Assembly: GCA_008690995.1 (NCBI GenBank)
Contig: VRMN01000015.1
Location: forward strand, 1-64,000
From: Porphyridium purpureum
Lineage: Eukaryota > Rhodophyta > Bangiophyceae > Porphyridiales > Porphyridiaceae
Reading direction: 5' to 3'
Length of the DNA stretch: 64,000 nucleotides
Each line of letters begins with the position of its first letter. The stretch's first letter is position 1. The notes beneath the pieces are model-generated. The model saw nothing but the letters and a program-made list of their open reading frames with translations. It had not been told where the DNA came from and made no database searches. Positions 1 through 64,000 of the stretch are shown here, piece by piece. The position numbers and the translations under genes were made by a program.

Positions 1-1446
1 TTCTTCTATCGGATGGCACGGTCGTTGAAAGTCGAAATGTCACTTTCGATGAGTCTGTCGTTGGAATAGATGTTCATGAACATGAAATCCACGATTCGGA
101 ATATTTTTCCAACTTCGATAAAATTGTCGAAGAGTTGTTTCCAAAAGATTTCTCGAAGTCGTTTGATGAAAAGTCTCAAATCGCGTCAAAAAATTTTGAA
201 ACAGATTCCACTCGACAAATGGATGATCGCAGTCAGGAATATTCTATTTCAAATGAAATCGGAGAAACGTTTCTGGAAAAAGTTCAGAATAATTCGAAAG
301 ATTTAGGGTTCCAAAAGGCTCCAAATGGAAACTTTGGGAATACTGAGGATGACGAAAGTCAAGACAGTGGATATGTCGCAAATCAATTCGTTGGAATAAT
401 TTCCACCGTTTCTGAACCTCGGTCAGTCGAAGAAGCACTAAAGGGTAACTTCTCTGAGCAATGGCTGGAAGCTCTGAATAGAGAATTGGAATCTCTCACT
501 GGCAAATGCACGTGGGAGCTCGTCGATCGTCCACAGGACCGAATTCCTGTCAGATGCAAATGGGTTTTTAAGATCAAATATAATGTCAACGGACAAATTG
601 ATCGGTTCAAGTGTCGACTTGTCGCAAAAGGTTTCACTCAGAAACCTGGTTTGGACTACGACGAAGTGTTCAGCCCTGTTGTGCGACACAACACTATTCG
701 AACGGTCCTGGCAGTAGCAGCTGCAAGAAAGTTGAAAATTCGACTTTTCGATGTGGTGACTGCGTTTCTCAATGGAGAACTTCATGAAGAAATTTTCATG
801 GAACAGCCTCCTGGATTCGTACATGAAGGAGGAAAAGTCCTGAAACTGCGTAAAGCAATCTATGGATTGAAGCAGGCATCTCGAGCTTGGAATCAAGTTC
901 TTGTGCAAGCACTTAAAGAAATCAATTTTTCCGAAAGTACGGCAGATCCTTGTCTGTTTTCTAAGGGTCCAAATGATCCGTATATCATGATTTACGTCGA
1001 TGACTTGGTCTTCATAGGTGAAGACGAAGTTACTTCAAATGAAGTGCTTCTGCATTTGCAAGGCAAGTTTGAAGTCAGGGATCTTGGGCAAGTGGTCAAG
1101 CAAAAATTTGCCGGCTTCACTCTTGATTATGATCAAAGGAATGGCATTATCAGACTTAATCAAAGCTTGTATGTCCAAACCATCCTGGAAAGGTTCGGAA
1201 TGGAATCGGCGAATCCAAGGAAGCTTCCCATGGAAAAGGATACGAAGTGGTATACTGCTACTGCAGAACCATGCAAGATGCCTTACATGGAACTCGTGGG
1301 AGCACTAATGTATTTGTGCACTTGCACGCGTCCGGATATTTCCTTCGCCGTGGGAGTGCTTGCACGATCAATGGCAAATGCCAATGAATCCCATTGGAAT
1401 GCGGCAAAGGGAGTGCTGCGATATCTTAAAGGAACCATAAATTATG
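1..1446 (+). mobile_element. Copia retrotransposon, internal pol fragment (plus-oriented copy, cut by window edge)
   Basis: This is a plus-strand copy of the same Ty1/copia family as the element at 1999-6970. It covers the end of integrase, the reverse transcriptase (tyrosine-Val-Asp-Asp motif near 995) and the start of the RNase H region. The translated part differs from that element at only a few residues, so the two copies separated recently. It begins before the window and stops where an LTR in the opposite sense starts at 1447. The copy is incomplete. The pieces at 6971-7108 and 7109-7432 have the same orientation and probably belonged to it before the minus-strand insertion. Confidence 0.9.
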
Positions 1447-1771
1447 TATTAAAAGGTCTGATGTATCGGGGAGTCTTTGTGACTTGTCACTAACGCAGTT
1501 GCGTGTCCCCTTCGTCGCCCTTGCAACTAACCTTACCTTCGTCATCCGGGGACTCCGAGCCTCGGCCATCGCTAAGCTCTTCATATAGGCAATCGTAGTG
1601 CTTTCACTAGTGAGATTGCCAACTGTACCTCCAGGGCAAAAACCCTTATTTACTATAAGTTGGAGAAATACAGAAAGTTGGAGAAATACAGAAAGTTGGA
1701 GCTGAAACATTCCCCATGGTATTACTACTTTACCTGGGGAGGGAATCTACCGAAACCCTGGATTCATAACA
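1447..1771 (-). repeat. Copia LTR (extra copy, minus sense)
   Basis: This is a 325-bp copy nearly identical to the LTRs at 1999-2324, 6646-6970 and 7109-7432. In element sense it begins TGTTATGAATCC and ends CTTTTAATA. It contains GGTACAGT (here as ACTGTACC at 1622-1629) and a doubled pyrimidine-rich unit. It abuts the pol fragment on its left and unrelated sequence on its right, so it reads as a solo or displaced LTR. No matching target-site duplication is visible. Confidence 0.85.
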
Positions 1772-1998
1772 AAATGACCCCATGAAAAAATCTTTCTCGT
1801 GGAAAGAAATTGTGAGACCAACATGATGTAAGTTACTCTAGGGTTACTCTTAAACATCCTTTTACAAGAAAACTTCCCAAAAACTTCATTGATCCTTGAT
1901 TGTCCGTGGGCGCTTGCGATGGAATTTCTCAAGGTTGGGTCGGAAGTGTACAAAGTTGACATCGAAACCATTGTGCTTATTTGCGTGTCCCTAATAAT
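1772..1998. other. Spacer between two LTRs, no gene recognised
   Basis: These 227 bp lie between two same-sense LTR copies. They match neither the Copia internal region seen elsewhere in the window nor any family I recognise. An ORF running across the spacer into the adjacent LTR has no family resemblance. The stretch may be host DNA caught between independent insertions. Confidence 0.5.
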
Positions 1999-2324
1999 TA
2001 TTAAAAGGTCTGATGTATCGGGGAGTCTTTGTGACTTGTCACTAACGCAGTTGCGTGTCCCCTTCGTCGCCCTTGCAACTAACCTTACCTTCGTCATCCG
2101 GGGACTCCGAGCCTCGGCCATCGCTAAGCTCTTCATATAGGCAATCGTAGTGCTTTCACTAGTGAGATTGCCAACTGTACCTCCAGGGCAAAAAACCCTT
2201 ATTTACTATAAGTTGGAGAAATACAGAAAGTTGGAGAAATACAGAAAGTTGGAGCTGAAACATTCCCCATGGTATTACTACTTTACCTGGGGAGGGAATC
2301 TACCGAAACCCTGGATTCATAACA
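1999..2324 (-). repeat. 3' LTR of the minus-strand Copia element
   Basis: It is 326 bp, starting TGTTATGAA in element sense and ending TTTTAATA. It is adjacent to the purine tract beyond the end of pol. It carries the GGTACAGT word (ACTGTAC at 2174-2180) also found in host gene promoters. Confidence 0.9.
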
Positions 2325-2363
2325 CTCCCACGCAGCGACAACTTTTCGTCATGCCTTCCACCT

Positions 2364-5300
2364 CTATCTCGAATTTTCAAGACAAGCAACACCCAATAAG
2401 GTTTTGCATTTCAAAAACATTTCTCGAGGAACCACTTTTGTTAGGAAATCTGCTGCCTGATCTGATGTGCGAATGTAAATAGCCTTGACTATTCCCCGTT
2501 GCTGACATTCGCGAGCATAGTGCTTTCTCACGTCAATGTGCTTCGACCTTTCGTGCACAATCGGGTTCTCACTCAGTTTCAGTGCAGCATCATTGTCACA
2601 AAACATTGGAATCGATTTCGACTTGAATCCTAGGAATTCCATGAGATATTGAAACCACTGGGCTTCTTTACATGCATCCGAGAGAGCCATGTACTCTGCT
2701 TCGGTTGTGGACAGCGCCACAGTTGGTTGTAGCCTGGATTTCCAGGAGACAACTGATCCATTGATCGTGAAAGCATATCCGGTGGTTGACCTTCGCGTTC
2801 GAAGATCACTAGCATAGTCTGAATCAACGTAACCAATTAGGTCGGAGTTGCCATTTGAGCTAAATTGGAGACCATAATTTATGGTTCCTTTAAGATATCG
2901 CAGCACTCCCTTTGCCGCATTCCAATGGGATTCATTGGCATTTGCCATTGATCGTGCAAGCACTCCCACGGCGAAGGAAATATCCGGACGCGTGCAAGTG
3001 CACAAATACATTAGTGCTCCCACGAGTTCCATGTAAGGCATCTTGCATGGTTCTGCAGTAGCAGTATACCACTTCGTATCCTTTTCCATGGGAAGCTTCC
3101 TTGGATTCGCCGATTCCATTCCGAACCTTTCCAGGATGGTTTGGACATACAAGCTTTGATTAAGTCTGATAATGCCATTCCTTTGATCATAATCAAGAGT
3201 GTAGCCGGCAAATTTTTGCTTGACCACTTGCCCAAGATCCCTGACTTCAAACTTGCCTTGCAAATGCAGAAGCACTTCATTTGAAGTAACTTCGTCTTCA
3301 CCTATGAAGACCAAGTCATCGACGTAAATCATGATATACGGACCATTTGGACCCTTAGAAAACAGACAAGGATCTGCCGTACTTTCGGAAAAATTGATTT
3401 CTTTAAGTGCTTGCACAAGAACTTGATTCCAAGCTCGAGATGCCTGCTTCAATCCATAGATTGCTTTACGCAGTTTCAGGACTTTTCCTCCTTCATGTAC
3501 GAATCCAGGAGGCTGTTCCATGAAAATTTCTTCATGAAGTTCTCCATTGAGAAACGCAGTCACCACATCGAAAAGTCGAATTTTCAACTTTCTTGCAGCT
3601 GCTACTGCCAGGACCGTTCGAATAGTGTTGTGTCGCACAACAGGGCTGAACACTTCGTCGTAGTCCAAACCAGGTTTCTGAGTGAAACCTTTTGCGACAA
3701 GTCGACACTTGAACCGATCAATTTGTCCGTTGACATTATATTTGATCTTAAAAACCCATTTGCATCTGACAGGAATTCGGTCCTGTGGACGATCGACGAG
3801 CTCCCACGTGCAGTTGCCAGTGAGAGATTCCAATTCTCTATTCAGAGCTTCCAGCCATTGCTCAGAGAAGTCACCCTTTAGTGCTTCTTCGACTGACCGA
3901 GGTTCAGAAACGGTGGAAATTATTCCAACGAATTGATTTGCGACATATCCACTGTCTTGACTTTCGTCATCCTCAGTATTCCCAAAGTTTCCATTTGGAG
4001 CTTTTTGGAACCCTAAATCTTTCGAATTATTCTGAACTTTTTCCAGAAACGTTTCTCCGATTTCATTTGAAATAGAATATTCCTGACTGCGATCATCCAT
4101 TTGTCGAGTGGAATCTGTTTCAAAATTTTTTGACGCGATTTGAGACTTTTCATCAAACGACTTCGAGAAATCTTTTGGAAACAACTCTTCGACAATTTTA
4201 TCGAAGTTGGAAAAATATTCCGAATCGTGGATTTCATGTTCATGAACATCTATTCCAACGACAGACTCATCGAAAGTGACATTTCGACTTTCAACGACCG
4301 TGCCATCCGATAGAAGAATGCGATAAACGGAATGGACATTTCCATAACCGACCAAGCATCCAATTGCAGATCTTGTTTCTAGTTTTCCTCGCAATTGCTT
4401 AGGAATATGAACAAACGCTCTCGATCCGTAGATTCTGAGATTGCTGAGATCTGGCCTTTGCCTGAATGCAATTTCTATCGGCGTTTTCCCGCGATTATTT
4501 GAAATGCGATTTCGCAAATAATTCGCAGTCAACAAAGCATTACTCCAATTTTCCAAAGGTAGATTACTATCAAACAATAAGCTTCGAACCTTTTCGAGTA
4601 ATGTCCGATTCATGCGTTCAGCCATACCATTAAGTTCTGGCGTGTAAGCAGAGGTATTTTCCCAAGTAATTCCAGAGTCTTGGAGATGCCTTTGCACATA
4701 AAGGCTTGCGAATTCGCCACCTTTGTCGGACCGAACTCTTTTTGCCTTTGCACCAAGAGTCGTTTCGAGATATTTAAGTGTGCGCAGTAACATTTCACCC
4801 GCTTCACTTTTTCGCTCGAGCAAGTGGACGACACTCAAACTTGAGCATTCGTCGACGACAACTAGAAAATATCGATGGTCGTCAAAACTCGAAGGAGTGA
4901 GTGGTCCGCATACATCAGTATGAAGGACTTCTCCCGGAACCGCCGAAATGGAATTCAATTTCCGCTTCTTAAAGGGAGTTCGTGTTCCCTTTGCCTTTTG
5001 GCAAATCACACAATGGTATTCATCCGGAACTTTTAAGTCCGCGGGAATTCCCTGTACACAATTTTGCGTATTTTTCAGACCAGCAAGTCCAGGATGACCA
5101 AGTCGACGGTGAAATAGCTCAAACTTATTTGAAGCTGTGATTGCATTTATTCTAGCGGCGGATAGTTTGATCATTAAATCACCATCCCCAACCGCTAGGA
5201 CGGGCCCATCTGACCCAAAATGCAAAACAGATGAACTATCATCGTGTTTGAAGACACAGCCCTTTCTCGCTGCGACCTTTGTCGAAAGGAGATTTATGGG

Positions 5301-6626
5301 TGTGCTTTCGATCAACAAAACATTTTCAAGACGCAAGTCATTAAACTTGTCTTGAATAATTGTTTTGAGCATGACATCACCCATCAATGAAACTTCAACA
5401 TGTTCCCCGTTGGCAACAGTAACAAGTGATTCATCAGAAGGTCTTTCATTCATTAGAATAGACCTATCCCAAGTGATATGTCTGTCCGATCCAGAATCGA
5501 ACATCCATTTGTGCGACTTGTGCTTGTGGGGCACAACAGAGACACAGATGGCATAGATGGAAGTGGTGGCTTTATTGATTGGTGCAGGGGTCGCTGGGGG
5601 GCTAATCATGCGGATATCCAGAGAAGGGCCTTTTGGCACCACGCCCCTTCCCGCAACGCTATTCGCGTAGGCCTCCCACGACATCCAACCTGGCTCAATG
5701 GCTGCCTTTGCCGCCGGAGCCGGTGGTTTCGTCACCTTGGTTTTTACCTGAACCACATTCACCCGCGCATTCGGCTTTCCGATGCCGCGTTTCACTGCCT
5801 CCGGGTCTGCTGCGCCACTCGCACCAGCAGCCTTGTCGCGCAAGTCATTCTTGCGCTTAAAGCAACGCTTCGTCTCGTGCCCAACCTTGTGGCAGTAGCC
5901 ACACTTCAGGTTCTCCTTGACGAGTGCCGTCTTCACGACACCCGCTGAGCGATCACGCTGCTGTTGCTGCGGACGCTGGGACACCGCCATTGCGATGGGC
6001 GGGGGCTCATCTGCCAACGTGCGCTCGAGCGCTTTTCCGGCCTCCAGCTGGAGCAGTTGCAGCCGAGCTGCGGAGACCGTGGGCGCCGAATGCAGCAGGT
6101 AGTCCTTCGACCCCTGAAACTCTTTGCGGAGCCCGATCACCAGATAACGCACGACATGGTCCTCGGGAACTTGCTCACCGATCGAGACAAGCTTGTCCCA
6201 CAGACCGATTCCGCGATCCAAGTACTCGGCCATTGCCTCGTTCTTGTTCTGGACAATGCGCTCCAGCGCCATGCGAAACGCGAACTTCTGCGCCGACAGT
6301 TGATCGTGCGCATAATTCGCCACCGCGGACCAACCGTCCGCCGACGACTTATCGCGGACGAGACGGTCGTACCTGTTCTCCAAGACCCCGGACAGAAAGA
6401 ACTGTCCCGCCAGGTCCGCATCGTCCCACTCTTCTGCCGTCATCCCGGTAGTTGCACGCGACGACGACGATGGGCGAACGACCATCCCCGCAACGACGGG
6501 CCACAGCTTCACCACACGCAACGCGAGCTTCGTGCGGCGTGCCCAAATGTCGTAATTCTCGCCATTGAACTTTTCCACGCCGTTCGCAAGCGCGGACAGC
6601 TTCGACGCATCAAACGTAAACGCCAT
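2364..6626 (-). CDS. Copia gag-pol polyprotein
   Basis: This is a single open frame of about 1,420 codons. A gag region (roughly residues 1-240) is followed by a CX2CX4HX4C zinc knuckle near residues 247-260. Next come an aspartic protease motif (Asp-Ser-Gly), an integrase with an HHCC finger (HRRLGH ... CVIC) and a DDE core, a reverse transcriptase with YVDDL, and an RNase H with YVDSDYA and STTEAEYMAL. This is the Ty1/copia order. I prefer the Met at 6626 as start. The Met at 6641 falls inside the primer-binding site, where translation of genomic RNA is less likely to begin, but the two are in frame and only five codons apart. The frame looks whole. Confidence 0.93.
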   Translation of the reverse strand: MAFTFDASKLSALANGVEKFNGENYDIWARRTKLALRVVKLWPVVAGMVVRPSSSSRATTGMTAEEWDDADLAGQFFLSGVLENRYDRLVRDKSSADGWSAVANYAHDQLSAQKFAFRMALERIVQNKNEAMAEYLDRGIGLWDKLVSIGEQVPEDHVVRYLVIGLRKEFQGSKDYLLHSAPTVSAARLQLLQLEAGKALERTLADEPPPIAMAVSQRPQQQQRDRSAGVVKTALVKENLKCGYCHKVGHETKRCFKRKNDLRDKAAGASGAADPEAVKRGIGKPNARVNVVQVKTKVTKPPAPAAKAAIEPGWMSWEAYANSVAGRGVVPKGPSLDIRMISPPATPAPINKATTSIYAICVSVVPHKHKSHKWMFDSGSDRHITWDRSILMNERPSDESLVTVANGEHVEVSLMGDVMLKTIIQDKFNDLRLENVLLIESTPINLLSTKVAARKGCVFKHDDSSSVLHFGSDGPVLAVGDGDLMIKLSAARINAITASNKFELFHRRLGHPGLAGLKNTQNCVQGIPADLKVPDEYHCVICQKAKGTRTPFKKRKLNSISAVPGEVLHTDVCGPLTPSSFDDHRYFLVVVDECSSLSVVHLLERKSEAGEMLLRTLKYLETTLGAKAKRVRSDKGGEFASLYVQRHLQDSGITWENTSAYTPELNGMAERMNRTLLEKVRSLLFDSNLPLENWSNALLTANYLRNRISNNRGKTPIEIAFRQRPDLSNLRIYGSRAFVHIPKQLRGKLETRSAIGCLVGYGNVHSVYRILLSDGTVVESRNVTFDESVVGIDVHEHEIHDSEYFSNFDKIVEELFPKDFSKSFDEKSQIASKNFETDSTRQMDDRSQEYSISNEIGETFLEKVQNNSKDLGFQKAPNGNFGNTEDDESQDSGYVANQFVGIISTVSEPRSVEEALKGDFSEQWLEALNRELESLTGNCTWELVDRPQDRIPVRCKWVFKIKYNVNGQIDRFKCRLVAKGFTQKPGLDYDEVFSPVVRHNTIRTVLAVAAARKLKIRLFDVVTAFLNGELHEEIFMEQPPGFVHEGGKVLKLRKAIYGLKQASRAWNQVLVQALKEINFSESTADPCLFSKGPNGPYIMIYVDDLVFIGEDEVTSNEVLLHLQGKFEVRDLGQVVKQKFAGYTLDYDQRNGIIRLNQSLYVQTILERFGMESANPRKLPMEKDTKWYTATAEPCKMPYMELVGALMYLCTCTRPDISFAVGVLARSMANANESHWNAAKGVLRYLKGTINYGLQFSSNGNSDLIGYVDSDYASDLRTRRSTTGYAFTINGSVVSWKSRLQPTVALSTTEAEYMALSDACKEAQWFQYLMEFLGFKSKSIPMFCDNDAALKLSENPIVHERSKHIDVRKHYARECQQRGIVKAIYIRTSDQAADFLTKVVPREMFLKCKTLLGVACLENSR

Positions 6627-6631
6627 CGCGT

Positions 6632-6645
6632 CTGGGCTCATAACC
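6632..6645 (-). other. Copia primer-binding site (half-tRNA iMet type)
   Basis: On the minus strand the sequence directly after the 5' LTR is GGTTATGAGCCCAG. It is nearly complementary to the anticodon stem-loop of initiator methionine tRNA, the primer site used by Drosophila copia (a half-tRNA), rather than to a tRNA 3' end. Its ATG is the first in-frame Met of gag-pol. Confidence 0.7.
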
Positions 6646-6970
6646 TATTAAAAGGTCTGATGTATCGGGGAGTCTTTGTGACTTGTCACTAACGCAGTTG
6701 CGTGTCCCCTTCGTCGCCCTTGCAACTAACCTTACCTTCGTCATCCGGGGACTCCGAGCCTCGGCCATCGCTAAGCTCTTCATATAGGCAATCGTAGTGC
6801 TTTCACTAGTGAGATTGCCAACTGTACCTCCAGGGCAAAAACCCTTATTTACTATAAGTTGGAGAAATACAGAAAGTTGGAGAAATACAGAAAGTTGGAG
6901 CTGAAACATTCCCCATGGTATTACTACTTTACCTGGGGAGGGAATCTACCGAAACCCTGGATTCATAACA
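6646..6970 (-). repeat. 5' LTR of the minus-strand Copia element
   Basis: This 325-bp LTR adjoins the primer-binding site. It is the presumed promoter of the element and carries GGTACAGT (ACTGTAC at 6821-6827) in its central part, downstream of a repeated pyrimidine-rich unit. Beyond it the sequence is a fragment of a plus-oriented copy of the same family. Confidence 0.92.
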
Positions 6971-7108
6971 GATCAGGCAGCAGATTTCCTAACCAAAGTG
7001 GTTCCTCGAGAAATGTTTTTGAAATGCAAAACCTTATTGGGTGTTGCTTGTCTTGAAAATTCGAGATAGAGGTGGAAGGCATGACGAAAAGTTGTCGCTG
7101 CGTGGGAG
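6971..7108 (+). mobile_element. Copia fragment: end of pol and 3' leader (plus-oriented copy)
   Basis: It encodes the last residues of the same Copia pol (DQAADFLTKVVPRE and the C-terminal tail). The untranslated stretch and purine tract that precede the LTR follow. With 1-1446 and 7109-7432 it forms the remains of a plus-oriented element into which, or against which, the minus-strand element was placed. It is broken. Confidence 0.88.
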
Positions 7109-7432
7109 TGTTATGAATCCAGGGTTTCGGTAGATTCCCTCCCCAGGTAAAGTAGTAATACCATGGGGAATGTTTCAGCTCCAACTTTCTGTATTTCTCC
7201 AACTTTCTGTATTTCTCCAACTTATAGTAAATAAGGGTTTTTGCCCTGGAGGTACAGTTGGCAATCTCACTAGTGAAAGCACTACGATTGCCTATATGAA
7301 GAGCTTAGCGATGGCCGAGGCTCGGAGTCCCCGGATGACGAAGGTAAGGTTAGTTGCAAGGGCGACGAAGGGGACACGCAACTGCGTTAGTGACAAGTCA
7401 CAAAGACTCCCCGATACATCAGACCTTTTAAT
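7109..7432 (+). repeat. 3' LTR of the plus-oriented Copia copy
   Basis: This is the fourth copy of the LTR, in plus sense, starting TGTTATGAATCC directly after the purine tract and ending CTTTTAAT. GGTACAGT is at 7251-7258. It looks near-identical to the other three copies by eye, so all insertions are recent. Confidence 0.9.
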
Positions 7433-9970
7433 GAGAATGATGGCGATCAGAATGTGAATCAACATACAAGACGTGCCGTGCAATGAGAAATCAATAGACG
7501 ACCTAATAATTCATTTGTTGGATTAAAAGTGTGTATACGAGTCAAACCAGCAAATCAACCACAAAGCGAGCAAGTTTTTGGTCGTCCCGTTACAAGAAAA
7601 CACGTGGCTTGCCACTAAAACGCAAGATCCTGTTAGCGAGTATACCTGAAGAGAAAAATCAAACTGAACATTTTTGCTTGAGTAAGAGGTAACAAATTGT
7701 CGAATGAAATGATTCTAAGATCGAAAGCCGGCCATTCAATTATTCCATTGCATTGGCTATTTGGAATCAAACTCCATTTCGAAATATTTTTCTTCGCTGT
7801 GCGGATTCTTTTCTTGATTTTTCAACTACATAGAATTCAACAGTGTCCAATATTCATCATAACGAAAATTCGGATACAAAGGTCTGATACGCAGATAAAA
7901 GAATGGTTGTGTTTCCTCCATGCATGCATGGAAGCATGATTCAAGACAAGTGTCATAAACTCGAGTTCATGTAACTTCTGAAAGATACACCGGTATATCT
8001 AAGATTCAGGATAGAAAGTTGTGATCCATCTGTGTGAACCTTCTTGTTCAATTGAAGTTTGAGTTGGTCTGGCAAATGATTAATCTTTCTTGTATTTTTA
8101 CAAACGCGAAGAAATCATGAACTGAAATATGCAGAAGAAAAATCCTTCTTCGCTCATTGAGAAACTTACCGTTCTTGGGACAGCTGCATCCAGACAACGA
8201 CTTATGCTGTGATTCAGTCGTTGTCAAAGCCAACCAACCATTTCAATCTAAAAGCATGGGAGCAAACCGCGTTTTGCTCCAGAGCTCACGTTTGGAAACA
8301 AAAGTTAGAAACATTTTCAATATTATTTCATGAGCCAAGTCTTGTTACCCTCAAAGGTTTCTGCAATCGGATCTGAAATTTTTAGAGTTCTCCTTGTCCT
8401 CTGTCTTCCAATACATGTTCGGATGAAGATCTATAAATCGCAGAGTATTTCGTTACTAAATCTGGATTCGACAAAATACGAAATTCTTATAGCCGCTGTG
8501 TCTAGGAGGCGAACCTGATCGGAATTAATTATTTCGTGCGAGCTAAACTCGCTAAGAGTAATAGCCCACGCATATTTATTGAAGGAAAGCAGACCATTTT
8601 CGATTGGCATCAATTGCTTCTCGATCGACGGCCATCGACGATTGTGTCATTTATCAGCCGACTGTGACTATGATTTTGATAATTCATCTTTTCAGGTGCA
8701 GTAAAATGATGCTTATGAGTTGGACGATGGTATTGATTCCCTCATGATGAATGCATGAAATCAGGACGGAAATGAATGCATCGTCTCCTTTCCTATTTCG
8801 GGACATTTCGAAACCCCTGACAATGTCGGCGATCCTGCCAGTTCTCAGTTAGGTAGTGAATCCGAGCAAGAACAGCAAGATAGGATAAGGACAAAAATTC
8901 CGCGCAAGTATATCTCGGCAATAAAACTTTACAGGAAAATTCGCTTCTGTGCTAAATTTTCCACCATTTTGTAAAAGTCTTTCTTTTGTAGCTATGTACT
9001 GAAGATCAGGATTTGTTCGGTTGACCATTATCTGAAAGGCTCAAGTTTGGGTTCCTAAAAGATTCTCGGTGTTCTCTCTACGTATGATTAATTTTGTTTG
9101 CGCGAGAATTATAGTGCATTGACATAAAGTGGCCGAACCTTGAATCAAACAAAGATAACCCGTACCCTGGCGAGGCTAGCGGAACAAAAGCAGGTGCCAT
9201 GGTCATGGTCTTATTGCCGTGCAGACTCTTTCCGTTCTCGGCACCACCAATTTCACAGTAATAGGCATTTAGACGTGGACATTGTCATTGGTGATCCGCT
9301 GCGACGAAAGCGGATAGCGGACAGTCATTTTTCTTGAGTGGAGATGTTTTTTGGATGATATATTTAGAATTTGGTGGTGAAAATGTCACTGCACGTTTCG
9401 TTTGCAGCGGCTGTACGGAAGTTTTGGCTGACGTCAGACTTGGATAGTGCGGTGAAGATGCACATCTCAGGTGCCGATAGTTCAACTATTACGAGGCGCA
9501 CATCCAGCAATTCGTGAAGACTCCTCCACTCCGACGTAATGGGACACAAAGTCAGCCATTGAGATCAGATAAAAGGACGCATCCAAAGCATACATGAGTG
9601 AATGATCAGCGTGAGTGTCTAAACAGAACCTGCGCGCTCTATGAATTTTGTCTTGTGCTATGTATCTGTGCCAAACGCAACAGACTGAATTTCGTCGATA
9701 TGGATGCTTTCCAGCCGGCAGAGGCGGTCGAAACGAAGGTTTATGACATGATCAAGCTTCTGATCGACATTGCGACCCATTACATTCAAGCTACACTACG
9801 TATTCCCGGTGCCAATCCAGCAGAATGCTTGAGAGTAATCAGTAAGGCAATGAGGCTCTCGTGCATATATGTAGCAAGATTCCAGCTCGTCCACGGCTAA
9901 CATTCAATCAGAATCGCTGAGCTTCCCGGGGCCAAACTCTTTTAGTTGAAAAACAAAACTGGCTAAACTT
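7433..9970. other. Gene-poor AT-rich stretch
   Basis: I find no ORF with family resemblance, no RNA gene and no clear repeat. The only longer frame (9598-9900 on the plus strand, 100 aa) has ordinary composition but no recognisable domain. The stretch is noticeably more AT-rich than the gene-dense half of the window. Confidence 0.5.
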
Positions 9971-10149
9971 GTTCTTAATGACGTAAAGAAGTGCTACTTC
10001 GACGAGCCACAGCGTTTCCATGAAATTTTGCCAAAGACTGCATAGATCTTCCAATCGTTTCGCGCGCGAATTCTGGTATCAGTGGATGCATTCTTTGTTG
10101 CGCTGTCGCTGGGAAAGGAAATTTTTGTTTCCATTCCGCGGACAGACCT

Positions 10150-10642
10150 TCGCGCCTGTAAAATATGTTTCTAGTAGATTGATGTTGAGACCCTACGCCA
10201 ACTTGAATTTTATTGTACGAGCGCTTCTGCATGCACAATCTTTGCCGTCCTTGCACCGTCTCTGGAAAGCACCTTCAAGCCGCCTGCGGCGCACACGCGG
10301 CAAAGCTACATACAGGTGCCTATGGGAAAAATCCCTTGTCCAGGGAAGCAGTCTGTCACGTTCGAATGTCTGGCCCTGGTTCTTACGATTTGGTGCAGCA
10401 AACGTGAGCATGATCGGGAACTGGCGGAGCCGGATGTCGAAGAGTATGCCGCCCGTACCCGTTGAAGTATTGTCGATGGGCGCCAGCCGCATCTTGCGGT
10501 TTTTGTTGCTTTCTACTGCGATGCAGCAGTCGCCGACGTCGGCCAAAAGATTTGTGCCAACGAAGCGCATTCCGTTGCAGAGTCCAATGCATGTATTCTT
10601 TTTGAGTCAAAGCATCAAAGCTGAATCACCGCAGAGCCGCTG
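10150..10642 (-). pseudogene. PIF1/Helitron-type helicase, C-terminal remnant
   Basis: The minus strand encodes GLCNGMRF, then QFPIMLTFAAPNRKNQGQTF, then HLYVALPRVR. These correspond in order and spacing to the C-terminal motifs of PIF1-family helicases as carried by Helitrons (GLCNGTRL, FP..LAFAMTINKSQGQT, GQLYVALSRVRS). A short segment near 10150-10180 (TRNIFYR) resembles the usual C-terminal end (KNIVY.EVL). The Walker A and B part, the Rep/HUH domain and the Helitron ends are not visible, and motif VI reads P instead of S. I call it a decayed Helitron fragment. A host PIF1 pseudogene is the alternative, but its surroundings are all mobile DNA. Confidence 0.72.
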
Positions 10643-13600
10643 ATTGTGGAAGAGCAACCCTGGAAGCGTCCAGAATAGCGGAACCTCGACAGAAAAGCGG
10701 CAGAGCCGGTCTCCGTGCAGCCGGCCACTTGGTCAATGCTGCTCTAGGTGGCCTTAGTGACTCCCGGCACAATGTTTAAGCTGTGTCCAGCACCTGGCTG
10801 TCCGACGCCAAAGATTCTGGGTTTATAGGCGTTCGAGTCGCTCAACGACAGAGTGTAGCAAGGTCCATGTCAGGGATGCATTACGAGACCACCTCAATTA
10901 TATGATCGCCACCGCTGACATACTCGTCAGGCAGGCTGGTCATGGCCTAAGAGTCTACTGGCTCGCGGCCGTCCCGATTCCAGCAGTCAGTGCGTTAAAT
11001 AATTGCAGGAAGAATCCCGACGGAAAAGCAAAACGAACTCCGGGAGGAAATCGCTTTTTGTGCAGTTGATGTGCTCACACCGGATCTGGACTTCTTCGCA
11101 AAGCTCTTCCCAGAGTACCTCCTGATAGTCTTCGCGAGCGACAAAAACGTCGGACCTGGCTTCTTTTGCACGACGCGGTGCCCCCTTTCTGTCACATCGC
11201 GGCTCACAGTGGCCTAAGACGACCGCGAGCGATCTGGGTGAGGCATCGGGGTATATTCAATGACTCGCACCGACAGCTCCTGGCCCATAAGGGCGTAGAT
11301 CAACCAATTTTCGTGTGGCAGCAGCCACAATGCCATTGTTCGGCTTTTGTGCGCTCAATTTTATTTTGGGGACTCTCCACTTGCGCACGGAAAGATGGAT
11401 GAGTGAGTGAAGATCCTTTAATCACTTTCCGATAATCAGAAGAAGACAAACATGCGCGCCCCACGTTTTGGCTCGTCGTCATGCTAGATGTTATAAGTGG
11501 TAAAAAAAAAAAAGAGTTGAAAACAAGTTGTCCATCAAGATGAGCTAGTTTGCAGTAAGATAAAATTCTTCGACCAGAGTGCAGGTGTTTCAAATATCTG
11601 GACCAGGCACGTACAGTTGTCATACTATATGCGGGATTGCGCCCCGAACGATTTTTTCTTGTAGTAATGCGCCAATGTAACTACGGGCCAAGGATCGTCT
11701 GTTCAGGGGCTCCGTGGTTGTCCGAAGAGGAAGCGAGCTTTCCTTTTTCGCTAAATTGCACTCAACTGGTGAAATCTCATTCACACGCCTTTTTATTACT
11801 TCTTATCTTCTCATCATTTTCTCTTCGGCCTTCGGCGCGTCCTCAAGCAGATGCGGAACGCTATTTGTGAGAGCAAGCTATTGTGACGCTTTCAGAGTTA
11901 CCATGCTCACCTCTTTGTCCTTTGTACGGTGTGCTCCTACACGCGACCTTTCCTGGCAATTAAGAGCCGAGATCTTTCTTTGTTGGAATAGTGCGCGCAA
12001 CAAAAGATGAATAAAACGGTTCGAGCACAGCTGCCAGGGTGTTTATATTGGGAAAAAGATCATCTGAATTTATTTTGCGTGGTCAATTGTAAGCGTCAAG
12101 ACGTGGAAGAATTCCCACTTTTTTCAATGACAAGCCCGCTAGGTTTGATACCTTGGCAGCTTGCCGCCTGCCGTGATTGCTGTCCAAATATTACTGAACA
12201 TGAATCTGGTTTGGAATTATGCCAACTTATCGCATCCGAGAAATAGGCCAAGCTCGTCGAGGCGTCGTTGATCAAAGACTTCACGGGGTATAAGCAGTCG
12301 AATCATGAGCCTCTTCTCGTTCAATTTCGTTTCACAAGCGCTGCATTTGAACGGTCACTACGAATTCCAAGCCAACCTACGTGAGCTGCTGGTTCCCGGA
12401 AAAGGCTGAAGTCCTGTATGCATAAACTATGCCCGGTCGAATGCAAAATAGTAAGCCTGCAGATCTTAGCCCAAGACGCAGTGCATGACAAGATCACATT
12501 TATTGCTGAACACGACCAAAGGATGTACTCGATCATCACTACGCGTCCCCAGAAAGAAAGTGAAACATATTTGCTATGACTTTTCGGCTTTGGTGGCGTA
12601 TCTCGCATCGCAGAAAGCACAAGTACAATAATTCGCAACCTGCAGCGGAACCAAAACCAATTCGCGGTACGGCAGCTTGAGCAGTTCGCGGACTTCCCCT
12701 TTTAGATACGTCATGCGAGGACCCTGGAACTAGTTCTCTGTCTTCTGAGACGATTTCACCAGTGTTCGAGCAGGACGGGAGAACAACATACACAACATAC
12801 GACGGCCATCATCAAAGGCTACGGAACTCTTGGAACTTCGCCATATTTTGCCAGTTGGACACATTTGAAATGTAGAGTTTCTGAGAATGGACCATGACAT
12901 TGCCACTATATGAGTACAATGAAGTGCGACCAAAACGGATAGAGCACAGTGTCTCTTTTCAAGATTTACTAGCGAGAATGATTTATTTTACAACGAATAG
13001 GATAGAGGTCCGGTAAAGACGGAATGCGGGAGATGTCGAAACGGATAAAGACACTGCACATGTCTGGCCAATGCACAGAAATAGAATATCGGAATAGATC
13101 GTGGTCTCCTTGCATGTATGCGCTTCAAAAATGCGCACATTCGAGTATGCGCTTCGACAGAGACGCGTACAAATTGGCCAGTGCCGGTCGGTCCACAGTC
13201 TCTCAAGCACGTGTGATGGCATGTTTGAGCTTCATCATCGTCTCTACTCCCCTGCATCCTAATAAACCTTGCGTGATAGTATTCTCTACATGTTCTCGAT
13301 GACCTTGAAGCCCGGCGAGTACGCTGAACGGTCTAGAAGCTCCGCATGCTCGTCATACATAAAATTCTTGAGCGGGTAACTTGTGTGCACTGGCCCGTTC
13401 TTTTACTAAAAAAGACATGTTCGGGTTTATCATCCGCCAGCCGCGGTTAAGCACACCGTCATTTTGACGCATGAAAACATAGTTGTCGTCCATAAAGATC
13501 CCGTCAAGGTATTGAACGAGAATCTCTCCTGTCGCAGAAATTGAGTTCTGAGCCATGCAGCCACTGACGTCCGAAAGTCACGCCCAAACGCTTGAAACAG

Positions 13601-13990
13601 CCTTCTTACGCTCTAGCCACGTCTTCTGGAAAGCATCTCGCCCAACCAAGATTGCATGTCTTCTAGTCTGTGAGCACAATTGTGGCCCAACTCATGTGTT
13701 CCAACCAAAAGCGTTTGGTCGAGGCTAGCCTCTTTAGCTCAAATTGAGTGACAGCGGCACATGAGCTGGAATTCTCCTCATGCATGGGCCAGGCTCCTTG
13801 CTTCCCTGCTTCCCATTACATTTAGAACTGGATTAATACCGCAAACACGCAGTGCAGCACGAACTTGACGGTAGCATTTACAGATCCAAGCGTATTGATA
13901 TCATAAAATTCAAGTATGCATCTCTTTGTGCGTTCCGCATTATTCGCAATGACGTCACTATGTACGTAAACGTCTGGATCATGCACCTAT
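10643..13990. other. Unassigned stretch, possibly the rest of the helicase-bearing element
   Basis: Many short frames lie on both strands and none has a family I can name. Upstream parts of a Helitron replicase-helicase would fall here on the minus strand (for example the 13353-13556 frame), but I cannot match them. A GTACAGT word occurs at 11611-11617. Confidence 0.35.
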
Positions 13991-13999
13991 CACCAAACG

Positions 14000-16900
14000 A
14001 CGTGCATCGAGCATTTGAAGTATGTCACAGTTACTTTCCTTTCTTGTCCCACTCCTCAAGGCCCTCAAAGCGTCCTCTTTTCTCATCAGAGAAGTCAAAA
14101 TTGTGATGCATGGTGTCTAAATGAGGCTCTTCACGAGCTTCGCTCGCTGTACTTCTCTCCGTTTTCCTTGCATCGTCCACATGCAACATGCAAGGCTTCC
14201 CAGTACTGCCCCCTATCCAATTTGTGCAACGATTCTGTTGCACGCCATCACACACCCAGGCGCACCGACATTTCCAAATTAAAACTCAAACTTTAATAAG
14301 AATTATCCAACGCTATTCCATATGTCTTTTTGTCCCCATCAGTTTTGGTCGCACCTTGCCTGTCCGAGTTTGATTATACACCCGATGTGGCTTTTTCTGT
14401 CACCGTGGTCTCCAAATGCTTTGTCGATAAAGCACTGGATGCCGCTATGCGGAATGGCTTTCTGCGTGACTCCCAGCTCCTGCGTACCAACGAGGTATAT
14501 CAATAAAGGGCCGAGAATTTTCTCGTCTTGCCTGGTAGGCCGGTGAACGTGACTCGTCAAGAAGGTTGCAGCGGTCAAGAAGTCAGGCCTGCTCCGTTTG
14601 GCTAAATCAAGTACCCGGAAGGTATTTCGGTGACGCTCTCCCGCGCTTGGTGCTCCACAGCCGCAGATGTTTCATCGACTACGAGGAGATCGTTCTGTGC
14701 AGGGATTTGGCTGCGTCCTTGATGTCGCCTTCCCTTATCAGCCTTACGACATACGCTGTCTGCGTGATGCTAGGCACGTGGCCATGATTGGATTGAAAGA
14801 TCATGCCAATGCATTCAAGGTTCTGGCCATGGTGTGGCTGCAGCTTCCCATGCTCTCTCATACCGGAGCATCGACAGGCACTTGGGTGCAATCGCTCCTG
14901 TCGCGGAGGAGTAGCATGTCCTCTACATGCTGCGCGGCACATGCGTTCTTGTCATGCGACGTAAATGCATCTGTCCAGATCGCTCGGTGTCAGCCCGACT
15001 CCCGCAGAGCTTCTACACGCTTGATCGCGCCAGTGTTACCGCTTGTACGACATTCATCGAGTACTCTCTTCAACATGCAGACCAACGTTCCGGTCTCGTT
15101 CACGTTTTCATCCAGCCTCTTATTCATCTCCCGCATGTATCCTTCGAGCTCCTTCCCGAGCTTCGCATCTATCGGTGGCTCGCCGTACGGCATCGCGATA
15201 TTCAGATGGGTTACTGGGAAGTCGATGAGGGCAGCGTGTCACCCCTTGGACGCTACCAGCGTCGCAACTGCTAGCAATGCCTTGGTGGCTACCCTATGTC
15301 TGGTCATTTTAATGCTTCGAGCTAGCCGATCACTCCCTTTTGGTTTGGCAAAGCGCACCACTTCTGCGGCATCATGAGCTTACATGTAGCCACGTTATAA
15401 AACAAGCCCATGCTCTTTCTGCGTTGCCGGCTAGATACATTGAAATACCCTCTGTTGCCCGAATTACTACCTTGATTTGATGATGCACTTTTGGTAATAA
15501 GATAATCGCCAAATGCCAGTGCGAAGTCAGTCTTCCGGCTGGGCATGCGGCCTGTCATGCGTTCTCGCGCTGAATGCGCGTCTAGCAACCACGTCTTTCC
15601 TTCCACAAGGCTGTCACGATGGGGTGCATATCTCACGAGCCGTGGGGTGAGCGCAGTTGGTAGCTTTACTTGGAGGTCATGGATGACGAACCTTGCAATT
15701 TCCTTCAGAGTTCGAATAGCACGCTCCTTCACTGGGACTGCCTCAGTGACGGTGGTCACGTTGACCAAGATGCTCTGGTTTTGAAGCATCCCCTTGATTA
15801 CGACACTGCCTGACTCCAGGTCTGCGCGGACCATTCTGATTCTCAATTTTTGTGATTTGAGAGGGGGGATCTGATTCTAAAGCGCGGTGTGCAGTTTCCA
15901 CTCTGACTTGGAGCTCGCCAGCGCGCACAGAACGTTGTTCATTTTCTTGACCAAATATAGTGAAAAGATGAATTCTGGGATCAACATCAAGTCAAAATGA
16001 AGCTCCCGGTCTGTTTCCTCCTCTCTCTTTGAGCAATTGTCGGTACGTTCCGGCTTTTGTGGCTCGTTGCCTTGCCCTGGATGGCGACAGTGTGTTGGTC
16101 CATGATATGCGTGGATGCGTCAGCGTCAAGTGTTGAGAGGCTTGTGCCGGGAAGGTAGCCGTGTTGGAGCATTTTTCTTTAGAACTCCATCGGACGGAAA
16201 GAACAGGCGACGCTGCAACTCTCGCAATCCCGCTGCGTACTTGAGCTGGTCGTGCGTGCACGTGGTGGTGTCCGCATTGTGTGACAGGCGACAGTGCGCT
16301 GCAAAGGCAGAATATTCAGATTTTACTTTTATAATATTTTTTACATCGTTGAATGATGCCATACGCAAACCATCTGATAGATTCCTGGGCAGTATCGTGC
16401 CTCTTTCCTTGCAAACGACTGTGAAAGCGTCTTCTCGGGGGTCGTACACCACTTCGTAACCAGCCTGGACCAATCTTGCGAATGAGTATACATTTCCGGA
16501 GGCCCTGTGAGAATAGTATACTTCCCCGAAGGCAGAGTCACCCCCCATGTTGATCAATGTTCCTCCGGCTTCCTTCTCGATACCATGCATGACAATTGGC
16601 CTGTCCGATTTCCTCAGCTTCGTCAAGATTTGACCATTTGCGAACAGGTGTTCGTTCGCCATCGTATCCAACCCGGTCATCTCGTTCTCTGCGTCGGTTG
16701 TACCGTGTGAGCTCACCCTCCGCACCAGGCTGTACCATCATGCCTGCTCATGCTCGGTACCATTGATCGCGGTCTTCCTCTCACCGTCTACGGTCACGGC
16801 CCTTTTCACTGTCGAGCGTACATCCAGCTTATTCCTGAACTTGGCGATCTCTGCCGCCAGCTCGCTCATACGCCTCTCCAGGTCGAACAAGATTTTATCC

Positions 16901-18089
16901 TCCAGCGTTTGGTCCAATTCCACCTTTTTCTTCTTTTGGCTTTCGGTCACGGTATGCCCCGATCGATGACAGAAGTCGCACCTGATCTTTCTCTTTTTGC
17001 TCTTGCTGACATCTACTTGTGTGTGCTAAAGGCTGTCGTCATCGCTCGGAGAGTCCCCGGCTCCCAGCCACGCCGACGCCGTGGTCGGCGGAAATTTGAA
17101 TGTGCTGAGATACATATCAAGCTCTCACACGTTGGCAAATATACGATTCTAGTTGCTGGCTTCGCACAGTGGGTCTGAGTTCATTGTGTCCGAGAGCCGT
17201 GTTCCAAACTCTACCGCGTGCACTCATCCGCCATGAGAGTTTGTTTCATTGGCCTGCGCACTGTCAATGCTGCATTGAAACCTCATTCTGAACTTTGGGG
17301 TGTTTCGTCACGCCTCACTGTCAGCTTCTGGAATCGGTCTAAAGCATGTGCGTGGCACTCGTCGACAGTCGCACCAATAGGTATAATATGGACCGTAACG
17401 ACGAGCTCATTGAGCTTGAAAGAATCGATCCGGGTTCCCTGCAGCTCCTCAGACTGGGTCATTCTTCCCAGTGCCTCTATGGAAGCCAGCGAAAGCTGTG
17501 CCAACATGACAGCGTAGATCTTTGAGCGGGTAAAGCCAGCCTCGCTCCTCTAATTCACATAATTACCGACCTACGCCTTTTCCATCTCCTTCGCCAGCCA
17601 GCTGGCCGGCTCGTCGCTGCCAGGAAGCGCAGATCCGGGCGGATACGCGGGAGTGCTGAGCTCTACCACTTTGCCAATCGGTCCAAACTCCCTTTGTGTG
17701 TACGTCAAGATCTCATTGATCCACTGTATGGCTTCTTCCGCGGGCCACATGTTGCCCTCGTACTTACGCAGAGCCAAGCTTTCGACGACCCCGTGCGCCT
17801 CTATACAGGCGCCTTTCTTTGCGCTCTGCATGAGTACACAGATGCCTCGGACACGGCACTTGCGCCCAACTTGCGTCCCACGAGTAATGTCTTGCGGCGT
17901 CTTGCAAGGGTGCCGGCTTCTTGATGGTGATGCTTTTTTGAAAGCTTTCCGCCCGTACGAAGCAACTGCATGAACCATTTTTGGATAATATGTTGTAACG
18001 GTGCGACGGTATAGGTGTGCGCCCATGCACGCGGGATGCATGTCCCAATTGTGCACCTGCAGCCTGGTGCGCGTCACTGGCGACAGCAC
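14000..18089 (-). mobile_element. Decayed Copia-type retrotransposon (fossil I)
   Basis: The minus-strand order matches a Copia element. Gag-like sequence lies at about 17.3-18.1 kb. A CCHC knuckle (CDFCHRSGH) is near 16.95 kb and a protease-like segment (GLDTMANEHLF) near 16.65 kb. Integrase and linker sequence falls at 15.3-16.4 kb, RT fragments at 14.7-15.2 kb, and an RNase H segment (DHGDRKSHIGCII) near 14.4 kb. It is a different lineage from the young element at 1999-6970. It is broken many times and looks old. No LTR pair was identified with confidence. Confidence 0.75.
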
Positions 18090-20022
18090 GCGAGCGCCGT
18101 CATTGCTGGCGGCGAGTACGAATGCAGTACCGCAGGGTGTATAATTTCTTGCGGTGTAAGGCAGTGCATGAGTGTGAGCGGAGCGGCCTTACATGATTTT
18201 CAAGCGCGAAAGGTTATTGAGCGCAGAAGGCGGACACGCACCTATGCAGGCAAGAAGTATTGCTGCCGGCTTGTCCGCAGTTTTGTACTTGGATAAATAG
18301 TGGAAAGCTGCTGGTTGCACCATGCTTCTTATCCGATCCGTCCCGCGGATCGGTTTCTTTGTTTTCACCGCTTAACGAGAAAGACGCGGTTACCTCTAGT
18401 CCCAAGCACGACGCAAGCAGGTTTTCGGGCCTCCAGCTATCACGAGCGCGCTTCCTGCGGCTTTGTATCCAGTCTTCTCGTATATTTATCGCCCGTATAC
18501 CTATGACTAGGTGAATATGACAACCTCGTCATTTTCCGGCAGCTTTCCCACTTCTCTCTGCTCCGTCCCGCTTTCTCTCTCTCCTATTTATTCACTCCTT
18601 TTTACTCCCTCGCACTCCCTCTCCTCACCCATTGGCAGCACTTCTAACTTGCACAAAGCCCGTTGTCCACTTAGCCAACAAGGGCTTTGCGTATCTTATT
18701 GAACACCTGAAGACTCCTCGTCACCTACGTTTACTTCTCCACCCGCAAAATAGCCAATGCGCTCACACAGATTGCTTCGAAGGAACACTGCGTTACCTTC
18801 GTTATCCTCAGCACTTTAAGGTTCTACCCCATTCTGATTCTCTCACCGTTTTAAGCATCTAGTTTGTCCAAGAATATCGCTCGAACTCGTCTTCCAATTG
18901 TGTCTGCGACGTCTCAACTCGAAATCAGGCGGCTTTTACCTCAATCGTCCGCTAGTACGCCCAGGCCGGAGTACGGGTTCCTATGCGACTTCCACCTCAG
19001 GGTCATGCCACTCGAGTTTCGCATTCGCCAAGCTACTCTTTACTATCCGCCGCTCCAGCTCACGGTCGCTCTTGAACCGGTTGTTCTGGTCCAGAACCCT
19101 TCGCACACGTTGCTGGCTGGCCTGTAGAGCCAGTGCCTGCAGCCTTAGGCTCTTATTGTTTGCTGTATGCATTGCTCATCACAACACTCAGGGTTAGCAG
19201 AATTGGCGGCTTGCTTACACAGAAGGTAGTAATCGGTAAACAAAGGGCTCCTTACTGGCTACATGAGTTTGCTCTATGCTCAGTGAGTTCCTTCTGGTGA
19301 CGAGAGGAGTGAAGAACTACTCGAATTGGAGTGGAGAGGGCCTATTCATGAAGGCCGAGCTCGCAGAAAATTAGGCACGCAGGACGTGGTGGTAGACTGC
19401 CCGTGAGCCGCAGTGCTGTGGTAGTGCAGAATGAGAACGGCTCTTTATCTACGGCTATGTAAATAAAATGGGTCACAGCGAGAAATAAATTGACTGAAAG
19501 CAATGGTCTCTACTTACATGGTAAGCTCCTCGGTCTACCCTAGAGAATAGGCTGCCCATGCCCTCGTACCCAGCCTTCCTCAGCCCCGCAAAAAGAGAAC
19601 CAACCCTCGACCCCATTGGCCCCGTCGGCCCTACCTTTCACTCTTTACTGGCCGCGGCTTACATCCGCTTTTTAGATCCATCCTAACCCTACCTCTTGCT
19701 CTACCTTTTATGAAAACTGCGAATAAATGCACGGCCCCTTCACAAAGAAATCGAGCCTATCTTTCATCTTTAGCTGTCGAACATTTTTCTTTGTTTTTGA
19801 TTACCTTTAGCAGACGATTGCCACCTTCTTAACCGAGCGGGCTTCGTCCAAGCCCAGCGCAGTGCACATGAGGTCATCGCCGGGCGCTCTTCCCTGAAAA
19901 GGCTCAAAGGCCTTTCGTCTCGCAACTTTTGGACCGCATGCCCACGGGTTACGGTGGTCCCTCAGATTCTCATAGATCAGGTTTCCACCAGGGTTGTGTG
20001 GGTACATTACGAGTACAGTGGA
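18090..20022. other. Pyrimidine-rich stretch, possible LTR relics
   Basis: I find no gene. A long CT-rich run at about 18540-18625 and a CCCCATTGGCCCCGTCGGCC-like block near 19612 have weaker counterparts at 23.73-23.78 kb and 23.99-24.03 kb. That would fit LTR remnants on either side of the fossil at 20.0-23.4 kb. The similarity is by eye and only partial. Confidence 0.3.
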
Positions 20023-23000
20023 TCAAATGGTCAAGGGGGTAAAGCGGAGGAGGTCATTCAAGACGGGTTTCGACAGAGTCGCTTTTGCGTGTGTCCACTG
20101 GGAATGTAAAATCCAATGACAGTGAGTCTGACTTTGATATTCCCCTTCGCGAGAGACTAGGCTGGGTGCCATGGAGGATAAGCTGATTGAGCGAGGCGAT
20201 GTTTTGTAGTGCGCCTCGTTTGTTGCGGGTCTGCGAGATTGCTGCCACCTTTTACCCACTCAGTGCAAACACCGTCCGTGATGATAGCATCCCTGATGGC
20301 GTTAATGTCCGGAACGACCAATGGAAGCTTGGGCGCATTGAGGTGAGCAAGTGGTCAACCGTGCCCTTGCTGTCTGCGCGTAGGATGACAATGAAGTCTC
20401 TTCCGAACGCTTCAACAAAAAACATTCCCCTGATGTGTAGAGCTTGTTCCATCCCAATTATCAGCGCTTCTACCTCAGCATAAAATGTGCAGTAGGTCAC
20501 TCGCTTAGACTTGCTGCTTTCCCAATCCAGCATAAAGGACAATCCTTGACAGTCTGTCAATAAAAGCAACTATGCCGCCTAGCAGGATGCTACATGTTTC
20601 CCGAACGGAAAACGGGCGTCAGAAAAAATTATGAGTTGAGCCGATATGAAGTCAAAGGCGGCAGAATAAAAGATTTTTGCTAGAGTTTGGAGCAGCTTCT
20701 TCGTGACTCCCTTGATGTCGCGCAGTGCTTGTACGGGCAGAGAAGAAAGATGCTCAATATATGAGAAGCTGTGAGTAATGCAAATGGAAAAACCGTCATC
20801 CCAAGCCCATTGATTGATTAGGCGAGTTTCTGATTGAGTTTCTCAGCGGATGGAGGTACTGTGTCTTGTCCACGAGGTTTCAATGCGCAGTGAATCTTTT
20901 CTGCCCAGGGCGAAATATCAATGAAAATGACTTCACAAAAACGGGCAACGTCACAGTCGATGTACGGAAAAAAGGTTGGTCACAAGTTGTGATGAGCCAA
21001 AACGCTGTGCGAAGCGCAGAAGAAAGCGTTCGAACTTTCTTGAATCAGCAAGACACCAAAGGTCATCCACGTACTTCAGTACGATTATCTCTCCATCGAA
21101 TACTTGTGGGAAAAGTATGGATTGCACGAGCCCTAGCCCGACGATCTCTGCGTCGCTCCCGCAGCAGCCATTGGTCGCCGGCATCCTTGAGACCGAATGA
21201 TTTGGCGACGAGGTTCCACAGTACTTACCATGGTTTAAGCAATGCGCTGGCCGCACGTAAACCTCTAGATCCATAGGTGCACCTTGTAAATACTGCCGAG
21301 TCACATCGAAATTCGCGTGTATCAATTCGAAAAAAAATGACGGCAAAAGCCAAGACTATGCGGATCGCAACGAGCGGAGGCGGCGTGGCGTCGCCCCGGA
21401 CATCGTCTTTGTCATGGTCGTTGTGGCCCAAAAGCAAAGCCAGGCCTTGAGCTTTCCCTGTGATACGGCTTGCTCATCAACCATGTCAATATGTTTCGGT
21501 TTGGAAAGCACGTGCCTGTCACTTACATTTACCATCACGGGAACATAGTGCAAAAGCACGGTTTACTGGTCTCTCCACTCCGACATTTCAGACTTTAGAG
21601 CTGCTTCGAAGATTGCAAGTGAACAGTGCGAGTTGATGGCGGCATTGTGTTCAAAGATTTTGTTGCCAAAAGGCATGAAGAAGCGCGAGACCTCCGCAGG
21701 ACATGGAGCCATCATGGTTTTTGTGAGCTTCTGCAAAGCGCAACGCGGACATTCTTTACGTCGCTAAAGTTTACATTTAGCATGAGCGAATAGCCATTCG
21801 TCATCGTTTGGTTGATCCTCGTGAGCGCGGTTTGTTCCGGCAGGGTCCTCTTTTTGAAACTCGTTGTCGCACAGGGTGGCGCGGTTTTCAACTTCTCGGT
21901 CGAAGGATTTGTCTTAATCTGAAGAAGATGACTCGATTTGTGATGATTGGTTCATGGCGGTAGTGTGTCTAAGCTTGAGTCATCGTTTCGGTAGCTGTAA
22001 GACCTAATTGGTTGGAACCTTGGTGCGCGTTTAAGGTCCTCAAGGGCGACAAAGCGATGGTTGCCGCGGTCCATCACATGGAATCCAGCGCCGTCGGAAG
22101 TTTCAGCGGCGGCTGCCCTCCACGCGGTTGCTGTATTCTGCTTCCATCCATTCTTTAAGAAAACATAGACTGCTTCTGGGACAAGGCTTAGAGCATCGGC
22201 TTCGCTTAGTGAAGGTGAAGGTCTGGTTGCCAGGAGTCTTGTGCGGGCCAGCCGCTTTGATTCGCGCATGCAACATTCTGGCTGCAGCGGTGGATAAAGT
22301 CCGTTACTGCCGATGAAACGTTTGTAGCCTCGAGCCGTCTCAAATGTCGAGGCAGGACGATCACCATTAGCAATGTTGCACAGGAATGTAGCTCGCGAAA
22401 TGTAGCCAGCAACCGAGACTTCTCGACGCGAGACAGGCATGCTCTCCTGCAGTCAATGGCAGTCCTCGTGGATCTCCTGGTTCTTACGCTCCACAATCCA
22501 CATATTTGGATCTCGACGCGCCGGCATCATTGCAAAACGAATGTCAGATGCGCAAGAGTATGCTTGCTTCCTCTTGCCTGCGAAGGCTGCGTCGGCCTTC
22601 ACGATTACGAAAGCGCCGTATATGTCAAATGATGCAACAGCAGGGCCGTGGACGACCGAGGAATCGTGCAAAGACTTCAGGGGAAAGACCTCGCTGGAGG
22701 CAGTCGTATCGTCGACAACAAGAAGCAAAGGCTTTGTCCGCACACCACACTTAACATGCACGACATTCATGGAGACGCGTTCCCCGAAATGGGACGCTAC
22801 AGATGAGAAGATGGCTTACAGAAGCGAACTCCGGGAACAGACAGGGCATTCTGCCACCTCCCGAATTTTGTCACAGATCTTGAGCTCGAGCGAAGCACTA
22901 ATTTCGTCCCTGCGAAGTTGGATGTTCTCGATGTTCGCAATGCAGTGATGCGTACAAGCATTGAGCTAGCGTACCGCATCTGCTGGATAAGGCCAATAGT

Positions 23001-23366
23001 TGATACATAACTGACGGTAGGAGTGGGTAACTCGACGTCCTGAAGGTCGCCAATTGTCGCGGTTTGCAGTACGTCGCCTTCCAGGTTGTCGATCGTGTCA
23101 TGAAGGCGGGCATGGTGAAGTACGTGGTTCCAAATGATACACGAGGAGGAGTCTTCTGCGACGAAGCTTTCCACGTGGATACAGGGAGTTACCGAAACCC
23201 AATTACATCGAATGGTCTTTGTAGGAATTTTACCGGAAGAGCCGGAGCCAGAGCAATGGAGCTTCGAGTCTTGATCCCTTTGCGGAAGAATCGGAACACC
23301 AATCTTGGCGTCTTGTGCCCGATCCACGCCGCTCTTGACCACGCCAGTACAAACGACAGCGTGCAT
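20023..23366 (-). mobile_element. Decayed Copia-type retrotransposon (fossil II)
   Basis: On the minus strand a protease/gag-pre-integrase-like part lies at 22.8-23.4 kb. Integrase-like sequence (LLLVVDDTT, WIVERKNQEIH) is at 22.45-22.77 kb, a linker at 21.95-22.44 kb, RT (YLQGAPMDLEVYVRP, YVDDL) at 20.95-21.35 kb and an RNase H-like segment at 20.25-20.57 kb. The order is that of Copia. It is broken in many places, so it is old. A GTACAGT word sits at 20013-20019, beyond its 3' end. Confidence 0.75.
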
Positions 23367-23419
23367 GTAATTACTGATGAGTGTGGTCGCGGAGTCAGCG
23401 AAGGTTGCATCTGATGGAT

Positions 23420-24387
23420 GACTAATCAGCCGTTTGCTCGTGACCCGGGTAGAGGCGTCAGCAAATGGTTCTGCTTCAGCAGATGCATCTGTATGCCTTT
23501 TACTGTGCTTCTCTTTATTCCGCCGCTGGTTCTTTGGGAACTTCTCTTACCACGCCGACCAATGATCAGTTCACTTGCAAGCAGGGCACGGGCCCCTTCT
23601 TCTCAATTGCACAGGACACAACGTTTTTGGCTTGATCAGTCTTTGAGATCAATACGGCATCCATCGACTTCACAGAAGGCTTCCGTGTCCACGAAGGCCT
23701 GTATGATAGTACATGAATGCTTTTTCTCACCCTTCCTCCATCTCCCCCTTTTACTCTTGCCTCTCTCGCCTCCTTGTTAATCAAGCGATCTTCTCTCTTG
23801 AAGTCCGCCGTTAACGACGGACTTGCATAGTAGGTGGCCGGGCTAGCGCTAAGTCTAATGAAGTGTGGATTACACAGCAAGTGAAAATCAATTGAACACC
23901 TCTTTGTCTTCATCTGCCACGTCGCGGTCCTTCGCGGCCGAGGACGTCACTTGTCCCCTTTCCACAGCCTCGCAGCTATGGAGCCCCAAGTTATACCCCA
24001 CTCCAAGTGGCCCTATCGGCCTTCCCTTTTACAAGGTAGCTAGCGCGCCTTGGGCAGCACGCTTAAATACTCTAATCTATCCACTGTGGAATCCCTGTAA
24101 TAGCTGGAGGCGCCAGTGAGAACGAGGGTTGGATCTAGAGGGTACAAAGCAGTGGTGCGGCGGGAGGTACAGTGAATGTGGAGAATATCATGACACACCT
24201 TTTACAACAAAAAAGATAAATTACGTGAAGTGAGCTTTGCCACTCCGACATCCTGCTCTTTTGTGCAGATGTTTGTGAATGCTTGAACTTAGCGTCTGTC
24301 TTGCACTTCTCTTTTTATTGTGTGAGCGCAAAGGATGGCTGTGACTCAAGCTACGTACATACCCGTCGACCTGCAACGATCGCGTAC
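23420..24387. other. Spacer between two Copia fossils
   Basis: I see no gene. It contains a CT-rich run near 23.73-23.78 kb, and at 24163-24173 a GGGAGGTACAGT string very like the GGAGGTACAGT of the young Copia LTR. Part of this stretch may therefore be an LTR remnant. Confidence 0.35.
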
Positions 24388-25911
24388 TCAAAGTGTTGGC
24401 CCTTGAAATAGTAATCGTTCGACTTCATGGTCTAAAGCATGTAAATCGCTCTGACAGACGACGCTCGTCCTTGCCGTTACATCCTTTGATGTTGTAACCG
24501 CACTCTTCACTGCGCCCCCATCAGAGCTAGCTTTATCGTACCAAGGGTACCGCGCAATGTTTTGGTCCTCAAGCCCCAAGAAAGTCAGCATTCTGGCGAC
24601 TTTGTGCGGCCCGAAGGATTTTATGAACAAGTTCGCCAGGTTCTGTCTGCCGCTTACCCAGTCAAAATGCATAAGTCCTTTCTCTGCCAGGCCGTTAAGC
24701 CATGCAATGGAAACTCGCTGTGATCTGCGAATGTGTGCGAGCTTCGCCGAATTCCCCTCTTCACGGCGCGCAAAGCGGCCTGACTGTCGCTGAAAACATG
24801 GATGCTCACTGCCTTTCCCGGGAAACCGCATAGGGCTTCAAGTGTGAAAGGACCTTTACATGGGTATACAGGGCGACGATATCCGCGTTCGCCAATGACG
24901 TTGCAACGACCTTTCGCTCTTGCGAGGCCCAGTTCAGGATGTACCGTTGCCCTTGCACCTCGAAAAAGGCTGAGACTCCTGTTCTGCTCTTGACTCGGGC
25001 GCCCTCGTCGCCGGCCAAGTCAGAATCTACAAAAATCAAGATCTGAATAGCTCTGGGACCTTTTGGATCTTCTGGCATCCGATAACAGATAATGCTCCGC
25101 GCGTGAGCTTTTAAGTACTTCAAGGTTTTTTCGAAAAGCGTTTTAACCCCTACGGACGATCTATCGATGCAGCGAGCCACACGTACGACCGCGCCAACCA
25201 GATCACGCCTATCTGTTCGCGTCATCCACAGCAGTGTGCCGATTTGTGCCCGCTCGTGCCCCGAAATAAAAATGGTCTCTAGCTCGGACGGTTCAATTTT
25301 CGTGTCTGGAGACCTAGGCACATGTACAGAGCCTGGCCCCGTTCTGTTTACTGATTCCAAACGGAAGCATATGAGGTACTCGGCGTACGCTGTATAATCA
25401 ACACATGTGTGTGTCTGCTCCCACCCAAACTTGATCCCAAGAGAAGATATCGCTTTTTGTTGAGTCAGCCGCTCCGACGTATTATTTAAAGTGAACGTTT
25501 CATGCATTTCGATTTTGACTCTCTCAATCTTCGCGGTGGGTCCTACAATGAGATAATCGTCCACATATGCCACCAACATATACTCGCTACGCCAGAATAC
25601 TGAAGGTGCCGTTTCTCGCCACCCGCGCTCGCATAGTCTTTTCGCTGCCTCACGCAAAACATCGGTTCCTGAACTCGGTAGACCGTATATTGCTTTCTTC
25701 AGTGGATACACTCCAGACGTTCTACTCGTAGCCTCCTGTGGCAGTTGAATGAGTGCTGGGCTACCTCGCAATCCAGCTCCAAGTTCGCAGACGTCATGTC
25801 CATCTTTGTCACCTCAAATTCTTTCACCGCAGCCCATACCACTGCCATCCGGATGGCCGCCTGGCTGGAGGGGTTCGCGCATGGAAGTTCTTGCCCAACA
25901 GGAACGCGCAA
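24388..25911 (-). mobile_element. Decayed Copia-type retrotransposon, RT/RNase H part (fossil III)
   Basis: A 321-codon minus-strand frame (24806-25771) encodes a Copia reverse transcriptase. It shows VYPLKKAIYGLPSSG, YVDDYLIVG, and a connection region with TLLWMTRTDRRDL (compare Y.TRPDI). RNase H follows (FVDSDLAGD ... SRTGVSAFF). The neighbouring frames at 24388-24831 and 25699-25911 continue it at each end. No gag, protease or integrase is attached. It is broken but less decayed than fossils I and II. Confidence 0.85.
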
Positions 25912-26317
25912 TGCTTCACGAAGACTTTGTTCTAGGTGTTACAAAGCGCGCCTTCGGCACCGCGTCTGTCTCCAACTCTTTGTGTTTAACAGTGTGGATA
26001 AATTGGAAGCGAACCAAGCTCATGTTTGGAATTTTTCGACCATCAATCAAAGATATCGGTGCGCTCTCTCAAGCGCCGAACCGCAGAATACGGTTTATCT
26101 CCTCACGGACTGGCTTGAATTGAATCTGTCTGAAGGCCTCGCTGCCCAGGATTATAGTGGTCACATTGAAATCGCTCGAGTAGCGTATAGGCAGGCAAGT
26201 GACTCTGCCGGAGCGAGTTGCGGCTTCCAACTGCGCCTGCTGCTTCTCCGATTTTTGCTGTCCCGCCCGCGCGGCCACTCCGTGACACCAAAGGGGCGAA
26301 AAACTGACCGAAAACCC

Positions 26318-26487
26318 AAACGAAAGACGAAACGAAAGACGAAACGAAAGACGAAACGAAAGACGAAACGAAAGACGAAACGAAAGACGAAACGAAAGAC
26401 GAAACGAAAGACGAAACAAAAGACGAAACAAAAGACGAAACCAAAAACGAAACCAAAAACGAAACGAAAAACGAAACGAAAAAATGA
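26318..26487. repeat. 12-bp minisatellite, array 1
   Basis: The unit ACGAAACGAAAG is repeated about 14 times with drift to ACGAAACAAAAG and ACGAAACGAAAA on the right. Because 12 is a multiple of 3 every frame stays open, producing spurious Lys/Arg/Thr-rich and Phe/Ser/Arg-rich ORFs on the two strands. Confidence 0.95.
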
Positions 26488-26565
26488 AATTGATGTAAAT
26501 ATGTGAAGTATAGTTCTTTGCTGTGCCTCTCTCGCAGCGTCCCGAAGACTGTCATACTGAAGCGT

Positions 26566-26684
26566 CGAAAAACTAATCGAAAAACTAATCGAAAAACTAA
26601 TCGAAAAACTAATCGAAAAACTAATCGAAAAACTAATCGAAAAACTAATCGAAAAACTAATCGAAAAACTGATCGGGAAACTGC
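26566..26684. repeat. 12-bp minisatellite, array 2
   Basis: The unit CGAAAAACTAAT is repeated about 10 times. It lies 78 bp from array 1, has the same period and shares the CGAAAAAC core, so the two arrays probably arose from one ancestral repeat. A GTACAGT word follows at 26687-26693. Confidence 0.95.
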
Positions 26685-26941
26685 AAGTACAGTAGACCTT
26701 GGGTGCGTACATCGTTTGTTAGTCTACATAGAAGTGCAAAATCAAGTACCCGAAAAACAAGACGACAAACCGTGTTATGCCGTCTGCAACTTTGAACTTT
26801 GCGAGATTGGTGGTAGCATATAGCTTTAATCATGCAAAGATGAGACTTCATTGGATTCCGACCTTTAATTTTATTCTTTCCCGCCTTCGAATGAGCTTGG
26901 GTTTAAAGGTAGTATCATCGGCTGTTCTTCATGCGGGTATC

Positions 26942-28070
26942 TTAGAATGCTGTCACTCGTCCGGTTTTTGTCGCTGTGTCTAACACTCTTACTGAAATAT
27001 TACTGAGTCGGTGATGATGAAACACCGGATCTAGGCGCTTGCATTTGCATTTGCACTCCGACTTTTCGATTTCTCCATCGTGCGCCTCTAAATCTTGTAT
27101 CACCACCACGTCAAAGGATTCGTCGTAAGGTCCCTGTAATTTGATCCGGACAATTAGGATGCATTTTCCATATCCGCGGCGTTCAGGGTGACCAGTTTGT
27201 AGTGCGTATTCGAGAATGTCCCATCTCGGAGAACGATAGTGATTCGGATGTGCAACAATGCATTCGGCTTCGTCGCGAGGCTTTTTCAGTTCAACTTGTC
27301 TGAAATCTTGGAAGGTTGCAGTACCATCATTCACAGCCGTTTGGAGTTTCTTGGATGCATACGTCTTCAAAGCCGTATCCGTGTGCAACCAGAGCATGTT
27401 CGCTTCTTCGTCATCAGCGGATTCGAATGATATAGAAGGGTTCCACGATGTTGGTCGCCATGAAGGGGCATCCTCAAATCCGGATTCGCTGCTGTACCTC
27501 AGAGTAGTGCACGCGTTCTGCCAGATTCCGAAAAGGATCGATGAACAGTTCACAGAAGACGAGCGGTGCCGGTACCCCGCTTTAGCGGCATCCGTTTCTC
27601 GTGTATGTGTGTATGCTTTATCGGATACTTGTTCGTGGGGGTATGCAATTGCATTCGGATCCTTGTTCTTTGCAAGTCTATCAAACCAGTACGAAGAAGA
27701 AGATCCGTTTTCGAATACCTCTGCGCGCTGCAGCATGACATTATGTGGGATATTTGTATCTGCGCAGACCAGTAATTTGAACCACGCCTTGTCGACTTGA
27801 AACGATTTCTCTCCATCCGTAGTGTCCCAAATCTTTATCGGTCCCAGATCCGCCACATTGTCGCCGAAGTCAGACAGTGCATGTATTTTCGGAGATTTCC
27901 AATGTAGATTGGTCTGCCGTTTGTATGAATCGAGTCGGGATTGCAAGTCGGATGCGAGCCTTAGGATGAGTTCAAGCCATGGTTGACGCAGCTTTTCTTT
28001 GTATAGTACGCCATACAGTCGCAGACATCTGGTTGCAAGTTTGGTGAAGGTTTCACGTGTAAGATCCGAG
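26942..28070 (-). CDS. KDZ/Plavaka-like transposase, C-terminal part
   Basis: The 334-codon frame at 26942-27946 stays open upstream without an ATG to about 28070. It encodes a segment with the layout of the C-terminal half of KDZ/Plavaka-type DDE transposases: a helical stretch, then SPKIHALSDFGDNVADLGPI (compare K.H.L.H....I..FG), an E-S/T.E/GEK motif and K.....TNI...MLQR. A separate tail follows (YRSPRWDILEYAL, YGKCILIVRIK, FDVVVIQDLE) that resembles the C-terminal beta domain of these families. The DDE core is not visible, so the gene is partial or decayed. It sits in a block with a distinct word composition (26.9-31.0 kb). The family call rests on motif layout only. Confidence 0.5.
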
Positions 28071-28494
28071 AAAAAGTGCTCCTAGTGCAAAAAACAATCA
28101 TTCGGAGTAGAGAGCCCAGCGAATATGATTGTTCTGCGAATTTGGGTAAGTCGGATAAAAACGAAGATGTGCGTATCGGAGTGTATAACACGGAAGTAAT
28201 GAAACCAGTGGAGTTGCGACGCGGATTTGGTGGTACAAATCACTTCGAATCTCTAGCCTTCGAATGGTATGCGGCGATTTGCACAATCCAAGGTGCACTT
28301 GCCTGTATAACATACAGGCCATGTCACAACATGCATTCGGCTTCAATAGGAAAGAAACGTGTTCTCGATACGGATGTTCATGCGACGACTTCTTTTACAA
28401 AGATGAGTATACGAATCCAATAGGCAGCGAGGAGCGCACTCCGGTGAATCCTCTTCAGGACATACTGCGTGGCATCCGATACGCAAATTGATTC

Positions 28495-28827
28495 TTGCCA
28501 TGTCTGAAAAAAACGATGGGGGATGAGCATACGCAACGATGCATGGAGGCAGCCTATGAAAATGCGTATTACAAGCGGTCGATGGATACCAAGCTTAAAA
28601 CCCGTCGGAATCATGAGACGCGGCAAGTGTTGCTTGCTGAAACAAAAGACATCGATATTTTCTCGTGTGACCTGGTGCTCAGACAATATTCGGATACCTG
28701 CACGACCTTCTTGCAGGAAGTGGATACAATCAATGGTTATCCGACTGGCTCATACCTATCGAGCGTGCATACGCTTACTGATTTCCATGAGATTTGTGCT
28801 CTTGGCCGTCGTTCCATGTGCGAGTAG
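28495..28827 (+). CDS. Hypothetical ORF in the 27-31 kb block
   Basis: A 110-codon plus-strand frame ends shortly before, and overlaps in a different frame, the ORF at 28794. It is acidic/basic mixed, with no signal peptide or membrane segment and no domain that I recognise. Another plus frame (28076-28423, 115 codons) precedes it. These could be pieces of one decayed gene of the same mobile unit as the transposase at 26.9-28.1 kb. Confidence 0.2.
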   Translation: MPCLKKTMGDEHTQRCMEAAYENAYYKRSMDTKLKTRRNHETRQVLLAETKDIDIFSCDLVLRQYSDTCTTFLQEVDTINGYPTGSYLSSVHTLTDFHEICALGRRSMCE

Positions 28828-29579
28828 AAAGTGTGGTTGAATGGAAGAGGCAATGGCCTGTATTCGATGTAACGCGTCATCAAGCATATCAGGACAAACA
28901 CGGAAGGAGCTTCCAAATGGACCAGTATGATCGATTCAGCGAAGTCAATGGGCGAATATGGAAAGCACGCTATATTATCGCAGGGCATTGCTTTGCTGCT
29001 CAAATTCGTATCACGTGGCAGATCGTGGATCAGTTTCAAAGCCGAAATGTCTTCAAGGACGACGAAGAGCATGATCCGACAATGAATGAGATCATCGAAT
29101 ACTTTGTTCGTGCAGTTCCAGCGATTATCAATTTCACGCCGGATCTGATTCATCGGGCCGAGAATCCGGTGGACGATGAGGCGGAAGACACATACAGGGC
29201 GAGTTCACGTCGCCGTCGAACGACGGCAAAACCGTGGGAAATGCCACCACGCGTATGGCTCTCGCCCGGACATATTGATGCGATCGCTGGGACAATGCAT
29301 ACGGATTCTTATACGGCTGCTGTATTCGCAAATATTTCAGAAGTATTGATGTGGTTGAATCCGACGCCACATTTCTTGCATTCGTGGCAGATCCCCGTCG
29401 AGCCCAAGAATCTGAGCAACAATGCCTTTCACCAACGTATGAGAGACCCTGATATTGAAGCTATGTCCGAGTACGCTGACCACGAACACGTGCGCACGAT
29501 ATCGCATGAACGGATCAAGCTTCTAATTCTCTTCGAACCGGATGGATTGGATTCGCGAGGAACAACGACATGGTCGTGA
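28794..29579 (+). CDS. Hypothetical protein, 261 aa, in the 27-31 kb block
   Basis: This is the longest plus-strand frame of the block. The product is soluble, rich in Asp, Glu, His and Arg, with an RRRR patch near residue 138. I see no transmembrane segment and no catalytic motif that I recognise. It lies back to back with the transposase-like frame (minus, 26942-28070), which would fit a second gene of the same element. The next plus frame (29580-29828, 82 aa, Lys/Arg-rich) starts right at its stop. It could equally be a chance frame in decayed DNA. Confidence 0.3.
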   Translation: MCSWPSFHVRVESVVEWKRQWPVFDVTRHQAYQDKHGRSFQMDQYDRFSEVNGRIWKARYIIAGHCFAAQIRITWQIVDQFQSRNVFKDDEEHDPTMNEIIEYFVRAVPAIINFTPDLIHRAENPVDDEAEDTYRASSRRRRTTAKPWEMPPRVWLSPGHIDAIAGTMHTDSYTAAVFANISEVLMWLNPTPHFLHSWQIPVEPKNLSNNAFHQRMRDPDIEAMSEYADHEHVRTISHERIKLLILFEPDGLDSRGTTTWS

Positions 29580-30415
29580 ATGCGGCGCAAGGGGGAAGAG
29601 AGGTCGATGCGGATCGGTCATATGAATTGCAAGCTCAGAACGGATCTTACCAGCAAGTATTTCGAATGGACCGAAAAGTACAAGAAGCATTTTGTCAGAT
29701 ACAAACGCCGCATCCTCCAGATCATCCGTGAAGAGCTCGAGCCGGGCACGCGCTGTAGCAGGTCGAATTATATATTGAACAAGATAATCCAGGATTGTCT
29801 TTTTGACTCTGTCATCCGGAAGCTTTGACGCGTCTATGCTTGCCCACGACGAATGCGTTGACGAGTGGAATGCAGCGGCGGAATCGTATAAGCAGGCGAA
29901 TACTCCAGCTGAAGATGTGGCGATACTGAACAAAGACTCGCACTCGATCGGGTGAAATGATCCGATATGGGCATACATTTTAATGTGAAATAGACCTAGA
30001 TCTCGTCTAAAATGTTTCGTTGAAGGCTACCTTTCCAGCGGATCAATGTATCGTGCGCGCATTTACAGTCAGTCGCAAAGTCATGCAAGCTTCGTCCACG
30101 CTTGCGAAGGCATCCTTGTGTACATGCACGAGAGCATGCTACAGGAGGATCCGTGTCGAGCTCATCGAACCTATACACATGACAGAAACGAAGACAGGCA
30201 GAGCCGTATGTCGAATCATAGCATTCGAAAACCCCGCGGATCTTTTCCTTTCTCACCCACGAAACATTTGCCCACGGATACCGACGGTTCCCCGTGACAT
30301 TCCACTAAACCAGAATGTGCGACTAGAGATTAGACCAGACAGCAGATGCATCCCGATGAGGATGGAACTTCAAAAGATCGCTCGTCAACGCGTGTCCTTG
30401 GAAATGAACATACAC

Positions 30416-31012
30416 TCAATTTGTACACTGGACCTTGCTCTTTTGTCCTACACCGACTGCAGGATGTTCCAACAAAACATGTTCAGGAATCGGATACAGC
30501 AAATCATCTATGCGTTCAACCTTCGCAGGCCATCCATCCGAATGTTGCACTGGCCAATATACCATGACCAATTCGGGAACCATATGCGAATTCTGGCACG
30601 CCATATAACGGCAATTGATCCGCGACAGAAACTCGGATAAATTGCGCTGTGCATTGATCATGGACGTGCGCATCCAGATAACGTCCGTATTGAAGCCTGC
30701 ACCTTGTATGTTTTCACCACTTCTTGGTTCCCGCACAGCAATCGGATCCAGGATACGATCTCGTTCGCGTTCGCGGAGCATTCGGATTATCTCGTCGATA
30801 TCCCGCCGCAGACTTTGAATTTCCTTTTCCACGCTCATGAGCTTGGACTCGGTGATCATCGAATAAAGGGCGTATTCTCGTGCCTTCAATTCGGTAGAAT
30901 TCTGAGCCATGATATTCGAACTAAGCGAGTTGCGTTCGCAGTGGATCGACTTTCTCACTTTTCGACATTGCTGTGCTTCGGAGCACCCTTTACCGACAAT
31001 AAAACGAGGCAT
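30416..31012 (-). CDS. Hypothetical coiled-coil protein in the 27-31 kb block
   Basis: This 198-codon minus-strand frame contains a heptad-like helical segment (about residues 40-90: ESKLMSVEKEIQSLRRDIDE and following), then an Arg/Glu-rich stretch. It has no domain that I recognise. The downstream minus frame (29996-30256) is Cys-rich. It marks the right end of the block whose CGGAT/CGAAT-type words set it apart. Confidence 0.28.
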   Translation of the reverse strand: MPRFIVGKGCSEAQQCRKVRKSIHCERNSLSSNIMAQNSTELKAREYALYSMITESKLMSVEKEIQSLRRDIDEIIRMLRERERDRILDPIAVREPRSGENIQGAGFNTDVIWMRTSMINAQRNLSEFLSRINCRYMACQNSHMVPELVMVYWPVQHSDGWPAKVERIDDLLYPIPEHVLLEHPAVGVGQKSKVQCTN

Positions 31013-33939
31013 GCATTCTCAAGAAAAAATGCTGCTTGGTGTGAGTGCGAGAGAGATGTGAGTGTGTCCGGCGGGTGGTGTCGGAAGACCACGAAAAAAA
31101 AAGGGTCAGTCAGGAGTCGGCTGGGCAGCGGCAACACATTTGGAGCTGTGCTGTAACATGCATGCAACGCATTCGTGTCGGTTATCCGCGCACTGGCTTT
31201 CATCTTCCTGATTTCTTGCCGGTTCGGTTAATTTAATACTCATTCGAAACGCGACTCGGGAACTGCCGTGGGTTTGTTCTTGTTATCTTTTAATTTTTGT
31301 ACGCAGCTACCTTGGAAGGGCCAATGAGATCACGTGCACCCCCGTGCACTTTGAACTGACCAGATAGGCCCAATGAATGAGAGACTCGGTGGCTCACAAC
31401 AACAGCCTTTTCCACGACAAAACTGGAGAGTCTCTACCTATAAGCTGGGTCCTAAATCGATCGCAGCTTCCGTGCTGCCTCGCATTTCTACCACGCCGTC
31501 AGATCAGAGACCGTCACAGCCGCCGTGGTCTCAGATGCCGCCTGACTACCGCCTTCGGTCCTGAATTCGTCCACATGACCGTGTGCGACGCCCAACGTGA
31601 CGGTCGCATGCTTCCAAACCTTGCCACTTCCGCCAATCCCGCTTCCCAATGTCGCACTGCCGTGACGTGCTTACGCTGTACACCCATACGCCTGTTAAGA
31701 TGGGTGGAGCGTGGCGGTTAGCGGTTAAGTTGTAGGCGTTAAGGCGTTACGCTTATAACTGATAAGGGACGTGACTTGAGATGGGAAACTTTTGGCTGCG
31801 ATTATCGGCCGGCGGTAGGAGCGTGAGAGAAAGGATCCGTTGGGTTACAAGCCGCGCGCGAAGCTCGGCGCATAGCGCGACCATGGTGGTCTTCGGCAGG
31901 GAGCGCGATTTGGAAAAGTTATACGTTTAGAACTTGATAAACTTGGTCGTTCGATTGGAGGTTGTCCATCAGTGGAGCGAGGCTTCCGACCAACGTCAGT
32001 AGAGAGATACGTCCTCCTCGATGGCCACCGGAGTGGTGCGGCGATCGAGCTCACGCGTACGCGCTGTCCGTGGGCGCGTGAAGGGTGTGGCAGTGCCGCA
32101 GTAACCAACAAACACAGCTTTATCGGTAGTCGACGAGCACGCTCCAAGAAAACACTCCTTGCCCGAAAGAGCGGGCGAGTGAGACCGTCCGCGCTCTCCG
32201 GCCGCTTATCATCGCGGCGCGGTCCTCTATCCAAAATGTACACAACCACCAGGTGTACACCTAATATGCGCTACAATGTGGTGCTTCGCTCTCGGCTGGG
32301 GTGATGTAAGCACAAGAGATTTCTAGTAGCAAACACCATTTATACCCACAGGGACTAAAAGTATAATTTCACTCCTTCCAAACCGCAACTACGGACTCCT
32401 CTCTCTCGCAGAGCGACGACTTTTGTCGCCCTTCTTTTATACTGCGACTGACGCACCTCCGGGAGCGCACGAGGGCGCCTGGCGGCCACTCCCAGCGAGT
32501 CGTTTAACGTCTCATTGCTAACGCCATCAATGGCATCCACGGACCAGTGTCCGCAGTCCATGCCTTCCCACCTCAGTACAGCAAATGTGTACAGTGATCC
32601 GCCACATTACTCCACATACAGCCAGTGACAGTCGATTAGAAACACCCGCTGTTTTGCAAATTTTCTACGAAAATAGGTAATTTTAGGATAAAATTGAAGG
32701 TCGACCTTTCGGTGACCGTACGAGCGTCCAAACGATTAAAAGCAGTGCAGTCAAACACACATTCCAGGGGTCATAGTGCATGGACAAGAGCGCGCGGCGC
32801 GGTTTCATCAGGAGCACAGCAATGCCTTTCAGTGGACAAGAGCCCAGCATGATTGGTGGCGTGGTTACGGAGGAATGCATGATGCGGGTGATCACGAACT
32901 GATCATTAAGATTTTGCTCCGTTGCATTAGTACAAAAGTATTTGAATAGCCTCAAAACGTAAAGCAAACGGAGACCCGATAAGAATGACGCAAGAATAAA
33001 ATGCAAACCGCACCCAAAGCTTGAAAATGTCCCAAAGCAAGGCCTTCTTTTGCTGCGTTTTTGGTGCGCACAGAACTCAAATCAGCATGTGCCGAGCCAA
33101 TTTCAGCGCAACGCGCCAGACTTGGAACCAGAAAGAAGCGCACGTACTAGACAAAAAAAGTCATACCAGCTTTGGAGAACTGTCATGGACACACGCGAAA
33201 TGAATGAGTTGTTTTTACTGCTGAAAACAGAGAAAACTTGCAAGTGTTATTTACGGACCTAAAAGGCTCGAATTGGAGGGTCCTGATGACATCCTCTTCT
33301 CTTAGGGAGGGCCAGAGCTTACCCCAGTCAACCATTTCATCTGTACGTTTGGTGCACACAGCTTGACAACTTGGGAGTGCCAACCGCACCCGAAAATTTA
33401 GACTTCTCCTTCGCATGCGACTATCGTATCCCTGTTGAGAGGAGCGCAAGAAACGTGAACATGTTGGACAGACTTCGGGTGAATGTGAGAGCCGTAAAAA
33501 AGCTCAGTTGCTTCATATTTATGTTGCTCTATGTAGCTTGCCCCAGGACCGAGCAAACCTGGTACCGATTGAAAAGCAAATATGTGGAGGCTAGAGATAG
33601 CCCTGCGCTCCCGCGAGACTTGGATTCAATTGACCATGTTCGGGGACATGTAACAGGCCACGTTTACGGTGAATTCCAACAGTTTTATGGCGTGAAAGAG
33701 CTGCGAAAGGCGGATTAGGACGCAGGGCGAAAATGGAGGGCTCCTGCGTCACAGGCTCGCGTGACAGTGTGTCAAAGAGACTCGCTGGAAAGGTCTTGGG
33801 CCAAGGAAGGACGTGGCGCTTTCAGAACTCGCTTTTACTTTTCACTGCTGCGGTAAACTCTCTGAACTTGCTCTGTTTTTAGTCGTTTGTCACTTTCCCT
33901 TCGCGCGTAAAATCTCCACTTCAACGAGTTTATACTAAA

Positions 33940-34190
33940 TTTACCATGTTTTGTTATAAAAAGTAACGACCAGCCGGTGTTTTTAATTGATTGTCACTGG
34001 CTGTACCTGAAGGTACAGTTTCACGGAGGTTCACTAGCCTTGTCCAGTGGGCGGACAAGGGCAAAAACCTCACTTTACTTCCACAGCTATGGCAGAATCT
34101 TTCGAGCCAGAATGAGCTGAAGGTTTCTGTCCGATACACCACGTAGGAGCATGGCAACGTGCTCATTCTGATGTGAGGAGGTGAAGCGCT
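33940..34190. repeat. Possible diverged solo LTR
   Basis: Read on the minus strand this stretch has GAGGTTTTTGCCCT followed, some 40 bp on, by a GTACAG word. This resembles AAGGGTTTTTGCCCTGGAGGTACAG in the Copia LTR, and GGTTTCTGTCCGATACACCA resembles the LTR's CCCGATACATCA. No coding region is attached. The similarity is patchy, so this is tentative. Confidence 0.28.
34001..34018. promoter_or_regulatory. GTACAG inverted repeat
   Basis: CTGTACC and GGTACAG form perfect 7-bp arms around a TGAA spacer. It is the same word pair as in the promoters to the right, here without an identified gene. Confidence 0.5.
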
Positions 34191-35260
34191 TGATGTTATT
34201 CTACAAGCGTAGCCACGCAATGGACACCCACGCAATGGACACCCACGCAGTGGCTCCCGGTGCGGGAATCAAAGTTGCTCTTGGCAATACTCATAAACTC
34301 TTTTTTTGCTATCCACTGCTACCGTCCCTTCTCCAGTCGCTCGTCCGAGCCCGCGAAAACAGGGGCTTAGGTAAACGTAGGCGGTCTACTGCGACTAGTG
34401 ACATCTTCGGTGCGAGTGAATCTTGCAGTTGTAACAGTTTCGACTGCCCGGGTCACTCGCGTCACCTCGACCTTTCCCAGCACACCAAGACAGTGGCCCT
34501 AGTCAGCGCTGGCTCACACTTTTCCTCGCTTCTCGTTTCATGCGTAATTCTGAGCTCATGGTATCCAACTTTTCTTGACGCCGCGCATTGAGCTGTGATC
34601 CATGTGCAAGAATATCAGATAGATAGTCCATGGTCTCGATGACATGTCAGTGCGTCTGAAAGCGACTACATATGAGAATACTTAAGAGTCTCAGCAACGC
34701 ATGCACTCTTCATGATGCAGCAAACGACTAGAACGATCAAATCAAATAGATTCCGTTCTCTAGCGTGTATAGCCATATCGACACGCCACCGTGATCATGA
34801 GATTTTAGCTAGCTTCATGGAGGCATACAACATTACCACGTTCGGCCTCCAAAAAGAACAAATCACATTATGTTCGCCCTCAATTGGAAACCTGAGCGAA
34901 AGCATCCTTTTCTCGCCGCGTATGTGGCGGCCACCAGGCCGTAGCCTGTCAGTGCTATCATGTGCACTTCAGCGTCTCGCTCATTAAGTACTGAAAACAT
35001 TCACTGCCGGTGTCGTGCGAGCTGACTGTCCGACTGATGCATTTTCATGGCGAGCTGCGCGGCGAAACTATGCCGGATGCCGGGCTGAAGTCTGTGCCGC
35101 GACGCGCCTCATCACGGCGCATCTGAAGCATCAGTCGCTACGGCGAGATCTCAACTGTCAACGTTGTCTGCGCCGTGTGAGCCGCCAGCGACGTGACTGA
35201 CGCCTGGAACGTACCAATCATTCGACCCGCAGCACACGTTCCGCGCAAGCTGATCACCAT

Positions 35261-35325
35261 CACAACTGTACCTTTGACACGTGATGGGTACTGTAAACTT
35301 ATAGCTGTACTAGTTTGGTACAGTG
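35261..35325 (+). promoter_or_regulatory. Candidate promoter of the cpcS-like gene, with GTACAG inverted repeat
   Basis: ACTGTACC starts about 140 bp before the ATG. CTGTAC (35305-35310) and GTACAG (35318-35323) form an inverted pair about 80-100 bp before it, extended to GGTACAGT on the right. The same word is found in this position for most genes to the right. Confidence 0.5.
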
Positions 35326-35403
35326 CACTTCGGGTGAGATGCGCCACTGCGGCGACGGCAGCGCAGCGTCTGCGTCGAGTGCGGCGACACGGTTGGCTCA
35401 GAG

Positions 35404-36204
35404 ATGGCCTTTGCATTCCTTCCGGTAGGTGCGCACGCGCTGCGAAACGCGGCGCCGCGTCAATCGAAAGACGCCCGAGTCTGTGTCGAGCACAGCCTTG
35501 GCGAGCGAGTCTACACCGCGCGAGCTCATCGTGTGCCTCCGACGACGCGCTTCGATGGCACGAGGAGCAGACTTCGCTGCCAGAATGTGAATGCGGAGGT
35601 GGGTGAGGAATCAGTCGAGCACGCGGGCAGCGAGGAAAGCGTGCCTGCGCAGCCCCCTTTCTCTGCGCGTGGAATGGGAGTCGAGGAATTCTTCCAGCGC
35701 TCCATCGGCGAATGGCGCTCGCAACGCAGCAGCCATAATCTGCTGTGGCAGCAGTTTGAGCAGGTTGAGTCTGAAATCGTCATTGAAAATGTTACCGCGG
35801 AGGATGAGGAGGTCAAAGGTGTATGCGAGCAGTACAAAGCGGACGCGGACTCCATTGCTCTTGCGATTCGCATGAGCTGGGAAGGCACGTCAGATTGGGA
35901 TGAGGACGAAGTACTCAAAGGATCCACCGTGCTTGTAGTTCTGAAGGACTCTGAAACTAGCGGCCGACTGTTGCGCAGCGTAGGCTATGCGGAAGAGATT
36001 CCGGCAGTCGGGCAGTGGCGTATGGAGACGGATGGCGTGTTCGTGCTGGACACCTCGTACGACCGGGCCGGCGCGGAAGAGCGAATTTGGTTCGCGACGC
36101 CAGACCTGCGCATGCGCGTATCTATGATCAAGACAGCTGGAAATACGGGAGTTTTGACAGCGTCTTTTTCAAGTGAGATTCGACGGCGCGGTGCTGGCAA
36201 GTAG
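35404..36204 (+). CDS. cpcS: S-type phycobiliprotein chromophore lyase (CpcS/CpeS family)
   Basis: The protein has 266 aa. Residues from about 91 to the end match the CpcS/CpeS lyase fold. They show FFQRSIGEWRSQRSSH at the start of the barrel, then SWEG..DWDE, GSTVLV, GRLLRSVGYAEE, EERIWFA.PDLRMR and a final ASFSSEIRR. These lyases attach phycobilins to the conserved beta-subunit and allophycocyanin cysteine during phycobilisome assembly in the plastid. The first 90 residues are Ala/Arg/Ser-rich and poor in acidic residues at the very N-terminus, as expected of a plastid transit peptide, so this is a nuclear gene for a plastid protein. The exact subclass (CpcS, CpeS or CpeU) cannot be told from the sequence alone. 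The frame is intact and has no intron. Confidence 0.9.
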   Translation: MAFAFLPVGAHALRNAAPRQSKDARVCVEHSLGERVYTARAHRVPPTTRFDGTRSRLRCQNVNAEVGEESVEHAGSEESVPAQPPFSARGMGVEEFFQRSIGEWRSQRSSHNLLWQQFEQVESEIVIENVTAEDEEVKGVCEQYKADADSIALAIRMSWEGTSDWDEDEVLKGSTVLVVLKDSETSGRLLRSVGYAEEIPAVGQWRMETDGVFVLDTSYDRAGAEERIWFATPDLRMRVSMIKTAGNTGVLTASFSSEIRRRGAGK

Positions 36205-36311
36205 GCCGGACAGCGGGACCGGGCCGGATATCGAGCAGGCGTGACGTGGGCATGTGCTACGCGCACTGTCCGGTCAGAGTCCAGCGTTATTAAGCACTTC
36301 CCTCGCAGGCT

Positions 36312-36568
36312 GCGCTTGCAGTGCGCTTGCAGTGCGCTTGCAGTGCGCTTGCAGTGCGCTTGCAGTGCGCTTGCAGTGCGCTTGCAGTGCGCTTGCAGTG
36401 CGCTTGCAGTGCGCGTGCAGTGCGCTTGCAGTGCGCTTGCAGTGCGCTTGCAGTGCGCTTGCAGTGCGCTTGCAGTGCGCTTGCAGTGCGCTTGCAGTGC
36501 GCTTGCAGTGCGCTTGCAGTGCGCTTGCAGTGCGCTTGCAGTGCGCTTGCAGTGCGCTTGCAGTGCGC
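36312..36568. repeat. 11-bp minisatellite downstream of cpcS
   Basis: GCGCTTGCAGT is repeated about 23 times almost without change (one unit reads GCGCGTGCAGT). Because 11 is not a multiple of 3, three units give the same 11-residue peptide in every frame, which creates spurious overlapping ORFs on both strands. It sits about 110 bp after the cpcS stop and about 375 bp before the next start. Confidence 0.97.
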
Positions 36569-36730
36569 GTTACAGCGTGGCTCACATGACCGGCACTTAG
36601 CAGATAGGATGCCGAAACGGCATGGCCGGTGCGCCAGCAGCTACGCACCGGGCATGAGAAGACTTGGCGTGATCGGATGGCAATAAAGAGTCGAGCAGGG
36701 CATCAGGCGATCGGCGAGCCACGCCCGGCG

Positions 36731-36773
36731 GTACAGCGCGAGCTCAGGGATCGTGCGCGTAGTAAGGTACAGC
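36731..36773 (+). promoter_or_regulatory. Candidate promoter with two GTACAG words
   Basis: GTACAG lies at 36731-36736 and GGTACAG at 36767-36773, both in the same sense as the gene and about 170-210 bp before the preferred ATG of the 36944 gene. Confidence 0.4.
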
Positions 36774-36943
36774 ACTTCGACCGTGATTTCAAATTTTCAA
36801 ATCTCAGTCATGAGCTGCCGGGAAGCGCCCGGCGGCAAGAGCAGGTCGGCGTGGGCTTCTAGGAACGGACGTCGAGCGGTCCGCGCAGCCGAGCAGCCAG
36901 ACTAGACCCGGTGCCTGTATGCGTTCGTTTGTCCTGCCGTGGT

Positions 36944-38176
36944 ATGGAGGAAACGGACGGTGCTGCCGCTGGTCCCGACCGCGTCGATGAGGCAGGCCAC
37001 TCGAGCCGACAGAGCGACCTGTTCCTGCGAGACGTATCCGCTCGATTGGAATCTCTCTGTTTCAGCTCCTCGCAATCATGGGACGAAAAGCTGCTCGAGG
37101 ATGTCATAAAGTGCATGGCTCTCGTGTCCGGATATTGCCAGCCGTCGGAGTCCGTTCGTCAAACGAGCGCAAGTGGAGCCATCTCATTCTTCTGTAGCAT
37201 AATTCATGCGACGCAGCTTTGCCCGCATGAGTATCATGGTCCACTTTTTAGACTTTTGGTCTCGCGAGCGACTCGAAAGTGTGTGAAACATCACGCGCAT
37301 GAAATGTCTTTGGCTTGCTTGCATGCGCTAGCCATGCGCATCAGGATGCCCAGCACAGGCAACGACGAGTGGATGGTATTCTGCGGCTCTATAATTGAGG
37401 CCTGTGCTCGCAGGCTCCTTTCACATCCTCTTTCAAGCGTGGAAGGCGAGTGTGAAAGAGCCTTTGGTCTAGTCGAGCCATTTGAAAGTTGCATGGTGCA
37501 AATTAACGAGCTTCGCATGGTTGAGCGCCTGGAATGGTGTAGTCTGGCAGATTCAACGCATGGCTGCTATTTAGCACTGACGAAGCGTTGGCTGGCAAGT
37601 GTTCTAAGGCATTGCTCTGTTGCCGTCCTACATAAGTTGTGCGAGCGCTTCGAATTTGCGTCATGCCCATTCGTTCTCTCTGTGCTTCATTTGCATCTCG
37701 CAATCGCGCACGCACAAGGCGCGCCTGTGCTTGTCTCAGTCGACAAAGATACTTTTCAAGAAAGTGCCAGTGCAAGTGCGCGCTCATCGGGCGTGCATGG
37801 AATTGAATCGGAGCTGGAGACAATCGCAGAGAGCTTGAAGGGGTTGAAGATTTCTCGGTCTCTCGGGTCTGAGATAAGTACGGCGACAGAAGCATTTAAC
37901 CCGTTTTCGCGCGCAACCCTTGTTGAGGACATGCTTGATTTATCGGATGTCGCGAGCCGCCACCAGTCGCCTCATTCCAGTCGTACTTCTGCGAGTCTCA
38001 GAAACCCGACGCGTGATTCCGACAAGGTCCAAGAGTATGCCGCTCAAAATCGTGTTCCAGCGGTTGCAAAGGGGAACTTGTTTATGGTGCAAGATGTATT
38101 GAGTGAAAAACAAGTGCAGGATCGGAATGAAACTGCAAAAGTGAAGGCTTCTTCATGGAGTAAAATCATGCTATGA
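36944..38176 (+). CDS. Unrecognised protein, 410 aa
   Basis: I choose the Met at 36944 (MEETDGAAAG). An in-frame Met at 36911 would add 11 residues. The first 270 residues look all-helical with several Cys- and Leu-rich helices, which could be an alpha-solenoid, but I cannot assign a family. Residues from about 270 on are Ser-rich and probably disordered (ASASARSSG, SRHQSPHSSRTS). The frame is intact and, judging by codon use, real, and two GTACAG words lie upstream. There is no signal peptide or clear membrane span. It may be lineage-specific. The stop is 238 bp from the convergent PIG-S-like gene. Confidence 0.7.
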   Translation: MEETDGAAAGPDRVDEAGHSSRQSDLFLRDVSARLESLCFSSSQSWDEKLLEDVIKCMALVSGYCQPSESVRQTSASGAISFFCSIIHATQLCPHEYHGPLFRLLVSRATRKCVKHHAHEMSLACLHALAMRIRMPSTGNDEWMVFCGSIIEACARRLLSHPLSSVEGECERAFGLVEPFESCMVQINELRMVERLEWCSLADSTHGCYLALTKRWLASVLRHCSVAVLHKLCERFEFASCPFVLSVLHLHLAIAHAQGAPVLVSVDKDTFQESASASARSSGVHGIESELETIAESLKGLKISRSLGSEISTATEAFNPFSRATLVEDMLDLSDVASRHQSPHSSRTSASLRNPTRDSDKVQEYAAQNRVPAVAKGNLFMVQDVLSEKQVQDRNETAKVKASSWSKIML

Positions 38177-38414
38177 CCAAAACGTTTCCGCACGAGGCCA
38201 TTTGCTTTGGACGTGGATTCACTGCGGCGATGGCCAAGGTAATTACATACAAACATTTATTCTCGCTCGGCAAGCATATGCAGCCCTGGAATTCAATGCC
38301 CAACATTAAGTGGAGCATAATCGGTTTTACCTGTGACGTCTCAAGAACTCTTGTCCTGTTAGCTTGTTGAATGGACACAGGAGTCCATTCCCTTGACTGT
38401 GACCACAACTCAGA

Positions 38415-40589
38415 CTAGAATTGCGAATACAGATAGTTTTGTCGCTGTGCATCAACCTTACGCACTCCATTACTGGGGCCTCCGCTCACTTTCAATTTCT
38501 GAAACCGGACCAGTCCCTTCTTCGCCTCCAGAGATGTTTGCCGTATGATTGAAGCGGGTGTCTCATCACTAGACCGCATAACTTTTCTCTGTAGGAAAAG
38601 AGCAAGGCTAGCAAACACGATGGCCGACCCCAAAATCAATCCGAGCACCCATCCAAGAAACGGTGGCGTCTTGTTCTTTCTGAACGATAAGATCTTCTCG
38701 GGTTCTGCATCAAAGTGTGAAAGAGCCTTCTCAAACAATATGATTGCCTCATTATAAGTCGACAATTCAGCACGCAAGTCTCGCAGTCGGCCTTCAAGTC
38801 TGGCCCGCAGATTTATGTAGCCGATGGCATGGTGCTGAAGCAAGCCATTCAAGCTGCGTGCACTTTGCTCGCGCCACGACCAAAATGGCGTGTTCTCTGA
38901 ATCCAGCCAGTAGTATTTGTGTGAAACTTCTTCCAACTCACGAGCAAACGCATCCACCATCCGAACGCAGCTCCATGCGCGCATCGCAATGTCCACGTGA
39001 ACGACATAGTCAGCAAAACTCGCAAGCTGATCAGAGCACCCACCGCAAGACAATGCAAATGGAGCCATACCAAATCCCACAATATGATTACCATACGGTC
39101 CCTCGGTGGCAGGCAAGAGTCCAGATGCAAAGCTTACAAGGAAGGCAAACGTGGAACTTCCTTTCAGATTCACGAGCAACATGGTTCGACTCCCACTCGT
39201 CTGATCCGAGTCGTATGCAGCATATCCCATTGATCCCGTGGTCGAATCCTCGATCAAATCACTCTCGACGATGTGAATCACGAGCTCTGACGGTTGCTTT
39301 TTCTGACGCACAGAATTCTTGTCAGGTTCCAAGGACTTGCCGTCTGTGTATTCTTTCAGGAAAACCTGCTTATAATCCCATAGCGCCCTTGATCGTGAGA
39401 GCGTAGGCACAGGTTCACTGAGGGAGTCCACGATCGCAGATGTGACAGGATAGGACCGCAGATCGACGGAAAGTTCTGCACGGTCTGGGACGAGCAAACG
39501 AAAGAAGTCATGGGCCATCCTTGCATTCAAGCACAGCCCTGATATTCGTGCGTCGCATGCTACATGATGACCTTCCACGGCATGAGGAGCGCGATTCTCA
39601 GACACCGAAACAAGATGTACGCGAGAGCTCGTGGAAACATCGTCGTCACAGAACAGGCTAGCAGGAAACAGGGCCGACCTCAGAATATGCACTGACCACA
39701 CAGCAATACTAGTTCTGGAATCCTGCCTGCTCCCTTGCAGACTCGGAGGAGCCAACGAGCCGGACCAGGATAGATCCCGCACTGGCATGCATGGTCCTGC
39801 ACGTAAATCCACAAAGACAGAGGCAGGTCCTGCAATAAAGGCCGCAGCGGACTGGTTGAGTCCCATATTGTAGCAATAATTTGAGTCAGATGCGACTGAA
39901 AGATCCATAAATGTGATGGTCGGAACCACATGACCACGGGCAGAGTGATCATTGACGCGCGAAACGTTTGTCAGCGACCTGAGCCTTTCCCGCCACAACG
40001 CGCCAATGGAGTCTGGCGCGTCGTCAAACACATATCCATCGACCGCAATCAATCCTCTCGCGGCATCGAAGAAGCGCTCAGCTAAAAGGCCGATACCCTG
40101 CTTGCTTTCGGCGGTCCGGCTTTTCCTGAGCTGCCCCGGTACCACAATGATATCAACCTGAAATTCCGGCGTGATCTCCACGTGTGTCTCGCGAAAACCA
40201 GTGCCCGACGTATACTTAGTGCCTGGCTGATCGTCCTCCTCCCTGTCGAAGTCACCAGGCATCGCACACAGAGCTCGCCAGTGGGGCAGAGCCATACGCA
40301 GCACGCTCGCAACTTGCTCCTGCAACCGACTCGTGCGATGAAGCTCAGTTTCCGATGCGCTTAGCACCCATTGGATGCGAACAGGGAAAGGCATGCTGAA
40401 ACGAGGACGCTGCGGGCCACTTGTTCGCAATGCGTGATGGTCATGATCCACATCAAAAGCGTCTGGCGGCAGCGGCTCCGCGTCTGCAGCGATTGAGATG
40501 CAAATCCACATTACCCAGACGGCGACAAGCACTCCCGCGAAATGCAGAAACGCCATGCGCGCCGTCCGCGCCGCATTTCTCAACAACAT
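38415..40589 (-). CDS. PIGS: Probable GPI transamidase subunit PIG-S
   Basis: The architecture fits PIG-S/Gpi17. A signal-anchor follows the chosen start (VLVAVWVMWICISIA, about residues 20-35). A large lumenal domain follows, with PFPVRIQWVLSASE near its start and DIIVVPG later. A helical stretch near 640-690 leads to one C-terminal transmembrane helix (WVLGLILGSAIVFASLALFL) and a short basic tail. PIG-S is part of the ER complex that transfers GPI anchors to proteins. The frame is open 86 codons upstream, but those residues are Arg-rich and lie before the hydrophobic anchor, so I start at 40589. Conservation of short motifs is weak, as usual for this family. A different type of double-spanning ER protein is possible. 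Confidence 0.6.
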   Translation of the reverse strand: MLLRNAARTARMAFLHFAGVLVAVWVMWICISIAADAEPLPPDAFDVDHDHHALRTSGPQRPRFSMPFPVRIQWVLSASETELHRTSRLQEQVASVLRMALPHWRALCAMPGDFDREEDDQPGTKYTSGTGFRETHVEITPEFQVDIIVVPGQLRKSRTAESKQGIGLLAERFFDAARGLIAVDGYVFDDAPDSIGALWRERLRSLTNVSRVNDHSARGHVVPTITFMDLSVASDSNYCYNMGLNQSAAAFIAGPASVFVDLRAGPCMPVRDLSWSGSLAPPSLQGSRQDSRTSIAVWSVHILRSALFPASLFCDDDVSTSSRVHLVSVSENRAPHAVEGHHVACDARISGLCLNARMAHDFFRLLVPDRAELSVDLRSYPVTSAIVDSLSEPVPTLSRSRALWDYKQVFLKEYTDGKSLEPDKNSVRQKKQPSELVIHIVESDLIEDSTTGSMGYAAYDSDQTSGSRTMLLVNLKGSSTFAFLVSFASGLLPATEGPYGNHIVGFGMAPFALSCGGCSDQLASFADYVVHVDIAMRAWSCVRMVDAFARELEEVSHKYYWLDSENTPFWSWREQSARSLNGLLQHHAIGYINLRARLEGRLRDLRAELSTYNEAIILFEKALSHFDAEPEKILSFRKNKTPPFLGWVLGLILGSAIVFASLALFLQRKVMRSSDETPASIIRQTSLEAKKGLVRFQKLKVSGGPSNGVRKVDAQRQNYLYSQF

Positions 40590-40907
40590 TTGCGCAGTTA
40601 AATTAGCCACATACACGCAATTTTTTGTCCGCTTGCGGTCGAATCTTACATTCTGGTCCTCGTCAAGTCGCCGAGTTCCATCAGTCAAAGGACTCGTGCA
40701 ACGTATACGTCGAGAGATGCCGGTGAGGAGTGCCAAGTATAGGCGCCGCAAAGCGATCGCGCTCTCTCCTGCCTCTGTCGCGAATGCGCGGTGAAGAATG
40801 CTGCTGGTGCGCAAACCCCTGTGCTGCCCTTCTCTTTCTTCTTTCACCTTTTCGTCACAAATGGTGGTCAGACGTTTTAATCATTGCTGCGCGTGGACTT
40901 GGCCTAC

Positions 40908-41510
40908 TCAAAAAGTCATCTCGTTCGAGTATTTCTGGACAAGCGAGTTGAAGTTGTCGACGGCGCCGGCCAGATAATTACCTGCGCCTTGGGAAGGGTC
41001 GTACTGCAACAAACAAGACAGGAGGGGCCGCGCCTGCTCGTCGGCTCCCTTAAAGCGAATGACGTGCAGCATGTGGCCGCCTTGCTTGGCTGGCTCCGTA
41101 CTCAAAGTGACCTTACTCACCTTACTACAGTTCACGTGGCACTCGAACAGCTTGTCCGTGGATGCCACAGTCACATACTCGCCCAGCGGCGTATCAAACG
41201 GAGTCTTGGTGTAGTCGAGCCGCCCGATGGTCTCGAGCACCGCACCATCCGAGATGACGATGAATCGGAGGGTACCGAGCTGACCCGCATCATGCATGAA
41301 CTCTAGCAGCTTGTCGCGCTTGGACACTATCGGCTGCGAAGAAACGGTGTCGGCTCCCATTCGCGTACCGGAGACGCCCGTGATCCCCCGCGTGGCGGAG
41401 CGCGAGCCCCTGCGAGCAATGGCCGCAGGTTTCTCGTTCCATGATGCGCGCCGCTGCCGAGCGCGGATCGACTCGGCAGCGGCGGGGCCAGCTCCGCAGA
41501 AAGCAAGCAT
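40908..41510 (-). CDS. Plastid-targeted HutX/ChuX-like protein (tentative)
   Basis: About 200 aa from the chosen start. The first 70 residues are rich in Ala, Arg and Ser with few acidic residues, a likely plastid transit peptide. The remainder (KRDKLLEFMHDAGQLGTLRF, then IVISDGAVLETIGRLDY, FECHVNCSKVSKV, HVIRFKG and FLLQYDPS-like LLQYDPSQGAG) is a compact alpha/beta domain. It has the VxNxGxxLET and YDP patterns seen in the HutX/ChuX heme-utilisation fold. I offer that only as a suggestion. The frame is open further upstream, but that part overlaps the divergent promoter at 41627-41668, so the start at 41510 is preferred. The partner gene (LYAR-like) begins 266 bp away on the other strand. 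Confidence 0.45.
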   Translation of the reverse strand: MLAFCGAGPAAAESIRARQRRASWNEKPAAIARRGSRSATRGITGVSGTRMGADTVSSQPIVSKRDKLLEFMHDAGQLGTLRFIVISDGAVLETIGRLDYTKTPFDTPLGEYVTVASTDKLFECHVNCSKVSKVTLSTEPAKQGGHMLHVIRFKGADEQARPLLSCLLQYDPSQGAGNYLAGAVDNFNSLVQKYSNEMTF

Positions 41511-41626
41511 GGTGCAGCAACCAGACGAAGTGGAGGACGAAGCGGCGCCACCAGCTGCTGCGCATCCAGCGCGCCCGGCTCGTGACCTCGCGCGCGCAGA
41601 CGCGCAAGGCGGGTGTTCAGTTCTAG

Positions 41627-41668
41627 GTACTGTTAGTACAGTGATTTGAATGTACCCGGAGGTACAGT
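41627..41668. promoter_or_regulatory. Divergent promoter with four GTAC words
   Basis: GTACTGT (41627-41633), AGTACAGT (41635-41642), TGTACCC (41651-41657) and GGTACAGT (41661-41668) lie midway between the minus-strand HutX-like gene and the plus-strand LYAR-like gene, about 110-150 bp from each start. CGGAGGTACAGT here closely matches TGGAGGTACAGT of the Copia LTR. Confidence 0.6.
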
Positions 41669-41776
41669 GGCGTGCCGGGACGCCGACGATGCGCGGCAGG
41701 ACGCGCGGGCGTGCGTGCTTCGGTCGGCTGCCGAGTTGGGACACGCGCGGCGGCCGAGCAGCGGTCACGAGGAGAC

Positions 41777-42448
41777 ATGCCCTCGTTCTCGTGCGGGAAA
41801 TGCCAGGGCGTGTTCAAGAAGCCCAAGGTGCAGGCGCACATGGCGTCGTGCCGCCCGCGCGCCGTGGCGTGCCTGGATTGCAGCGCCGAGTTCTCGTTCG
41901 ACCGCGTCAAGGAGCACACGGCGTGTATTACGGAGGCGGAAAAGTACGAAGGACCGGCTGCCGCCATGCGCGCGCGCTCAAACTCGCAGGCTTTCTGCGC
42001 CTCTTGCAGCCTCGTGCTGAACGGCGCCGTGCATGCGGAGCAGCACTATGCAAGCAAGAAGCATCGCGCCGCTGAGCGCCGTGCGTCGCAGCAGGCGCAT
42101 GCCGCCTCTGGGTCAGAGAAAGCCGCGAGCAAGGCGGCGAGTGGTGCCATTCAATCCTCTTTGAAGGAAGACACGCAGCACGGCAGACAAAATGGAGTGG
42201 CTTCTGCGAAAGCCGGAACCAGCACCGTGATGCCTCACATTGAAAAATATATTGCAAAGAAGACCAGCAAGGGCAAGCGGAGCTTAAAGATTGCAAAGCT
42301 AGAACGCAGTGTATTGCGAAAGATGCAGAAGTCTAAAGACGAAAGTCTTGAGTCTCTACCGATCCGCGATGCCCTTGCAGACTACGTTGCTCGTTCTTCA
42401 AACATGAGCTTACGCAGTGACACCGTGGAAATTAAAGATACGGCTTAG
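41777..42448 (+). CDS. LYAR-like nucleolar zinc-finger protein
   Basis: The protein has 223 aa. Two C2HC fingers stand at the N-terminus (C6, C9, H21, C25 and C32, C35, H47, C50), with the KYEG sequence that follows them in LYAR (cell-growth-regulating nucleolar protein). A third finger of matrin/U1 type follows (FCASCSLVLNGAVHAEQHYA). The C-terminal basic helical domain (IEKYIAKKTSKGKRSLKIAKLE) corresponds to the LYAR C-terminal module. LYAR proteins act in ribosome biogenesis and nucleic-acid binding. I start at the Met directly before the finger. The frame is open 35 codons upstream, but those are Gly/Arg-rich and run towards the promoter. The frame is intact. Confidence 0.82.
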   Translation: MPSFSCGKCQGVFKKPKVQAHMASCRPRAVACLDCSAEFSFDRVKEHTACITEAEKYEGPAAAMRARSNSQAFCASCSLVLNGAVHAEQHYASKKHRAAERRASQQAHAASGSEKAASKAASGAIQSSLKEDTQHGRQNGVASAKAGTSTVMPHIEKYIAKKTSKGKRSLKIAKLERSVLRKMQKSKDESLESLPIRDALADYVARSSNMSLRSDTVEIKDTA

Positions 42449-42681
42449 CGTACCATGTCAATCTGCAAGGGGCCAATCTAGTCGTTAGCGTTTTGTACGC
42501 ACAACTTGCAGGGATACATCACGGCAAGGGATGCTTCCACGCACCCTTTCGTGTTGGCTTCCAGAAAAGGCTACCGATGTCAGCACGCAACTGGGAATCT
42601 GTTCTCCCGCTGAAGAAAAAAAAAGGCTTTGAGCCAATGGAAAAAGGACACACGGAAAGCATCTGCGGCTCCGATTCTTTC

Positions 42682-43551
42682 TTAGAGCACTGCCGCCATT
42701 TGCTCTCGGTCAACACTTCCAAAAGACTCGCCGTGGTTTTCCTGGAGGGCTTGATGCAGGAGAAATCGCATCACATCATTCAGAAACTGACTCTGTTCGT
42801 TTTCTGGTATGATTGCAAAGGAAGGAATATGAAGGAAGAGCGTGTGTATCTTGCACTTACTGCCAGCTAGAACACGAGTCTTCTCTGACGCCAGCCGTAT
42901 GCTCTGATAATAAGTCCAGTTGCAAACAAATCTGCCCGCGTCTTGAGATTCGCGCACCTTGTGCCCAAGCGTAGCGAGGTACTGCGTTAGCGCCTTTGTA
43001 TCTACGGTAGACGAGCGGTAAGGTACGGCCGACGCCGAGTTTTCGATGAGTTGATGTTGTGGCCTCCACCCTGCTTCGTCGGCGCATCCAAAATGCGCCT
43101 CATTGTGCGCGATCGATTCGACATGAAACTTGCTTGTAGCGCTGTGCACGCCCAAGTGAATCACGTAAATGGTTCGAACACCTCTGCTGGGGGATTTAGG
43201 CGGCTGCGCCTCGTAGAGCTCGCACATATCGTCGTAAATTCTTTCAAGGGCTTGCTGCACGGGTTTTGCTGCCGTCTGCAAGACGCAGCAGCGAACCCCA
43301 CAGTGCCCATGGCCTTCTGTCGCTTGCCACGAAGCGTAGAGCTGTCGCACGAGCCGCTCGGAGGGATTGAGCCCCCACCCTTCGAACGGACCAAAGCCCG
43401 TCACCACGAAGAACACATCGTCCGGCCGACCGCCGGCCGCGGGAGGCGCAGGCGACGTCCAGAGCAGGCCAGACTGCGCGGCGCTTGCTTCAGGTTCTGC
43501 GAGTGACAGCGGCATGTTTAGCGTAGGCGTCGGCGGCGAACTGCGTGGCAA
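42682..43551 (-). CDS. Pyroglutamyl-peptidase I (peptidase family C15)
   Basis: The protein has 289 aa. It starts with a roughly 45-residue Pro/Ala/Ser-rich leader, followed by FFVVTGFGPFEGWGLNPSE, the family hallmark. The Glu/Cys/His catalytic residues are in place: E145 in HVESIAHN, C210 in GRFVCNW and H241 in LFLHIPSF. The enzyme removes N-terminal pyroglutamate from peptides, normally in the cytosol. The leader is longer than in most family members and could be a targeting peptide. The gene is convergent with LYAR (234 bp between stops). The frame is intact. Confidence 0.92.
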   Translation of the reverse strand: MPRSSPPTPTLNMPLSLAEPEASAAQSGLLWTSPAPPAAGGRPDDVFFVVTGFGPFEGWGLNPSERLVRQLYASWQATEGHGHCGVRCCVLQTAAKPVQQALERIYDDMCELYEAQPPKSPSRGVRTIYVIHLGVHSATSKFHVESIAHNEAHFGCADEAGWRPQHQLIENSASAVPYRSSTVDTKALTQYLATLGHKVRESQDAGRFVCNWTYYQSIRLASEKTRVLAGSKCKIHTLFLHIPSFAIIPENEQSQFLNDVMRFLLHQALQENHGESFGSVDREQMAAVL

Positions 43552-43611
43552 GCACCCGGCAGCGAGTCGGCACGAGCCACGATCCAGCGTGATGGCCTGA
43601 GTGGTGGCTGG

Positions 43612-43653
43612 ACTGTACTTTTTAATGGCATAAGCTGTGCAACAAGGTACAGT
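43612..43653 (-). promoter_or_regulatory. Candidate promoter of the pyroglutamyl-peptidase gene
   Basis: ACTGTAC (43612-43618) and GTACAGT (43647-43653) form an inverted pair 60-100 bp upstream of the minus-strand ATG at 43551. The 43654-43871 stretch to the next stop codon is otherwise empty. Confidence 0.5.
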
Positions 43654-43871
43654 GATTCGGCAGCAGCCGGTCGCGCGGCAGCGTCCACACTTGCGCGCGA
43701 TCAGTCAGCGCTGCCGATGCGCGCCGCTGCAGTCAGTCGCATGCATCCGGCGTCCGCGCGGCCGCGCCAAGTGTCGCGCGCGTCTGGCGAGCTGCTACTC
43801 AAACCATCAGGACAGTGAAAAACGTTTCAATATTACGGCCTCTTCCGACCCAATGCTGTAACAAGATGACG

Positions 43872-46800
43872 TTAAAACCATCCCTTCTTTTTCGTGTTCC
43901 GAAGCTTCACGTTCTCCTCTTGTGCGAGCGCGAGGGCAACCTTCGTCTCCGTTAGCAGCACAAGAATTTCTTCAAGGGATAGCGATTCGCCATCGTTTTC
44001 CAGCGTCCTGCGATCTGTGCCATGCGCGTCGCCACTCAGGCGCGCCCGTTCCGAGTCGTCCACCATGCGCTCAAGCCTGTCCAGCTCACGCTCCAAGTCT
44101 CCCTTTTCGACCCGCAGAGCATCGATCTCGCGAGTCAGTCGAACAGACACGCTCTCCTTCTCCCTCTGAAGGACGTCCCGCTCGGATTCCAGATTCTTCA
44201 GGTCTTGCTTCGCCTGGCGATAATCACGCTCCCGAGCGGACAACATGTCTTCAAGTTCATCGAGGCGATTGCGTTGAGCCTCCATTTCAGAAGCACGAGC
44301 CGTGGTGGCTTCGTTTTTCGAACTGTCGCGGTCCAAGCAGCGGGCCTCTTCCAAGTCCTTCTGAAGCAACTCTCGTTCCCGCTCCATGTTTCGAACCTTG
44401 AGCTGCATCTCATTCCTAAACTCTTCATGCTCGCGAGCTACCTGCTTGTTCTGAGACTGAACCTCTACATGGCGAAGCTCAAGCTCCTCCATACTTTGCT
44501 CCGCTTCGCTCTTGTCCGCCTTCAGGCGTACCGCTTCCTTTTCCAGCTCGACAACGTGGACGCGCGATGCGGCAAGGCTTTCCTCCAGCCCAGATAAGGC
44601 TGTCTTGTGCTCGTTCTCAAGCGCTTTCAGTCTTGCCTCGAGCTCTTTTGTTTTTGTCTCGTACTTCGCCGCCTGCCTTTCAACGTCCCGCCTTTGATCT
44701 TCCACAGCTCCGACTGCGCTGCGACTTGAAGAATCTACTCTTTCCAAGTCAGAGGAAAGCCTAGCATTTCGAGACTCAAGCTCGTTGACGGTCAAATTCA
44801 AGGTCGTTATTTGAGCCCCAAGACTAGCGACTTTGGCAACGTTTAACGCAAGCTCTTCCTCCTTTTCCTTGCGCCTCTGCTCCTCGCTGGCCTTTCCTAT
44901 AGCATTCTCTTCGCTACACCGTTTCTCCTCCTCCAAAGATTCGATCAAGGTGCGTTTTTCGTCCTGCAACCCAGCAATCTGTTCTTCCAGACCCGCTATA
45001 CGCTGTTCAGTACTTCGCAGCAACTCCTGTACGCGTCCTATTTCGCTGTTGGCAGAAGAAACGGCGTTTGCGAGGTCCACATTCTCTCGTGTAGACTTTT
45101 CAAGTTGGGCCTCTAGACCAGACAAGCGCGCGGAGGCGTCCGCCAGCTGAACCTCAAGTCCACTGACGGTCCTATCTCTTGCCTCACGCTCACTTTGAGC
45201 GGCAACGCACAAGTCCTTTTCTGCTGCTAAACTTTGCTTGAGCTCTTCGTTAAGTTTTTCAGACAATGCAAGTTTGGTTTCAAGTTCATCCAACCGCTCA
45301 GATGTTTTGGACAACTGTTCCTCAAGATGGGCTCTCGCTCTTGCCTCCTCCTCCCATTGCTCCTTCATGGCCACGTTCGGTTGCGTGTCCGACGACAAAC
45401 GTTCGGACAGGTCCTCCTTCTCTCGCCCAACATGAGCGACCTGGGCAGCTAGTGCTGCTTCTCGGTCAGCGGCTTCACCAATCTGAGTTTGCAAGGCGTC
45501 GCGTTCTGCCACAATCAACGCGAGCGACACATTTTCGTCCCTCAGTTTGTCCAGCTCCACTGCCATGACTTCAATGCACCGAGACCGCTCGGCACTGTCG
45601 TCCTTGTATCTGTCAGCTTGTTCGGCTGATTCCCTAAACTCTATGCTTTGCTTTTCGACGTGACTTTGCAGAACCGAGACCTCAGCCTGCACTTCGTCCA
45701 ACGAAAGCTTTAAAGAATTCTTCTCATGCTCAACTGCTTCTAAAGCACACTTATGCTTCTGAACCTCATCAGCCAGCCTTTGATAGTCATCGGACTTGGA
45801 GAGCATCTCAGCTTCCAGCTCCCGCTTTGATGCTAGGATGGCATCGTGCTCGCCCAAGCTGTTCTGCGCATCTATCAACTGAACATTTAGGCTTTCTTTC
45901 TCTTCCTGCAGCGCAGTAATCTGCTCGTTTTTCTGCGCAACGTGGGCTTCTAGAGCCGAGATTTCACCCTGCATTTCGTCCAGTGCAAGCTTCAAATCGT
46001 TCTTGTCTTGTTCAACAGCTTCTAAAACGGATTTAAGACTCTGAATTTCCTCACTCAATCCTCCAGAGTCGTCGGACTTGGACAGCATCTCAGCATCCGC
46101 TTCTCTCTTGGACGCTATGACGGCCTCGTTCTCACCCACGATCTTCTGCAACTCAGACAATTGCACACCCAGGTTTTCCTTTTCTTCTTCTGACGTACGC
46201 ATTTGCTCGCTTTGTTGCGCGAGACGAACCTCGCAAGCCGTCCGTTCAGCATGCTCGGCATCCAGCGCAACCTGTAATTCGTGCGCCTCCTGCTGAGCGG
46301 CTTCGAAAGTTGCCTTCTGCATCTGCATCTGATCAGCCAGCTTTTCCAACTCATTCGATTTGAAAAGAAGATCTGCTTCAACCTTTTGTATTGATGTCCT
46401 TGCGATGTCAAGCTCATCCAAACCCGTCTGTGCTTCATTCAAGCGAGCTTCCAGGGCTTTGTTTTCCTCTTCCAATGCACTAAGTTCCTGTTTGTGAGAA
46501 ACGTGCACGAGCGCCAGCTGCTTCTGAGCAGCTTCCGACTCAGCTTCCAAACCTGCGATTCTCTCCTTCAAATCATTGATCTGTTCATCTTTAGCCTCCA
46601 TGTCAGACTGGAAGCGCGTTTCAAGAGCCTTGGAGGCCGCATCGGTTCTTAAAGCCGCCTGCTGCAACATGTCCTGGGAGCTTGCGTGGTCTTTGCGAAG
46701 ACGCTCTGTTTCCTTCTTCAACACTTCCAACTCGATTTCCTGATCAGCATATGTTTGGGCGATTTTCTTCTCCGCGCTCTGCGCTTGAGAATATTTTGCC

Positions 46801-48731
46801 GCGTACTCGTCCCTCTGTTTCATGAAAAGCTGCGCGTCTTTGGAGATTTTTGAAATCTCATCGGAATGGCGTGATTCTGTCCTCTTTAGCCGATCACGAA
46901 TTTCCTCGTTCTCGTCCTCAACACGCTTCACGTCACTGTGCAGTCTTGTGCACAAAGCTTCGAGCTCGGCAATACGAGCGCGAGCAGCATCGAGATCGCG
47001 CTTCGCTTGAGCAAGATTTGACTGCTCAGAATGAACAATGGTCGCTCCAGCGGGAGCCAAAACTTGAGATGGCAAAAGCGCTTCACCACGAGAGCTACCG
47101 TCCCGTTCTGGGAAGCTACCCTTTTCCTGCCCCGCTTGTTTTGCTGGCGTTCGTGTAGATGACCCTCTACGTGAACTTTCTTGAGCCGGGGCCACAGCAC
47201 CAAAAGCAGCTCTTTTGGGAGGTACGTTCTTCCTCAGTTTCACGACATCTGAATTATCTTCGTCATCATGAGGACCAAGAATCTCTTCTAGGTCATCCAG
47301 CGACTCGAGAGCGTCCGCAGCCAATTCTTCGGAAGCCAGGGACATCGTATCCGGTGAATTCCTGCCGGCATCCAATGCCCCGTCACCCAGCGCAGCATTT
47401 CTGCTCATGGCACTCACAGCAAACGATGTGAAAGTTCCCGTAATTTCCGCCTCACACCAAATATTTTCGCTCAGACTAAACCGCGTTTGCTCCGTCTTGT
47501 GAGGAAAGGCAGCGAAGGATGCAATGTTGAAGTACACTTTCCCCACGATTTTCTCCTTCTCATCTGTGACGCGAATAACCAGCAGCTTGCATTGCTTGTG
47601 CTCGAAAAGTCGGGTGGCCTCGTCTTGAAACAAAGTCGCCTGCAAAACCAACAAACTGTCTAGAGTTAAAACAGCGTTGGAATCCGCTCCGACTTTAAAG
47701 GCGTCGCACGACGCCTCTTTGTGGCCCTGAATAAGTCGGAAAAAGTAAGTCCCGCCGCGCTTAAGCCCAGTGCCCGTTAAAAACTTGATTGTGAAAGAAA
47801 ATATGTGCGCTTTCTTGCCCTGATGCTTTCCGCTTTGAACCACAGCGGAGGAAGTGGAAGGCGTGGCACCGACGGCCGCCTTGGACTGCGAGGCAAGACT
47901 TGAAAACGAAGAACGTAAATCTCCTCGCGGTGAAGCGCCAGCCCCCTTGGGCGACATTGCGGTTTTCAAAGCGGCCAAGGGGCCCACCGGTTTTGGCTTA
48001 CTCACATTCTCTTGCACACCAACTTTCGCGGTCTTCAAATTTGCTTTGCTTGAGGCACTACTCATTGTCCGCTTTTCAAAGGCTGCCTTCTCTTCGGGCT
48101 CCAAAAGGTCGTCCAGGTCGTCCAAATCGGCCAGCCCTTCCGCACCAATGCTATCAGTATCCATGAGCGAACCGCTCCCGGCGCTCACTGAGCTGGCGGC
48201 CACCGAAGCAGACCCTTTCACATCTGTCCCCAGAAAGGTGCACTTCACTGTTCCTTTCACAGTGAGCTTATCGCTGAGTTTGAAGGTCTTGACCGTCTCC
48301 TTTGATGGCACTCCTGCGAACTCGACCATGTTGATGTCGGTCTTTCCGACGCATCGGTTGACGACACTTCCTGAAGCGTCCTTGACCTGATACACGGAGA
48401 GCTTGTACACCTTATCGTCGAAAGTCGGCGCCACGCTTGTGTTTCCGCTAAAGTCAGCCTTATACAGTGTGCTCTCGAGCGCGAGCGTCTGCGAAACCAC
48501 GCAAGAATACCCGCCTGAGGACTGGATGGACGCGTCTGTCTCGACGCTTTTGCCTCCACGAGTGAGACGAATGACGTAAGCGCCGCGGCCCAATCCGTAC
48601 GCGCGCTCCAACGCCAGCGCAAACGCAAACTTGGAGCCCGTCTTGCCCAGGTGCGAGGTCACCCTTTTAATCGACGCGGCGATACCACCGCCGCCTGTGC
48701 CAGACGAGCCGGCAAGCTTTTTCTTGAACAT
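43872..48731 (-). CDS. Giant protein with two NT-C2 domains and a long coiled coil
   Basis: About 1,619 aa from the Met at 48731. The frame is open 45 codons further up to 48866, but MFKKKLAGSSGTGG fits a start better. Residues about 34-170 and 305-440 are two NT-C2 domains (N-terminal C2 type as in EEIG1/EHBP1). Each has ...LKRGGTYFFRLIQG- or LGRGAYVIRLTRG-like strands and a (V)GK.(Y)(F/D)IN...F motif. Acidic, Ser-rich linkers separate them (LDDLDDLLEPEEKAAF and ESLDDLEEILGP, a repeated acidic motif). Residues from about 585 on form an almost continuous coiled coil of roughly 1,000 residues, with three 94-residue units near 45610-46455. NT-C2 proteins link membranes to cytoskeleton or organelle positioning, so a scaffold or tether is likely. 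The frame is intact over nearly 5 kb. Confidence 0.85.
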   Translation of the reverse strand: MFKKKLAGSSGTGGGGIAASIKRVTSHLGKTGSKFAFALALERAYGLGRGAYVIRLTRGGKSVETDASIQSSGGYSCVVSQTLALESTLYKADFSGNTSVAPTFDDKVYKLSVYQVKDASGSVVNRCVGKTDINMVEFAGVPSKETVKTFKLSDKLTVKGTVKCTFLGTDVKGSASVAASSVSAGSGSLMDTDSIGAEGLADLDDLDDLLEPEEKAAFEKRTMSSASSKANLKTAKVGVQENVSKPKPVGPLAALKTAMSPKGAGASPRGDLRSSFSSLASQSKAAVGATPSTSSAVVQSGKHQGKKAHIFSFTIKFLTGTGLKRGGTYFFRLIQGHKEASCDAFKVGADSNAVLTLDSLLVLQATLFQDEATRLFEHKQCKLLVIRVTDEKEKIVGKVYFNIASFAAFPHKTEQTRFSLSENIWCEAEITGTFTSFAVSAMSRNAALGDGALDAGRNSPDTMSLASEELAADALESLDDLEEILGPHDDEDNSDVVKLRKNVPPKRAAFGAVAPAQESSRRGSSTRTPAKQAGQEKGSFPERDGSSRGEALLPSQVLAPAGATIVHSEQSNLAQAKRDLDAARARIAELEALCTRLHSDVKRVEDENEEIRDRLKRTESRHSDEISKISKDAQLFMKQRDEYAAKYSQAQSAEKKIAQTYADQEIELEVLKKETERLRKDHASSQDMLQQAALRTDAASKALETRFQSDMEAKDEQINDLKERIAGLEAESEAAQKQLALVHVSHKQELSALEEENKALEARLNEAQTGLDELDIARTSIQKVEADLLFKSNELEKLADQMQMQKATFEAAQQEAHELQVALDAEHAERTACEVRLAQQSEQMRTSEEEKENLGVQLSELQKIVGENEAVIASKREADAEMLSKSDDSGGLSEEIQSLKSVLEAVEQDKNDLKLALDEMQGEISALEAHVAQKNEQITALQEEKESLNVQLIDAQNSLGEHDAILASKRELEAEMLSKSDDYQRLADEVQKHKCALEAVEHEKNSLKLSLDEVQAEVSVLQSHVEKQSIEFRESAEQADRYKDDSAERSRCIEVMAVELDKLRDENVSLALIVAERDALQTQIGEAADREAALAAQVAHVGREKEDLSERLSSDTQPNVAMKEQWEEEARARAHLEEQLSKTSERLDELETKLALSEKLNEELKQSLAAEKDLCVAAQSEREARDRTVSGLEVQLADASARLSGLEAQLEKSTRENVDLANAVSSANSEIGRVQELLRSTEQRIAGLEEQIAGLQDEKRTLIESLEEEKRCSEENAIGKASEEQRRKEKEEELALNVAKVASLGAQITTLNLTVNELESRNARLSSDLERVDSSSRSAVGAVEDQRRDVERQAAKYETKTKELEARLKALENEHKTALSGLEESLAASRVHVVELEKEAVRLKADKSEAEQSMEELELRHVEVQSQNKQVAREHEEFRNEMQLKVRNMERERELLQKDLEEARCLDRDSSKNEATTARASEMEAQRNRLDELEDMLSARERDYRQAKQDLKNLESERDVLQREKESVSVRLTREIDALRVEKGDLERELDRLERMVDDSERARLSGDAHGTDRRTLENDGESLSLEEILVLLTETKVALALAQEENVKLRNTKKKGWF

Positions 48732-48908
48732 GGCATCAGCCGTGGGGACCTCGGGCGAACGGACTTGCTGCGCGCCAGCGACGGCCCCTCGCTTCGGCCG
48801 CGAAACGTGCGCGCACGACCCAATGGGACCGAAAGGTTCGCACGGCTGCTCATGCGTGGCGGGCACTCGCCCGTTTTTGAAACCAGCACAGCTTTGGGCA
48901 TGGCGGGT

Positions 48909-49012
48909 GTACAGTGCGTGCTGTCGTTGATGGGTGACGTGGCTGCGCGGGTCGCGTCAGTTGGGCGCCGCACCCAGACGTGTATGACGTGCGACGGCGT
49001 AGCTGGCTGTAC
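48909..49012 (-). promoter_or_regulatory. Candidate promoter of the NT-C2 gene
   Basis: GTACAGT (48909-48915) and CTGTAC (49007-49012) lie 180-280 bp upstream of the preferred ATG. If the longer frame start at 48866 is real, the nearer one is only 43 bp away. The stretch 49013-49304 up to the next stop codon holds no recognised gene. Confidence 0.4.
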
Positions 49013-49304
49013 TGCTTCTTTACTTTCCTACCTGGTCCGCCGTACCTCTCGCAACCCACCCTGTCTCCATCGCCAAATGTCTAGCCGTGGGGGCACACGC
49101 AGAATGCACGCCGTGCTCGCGCTCTCGCTGTGGTTCTAAAAATTCCCCGTGTCTTTCACTAAGGCACAAAGTTCTTCGAGCATGCGTACAGATCTCAATT
49201 TTCAGGAATGCACCTTTCTCACTCCATCTTAATAATTGCTGTATTCAGTGTTTCCTAATCACCAAGCAGCTCACCGCGAGCAAACGTCCCATTCCGGTGC
49301 CGGC

Positions 49305-50672
49305 TCAGTTGGGCGCGTTCACCTCCTTCGGAGTGGGTGCATCCTTTGACGCCACCGAGACAGGGATATTGTGTCTCAGAAGTACCTCCATATATTTCGT
49401 TTTGTCCGTGTTCTTCGCCAGCTCTTTCACAACTGCCTTGCGAACGTCTTCAGTAGATCCTCCCGCCATTTTAATGGCCTTGGCGGCCTGGAAGGGCTGC
49501 GGGTTCTTCTGCGACTTTGTAAGCTCGTCCATCGGAAAGTCGTCCTTCACGTGCTGCCGCATGTGACTGTTGGGTACGAAGATGATAGAGTCAAACTCTC
49601 CTGTCGTGCTTTGCGCCATGCGCTTCAAAACGTCTTCAAGTGTGCCGACGTCGATTTCGCACGTGGGTGGGATCTCCCCAATCCCCATTTCCTGCAGCTG
49701 CTCCCAGCTGCTCTCCAGGTCATGCCTTGCCAAAAACAGCGGTACGTACTGATTGTTGTCTTGCAAAAGCGTGAGACCTTTGGCCTGGAAAACTGGAATA
49801 CCGTTGAAGTTTTCCACCGTCAGCTCCTCCTCCGGCTGGGCGTCCTCGCTCTTTTCACCCTCGGTCTCCTCCGGAGGCATACTCTTTAAGCGCTCAATGG
49901 CAAATTCGACCTGCTTTAACTCTGGCCGGAACTGGAACGCGAGAGGGAACGATCCGCCAAGCATAATGGCCTGCAGTTCCTCGACATACTGGTTCGACTG
50001 AGTGTCTTGAGCCAGAAACAGTGCCTGTGACAGGCTCACGGGAACGATGTTCGCGGCGTCTGCGAGCCCCGGGTTCTGCTGCTGAATCCATTCCAGCGTC
50101 GACTGAGCCTCCGAATACTCAAAGTAAAACGTGCAAATCTGCTGACCATCCTCATACGTGACAAAGAACGGCTGGCCTTGGGCGTCAGCTACGTAAAAGC
50201 ACGGCACTCCGTCCAAGCGAGCCATCATGTTTTGCTTTGGAAGCACGTACAGATGCTGTGACTGCTCCAAACATGCCTTGGCAAACTCAAGCCCCTTTGT
50301 CAGGTCCTCCTCGTCCTTCGCGATGGCAAGGCCTGCTTCGAACGCCGCAATGGCGTCGTCAAAGCGCTTGAGGTGGCACAAAGCCATAGCCTTCCGCTTG
50401 TACGCTTTCCACCACTTTGCGTCCAATGCGATGGCCTTCTCGGCGTCCTTCAGGGAGTCAGCATACTTCTTTGCACTGAAGTATGCAGCAGCACGATTTG
50501 TGTACAGCACCGGGTTCGACTCGTCCTCGTGAATCGCGCGCGTGTACAACTTGAGTGCCTGCTGGTGGTCGCCCTTGGTCATGAGCGCATTGCCCTGATC
50601 CTTGAGGTCATTGGCTATGCTCTTGCGGTCAATCGCACTGCTGGCGCTGCTGGCCTTATTATTCTTCGCCAT
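49305..50672 (-). CDS. TPR-Tic22 fusion protein
   Basis: The protein has 455 aa. After a short Lys/Ser-rich leader, three TPR units (about residues 15-120) have the Hop/CHIP arrangement: LKDQGN, then LYTNRAAAYF, then KWWKAYKRKAMAL. The Lys/Asn/Asn/Lys/Arg positions of a carboxylate clamp for the C-terminal EEVD of Hsp70/Hsp90 are all present. From about residue 160 the protein matches Tic22 (GVPCFYVADAQGQPFFVTYE, NIVPVSLSQALFLAQ, the second lobe GIPVFQAKGLTLL and a C-terminal region). Tic22 acts in protein import between the two plastid envelope membranes. I see no clear transit peptide, so the product may act on the cytosolic side or be targeted in an unusual way. The upstream 51 open codons are not needed. 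The frame is intact. Confidence 0.8.
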   Translation of the reverse strand: MAKNNKASSASSAIDRKSIANDLKDQGNALMTKGDHQQALKLYTRAIHEDESNPVLYTNRAAAYFSAKKYADSLKDAEKAIALDAKWWKAYKRKAMALCHLKRFDDAIAAFEAGLAIAKDEEDLTKGLEFAKACLEQSQHLYVLPKQNMMARLDGVPCFYVADAQGQPFFVTYEDGQQICTFYFEYSEAQSTLEWIQQQNPGLADAANIVPVSLSQALFLAQDTQSNQYVEELQAIMLGGSFPLAFQFRPELKQVEFAIERLKSMPPEETEGEKSEDAQPEEELTVENFNGIPVFQAKGLTLLQDNNQYVPLFLARHDLESSWEQLQEMGIGEIPPTCEIDVGTLEDVLKRMAQSTTGEFDSIIFVPNSHMRQHVKDDFPMDELTKSQKNPQPFQAAKAIKMAGGSTEDVRKAVVKELAKNTDKTKYMEVLLRHNIPVSVASKDAPTPKEVNAPN

Positions 50673-51214
50673 GGTTGCGCGCCGATTTAAGGAACAGCCT
50701 ATGCGGCCAATTGCAGTCATCGCCTTCCAGAGCAGCGCGCGTCGCAACGCGTGCACGCAAATCCTTTCGCTGTCGCTTCCCGCAGGCCTGTCCGCGCACG
50801 TCCAGTCCTGGCGTGTGGCCGACAAGCCCGGAGCCGCCGCACGAGCTGTGGCGTGCGTCGCACGCTTCCGCCACGCGCGCGCAAGCGTCGACGCACAGCG
50901 ACCGCTGGCGGCTCAATGCAGCCTGTCCTCCGCGCCGTCCTGCCGTGCGCGCCCACCTCTTCCAGTGCCCGTCGTCCTCCAGCCCCACTGCACAACCTGA
51001 GAGCGCGCGTTCCACGCCGAGTTGTGCCACCACCTCCACGCTGTGAGACCCACTCGCCACTTTTATACCCGCGCCCGCGACTCGCGTGTGTCGCCTTGGC
51101 GTTCTCCGCGACTTCCGGCTTACCGCTCCCTGCCGGAAATCACAAACAGACCGTTTCACAGCGCGCGCCATACTCCGCCCGACCACCGTCGGCGACCGCG
51201 CAGGTCAAGCACGC

Positions 51215-51291
51215 ACTGTACCGCCCCACCTCGAGATCGCGCCTGCAAAAAGGTACACCCGCGCTGTACAGCACTGTACATCGCACTGTAC
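51215..51291. promoter_or_regulatory. Divergent promoter region with four CTGTAC words
   Basis: ACTGTAC occurs at 51215-51221, 51273-51279 and 51285-51291, and the 8-bp palindrome CTGTACAG at 51264-51271. The cluster lies between the Tic22-type gene (minus, start 50672) and the DNL-type zinc-finger gene (plus, start 51568 or earlier). It is the densest cluster of the word in the window. Confidence 0.55.
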
Positions 51292-51567
51292 TTTGTGGTG
51301 TACCGCGCAGTGGGACAAGGCGTCTTCTCGTGGGGTGGAGTTCCTGCGCGGGTGGCGAGCGCCGCGAGGGTAAGCACGGTGGCGCGTCATGTCATTGCTC
51401 GGGCTGCGCAACTGCGTGCGCGCATGGGCGGGTGTCCGGGCAGCGTGGTTGCCTGTGGCGCTGCGCCAGCGCCAGCGTCACTTGGCGTTGCCTGCTGAAG
51501 CTGAGAAGAGCCGCCGGCGGCGGCTGGCCGCCGCGCAAACTCCTTTCGACCGCGCAGGAGCAGCGCG

Positions 51568-51910
51568 ATGACAATCTGGCGCACGCTGTGGCGCGCCGCA
51601 GCCGCCGCTTCTCAGGCATCAGTGCCGGGCGCGTGGTTTGGCGACAAGAAGATGATGATGCGGTTCACCTGCACAAAGTGCAACACAACGCAGGTGAAAG
51701 TTCACGCGCGGCGCGTATGAGAACGGCGTTGTGCTCATCCGCTGCGAGGGCTGCCAGAAACTGCACCATTGACAATTTGGGCTGGTTCGAGAGCAGCCGC
51801 AAAACATCGAACAGATTCTCGCAGAGCGTGGCGAGAGCGTTTCGAAAATTCAAATTGACGAGCCCGCACCGTCAGATGTAGAAAACGCGATTGAGCAATG
51901 CCGTCAGTAG
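51568..51910 (+). CDS. DNL-type zinc-finger Hsp70 escort protein (DNLZ/Zim17/Hep1), frame-disrupted
   Basis: The zinc-ribbon of the family is plain: FTCTKCNTTQVKV, then YENGVVLIRCEGCQKLHHI, then IDNLGWF and a C-terminal ILAERGESVSKI segment. Both CxxC pairs are present. Zim17/Hep1 proteins keep organellar Hsp70 soluble in mitochondria and plastids. The parts lie in three frames: breaks occur near 51718, near 51767 and near 51805, each compatible with one missing or extra base. The conserved residues continue exactly across them, so sequencing error is more likely than loss of the gene. MTIWRTLWRAAAAASQA at 51568 looks like the end of a targeting peptide. Another Met at 51389 in a different frame could be the true start. 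It shares a promoter region with the TPR-Tic22 gene. Confidence 0.82.
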
Positions 51911-51989
51911 CCGACAACGAACGTCGCTTGATAGAGAGCATCCATTCGTCTTATGAGAAACGATGCAAGTTTTCAAACCTTATTTTATA

Positions 51990-52873
51990 TCAATCTTCGT
52001 CACTGATTTCCCTTTCGATGCGTCTCGCCTTGTGCGCCGGACTGCCAGGCTGAGAATCTTCTGGAGCTGCCGTACGCGTTAATCTATCTTCCGCTGGTGC
52101 CTGCAGGTATCCCGCCGCTACGGTCGGCTGAAACCGGATGTCCTGGTGCCGACTGGCCGACGGGAGGACCTGCAAGCGCAGGCCTGCCTGGACCCGGAGC
52201 CAGACCCGGTCCGATGCTTGATGAACGCCGGCGCCTGGCCAGCTTTGTCGAAATCCCTCCGCGGACCACCGCGTCCGCGGAACCCGGTCCCACCTCGAAA
52301 CCCGGGATGCCCGCCACCGCGACCGTGAAACCCACCAGCAGCCCCGACCCCGCCTCCGTCCATATCGCGGGTCGTTTGCGAACATTCTGCTGCTGAAGTG
52401 GCTGGTCGCCGGGACCCTTTGGGCCCCACATCGTGTCGGCCTGGAAGCGCTTACCAAACCCGCCGCGGCCCTCGTCATACTCTGTGCGCAACTCATCGCG
52501 CACCTGGCCAGCGGCCGCGGCCAAACTGGCGGCCTTCCTCAAAGCCGGCGTCAAAGTCGCAGCGGATGACCCGCCCGTCGAGCTTTGTGCCGGACATACC
52601 ATGCACAGCACTGTGCGTCCTCGCGCGAGGCGTATTCAACAAAGCAAAAGCCGCACGGCGTCTTCTGAAACTTGTCCAGTCCCATGATGATGCGCTTGAG
52701 CTGGCCGCCTTGCTGACAACGCCCAGATCTGCTCCTCGCGCGTGTGGAAGCTCAGGTTGCCGACATAGCGTCGCCGACTGGGCCAGCGCTTCAAGTATCT
52801 CTGGCCTCTCCTGGTAGTGCCGGTCCACATACTGCGGCTTCTCTGCGTCCTCGCCTTCGTACAGCGTCGCCAT
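51990..52873 (-). CDS. Nuclear cap-binding protein subunit 2 (CBP20), frame-disrupted
   Basis: From [13 protein letters not shown] at 52873 the minus strand encodes [12 protein letters not shown], then RNP2 ([15 protein letters not shown]), [20 protein letters not shown] (RNP1), [19 protein letters not shown] and [10 protein letters not shown], then [21 protein letters not shown]. This is CBP20 almost residue for residue. It binds the m7G cap with CBP80. These parts change frame four times (about 52770, 52715, 52620 and 52500), each time by one missing base. Downstream, a Gly/Arg-rich tail ([15 protein letters not shown]) and an acidic end (EREISDED, stop 51990) lie in further frames, so the tail is probably longer than in animals. 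Conservation across every break argues for read errors rather than a pseudogene. Confidence 0.85.
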
Positions 52874-52964
52874 GTCATGCCATCCGACTGCGGCGATCGC
52901 GCTGCTGCTGCTGCTGCCACGCTTGGTTCGCGCTCCCGCCGCACGCAACTTTCACGCTAAGCAC

Positions 52965-52985
52965 AAGTACAGTTACACTGTACTT
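52965..52985. promoter_or_regulatory. Divergent promoter with a 21-bp GTACAGT palindrome
   Basis: AAGTACAGT and its exact reverse complement flank a 3-nt TAC spacer. The site is 92 bp before the CBP20 ATG (minus) and about 150-180 bp before the translin start (plus). It is the most symmetrical example of the word in the window. Confidence 0.62.
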
Positions 52986-53130
52986 TGAACGCTTGTGCGC
53001 GTGCAGCGGCGTGGCGCCATGCGCGGCGCTCCGGGTTGGTGTGGGTGTGTTTGACACGGGTTCGAGCTGGTGTTTCTTCAGAGTCGCGCGCGCTCGAGGA
53101 GGCTCCAGCGCCGAGCCGGCGGCAGACAAC

Positions 53131-53761
53131 ATGGAAGCCGCGTTCGGAAGTGCACGAGCGCATGAGCGCCGAAGAGCAGCTCAAGAAGGAGATTCGCGAG
53201 CGGCGCGATCTGCTGGACACCGCGCTGGAGGCGCCGCTGAGAGGTGAGCGCGGCGCACCACGTCCAAACTGACGCGCTGCCAGAGCTCGTGGCGCGGCTC
53301 TTCGCGGTCTTGCCTCCGGTGGGCGAGATGATCCGGCAGATGCTCTCGTCGTGCCGCCAGGCGAGTTCTACAAGTATCTGGACTTTTCCGGAATCAAATG
53401 CAGACCGCCGTATTTGTGACTGTTCTCGCAGGCTTCCTGGAAGCCCAGGTGCTCGCAGATGTTGAGCAGGTCAAGATGAGGTTGGGCCCGACGCCTCCTC
53501 AATGCCATGGACGATTATCTAATCGGCCTCTGTATGATGGTTTCGGAACTCGCGCGACTCACAGTCAATCGCGTCACTGAAGGAGATTACGCGTTCGCGC
53601 AGCGCGTCAGTAAGTTTGCATTTGACGTGCATCAAGGCTCTGATCGCTAAACTTTCGGAATGACCTCGGTTCGTCGCAAATATGACGGAATGAAGTACGA
53701 TATTAAGAAGATTGAGGACGTGATGTATGATCTATCGGTGCGCAATTTGTTACCGAAATAA
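53131..53761 (+). CDS. Translin, frame-disrupted
   Basis: Segments match translin in order: SAEEQLKKEIRERRDLLD; a helical region with PPGEFYKYLDFS-like residues; MQTAVFVTVLAGFLEAQVL; LNAMDDYLIGLCMMVSELARL; TVNRVTEGDYAFAQRVSKF; and YDGMKYDIKKIEDVMYDL, followed by SVRNLLPK and the stop. Translin is an octameric RNA and single-stranded DNA-binding protein that forms C3PO with TRAX. The frame changes several times (near 53160, 53240, 53365, 53490 and 53635) while the conserved sequence continues, as in its neighbours. The start could be 53131 or the in-frame Met of the conserved part at 53162. Confidence 0.82.
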
Positions 53762-54276
53762 TATGCGAGCTGTGGGATGCACGTGCGGAAACGGTAAGCT
53801 TCCAATTTCCACCTTGTTCATAAGGCATGTCGCCTTGCCACGGCATTCCTTTGGCGGCTCGTTTTCCTTGATGAGATCCTTCGTGGACTACTGCGTTATC
53901 GTCGGTATCTGGGTGTCACACCCAATGACCACTTTTACAATTCTTTCTGGGTTGAGAAATCGAGTTTTCGTTGCGTCCGGCCCACTTTGACAGTAAGTCG
54001 TAGTCTACATGCTACCTATGGATATTCTAACCTGTTGATTTGTGTTGCGCGTGAAAAAGCGGCGCGCTGATTTTGCATACTCCAGGCTTTCAGGCGCACT
54101 TGTCTGATCGGTTTTGATCGCCACCTCCAGACCTGATGTATGTTGTCGGCCCTGTTCCTGTTTCTCCGTGATCTCCGTTATCTCTGTTTCTGCCCTTGAT
54201 GAGGAGAGAGCAACAGGCTAGTAGCTAGATACTCTTCAGCAAAACAATACACAACCCGACCTTAACTCGCACAGAC
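53762..54276. other. Convergent intergenic stretch
   Basis: It lies between the stops of translin and the carrier gene. I see no gene, repeat or GTACAG word here. Confidence 0.5.
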
Positions 54277-55327
54277 ACTACGACAAAGCGGCAGGGTCCG
54301 GCATCTTGCTTAATTGCTTCAATAATTCGTACGCTGACACCATGCAGGTACCCCAGATAGAAACATTCACCATTCGCGGAAGAACGCCGCGAAAAGGCCA
54401 GCGAAGCCGTCTTCCCTTGATCAGTCCGAAAAGTACGCACAACGCCGGGCCGTGATACGCCAGGCAGCGTCTCTTGCACTTGCATTCGCACTTTCAGCAC
54501 ATCTAGCGGAGTGGTGAGTATAATTGAAGTTGCCTGCGCCCAGGGCTGCAAGAATTTGCATGCTTGCGGCCTTTGCAGACAGCATGCGCCTGGCGCCTCG
54601 CTAGTCGTGGCTCCGGTATCGCTTTGCTGCTCGGAATCAGGTCCAGTTTTGAAGCTGCCTCGAACAGCAGGCGCTTGTACGCGCCGTATGAGCCCCACCA
54701 AATTGCAATTCGCTTGGAACAAAGGTCGCAATTGATAGCCGTATAGCCCTTGCCGGAAGCCTTCGTTTCGGACAATCCACATGGCGAGCTGCAGGCCGTT
54801 TGCGTACCTTGTGTCGGATTTCTTCTGTACAATGAGTCGCTGGCTGACCACATCCATGGGCACGGTGACAGTCTGCGTGGCGAGGGCTGGCGACCGCGCC
54901 CGCGGCAAAGCTAGATATCGCCGTGTACTTTGCGGCGATTCCCGGCGAGCCCTGCAGTGAGTTGAGGTCAAAGCAGTTGCTGCCCATAAAGCGGACAAAT
55001 TCGTGTTCAAAATAAGCCGGCAGCGCACCACCAGGACGGTGCCGAGCCCCTTGTAGAAGCCCCTGAAACCCAAACTCGTTCTGAATGAACGCCGCCGTGC
55101 GCGACATGCCGCGCGCATTCCTGAGAGCTGCGCAGCCGAGTACCTGCTACTGGAGAACATGATCTGGCGGGTCTTGATGACGGACAGTGGATATAGCGCG
55201 AGCGTGACTCCGCTGAACAGGAGCGCGCCGTACCCAAAGAAGCGCGCCTTGTTGAGCCGATCCCATGTGACATCCGGGGCGCGGCAAACTCAGAGTCAAA
55301 GTCCGCGCCCATCCTACTTCGCCGCAA
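54277..55327 (-). CDS. Mitochondrial carrier of the SLC25A44 type, frame-disrupted
   Basis: Minus-strand pieces give DVTWDRLNKARFFGYGALLF and SGVTLALYPLSVIKTRQIMF (first carrier repeat, compare WEHLDKKKFYVFG ... YPFTLIRTR of SLC25A44). FRGFYKGLGTVLV, QTVTVPMDVVSQRLIVQKK (second repeat P-x-[DE]-xx-[KR]) and IILTTPLDVLKVRMQVQ (third repeat) follow. The last segment is FRGVLPRMVNVSIWGTCMVS and YELLKQLS, ending at a stop at 54277. Three Px[D/K]xxR/K signatures confirm an SLC25 carrier. SLC25A44 relatives move branched-chain amino acids into mitochondria. The substrate here is inferred only by resemblance. The pieces lie in different frames with about five one-base breaks. An Ala/Arg-rich segment in another frame up to an ATG at 55501 may be an N-terminal extension. 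Confidence 0.78.
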
Positions 55328-55509
55328 GATTCAGGAGCCGCCTGCGCGCTAGGAAGCCTGCGAAGGGCATCGTCAGTCCGATACTCGCGCCAGCTACGCC
55401 AGAAGCCCCCGCCACGTCCACGGCAACACGGCTCAACGGCGATCTGCGCGCAGCCGCGTCCTCCACTGCCAACCGCACCAGCTCGCGCTAGGGTTCCTCA
55501 TCACGCGCG

Positions 55510-55515
55510 GTACAG
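55510..55515 (-). promoter_or_regulatory. GTACAG word upstream of the carrier gene
   Basis: GTACAG at 55510-55515 is followed by CACTGTATTT at 55519-55528, giving a degenerate inverted pair about 185 bp upstream of the ATG at 55327, or next to the alternative ATG at 55501. Confidence 0.35.
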
Positions 55516-55529
55516 CGGCACTGTATTTT

Positions 55530-56423
55530 TGATCCCGCGCTGCGCGGCGCCGTTGTCTGTGGAGCCGCTGTGCCGACATGGCGGCTCGCGTATAGCTCGT
55601 CACGCAAGCGTGGCGCGAGAGCACGCCGAGCATGCGCAGAGGCGCAATGCCGGTGCAGCTTTGACCGGGCGCGGCGGCGGTGTCGACTCTGACGGCGACC
55701 GCGCGCTCGCACGTCAGTGGGTCCTTTTTTCTTCTGTTTTCGGTTTTGACGTCATGGTGCGCCTGGCTGCGTCTGACGCCAGGACCCTGTACGTGATCAC
55801 CTCTTCTTTGGTCGAGTGTTGTGGCTGAGCGCGGTTTTGCGCGCTCCATAGCCTTGTGCTCATACCCAGGAGAAAATTGAGCGACCCACACGTCGCGGCT
55901 GACGAAAATGCTAGGAACGTTTCGCGTCGGAGAGCGTCCACAGTAGCCGCCCTTAGATACCGTGTCTGGCGGTCACCGGCTGACGACGACGCTTGAATCT
56001 TCCCACTCAACTACAAAACAGAAGGACGCGCAACCTATTCCCGATCGCGCCCAAATGACTACCCTAGCGCCCACTCCAGCGAACCCAGAGCGTTACAGGT
56101 GCGCCCGATTAGCGTTCTTTCCCCTTTCGTCCTGCGCTGTCGCCCGCACCGCCACCACGCAAACGCAGTGCACGTGTTCCCAGCTGGCGCGCGCAAGCGT
56201 GACGACTGTTTCGCGTTTATGCGGTTCGGGCCGCGCAGGTTACGCGAGTGGGCAGCGGCAATTGTACGGCACGGCTGCCCAGGTTGACCAGAGCGCGCGG
56301 CGAGTGTTGAATGCGGCAGCGCGCTGCGCACGCGCCAAGCTACGAGCGGAGAACACTGGCGCAGCCGCTACAGCAACCGCGCCACAGGCCAGAAATCCGG
56401 ATGGCAGTAGTGTTCAGTCAGAA
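55530..56423. other. Spacer upstream of TOR, no gene recognised
   Basis: Overlapping frames on both strands (for example 55962-56444 plus and 55433-55891 minus) are rich in Arg, Ala and Cys. They have no recognisable domain and look like GC-rich chance frames. A short, frame-disrupted gene cannot be excluded given the state of the neighbours. Confidence 0.35.
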
Positions 56424-56430
56424 GTACAGT
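56424..56430 (+). promoter_or_regulatory. GTACAGT word 40 bp upstream of TOR
   Basis: AAGTACAGTTAC here repeats the left arm and spacer of the CBP20/translin palindrome (AAGTACAGT-TAC). It is the closest example of the word to a start codon in the window. Confidence 0.45.
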
Positions 56431-56469
56431 TACGTGGCGTTTGAGCGGGTGTGAGAGCCGAAGCGGAGC

Positions 56470-59400
56470 ATGCGGGAAGAGAGAGCGACATCAAGCGCGC
56501 CGCGTGAGGAGAGCGGTGGTGCGGGCAGCGCGGGCGGCGATGGCGGTGTTCGCGGGCGCCGGCCTGCGGAGACAAAGATCACGGTGCTGCTGCAGGACCT
56601 CACCGGCGCCGATGGAGACGACGTGCGCGCGTCCGTTGCGCGCACGCTGCGCGAGGCCGTCGAGACCGAGGTGCGCGATTACCTCGGCACTTCGCAGGCG
56701 GCCGCGGTCGATCTCCATACGTACGCGCGCACGGGCGAGCCGCAGCTCTTTGCGCGCAGACCTCCGTCCATGTGATGGCCTACCAACTCGGAGATTCAGC
56801 GCTTGTTGGTCTCCGAGCTGCCGGCCGATCGACTCGCGGGTATTGCTGCGCTTCATGAGCTCATCAGCTTGCGCGGCGAGCCATACCGTGCAAAGGTACA
56901 GCGCACTTACAATGGCCTGCGTGTCGTCTTTGGCAAGGTTTGGGACGTCCAGACCAGTCGGTTTGCGGCAAAGGCTCTTGGACAGCTCGCAGAACTGGGT
57001 GGCGTTCTCACGAACCGATGCGTGGAAGCCGAACTGGCGCGTGCTTTGGAGCGACTGCGCGATACACAGGGAGAGGGCGAGCAGGCGTCTGCATCGCGAG
57101 CAGTGGCATGTATGGTACTGCACGAACTCGCAGACTCGGTGCCAGCACTCGTGTACGCACGGCGGGCGGAATTGGTGCGAACGATCTGAATGGCGCGACA
57201 GATCTGAATCTTGAGGTGCAAGAAGAGGCAAACATCGCTTTGGGATCCTTCTTTGTCTGTGGTGTTTTCCATGAGAGGCATCTGAAGCGATCCGGGTGTT
57301 TGATACCATCGTCGAGCAAATCCTGGCCTGGCTCCACGACCCCACGGCGTCATCGGCCCAGATTCATGGTGGCTTGCGCGCCATGGGTGAACTTTTGCGG
57401 AATTCGTTTGCCAAAGATTACCTGGCGATCGCTTCCAACCAGCTCTGTAAGGTCACATTGGGCTTTCGCGCACATCCAGACCTTCTGATCAAGAAGGCAG
57501 TGGCAAGTCAAATTCCGCTCCTGGCGTCAAGTAATCCAGAGGCCTTTGCGCTTGCAGAAAGTGGATATCTGTCAGTGTCCTTCCATTTCCTGTCGGACTG
57601 CATAGTGAACGGAGTCTGTGAATCGGACGCGTTTCTGTCCTTAGGAAGTACCGCGGTCGCTGTGGGCTCGAGATTCAGTGATTTCGTGATCGAGAGTTTG
57701 GACTTAGCTCACAACTCAATAACGGGCCGTTCTAGCGCTCCTACAACGAAGCGTAGAAACGCCGTGCGCCAGGCAGACAAGTCGAGCCCCCGACGCGCTC
57801 ACGTGTGTCGGTCCTGGTGAAATCAATCGAAACGCCGAGCGCGGATATGACGCGCAAAATTTACCCGCTTCCTGACGCCCATGTTTGATGTCGGCCTAGG
57901 GATCGAGCTGGTTTCGGCGCTGAACTCGATTTCCAGTTCCCTTTCCGTCTTTGTCCCAGCGCATCCAGGAACGCTTGTTAGACGCAGCTGCAAAAGATCT
58001 GCTGTCAAACATGAGCAAGCATGGCAGTGGGTCTGGTGGCAACAATGTTTTCCGCATGTCTCGCAGTCTTTCGGAAAGTGTCGGAACCAAGGCCAAAGTG
58101 CACACAGCGCTCACCGCTGTGGGAGAGTACGATTTTCGCAGTCTAGACTCCATGACATTGTGCTCTTTTGTGCGTGATTGTGTACTTGATTATCTGGATT
58201 CGAACTGGTCGCGCGTACGCAAGGCCGCCACTCGCGCCTGTACTCGTCTTCTGTCTGCTGCCGCAGTTGTTTGCCCGAATGAAATCGTCTGGAGTCATCG
58301 CGTCAAGCGCGGTAATCAAGGGGAATGGCACATCGGTACCTTCGGTGTCTCCGACTGCAAGAGACTTGCATGGTATTGTCGGCGTTCAGGAAGAGGCACC
58401 CAAGCGACTGAGCAGCGAAGTTTACTCTTTGCTTGTGCGCGTCTTACCGATTGCGGTTGCCGACCCAGACGCTGATATACGCCTGACAGCTTTGCAAGGT
58501 TTCGGAAACGATGGCTTTGACGGCTACTTGGCTCAGCCAGAATGTCTGAGAAAGCTGTTGCTGTGTCTCCACGACGAAAAGTTGCAGGTCAAAGAAGCAA
58601 CCGTTTCCTTGGTAGGACACCTGAGCAGTCGAAATCCGGCGCACTCGCTGCCGGCGCTCCGCAAGTTTTTGATGGATCTGATGGTGTTGCTGCGGTGCGA
58701 AGGAGATGCCCTGCGTCTGCAACAAAGTCATGCCGCGAAGTTGCTCTCACTCCTGATTCGTGATGCTCCGAGACTTGTGCGCCCTTATGTTGAACCCATT
58801 TTAACGGTTTTGATCAAAGGCTACAGGACGCGCGGGAGCATGGGTGACACTGAAGCTGCTACCCCGTGCTGACGGCGGTCGCTGATCTGGCGAGCAGGGA
58901 GGCATGCGATATGCGACCCTTTTTCGACACGCTACTCACCTTGGTGGTCGGATGCCTGTATGTTCAGTCTGCAGAGCCTGACTTTAAAAATCGGCGTTGC
59001 AGGCGCTCTCCAAGTTGGTGCAAAACACAGGTGCGGTGATAGAGCCATATAGAAGATTCCCCGCACTTTTGTCCTCGCTGCTAGGGTTCGCTTCGCTTTG
59101 AAGTGGACCCTTCGGTGAGGCTCGAAGTCGAAATTTTACTTGGGAAACTAGGAGCCGTGAATCCAACCGAAATTGACAACTATGCTGACTCGGCAGCGTC
59201 TGGCAAGCCGCTACGGATTTCAGACCACCATGATGTAGACGATGTGCACGCTGTTTACATCGGTGGTTCTTCAACTCGAGAGGCAGGTGGTTGGGGAACC
59301 GGTGCGCGCATAGCGGCGAGCGTGCCAGCCTTTGATAAGGATACGCTTCTGGTTGGCCTTGGTGGGCAACAAACGACCTTGTCGGGAGCGGTGAACGATG

Positions 59401-62400
59401 AAGACGCGGCGCTGATTGGGGTCGGTAATGGTGCCAACGCAAATGATCCCAAGAGTACACTCAGTGTAGAGGCAATCACCTCGTCTACTGAGCGCAAGAA
59501 CGAACCACTGTGGGCTCGAGAAGAGCTGCGCACCGTTTCGTTGGTAAGCAGACTAAGTCACCCCTTTACTGCGCACGCGGAGTACTTTCCGTCTGCCGCT
59601 CTGGATGCGCTCCACAGAATGCTAGCCGATCGGCGTCTGGCACATTACCACCGGGAAGTGGTCGGTGCCATCGTATCCACCGTCCACACACTGGGTCCGA
59701 AATGTGTCTCATTTCTTCCGGCGATCTTGCCGCGCCTGATGTGGTTATTGCGGCCAGGAGAGGACAATGGAACGCGGGATGCGGACTTCAAGGAGTACGT
59801 CTTTAAGCGCCTCGGCGAGATTGTTGAAGTCGCGCGGCAGCATACACGTCCGTACGTGGGTGACATGTTACTTTTGATTCGCGAATATTGGGACGCCGGC
59901 CCGCAGCTGCTGCGGCCTGTGCTTGAATTGACTGAAAAGTTGTGCGTGGCGCTTGGGGACGAATTTCAACCGATGATTCCGCGCCTCCTTCCAGCTATGC
60001 TTGCGGTACTTGTATCAGATCGTGCGCGAAAACGAGAACCGACAGTGCAAGTGTTGAGCGCATTCGAAACGTTCGGTTCCGAACTGGACGACTACGTGAC
60101 TCTAATTTTGCCCGCCGTGCTGCGTGTTGCCGAGGACCGCGCAGTACCGAATTCGGTGCGGAAAGAGTCTCTCGTCACCCTGAGACGCCTTGTGAAGTTT
60201 TGCCCGTCGCTGATTTGGGCAGCTGTCTCTGCATCCCCTGTCAAGGCTGGCCGGCCAGGCTGAGGTGAAGGAGCTTTTCGTTCAGGCCATCAACAGCATC
60301 ATGGCTGTGGCTGTACAAATTCGCAAAGAGTTTTCCTTGTTTGCCCCGACGGTTGCGAAAGCGATCAAGAGCAGTACGTTGAAAGATAGCTGCGAAAAGG
60401 AGGTTGCAGAAGTGATGGCGATCTTGCTCGCGAGTGGTGTGTCGGAGAGAAGTTTACCCCACGTTTCGAATCCTGAGCATGTGCGCGACCGCGCCGCAGA
60501 GTGGAGGACGCGCTTTGAAAATACAGACTGCGGAACTGCGAACAAGGCAGGCTCCATCAATCCTTCTCAGCAGGCGTCAGCCGGAAAGAATCGGACCATG
60601 CCCGCCAATCAGCGCCGCATTCATGTCAACCAGCGCTCTTTGCGAAAGGCTTGGGAAGTGGGCAGGCGACACACCCGAGAGGATTGGGAGGAATGGATTC
60701 AAACGCTAGGATCCGCTCTGTTCCGTGAATCAGGGTCGCCTGCGCTTCGCTCTTGCGCGCGCCTTGCCGAAGTCTATCAGCCTCTTGCGCGCGAGCTGTT
60801 CAATGCGGTCTTTCTGAGTTGTTGGGCGGAATTGAGCTCCGCAACGCAAGCTGGCCTTGTGGGTGCCGTCGAAACTGCGCTGTTGTCAGGCTCTCTGCCA
60901 TTGGACGCCCTGCAGTCACTTTTAAGTCTTGCGGAATTCATGGAGCATGATGAGAAGCCGCTTCCAATCGACGTTCGGAGGCTGGCAGCCATGGCGTGTA
61001 GGTGTGGCGCGTACGCGAAAGCGCTTCACTACAAGGAGGCAGAGTACTTGCAGGACGTCGCGGGTGCCATTACAGGCGAAGATGGCCTGATCTCGATTTA
61101 TGATCACCTAGGGCAGCAGGAGAGTGCTGTTGGAGCCCTCGTGGATGCCGAGCGCAAAATTGGTGTCCGTCGGCGTGAGGAGTGGTATGAAAAGCTGGGC
61201 CGATGGGATGATGCTCTCAAGGCGTATGAACAGATGCAGGAGCTCGAGGAAGAAGGCGGCCTTCTGGCTATGCCGTCCATGCACACGGGGACTCGTGGAG
61301 CTGAAAGCAACGCGGGCGTGAACCCGCTTGCGAGTCCCGGTGGCGGTGATGCATCGCAGGCTGCATTATCGTCCATAAATAGCAGAGTGGATTCGATCTC
61401 GCTCAAGGACGCTCCTCCGGTGGAATCCGGCTCGAGTTTCGGGCTTGTCGTCGACTCCGATTCGCTACCCGCTGTATCAGCAGGCGGCGCTGGAAGTAGC
61501 GATATCAATGTGCATCGAAGGGGAAGCAATGGCGTCAGTAGTGCTGGCGCTGCGTACACATTTATGCAGCACGGTCGAGCGAAAAACTGGGCCCGAGTTG
61601 TAGGGCAGATCCGGTGCATGCATGAATTGGGGGAGTGGCACAGGATGGAAAGCTTTGTACGAAAGGCGTGGGATGAATCCGAAGGGCTTGGTGATATTCG
61701 TACCGCGCTGTCAGTTTCTGGTGCCGCCGCGAATGCGCTCAACCTTGGGGACTGGACCGCTTTCGCTGAGCGCCTGCGCTTCGTGCCATCCGATTCATTT
61801 CACGGTGCCTTTTTCCAGACAGTGCTTGCTGTGCGTCAGAATTCATTCGGGGAGGCGAGACAGCTTGTAGGCAAGGCGCGCGCAATTCTGGACACTGGAT
61901 TGACTGCCCGTGTCGCAGAAGGCTATCCACGTGCGTATTCTGAGGTTTTGAATGCGCAACTGTTGACTGAGATGGAAGAGGCGATCACATACTTGGAACA
62001 GGCGGCTTTGTACGGTGAGTCCGCTCGGGACAAGCAGCGCATTGCGCAGACGTGGCATTCTCGCTTATCAGGATGCCGCCGAGATCACGATACGTGGTAC
62101 CGCACGCTGATGGTTCGAAGCATGGTTCTCCATCCTACCGAAAATGTCACGGAATACCTCGAATTTGCATCTCTTTGCCGCAAGGCGAATCGATTTCCCA
62201 TGGCATCTGAAGCCATTCGGCTGGTTTTGCCAGCGGCCTCGGTCCAGGACGCCGTTGAAGATTGTCTTTATCGCGCGAGATTGACGGACTCTATGCCTGG
62301 GTCAGTTCCGCTTTCGGTTCAGCAATTGATTTCAGAAGGTAGTACCACGGTCGGCCAAGATTACATGAGTAATGTTACCACGAGGATGTCGTCGCTTTCG

Positions 62401-64000
62401 TCACGAGGCCTTGCAGACGTCGCGCGACTCGATAACTGGAATCCAGACATTGCGCTGAGAAATGCAGATCCTCGCGTCGCCTTTAGCTACTTGAATTATT
62501 TATGGTCGTGCGGACGCCAGGTCGAGGCGTACGAATCCATGCGAGCACGAGCGGGCGGAAATCGTTTGTACGAAGACATGAATGCCTTCCAAGGGGTTGT
62601 GGTAGGCACCGGCACAGAAGGTCTAGGTAGCAGCCAGGGATCCTCGACGAGCGGCGCGGGGAGTAGCACGGCACGTATGCTATATGCAAGATATCATCTC
62701 AAGCTATCCAACTGGTCACGGCATTTTCTTGAGCATCCTGATGATGATCGCCCGATTGGATTGTCCGAGCAAGATGTGCACGATCACGCGTACCAAGCCA
62801 CGCTCCTGGATCCGTCGTGGTACAAGGCGTTGCACACATGGTCGATGCTGAATGTCGAGGCTGCGCAACGCATTGAACAACAGGATACAAAGGCCCTCGC
62901 AGCATCGCGCTCGTCTCGCGGCGCGGTGCGAGTGGTGAGCGCAAAGGTGAAGTCGCATGTGATTGCAGCCACGAACGGATTTTTCTCAGCCATGCGCTTA
63001 GGCGCTGCCATGCAGCGAACCCGACTGCAGGATATTTTGCGGGTGCTCACGCTATGGTTCCGCTACGGTGGCATTAAGGACGTCAACGCTGCTCTGACAA
63101 ATGGCTTTGCCAGTACCGAGCCAGACATGTGGCTTGAGGTTGTGCCTCAAATGATTGCGCGCCTGCATGCACCACTGCCTTCAGTTCAGGAGGGCCTCAA
63201 GAACCTACTCATCCGGATCGGATCGGCTCATCCGCAGGCTCTCATCTATCCGCTGACTGTGGCATCCAAATCGACGAACAGAATTCGTCGTGACTCGGCT
63301 TGTGATATATTGGACGCCCTGCGCGTTCACTCGGCGGTGCTTGTTGAGCAGGTCGAAATGGTGTCGCAAGAGTTGATTCGCGTGGCGATTTTGTGGCATG
63401 AGATGTGGCACGAGAACCTTGAGGAAGCGTCGCGCCTGTACTTTGGTGAGGGAAACGTGGAGGGGATGTTCGAGGTACTGGCACCTTTGCATGCCATGAT
63501 GGAAAAAGGGCCCGCAACAGTGCGCGAAACGAATTTTCACCGCGAGTTTGGGCGTGACTTGGCTGAAGCGGCCGAATGGTGTCGACGGTATCGCGCGAGC
63601 AATCGCGAGGCCGACTTGAACCAAGCGTGGGATTTGTACTATCATGTCTTTCGCCGCATCAATAAGCAGTTGCCCCAACTGAACTCGCTGGAGCTTTCCC
63701 AGGTATCACCCAAACTCGTTCAGGCATCCAATCTTGCAATTGCGGTGCCGGGCACTTACCAGCCACCGTCTCCTTTCCAGGAGAACAAGCTAGTGACTAT
63801 TGCACGCTTTGCGCCTACGCTGACAGTGATTTCATCGAAACAGAGGCCTCGCCGTCTTGTCATGTACGGATCGGATGGCCTTGAGTACGCTTTTCTACTC
63901 AAGGGCCATGAGGATTTACGACAAGACGAACGTGTGATGCAGTTTTTCGGACTCGTGAATGAGTTGCTTTCTCAGAGCTCGGACCTGAGCAAAAGCCATT
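56470..64000 (+). CDS. TOR: TOR (target of rapamycin) PIKK-family kinase, 5' part frame-disrupted, 3' end beyond the window
   Basis: N-terminal HEAT repeats run from 56470 to about 60260. An example is the stretch near 58440-58830 with DPDADIRLTALQGF, then HLSSRNPAHSLPALRKFL, then DAPRLVRPYVEPIL, all as in mTOR. From 60265 one frame stays open to the window edge (no ATG or stop). It holds the FAT domain (AKALHYKEAEYL, WYEKLGRWDDAL), the FRB domain (63370-63665: ELIRVAILWHEMWHENLEEA, EASRLYFGEGNVEGMFEVL, QAWDLYYHVFRRI) and the start of the kinase domain with the ATP-binding Lys at 63901 (FLLKGHEDLRQDERVMQ). TOR controls growth in TORC1 and TORC2. The HEAT part is interrupted by an in-frame TGA at 56773 and by about nine frame changes (near 57185, 57285, 57800, 57930, 58290, 58858, 58990, 59098 and 60230). 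At least two sit in homopolymers (the A-run at 58986-58990 and the T-run at 59097-59099). The residues flanking each break stay conserved. I read these as sequence errors rather than introns, because no GT-AG pair fits. Confidence 0.93.

Follow-up and report, generated by a model that had tools for sequence, protein, structure and literature searches.

Within a 64,000-nucleotide stretch of Porphyridium purpureum DNA (the window) the word GTACAGT or its complement recurs in the spacers before genes. What kind of signal, if any, does this represent? A literature search, with most subscription papers outside its reach, found no red algal promoter signal like GTACAGT described.

Abundance of GTACAGT and its sites in the window

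An earlier note on this DNA had pointed out the word, and its abundance is not a matter of chance. There are 23 copies of GTACAGT in the window against 3.01 ± 1.66 expected from 100 dinucleotide shuffles, and 0/100 shuffles reach 23. The six-letter GTACAG occurs 51 times, compared with 15.5 in the shuffles. Genome-wide we count 6320 copies of GTACAGT and 3088 of the reversed word, a control of equal base composition with different dinucleotides, both counts being slightly inflated by apparent assembly redundancy (C9 versus C2). The two stretches of C9 and C2 that were compared are identical, so that C9 looks like assembly redundancy and provides no second haplotype for an analysis of conservation.

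The sites discussed here are as follows.

1622-1628, minus strand: GTACAGT in the second, identical LTR (1447-1771) of a Ty1/copia element
6821-6827, minus strand: GTACAGT in the LTR at 6646-6970 of the same element, 179 bp before its ORF (2364-6641, minus)
35265-35324, no strand assigned: cluster of ACTGTAC (35265), GTACTGT (35288), CTGTAC (35305) and GTACAGT (35318), 79-139 bp before a CpeS-like gene (35404-36204, plus)
36731-36772, plus strand: two GTACAGC variants (36731 and 36767) upstream of the 36944 gene
41627-41668, no strand assigned: cluster of GTACTGT (41627) and GTACAGT (41636 and 41662) in the 266-bp divergent spacer between a HutX-like gene (minus) and a LYAR-type zinc finger gene (plus)
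43612-43653, no strand assigned: everted pair with a gap of 28, 96-138 bp before a pyroglutamyl-peptidase-like gene (42682-43515, minus)
48909-48915, plus strand: single GTACAGT, 177 bp before the NT-C2 gene (43872-48731, minus)
51215-51291, no strand assigned: cluster at 51215, 51264/51266, 51273 and 51285, 494-571 bp 5' of the Tic22 gene (49305-50720, minus)
52967-52983, no strand assigned: GTACAGT-N3-ACTGTAC, a favoured inverted spacing
55510-55515, plus strand: GTACAG, as the GTACAGC variant
56424-56430, plus strand: GTACAGT in the spacer of a putative TOR gene, so named in the earlier note

Every spacer that had been cited contains GTACAG(T) or a close variant, and the coordinates mostly hold, though 35262 should read 35265 and 36768 should read 36767. 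Four words had been placed at 41627-41668; there the fourth is a bare GTAC at 41652. As had been observed, GTACAG is missing from the PIG-S spacer (40590-40907). The HutX-like gene has a Pfam match under the curated cut-off.

The absence of the word from coding regions, also claimed earlier, does not extend to GTACAG, which lies inside the NT-C2 and Tic22 ORFs at 45027, 50247 and 50502, and the sequences called as coding in the window contain it 13 times (0.416/kb). For GTACAGT only three words of the window fall in a called ORF, those at 51215-51291, within a stretch of poor codon score, probably non-coding. Over the window and the blind stretches described below, GTACAGT occurs in coding DNA at 0.115/kb (15 words).

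Position of the word relative to genes

We sampled the window together with 15 blind 10-kb stretches picked by coordinate, placing genes by our own ORF calls, the starts of which are partly uncertain. A codon model built from the 3' portions of the ORFs was used to trim the starts and moved 11 of 96. Taking the promoter zone as 60-220 bp before the ATG gave 71 zones, 24 from the window and 47 from the blind stretches.

GTACAGT is present in 15 of the 71 zones where 1.4 are expected (6/24 in the window and 9/47 in the blind stretches), before genes of mixed Pfam families. The proposed positional enrichment is thus borne out in these ATG-proximal zones, while the statement that the word marks nearly every 5' spacer was too strong. 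Ranked by zones, GTACAGT is the top 7-mer of the window and blind stretches; by word count in the blind stretches alone it is outranked by two CA-repeat words, and when association of GTACAGT with CA repeats was checked none was found. A positive zone holds 1, 2 or 7 copies, and a single promoter in stretch L010 supplies 7 of the 30 zone words.

Density in the window and blind stretches is maximal 75-200 bp upstream of the ATG; the 75 bp nearest to the ATG are free of GTACAGT, and at 260-420 bp upstream the density is still 0.91/kb. In 25 promoters chosen for words at 50-260 bp the distance to the ATG is 74-242 bp, where the earlier note had estimated 40-210 bp by eye. The word is orientation-neutral, as noted before, with 18 copies in the same direction as the gene and 22 opposite. 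A published actin primer matches the genome exactly at one place, with an actin ORF behind it, which makes P. purpureum the most likely species; the reverse primer was not found in that stretch (L027). At actin, an active promoter, the 1.5 kb analysed to the left and right of this primer do not contain the exact word. Taken with the genome-wide counts of words and pairs, the sample supports an association of GTACAGT with promoters, with a positional preference.

Pairing of words and promoter asymmetry

Words lie close together far more often than in the control. Genome-wide, pairs separated by no more than 30 bp number 890 in direct orientation (10 in the control), 245 inverted (4) and 303 everted (1), and the preferred gap differs with orientation. 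Inverted pairs favour gaps of 3-5 bp (71/245) and direct pairs a gap of 2 bp (79/890), while everted pairs start at a gap of 4, with only 4/303 at gaps 0-4. The bases flanking the word at -2, -1 and +7 are biased in a manner consistent with the preferred gaps, position -2 being A in 16 cases, G in 11, T in 3 and C in 0. GTACTGT is found as the direct partner of GTACAGT 67 times, against 2, and is probably a weaker form of the site.

The earlier note had suggested the site of a dimeric regulator. The favoured inverted spacing agrees with this, but a symmetric dimer would have inverted half-sites at one spacing as its main form, and direct pairs outnumber inverted and everted together (890 versus 548). 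Direct and everted pairs are favoured in addition to inverted, and of the 52 words in non-coding DNA 27 stand alone; a compact factor that packs side by side fits this better than an obligate symmetric dimer.

Divergent spacers contain GTACAGT at 2.04/kb, compared with 0.38 in tandem and 0.45 in convergent spacers, with 7 of the 20 words of divergent spacers coming from the one L010 promoter. Counted by gene the divergent excess is 10/34 versus 3/32, which is not significant (p = 0.06). In 25 word-bearing promoters, some of which share a cluster with a divergent partner and 7 of which lie at loci selected because they contain clusters, the GC skew switches sign at the cluster (p = 1e-6), from +0.24 on the near side to -0.16 beyond. 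There is no such switch in 74 word-free promoters (+0.13 and +0.06). The near skew alone does not distinguish word-bearing from word-free promoters significantly (p = 0.06), while the outer skew does (p = 0.0004); in the tandem subset alone (6 genes) the switch is not significant (p = 0.22). As the clusters lie where the strand asymmetry changes sign, they probably occupy the middle of promoters active in both directions.

A putative protein-binding site and its alternatives

We consider it likely that GTACAGT is a putative site for a DNA-binding protein, clustered, found at about a fifth of the genes sampled, general-regulatory-like, and often situated at the centre of bidirectional promoters, and that it is not a core element. 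The predicted site is RR-GTACAGT-K, to which a sequence-specific protein of P. purpureum would bind. One to several copies, facing either way, would precede the ATG by 75-200 bp at about one gene in five. The packing rules would match a compact asymmetric footprint. The protein may act like a general regulatory factor that opens promoters, rather than as a core promoter component, with clusters lying mid-promoter and initiation predicted in both directions. Outside gene promoters the word is seen in LTRs, namely in one pair of LTRs and in a second, presumed pair; in a repeated pair 6.2 kb apart each copy has three words. A more specific version is possible, and we offer it tentatively: a red-algal general promoter-opening factor using orientation-dependent homotypic arrays in bidirectional TATA-less promoters, which LTR retrotransposons have adopted as a promoter signal.

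The word might instead serve a condition-specific regulon, with a single monomeric or dimeric regulator acting on some fifth of the genes in a state such as growth or light. We find this doubtful. It would explain why only 15 of the 71 zones have the word, the clusters resemble tuned regulatory sites, and the targets include the growth-related LYAR, NOL10, cyclin and DEAD helicase. However, among the 30 proteins scanned with Pfam the word-bearing genes are functionally mixed (desaturase, kinase, Tim17, Erv1, Tic22, ankyrin and retroelement). That the word is a by-product of repeats, with tandem 9-bp arrays and transposon LTRs scattering it, is very improbable. Some arrays of GTACAGTGT do occur, and several everted pairs reappear 6-8 kb away, in the manner of LTR pairs. 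Yet the spacer sequences are diverse among the pairs listed (repeats unmasked), words precede unrelated genes in the blind stretches, and the preferred spacing depends on orientation.

A core promoter element in place of TATA, as had been suggested, has very little to recommend it. GTACAGT is concentrated upstream and TATAAA is rare (4/87 genes within 400 bp), but the word is used in both orientations, its position is spread over 74-242 bp (measured to the ATG, not the start site), its copy number varies, and 56 of the 71 zones do not contain the exact word. We give as little credence to an RNA element transcribed as part of the 5' leader. The ATG is no more than 242 bp away from the words, and the published probe for the actin leader starts 109 bp before the ATG. 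Against this, the two orientations are equally frequent, the first 75 bp are free of the word, direct and everted pairs are enriched like inverted ones, and the cluster is where the skew switches sign.

If GTACAGT is a protein-binding site, its presence would predict which promoters have a factor in common, and it could be used as bait for that factor among the 60 C2H2 proteins (PMC4827209, Table 3) and other predicted regulators. It could also inform the construction of Porphyridium expression vectors, for which, according to PMC10866757, promoters have been chosen on the mRNA levels of their genes, with limited gain.

Like a TATA box or other core element GTACAGT lies upstream of genes, but it has no direction or fixed place and occurs in multiple copies. 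Its GTAC core is common to the sites of the SBP-domain (SPL/CRR1) proteins of green plants and algae. Table 3 of PMC4827209 lists SBP as 0 in P. purpureum. Our Pfam search gave 0 matches to the SBP domain, in a search where the controls also gave none. Glucocorticoid-type sites are palindromes spaced by 3 bp, as is the favoured GTACAGT-N3-ACTGTAC, but GTACAGT also favours direct and everted pairs; red algae are not known to have nuclear receptors. The yeast general regulatory factors Reb1, Abf1 and Rap1, and the promoter factor NRF1, have short, strict promoter-proximal sites. These resemble GTACAGT in being orientation-neutral, in having mixed targets and in lying often in divergent promoters, and differ in the word itself and in that GTACAGT can be packed into dense homotypic clusters, with as many as seven copies.

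Distribution of GTACAGT before genes

The window contains 23 copies of the word GTACAGT where 3.0 are expected, and the genome (22,164,627 bp in 46 contigs) contains 6320, against 3088 of the control word with its letters reversed, which has the same base composition but other dinucleotides. Genes were defined as ORFs called with a codon model rather than from annotation, giving 96 confident genes in the window and in 15 blind 10-kb stretches outside it (L005–L019), which were chosen by round coordinates prior to inspection. Across this sample GTACAGT occurs at 1.26 per kb in the 400 bp before gene starts and at 0.13 per kb in coding DNA; the corresponding values for the blind stretches alone are 1.32 and 0.15. 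With trimmed gene starts the coding rate is 0.115 per kb, and the upstream profile has its maximum 75–200 bp before the ATG, with 5.1 per kb at 125–150 bp and no copies in the first 75 bp.

We also examined zones lying 60–220 bp before an ATG and free of other genes. At least one GTACAGT is found in 15 of the 71 zones (6/24 in the window and 9/47 in L005–L019) where 1.4 would be expected from coding DNA. It is the top 7-mer by number of zones holding the word; by raw word count in L005–L019 two CA-repeat words outrank it. With trimmed starts, 17 of 87 genes have a copy within 300 bp upstream. The observation of the earlier note holds in part: the word is commoner before starts than in coding DNA, but it does not occur in nearly every 5′ spacer as had been claimed; from the zone and gene counts it therefore marks a minority of promoters.

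A Pfam scan of 30 proteins adjoining words, a selection among word-bearing genes without a comparison set, returned mixed families, a few of the matches falling below curated cut-offs: CpeS, LYAR zinc finger, pyroglutamyl peptidase, NT-C2, Tic22, desaturase, glutaredoxin, kinase, cyclin, SDR, EF-hand, YGGT, Sel1, aminotransferase, Tim17, DEAD helicase, NOL10, SNF2, Erv1, ankyrin and others. Six of the 30 had no family. A 19-base P. purpureum actin-leader primer, as given in PMC10866757, has a single genome match, 109 bp before an actin ORF, which makes P. purpureum the most likely source; its reverse partner has no match near that ORF. Separately, TGTGTG runs lie near the ATG, mostly on the sense strand of the gene (43 versus 3 counts in 0–100 bp in the window and L005–L019, for overlapping words and perhaps few genes).

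Extent and pairing of the site

The exact word occurs 30 times in the zones, seven of these in one promoter, and its one-base variants at most six times each (GTACTGT 6, GTACAGC 6, GTACACT 5, GCACAGT 4). Genome-wide, GTACTGT lies ahead of GTACAGT within 30 bp at 67 places, compared with 2 for the control. Among the 30 zone copies C is avoided at position −2 (A16 G11 T3), position −1 is a purine in 23, and position +7 is G or T in 24. From these flank preferences the predicted site is about ten bases, RR-GTACAGT-K.

Genome-wide, pairs within 30 bp number 890 direct, 245 inverted and 303 everted, against 10, 4 and 1 for the reversed-letter control, totals that include repeats, since contig C9 duplicates part of C2, 9-bp arrays account for some of the direct pairs, and several everted ones resemble LTR copies. 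In both stretches compared, C9 (71,914 bp) has the same sequence as C2 (624900–676030), and therefore looks like a redundant assembly. The minimum packing varies with orientation. Only four of the 303 everted pairs have a gap of 0–4 bp, each at 4 bp, where even gaps would give ~49; 71 of 245 inverted pairs have gaps of 3–5 bp (~24 if even), and 79 of 890 direct pairs a gap of 2 bp (~29 if even). Among 50 listed places with the 3–5 bp inverted gaps, nine have one spacer in common. The full gap profiles are those among the matches listed (50 inverted, 100 direct and 50 everted places). The gap limits agree with the flank bias, which suggests that the putative site extends two bases ahead of the word and one base past it. 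At 52967–52983 of the window there is a perfect palindrome, GTACAGT-N3-ACTGTAC, with the commonest inverted spacing among the matches listed.

GTACAGT fails as a core promoter element, an earlier idea. The proposal of a site for a dimeric regulator survives in part, in that inverted pairs prefer gaps of 3–5 bp, but the word also fails as the target of a single obligate symmetric dimer: of 52 non-coding words, 27 stand without an exact neighbor within 30 bp, and pairing is thus not obligatory. GTACAGT behaves like a putative binding site for a sequence-specific, promoter-proximal factor of the general regulatory type.

GC skew and divergent spacers

In 25 promoters with words 50–260 bp before the ATG, seven of them from loci fetched for their clusters of neighboring words and some being divergent neighbors with one cluster in common, GC skew on the gene strand is +0.244 from cluster to ATG and turns to −0.157 over the next 120 bp outward (p = 1.1e-6). 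The 15 promoters from the window and L005–L019 whose outer segment is free of coding DNA give +0.254 and −0.148 (p = 0.0004). The values for 74 promoters lacking the word, taken at fixed distances of 0–127 and 180–300 bp, are +0.131 and +0.064. Outer skew differs between word-bearing and word-free promoters (p = 0.0004), and inner skew shows no significant difference (p = 0.06). The switch is due to divergent genes (n = 16, p = 3e-5); tandem genes alone (n = 6) exhibit none (p = 0.22).

Divergent spacers carry 2.04 words per kb (20 words, seven of them in one spacer of L010, in 7/16 spacers), tandem spacers 0.38 (5/32) and convergent spacers 0.45 (2/21). By gene the divergent excess is suggestive (10/34 versus 3/32, p = 0.06). 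On the simplest reading, the clusters would lie between the two start sites of bidirectional promoters.

Retroelements and candidate binders

GTACAGT is also present in the LTRs of a copia element in the window, and everted word pairs recur 6–8 kb apart, spaced like LTR pairs.

Retroelement and LTR-like features
Window 1447–6970, Ty1/copia element; stop-free ORF 2364–6641, minus strand; two LTRs identical over 325 bp
C1:1068554 and 1074743, everted word pairs; the only one of the five whose sequence was read
C2:35702 and 41895, everted word pairs
C2:1251185 and 1257620, everted word pairs
C2:1302915 and 1310953, everted word pairs
C2:1375444 and 1381858, everted word pairs

Because its LTRs are identical, the copia element is probably a recent insertion. 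C1 has a 462-bp repeat in two copies separated by 6.2 kb, with three words in each; these are presumed LTRs, without sequence likeness to those of the window. Together with the copia LTRs this suggests that retroelements also use GTACAGT. The words at 2174 and 7252 sit in the arms of an inverted repeat, ~400 bp over the stretches compared (2000–2400 and 7033–7432), one arm within the copia element and the other beyond. From ~7000 to 35000 the window has low coding density and many short ORFs.

A literature search for GTACAGT and for red algal or Porphyridium promoter elements found no description of the word. Predicted regulators of P. purpureum in Table 3 of PMC4827209 include 60 C2H2, 23 two-repeat MYB and 9 TALE proteins. 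The binder could be any of these. In green plants, SBP proteins bind GTAC cores. GTACAGT has this core in common with their sites, but SBP proteins themselves are listed as absent from P. purpureum in that same table (PMC4827209).
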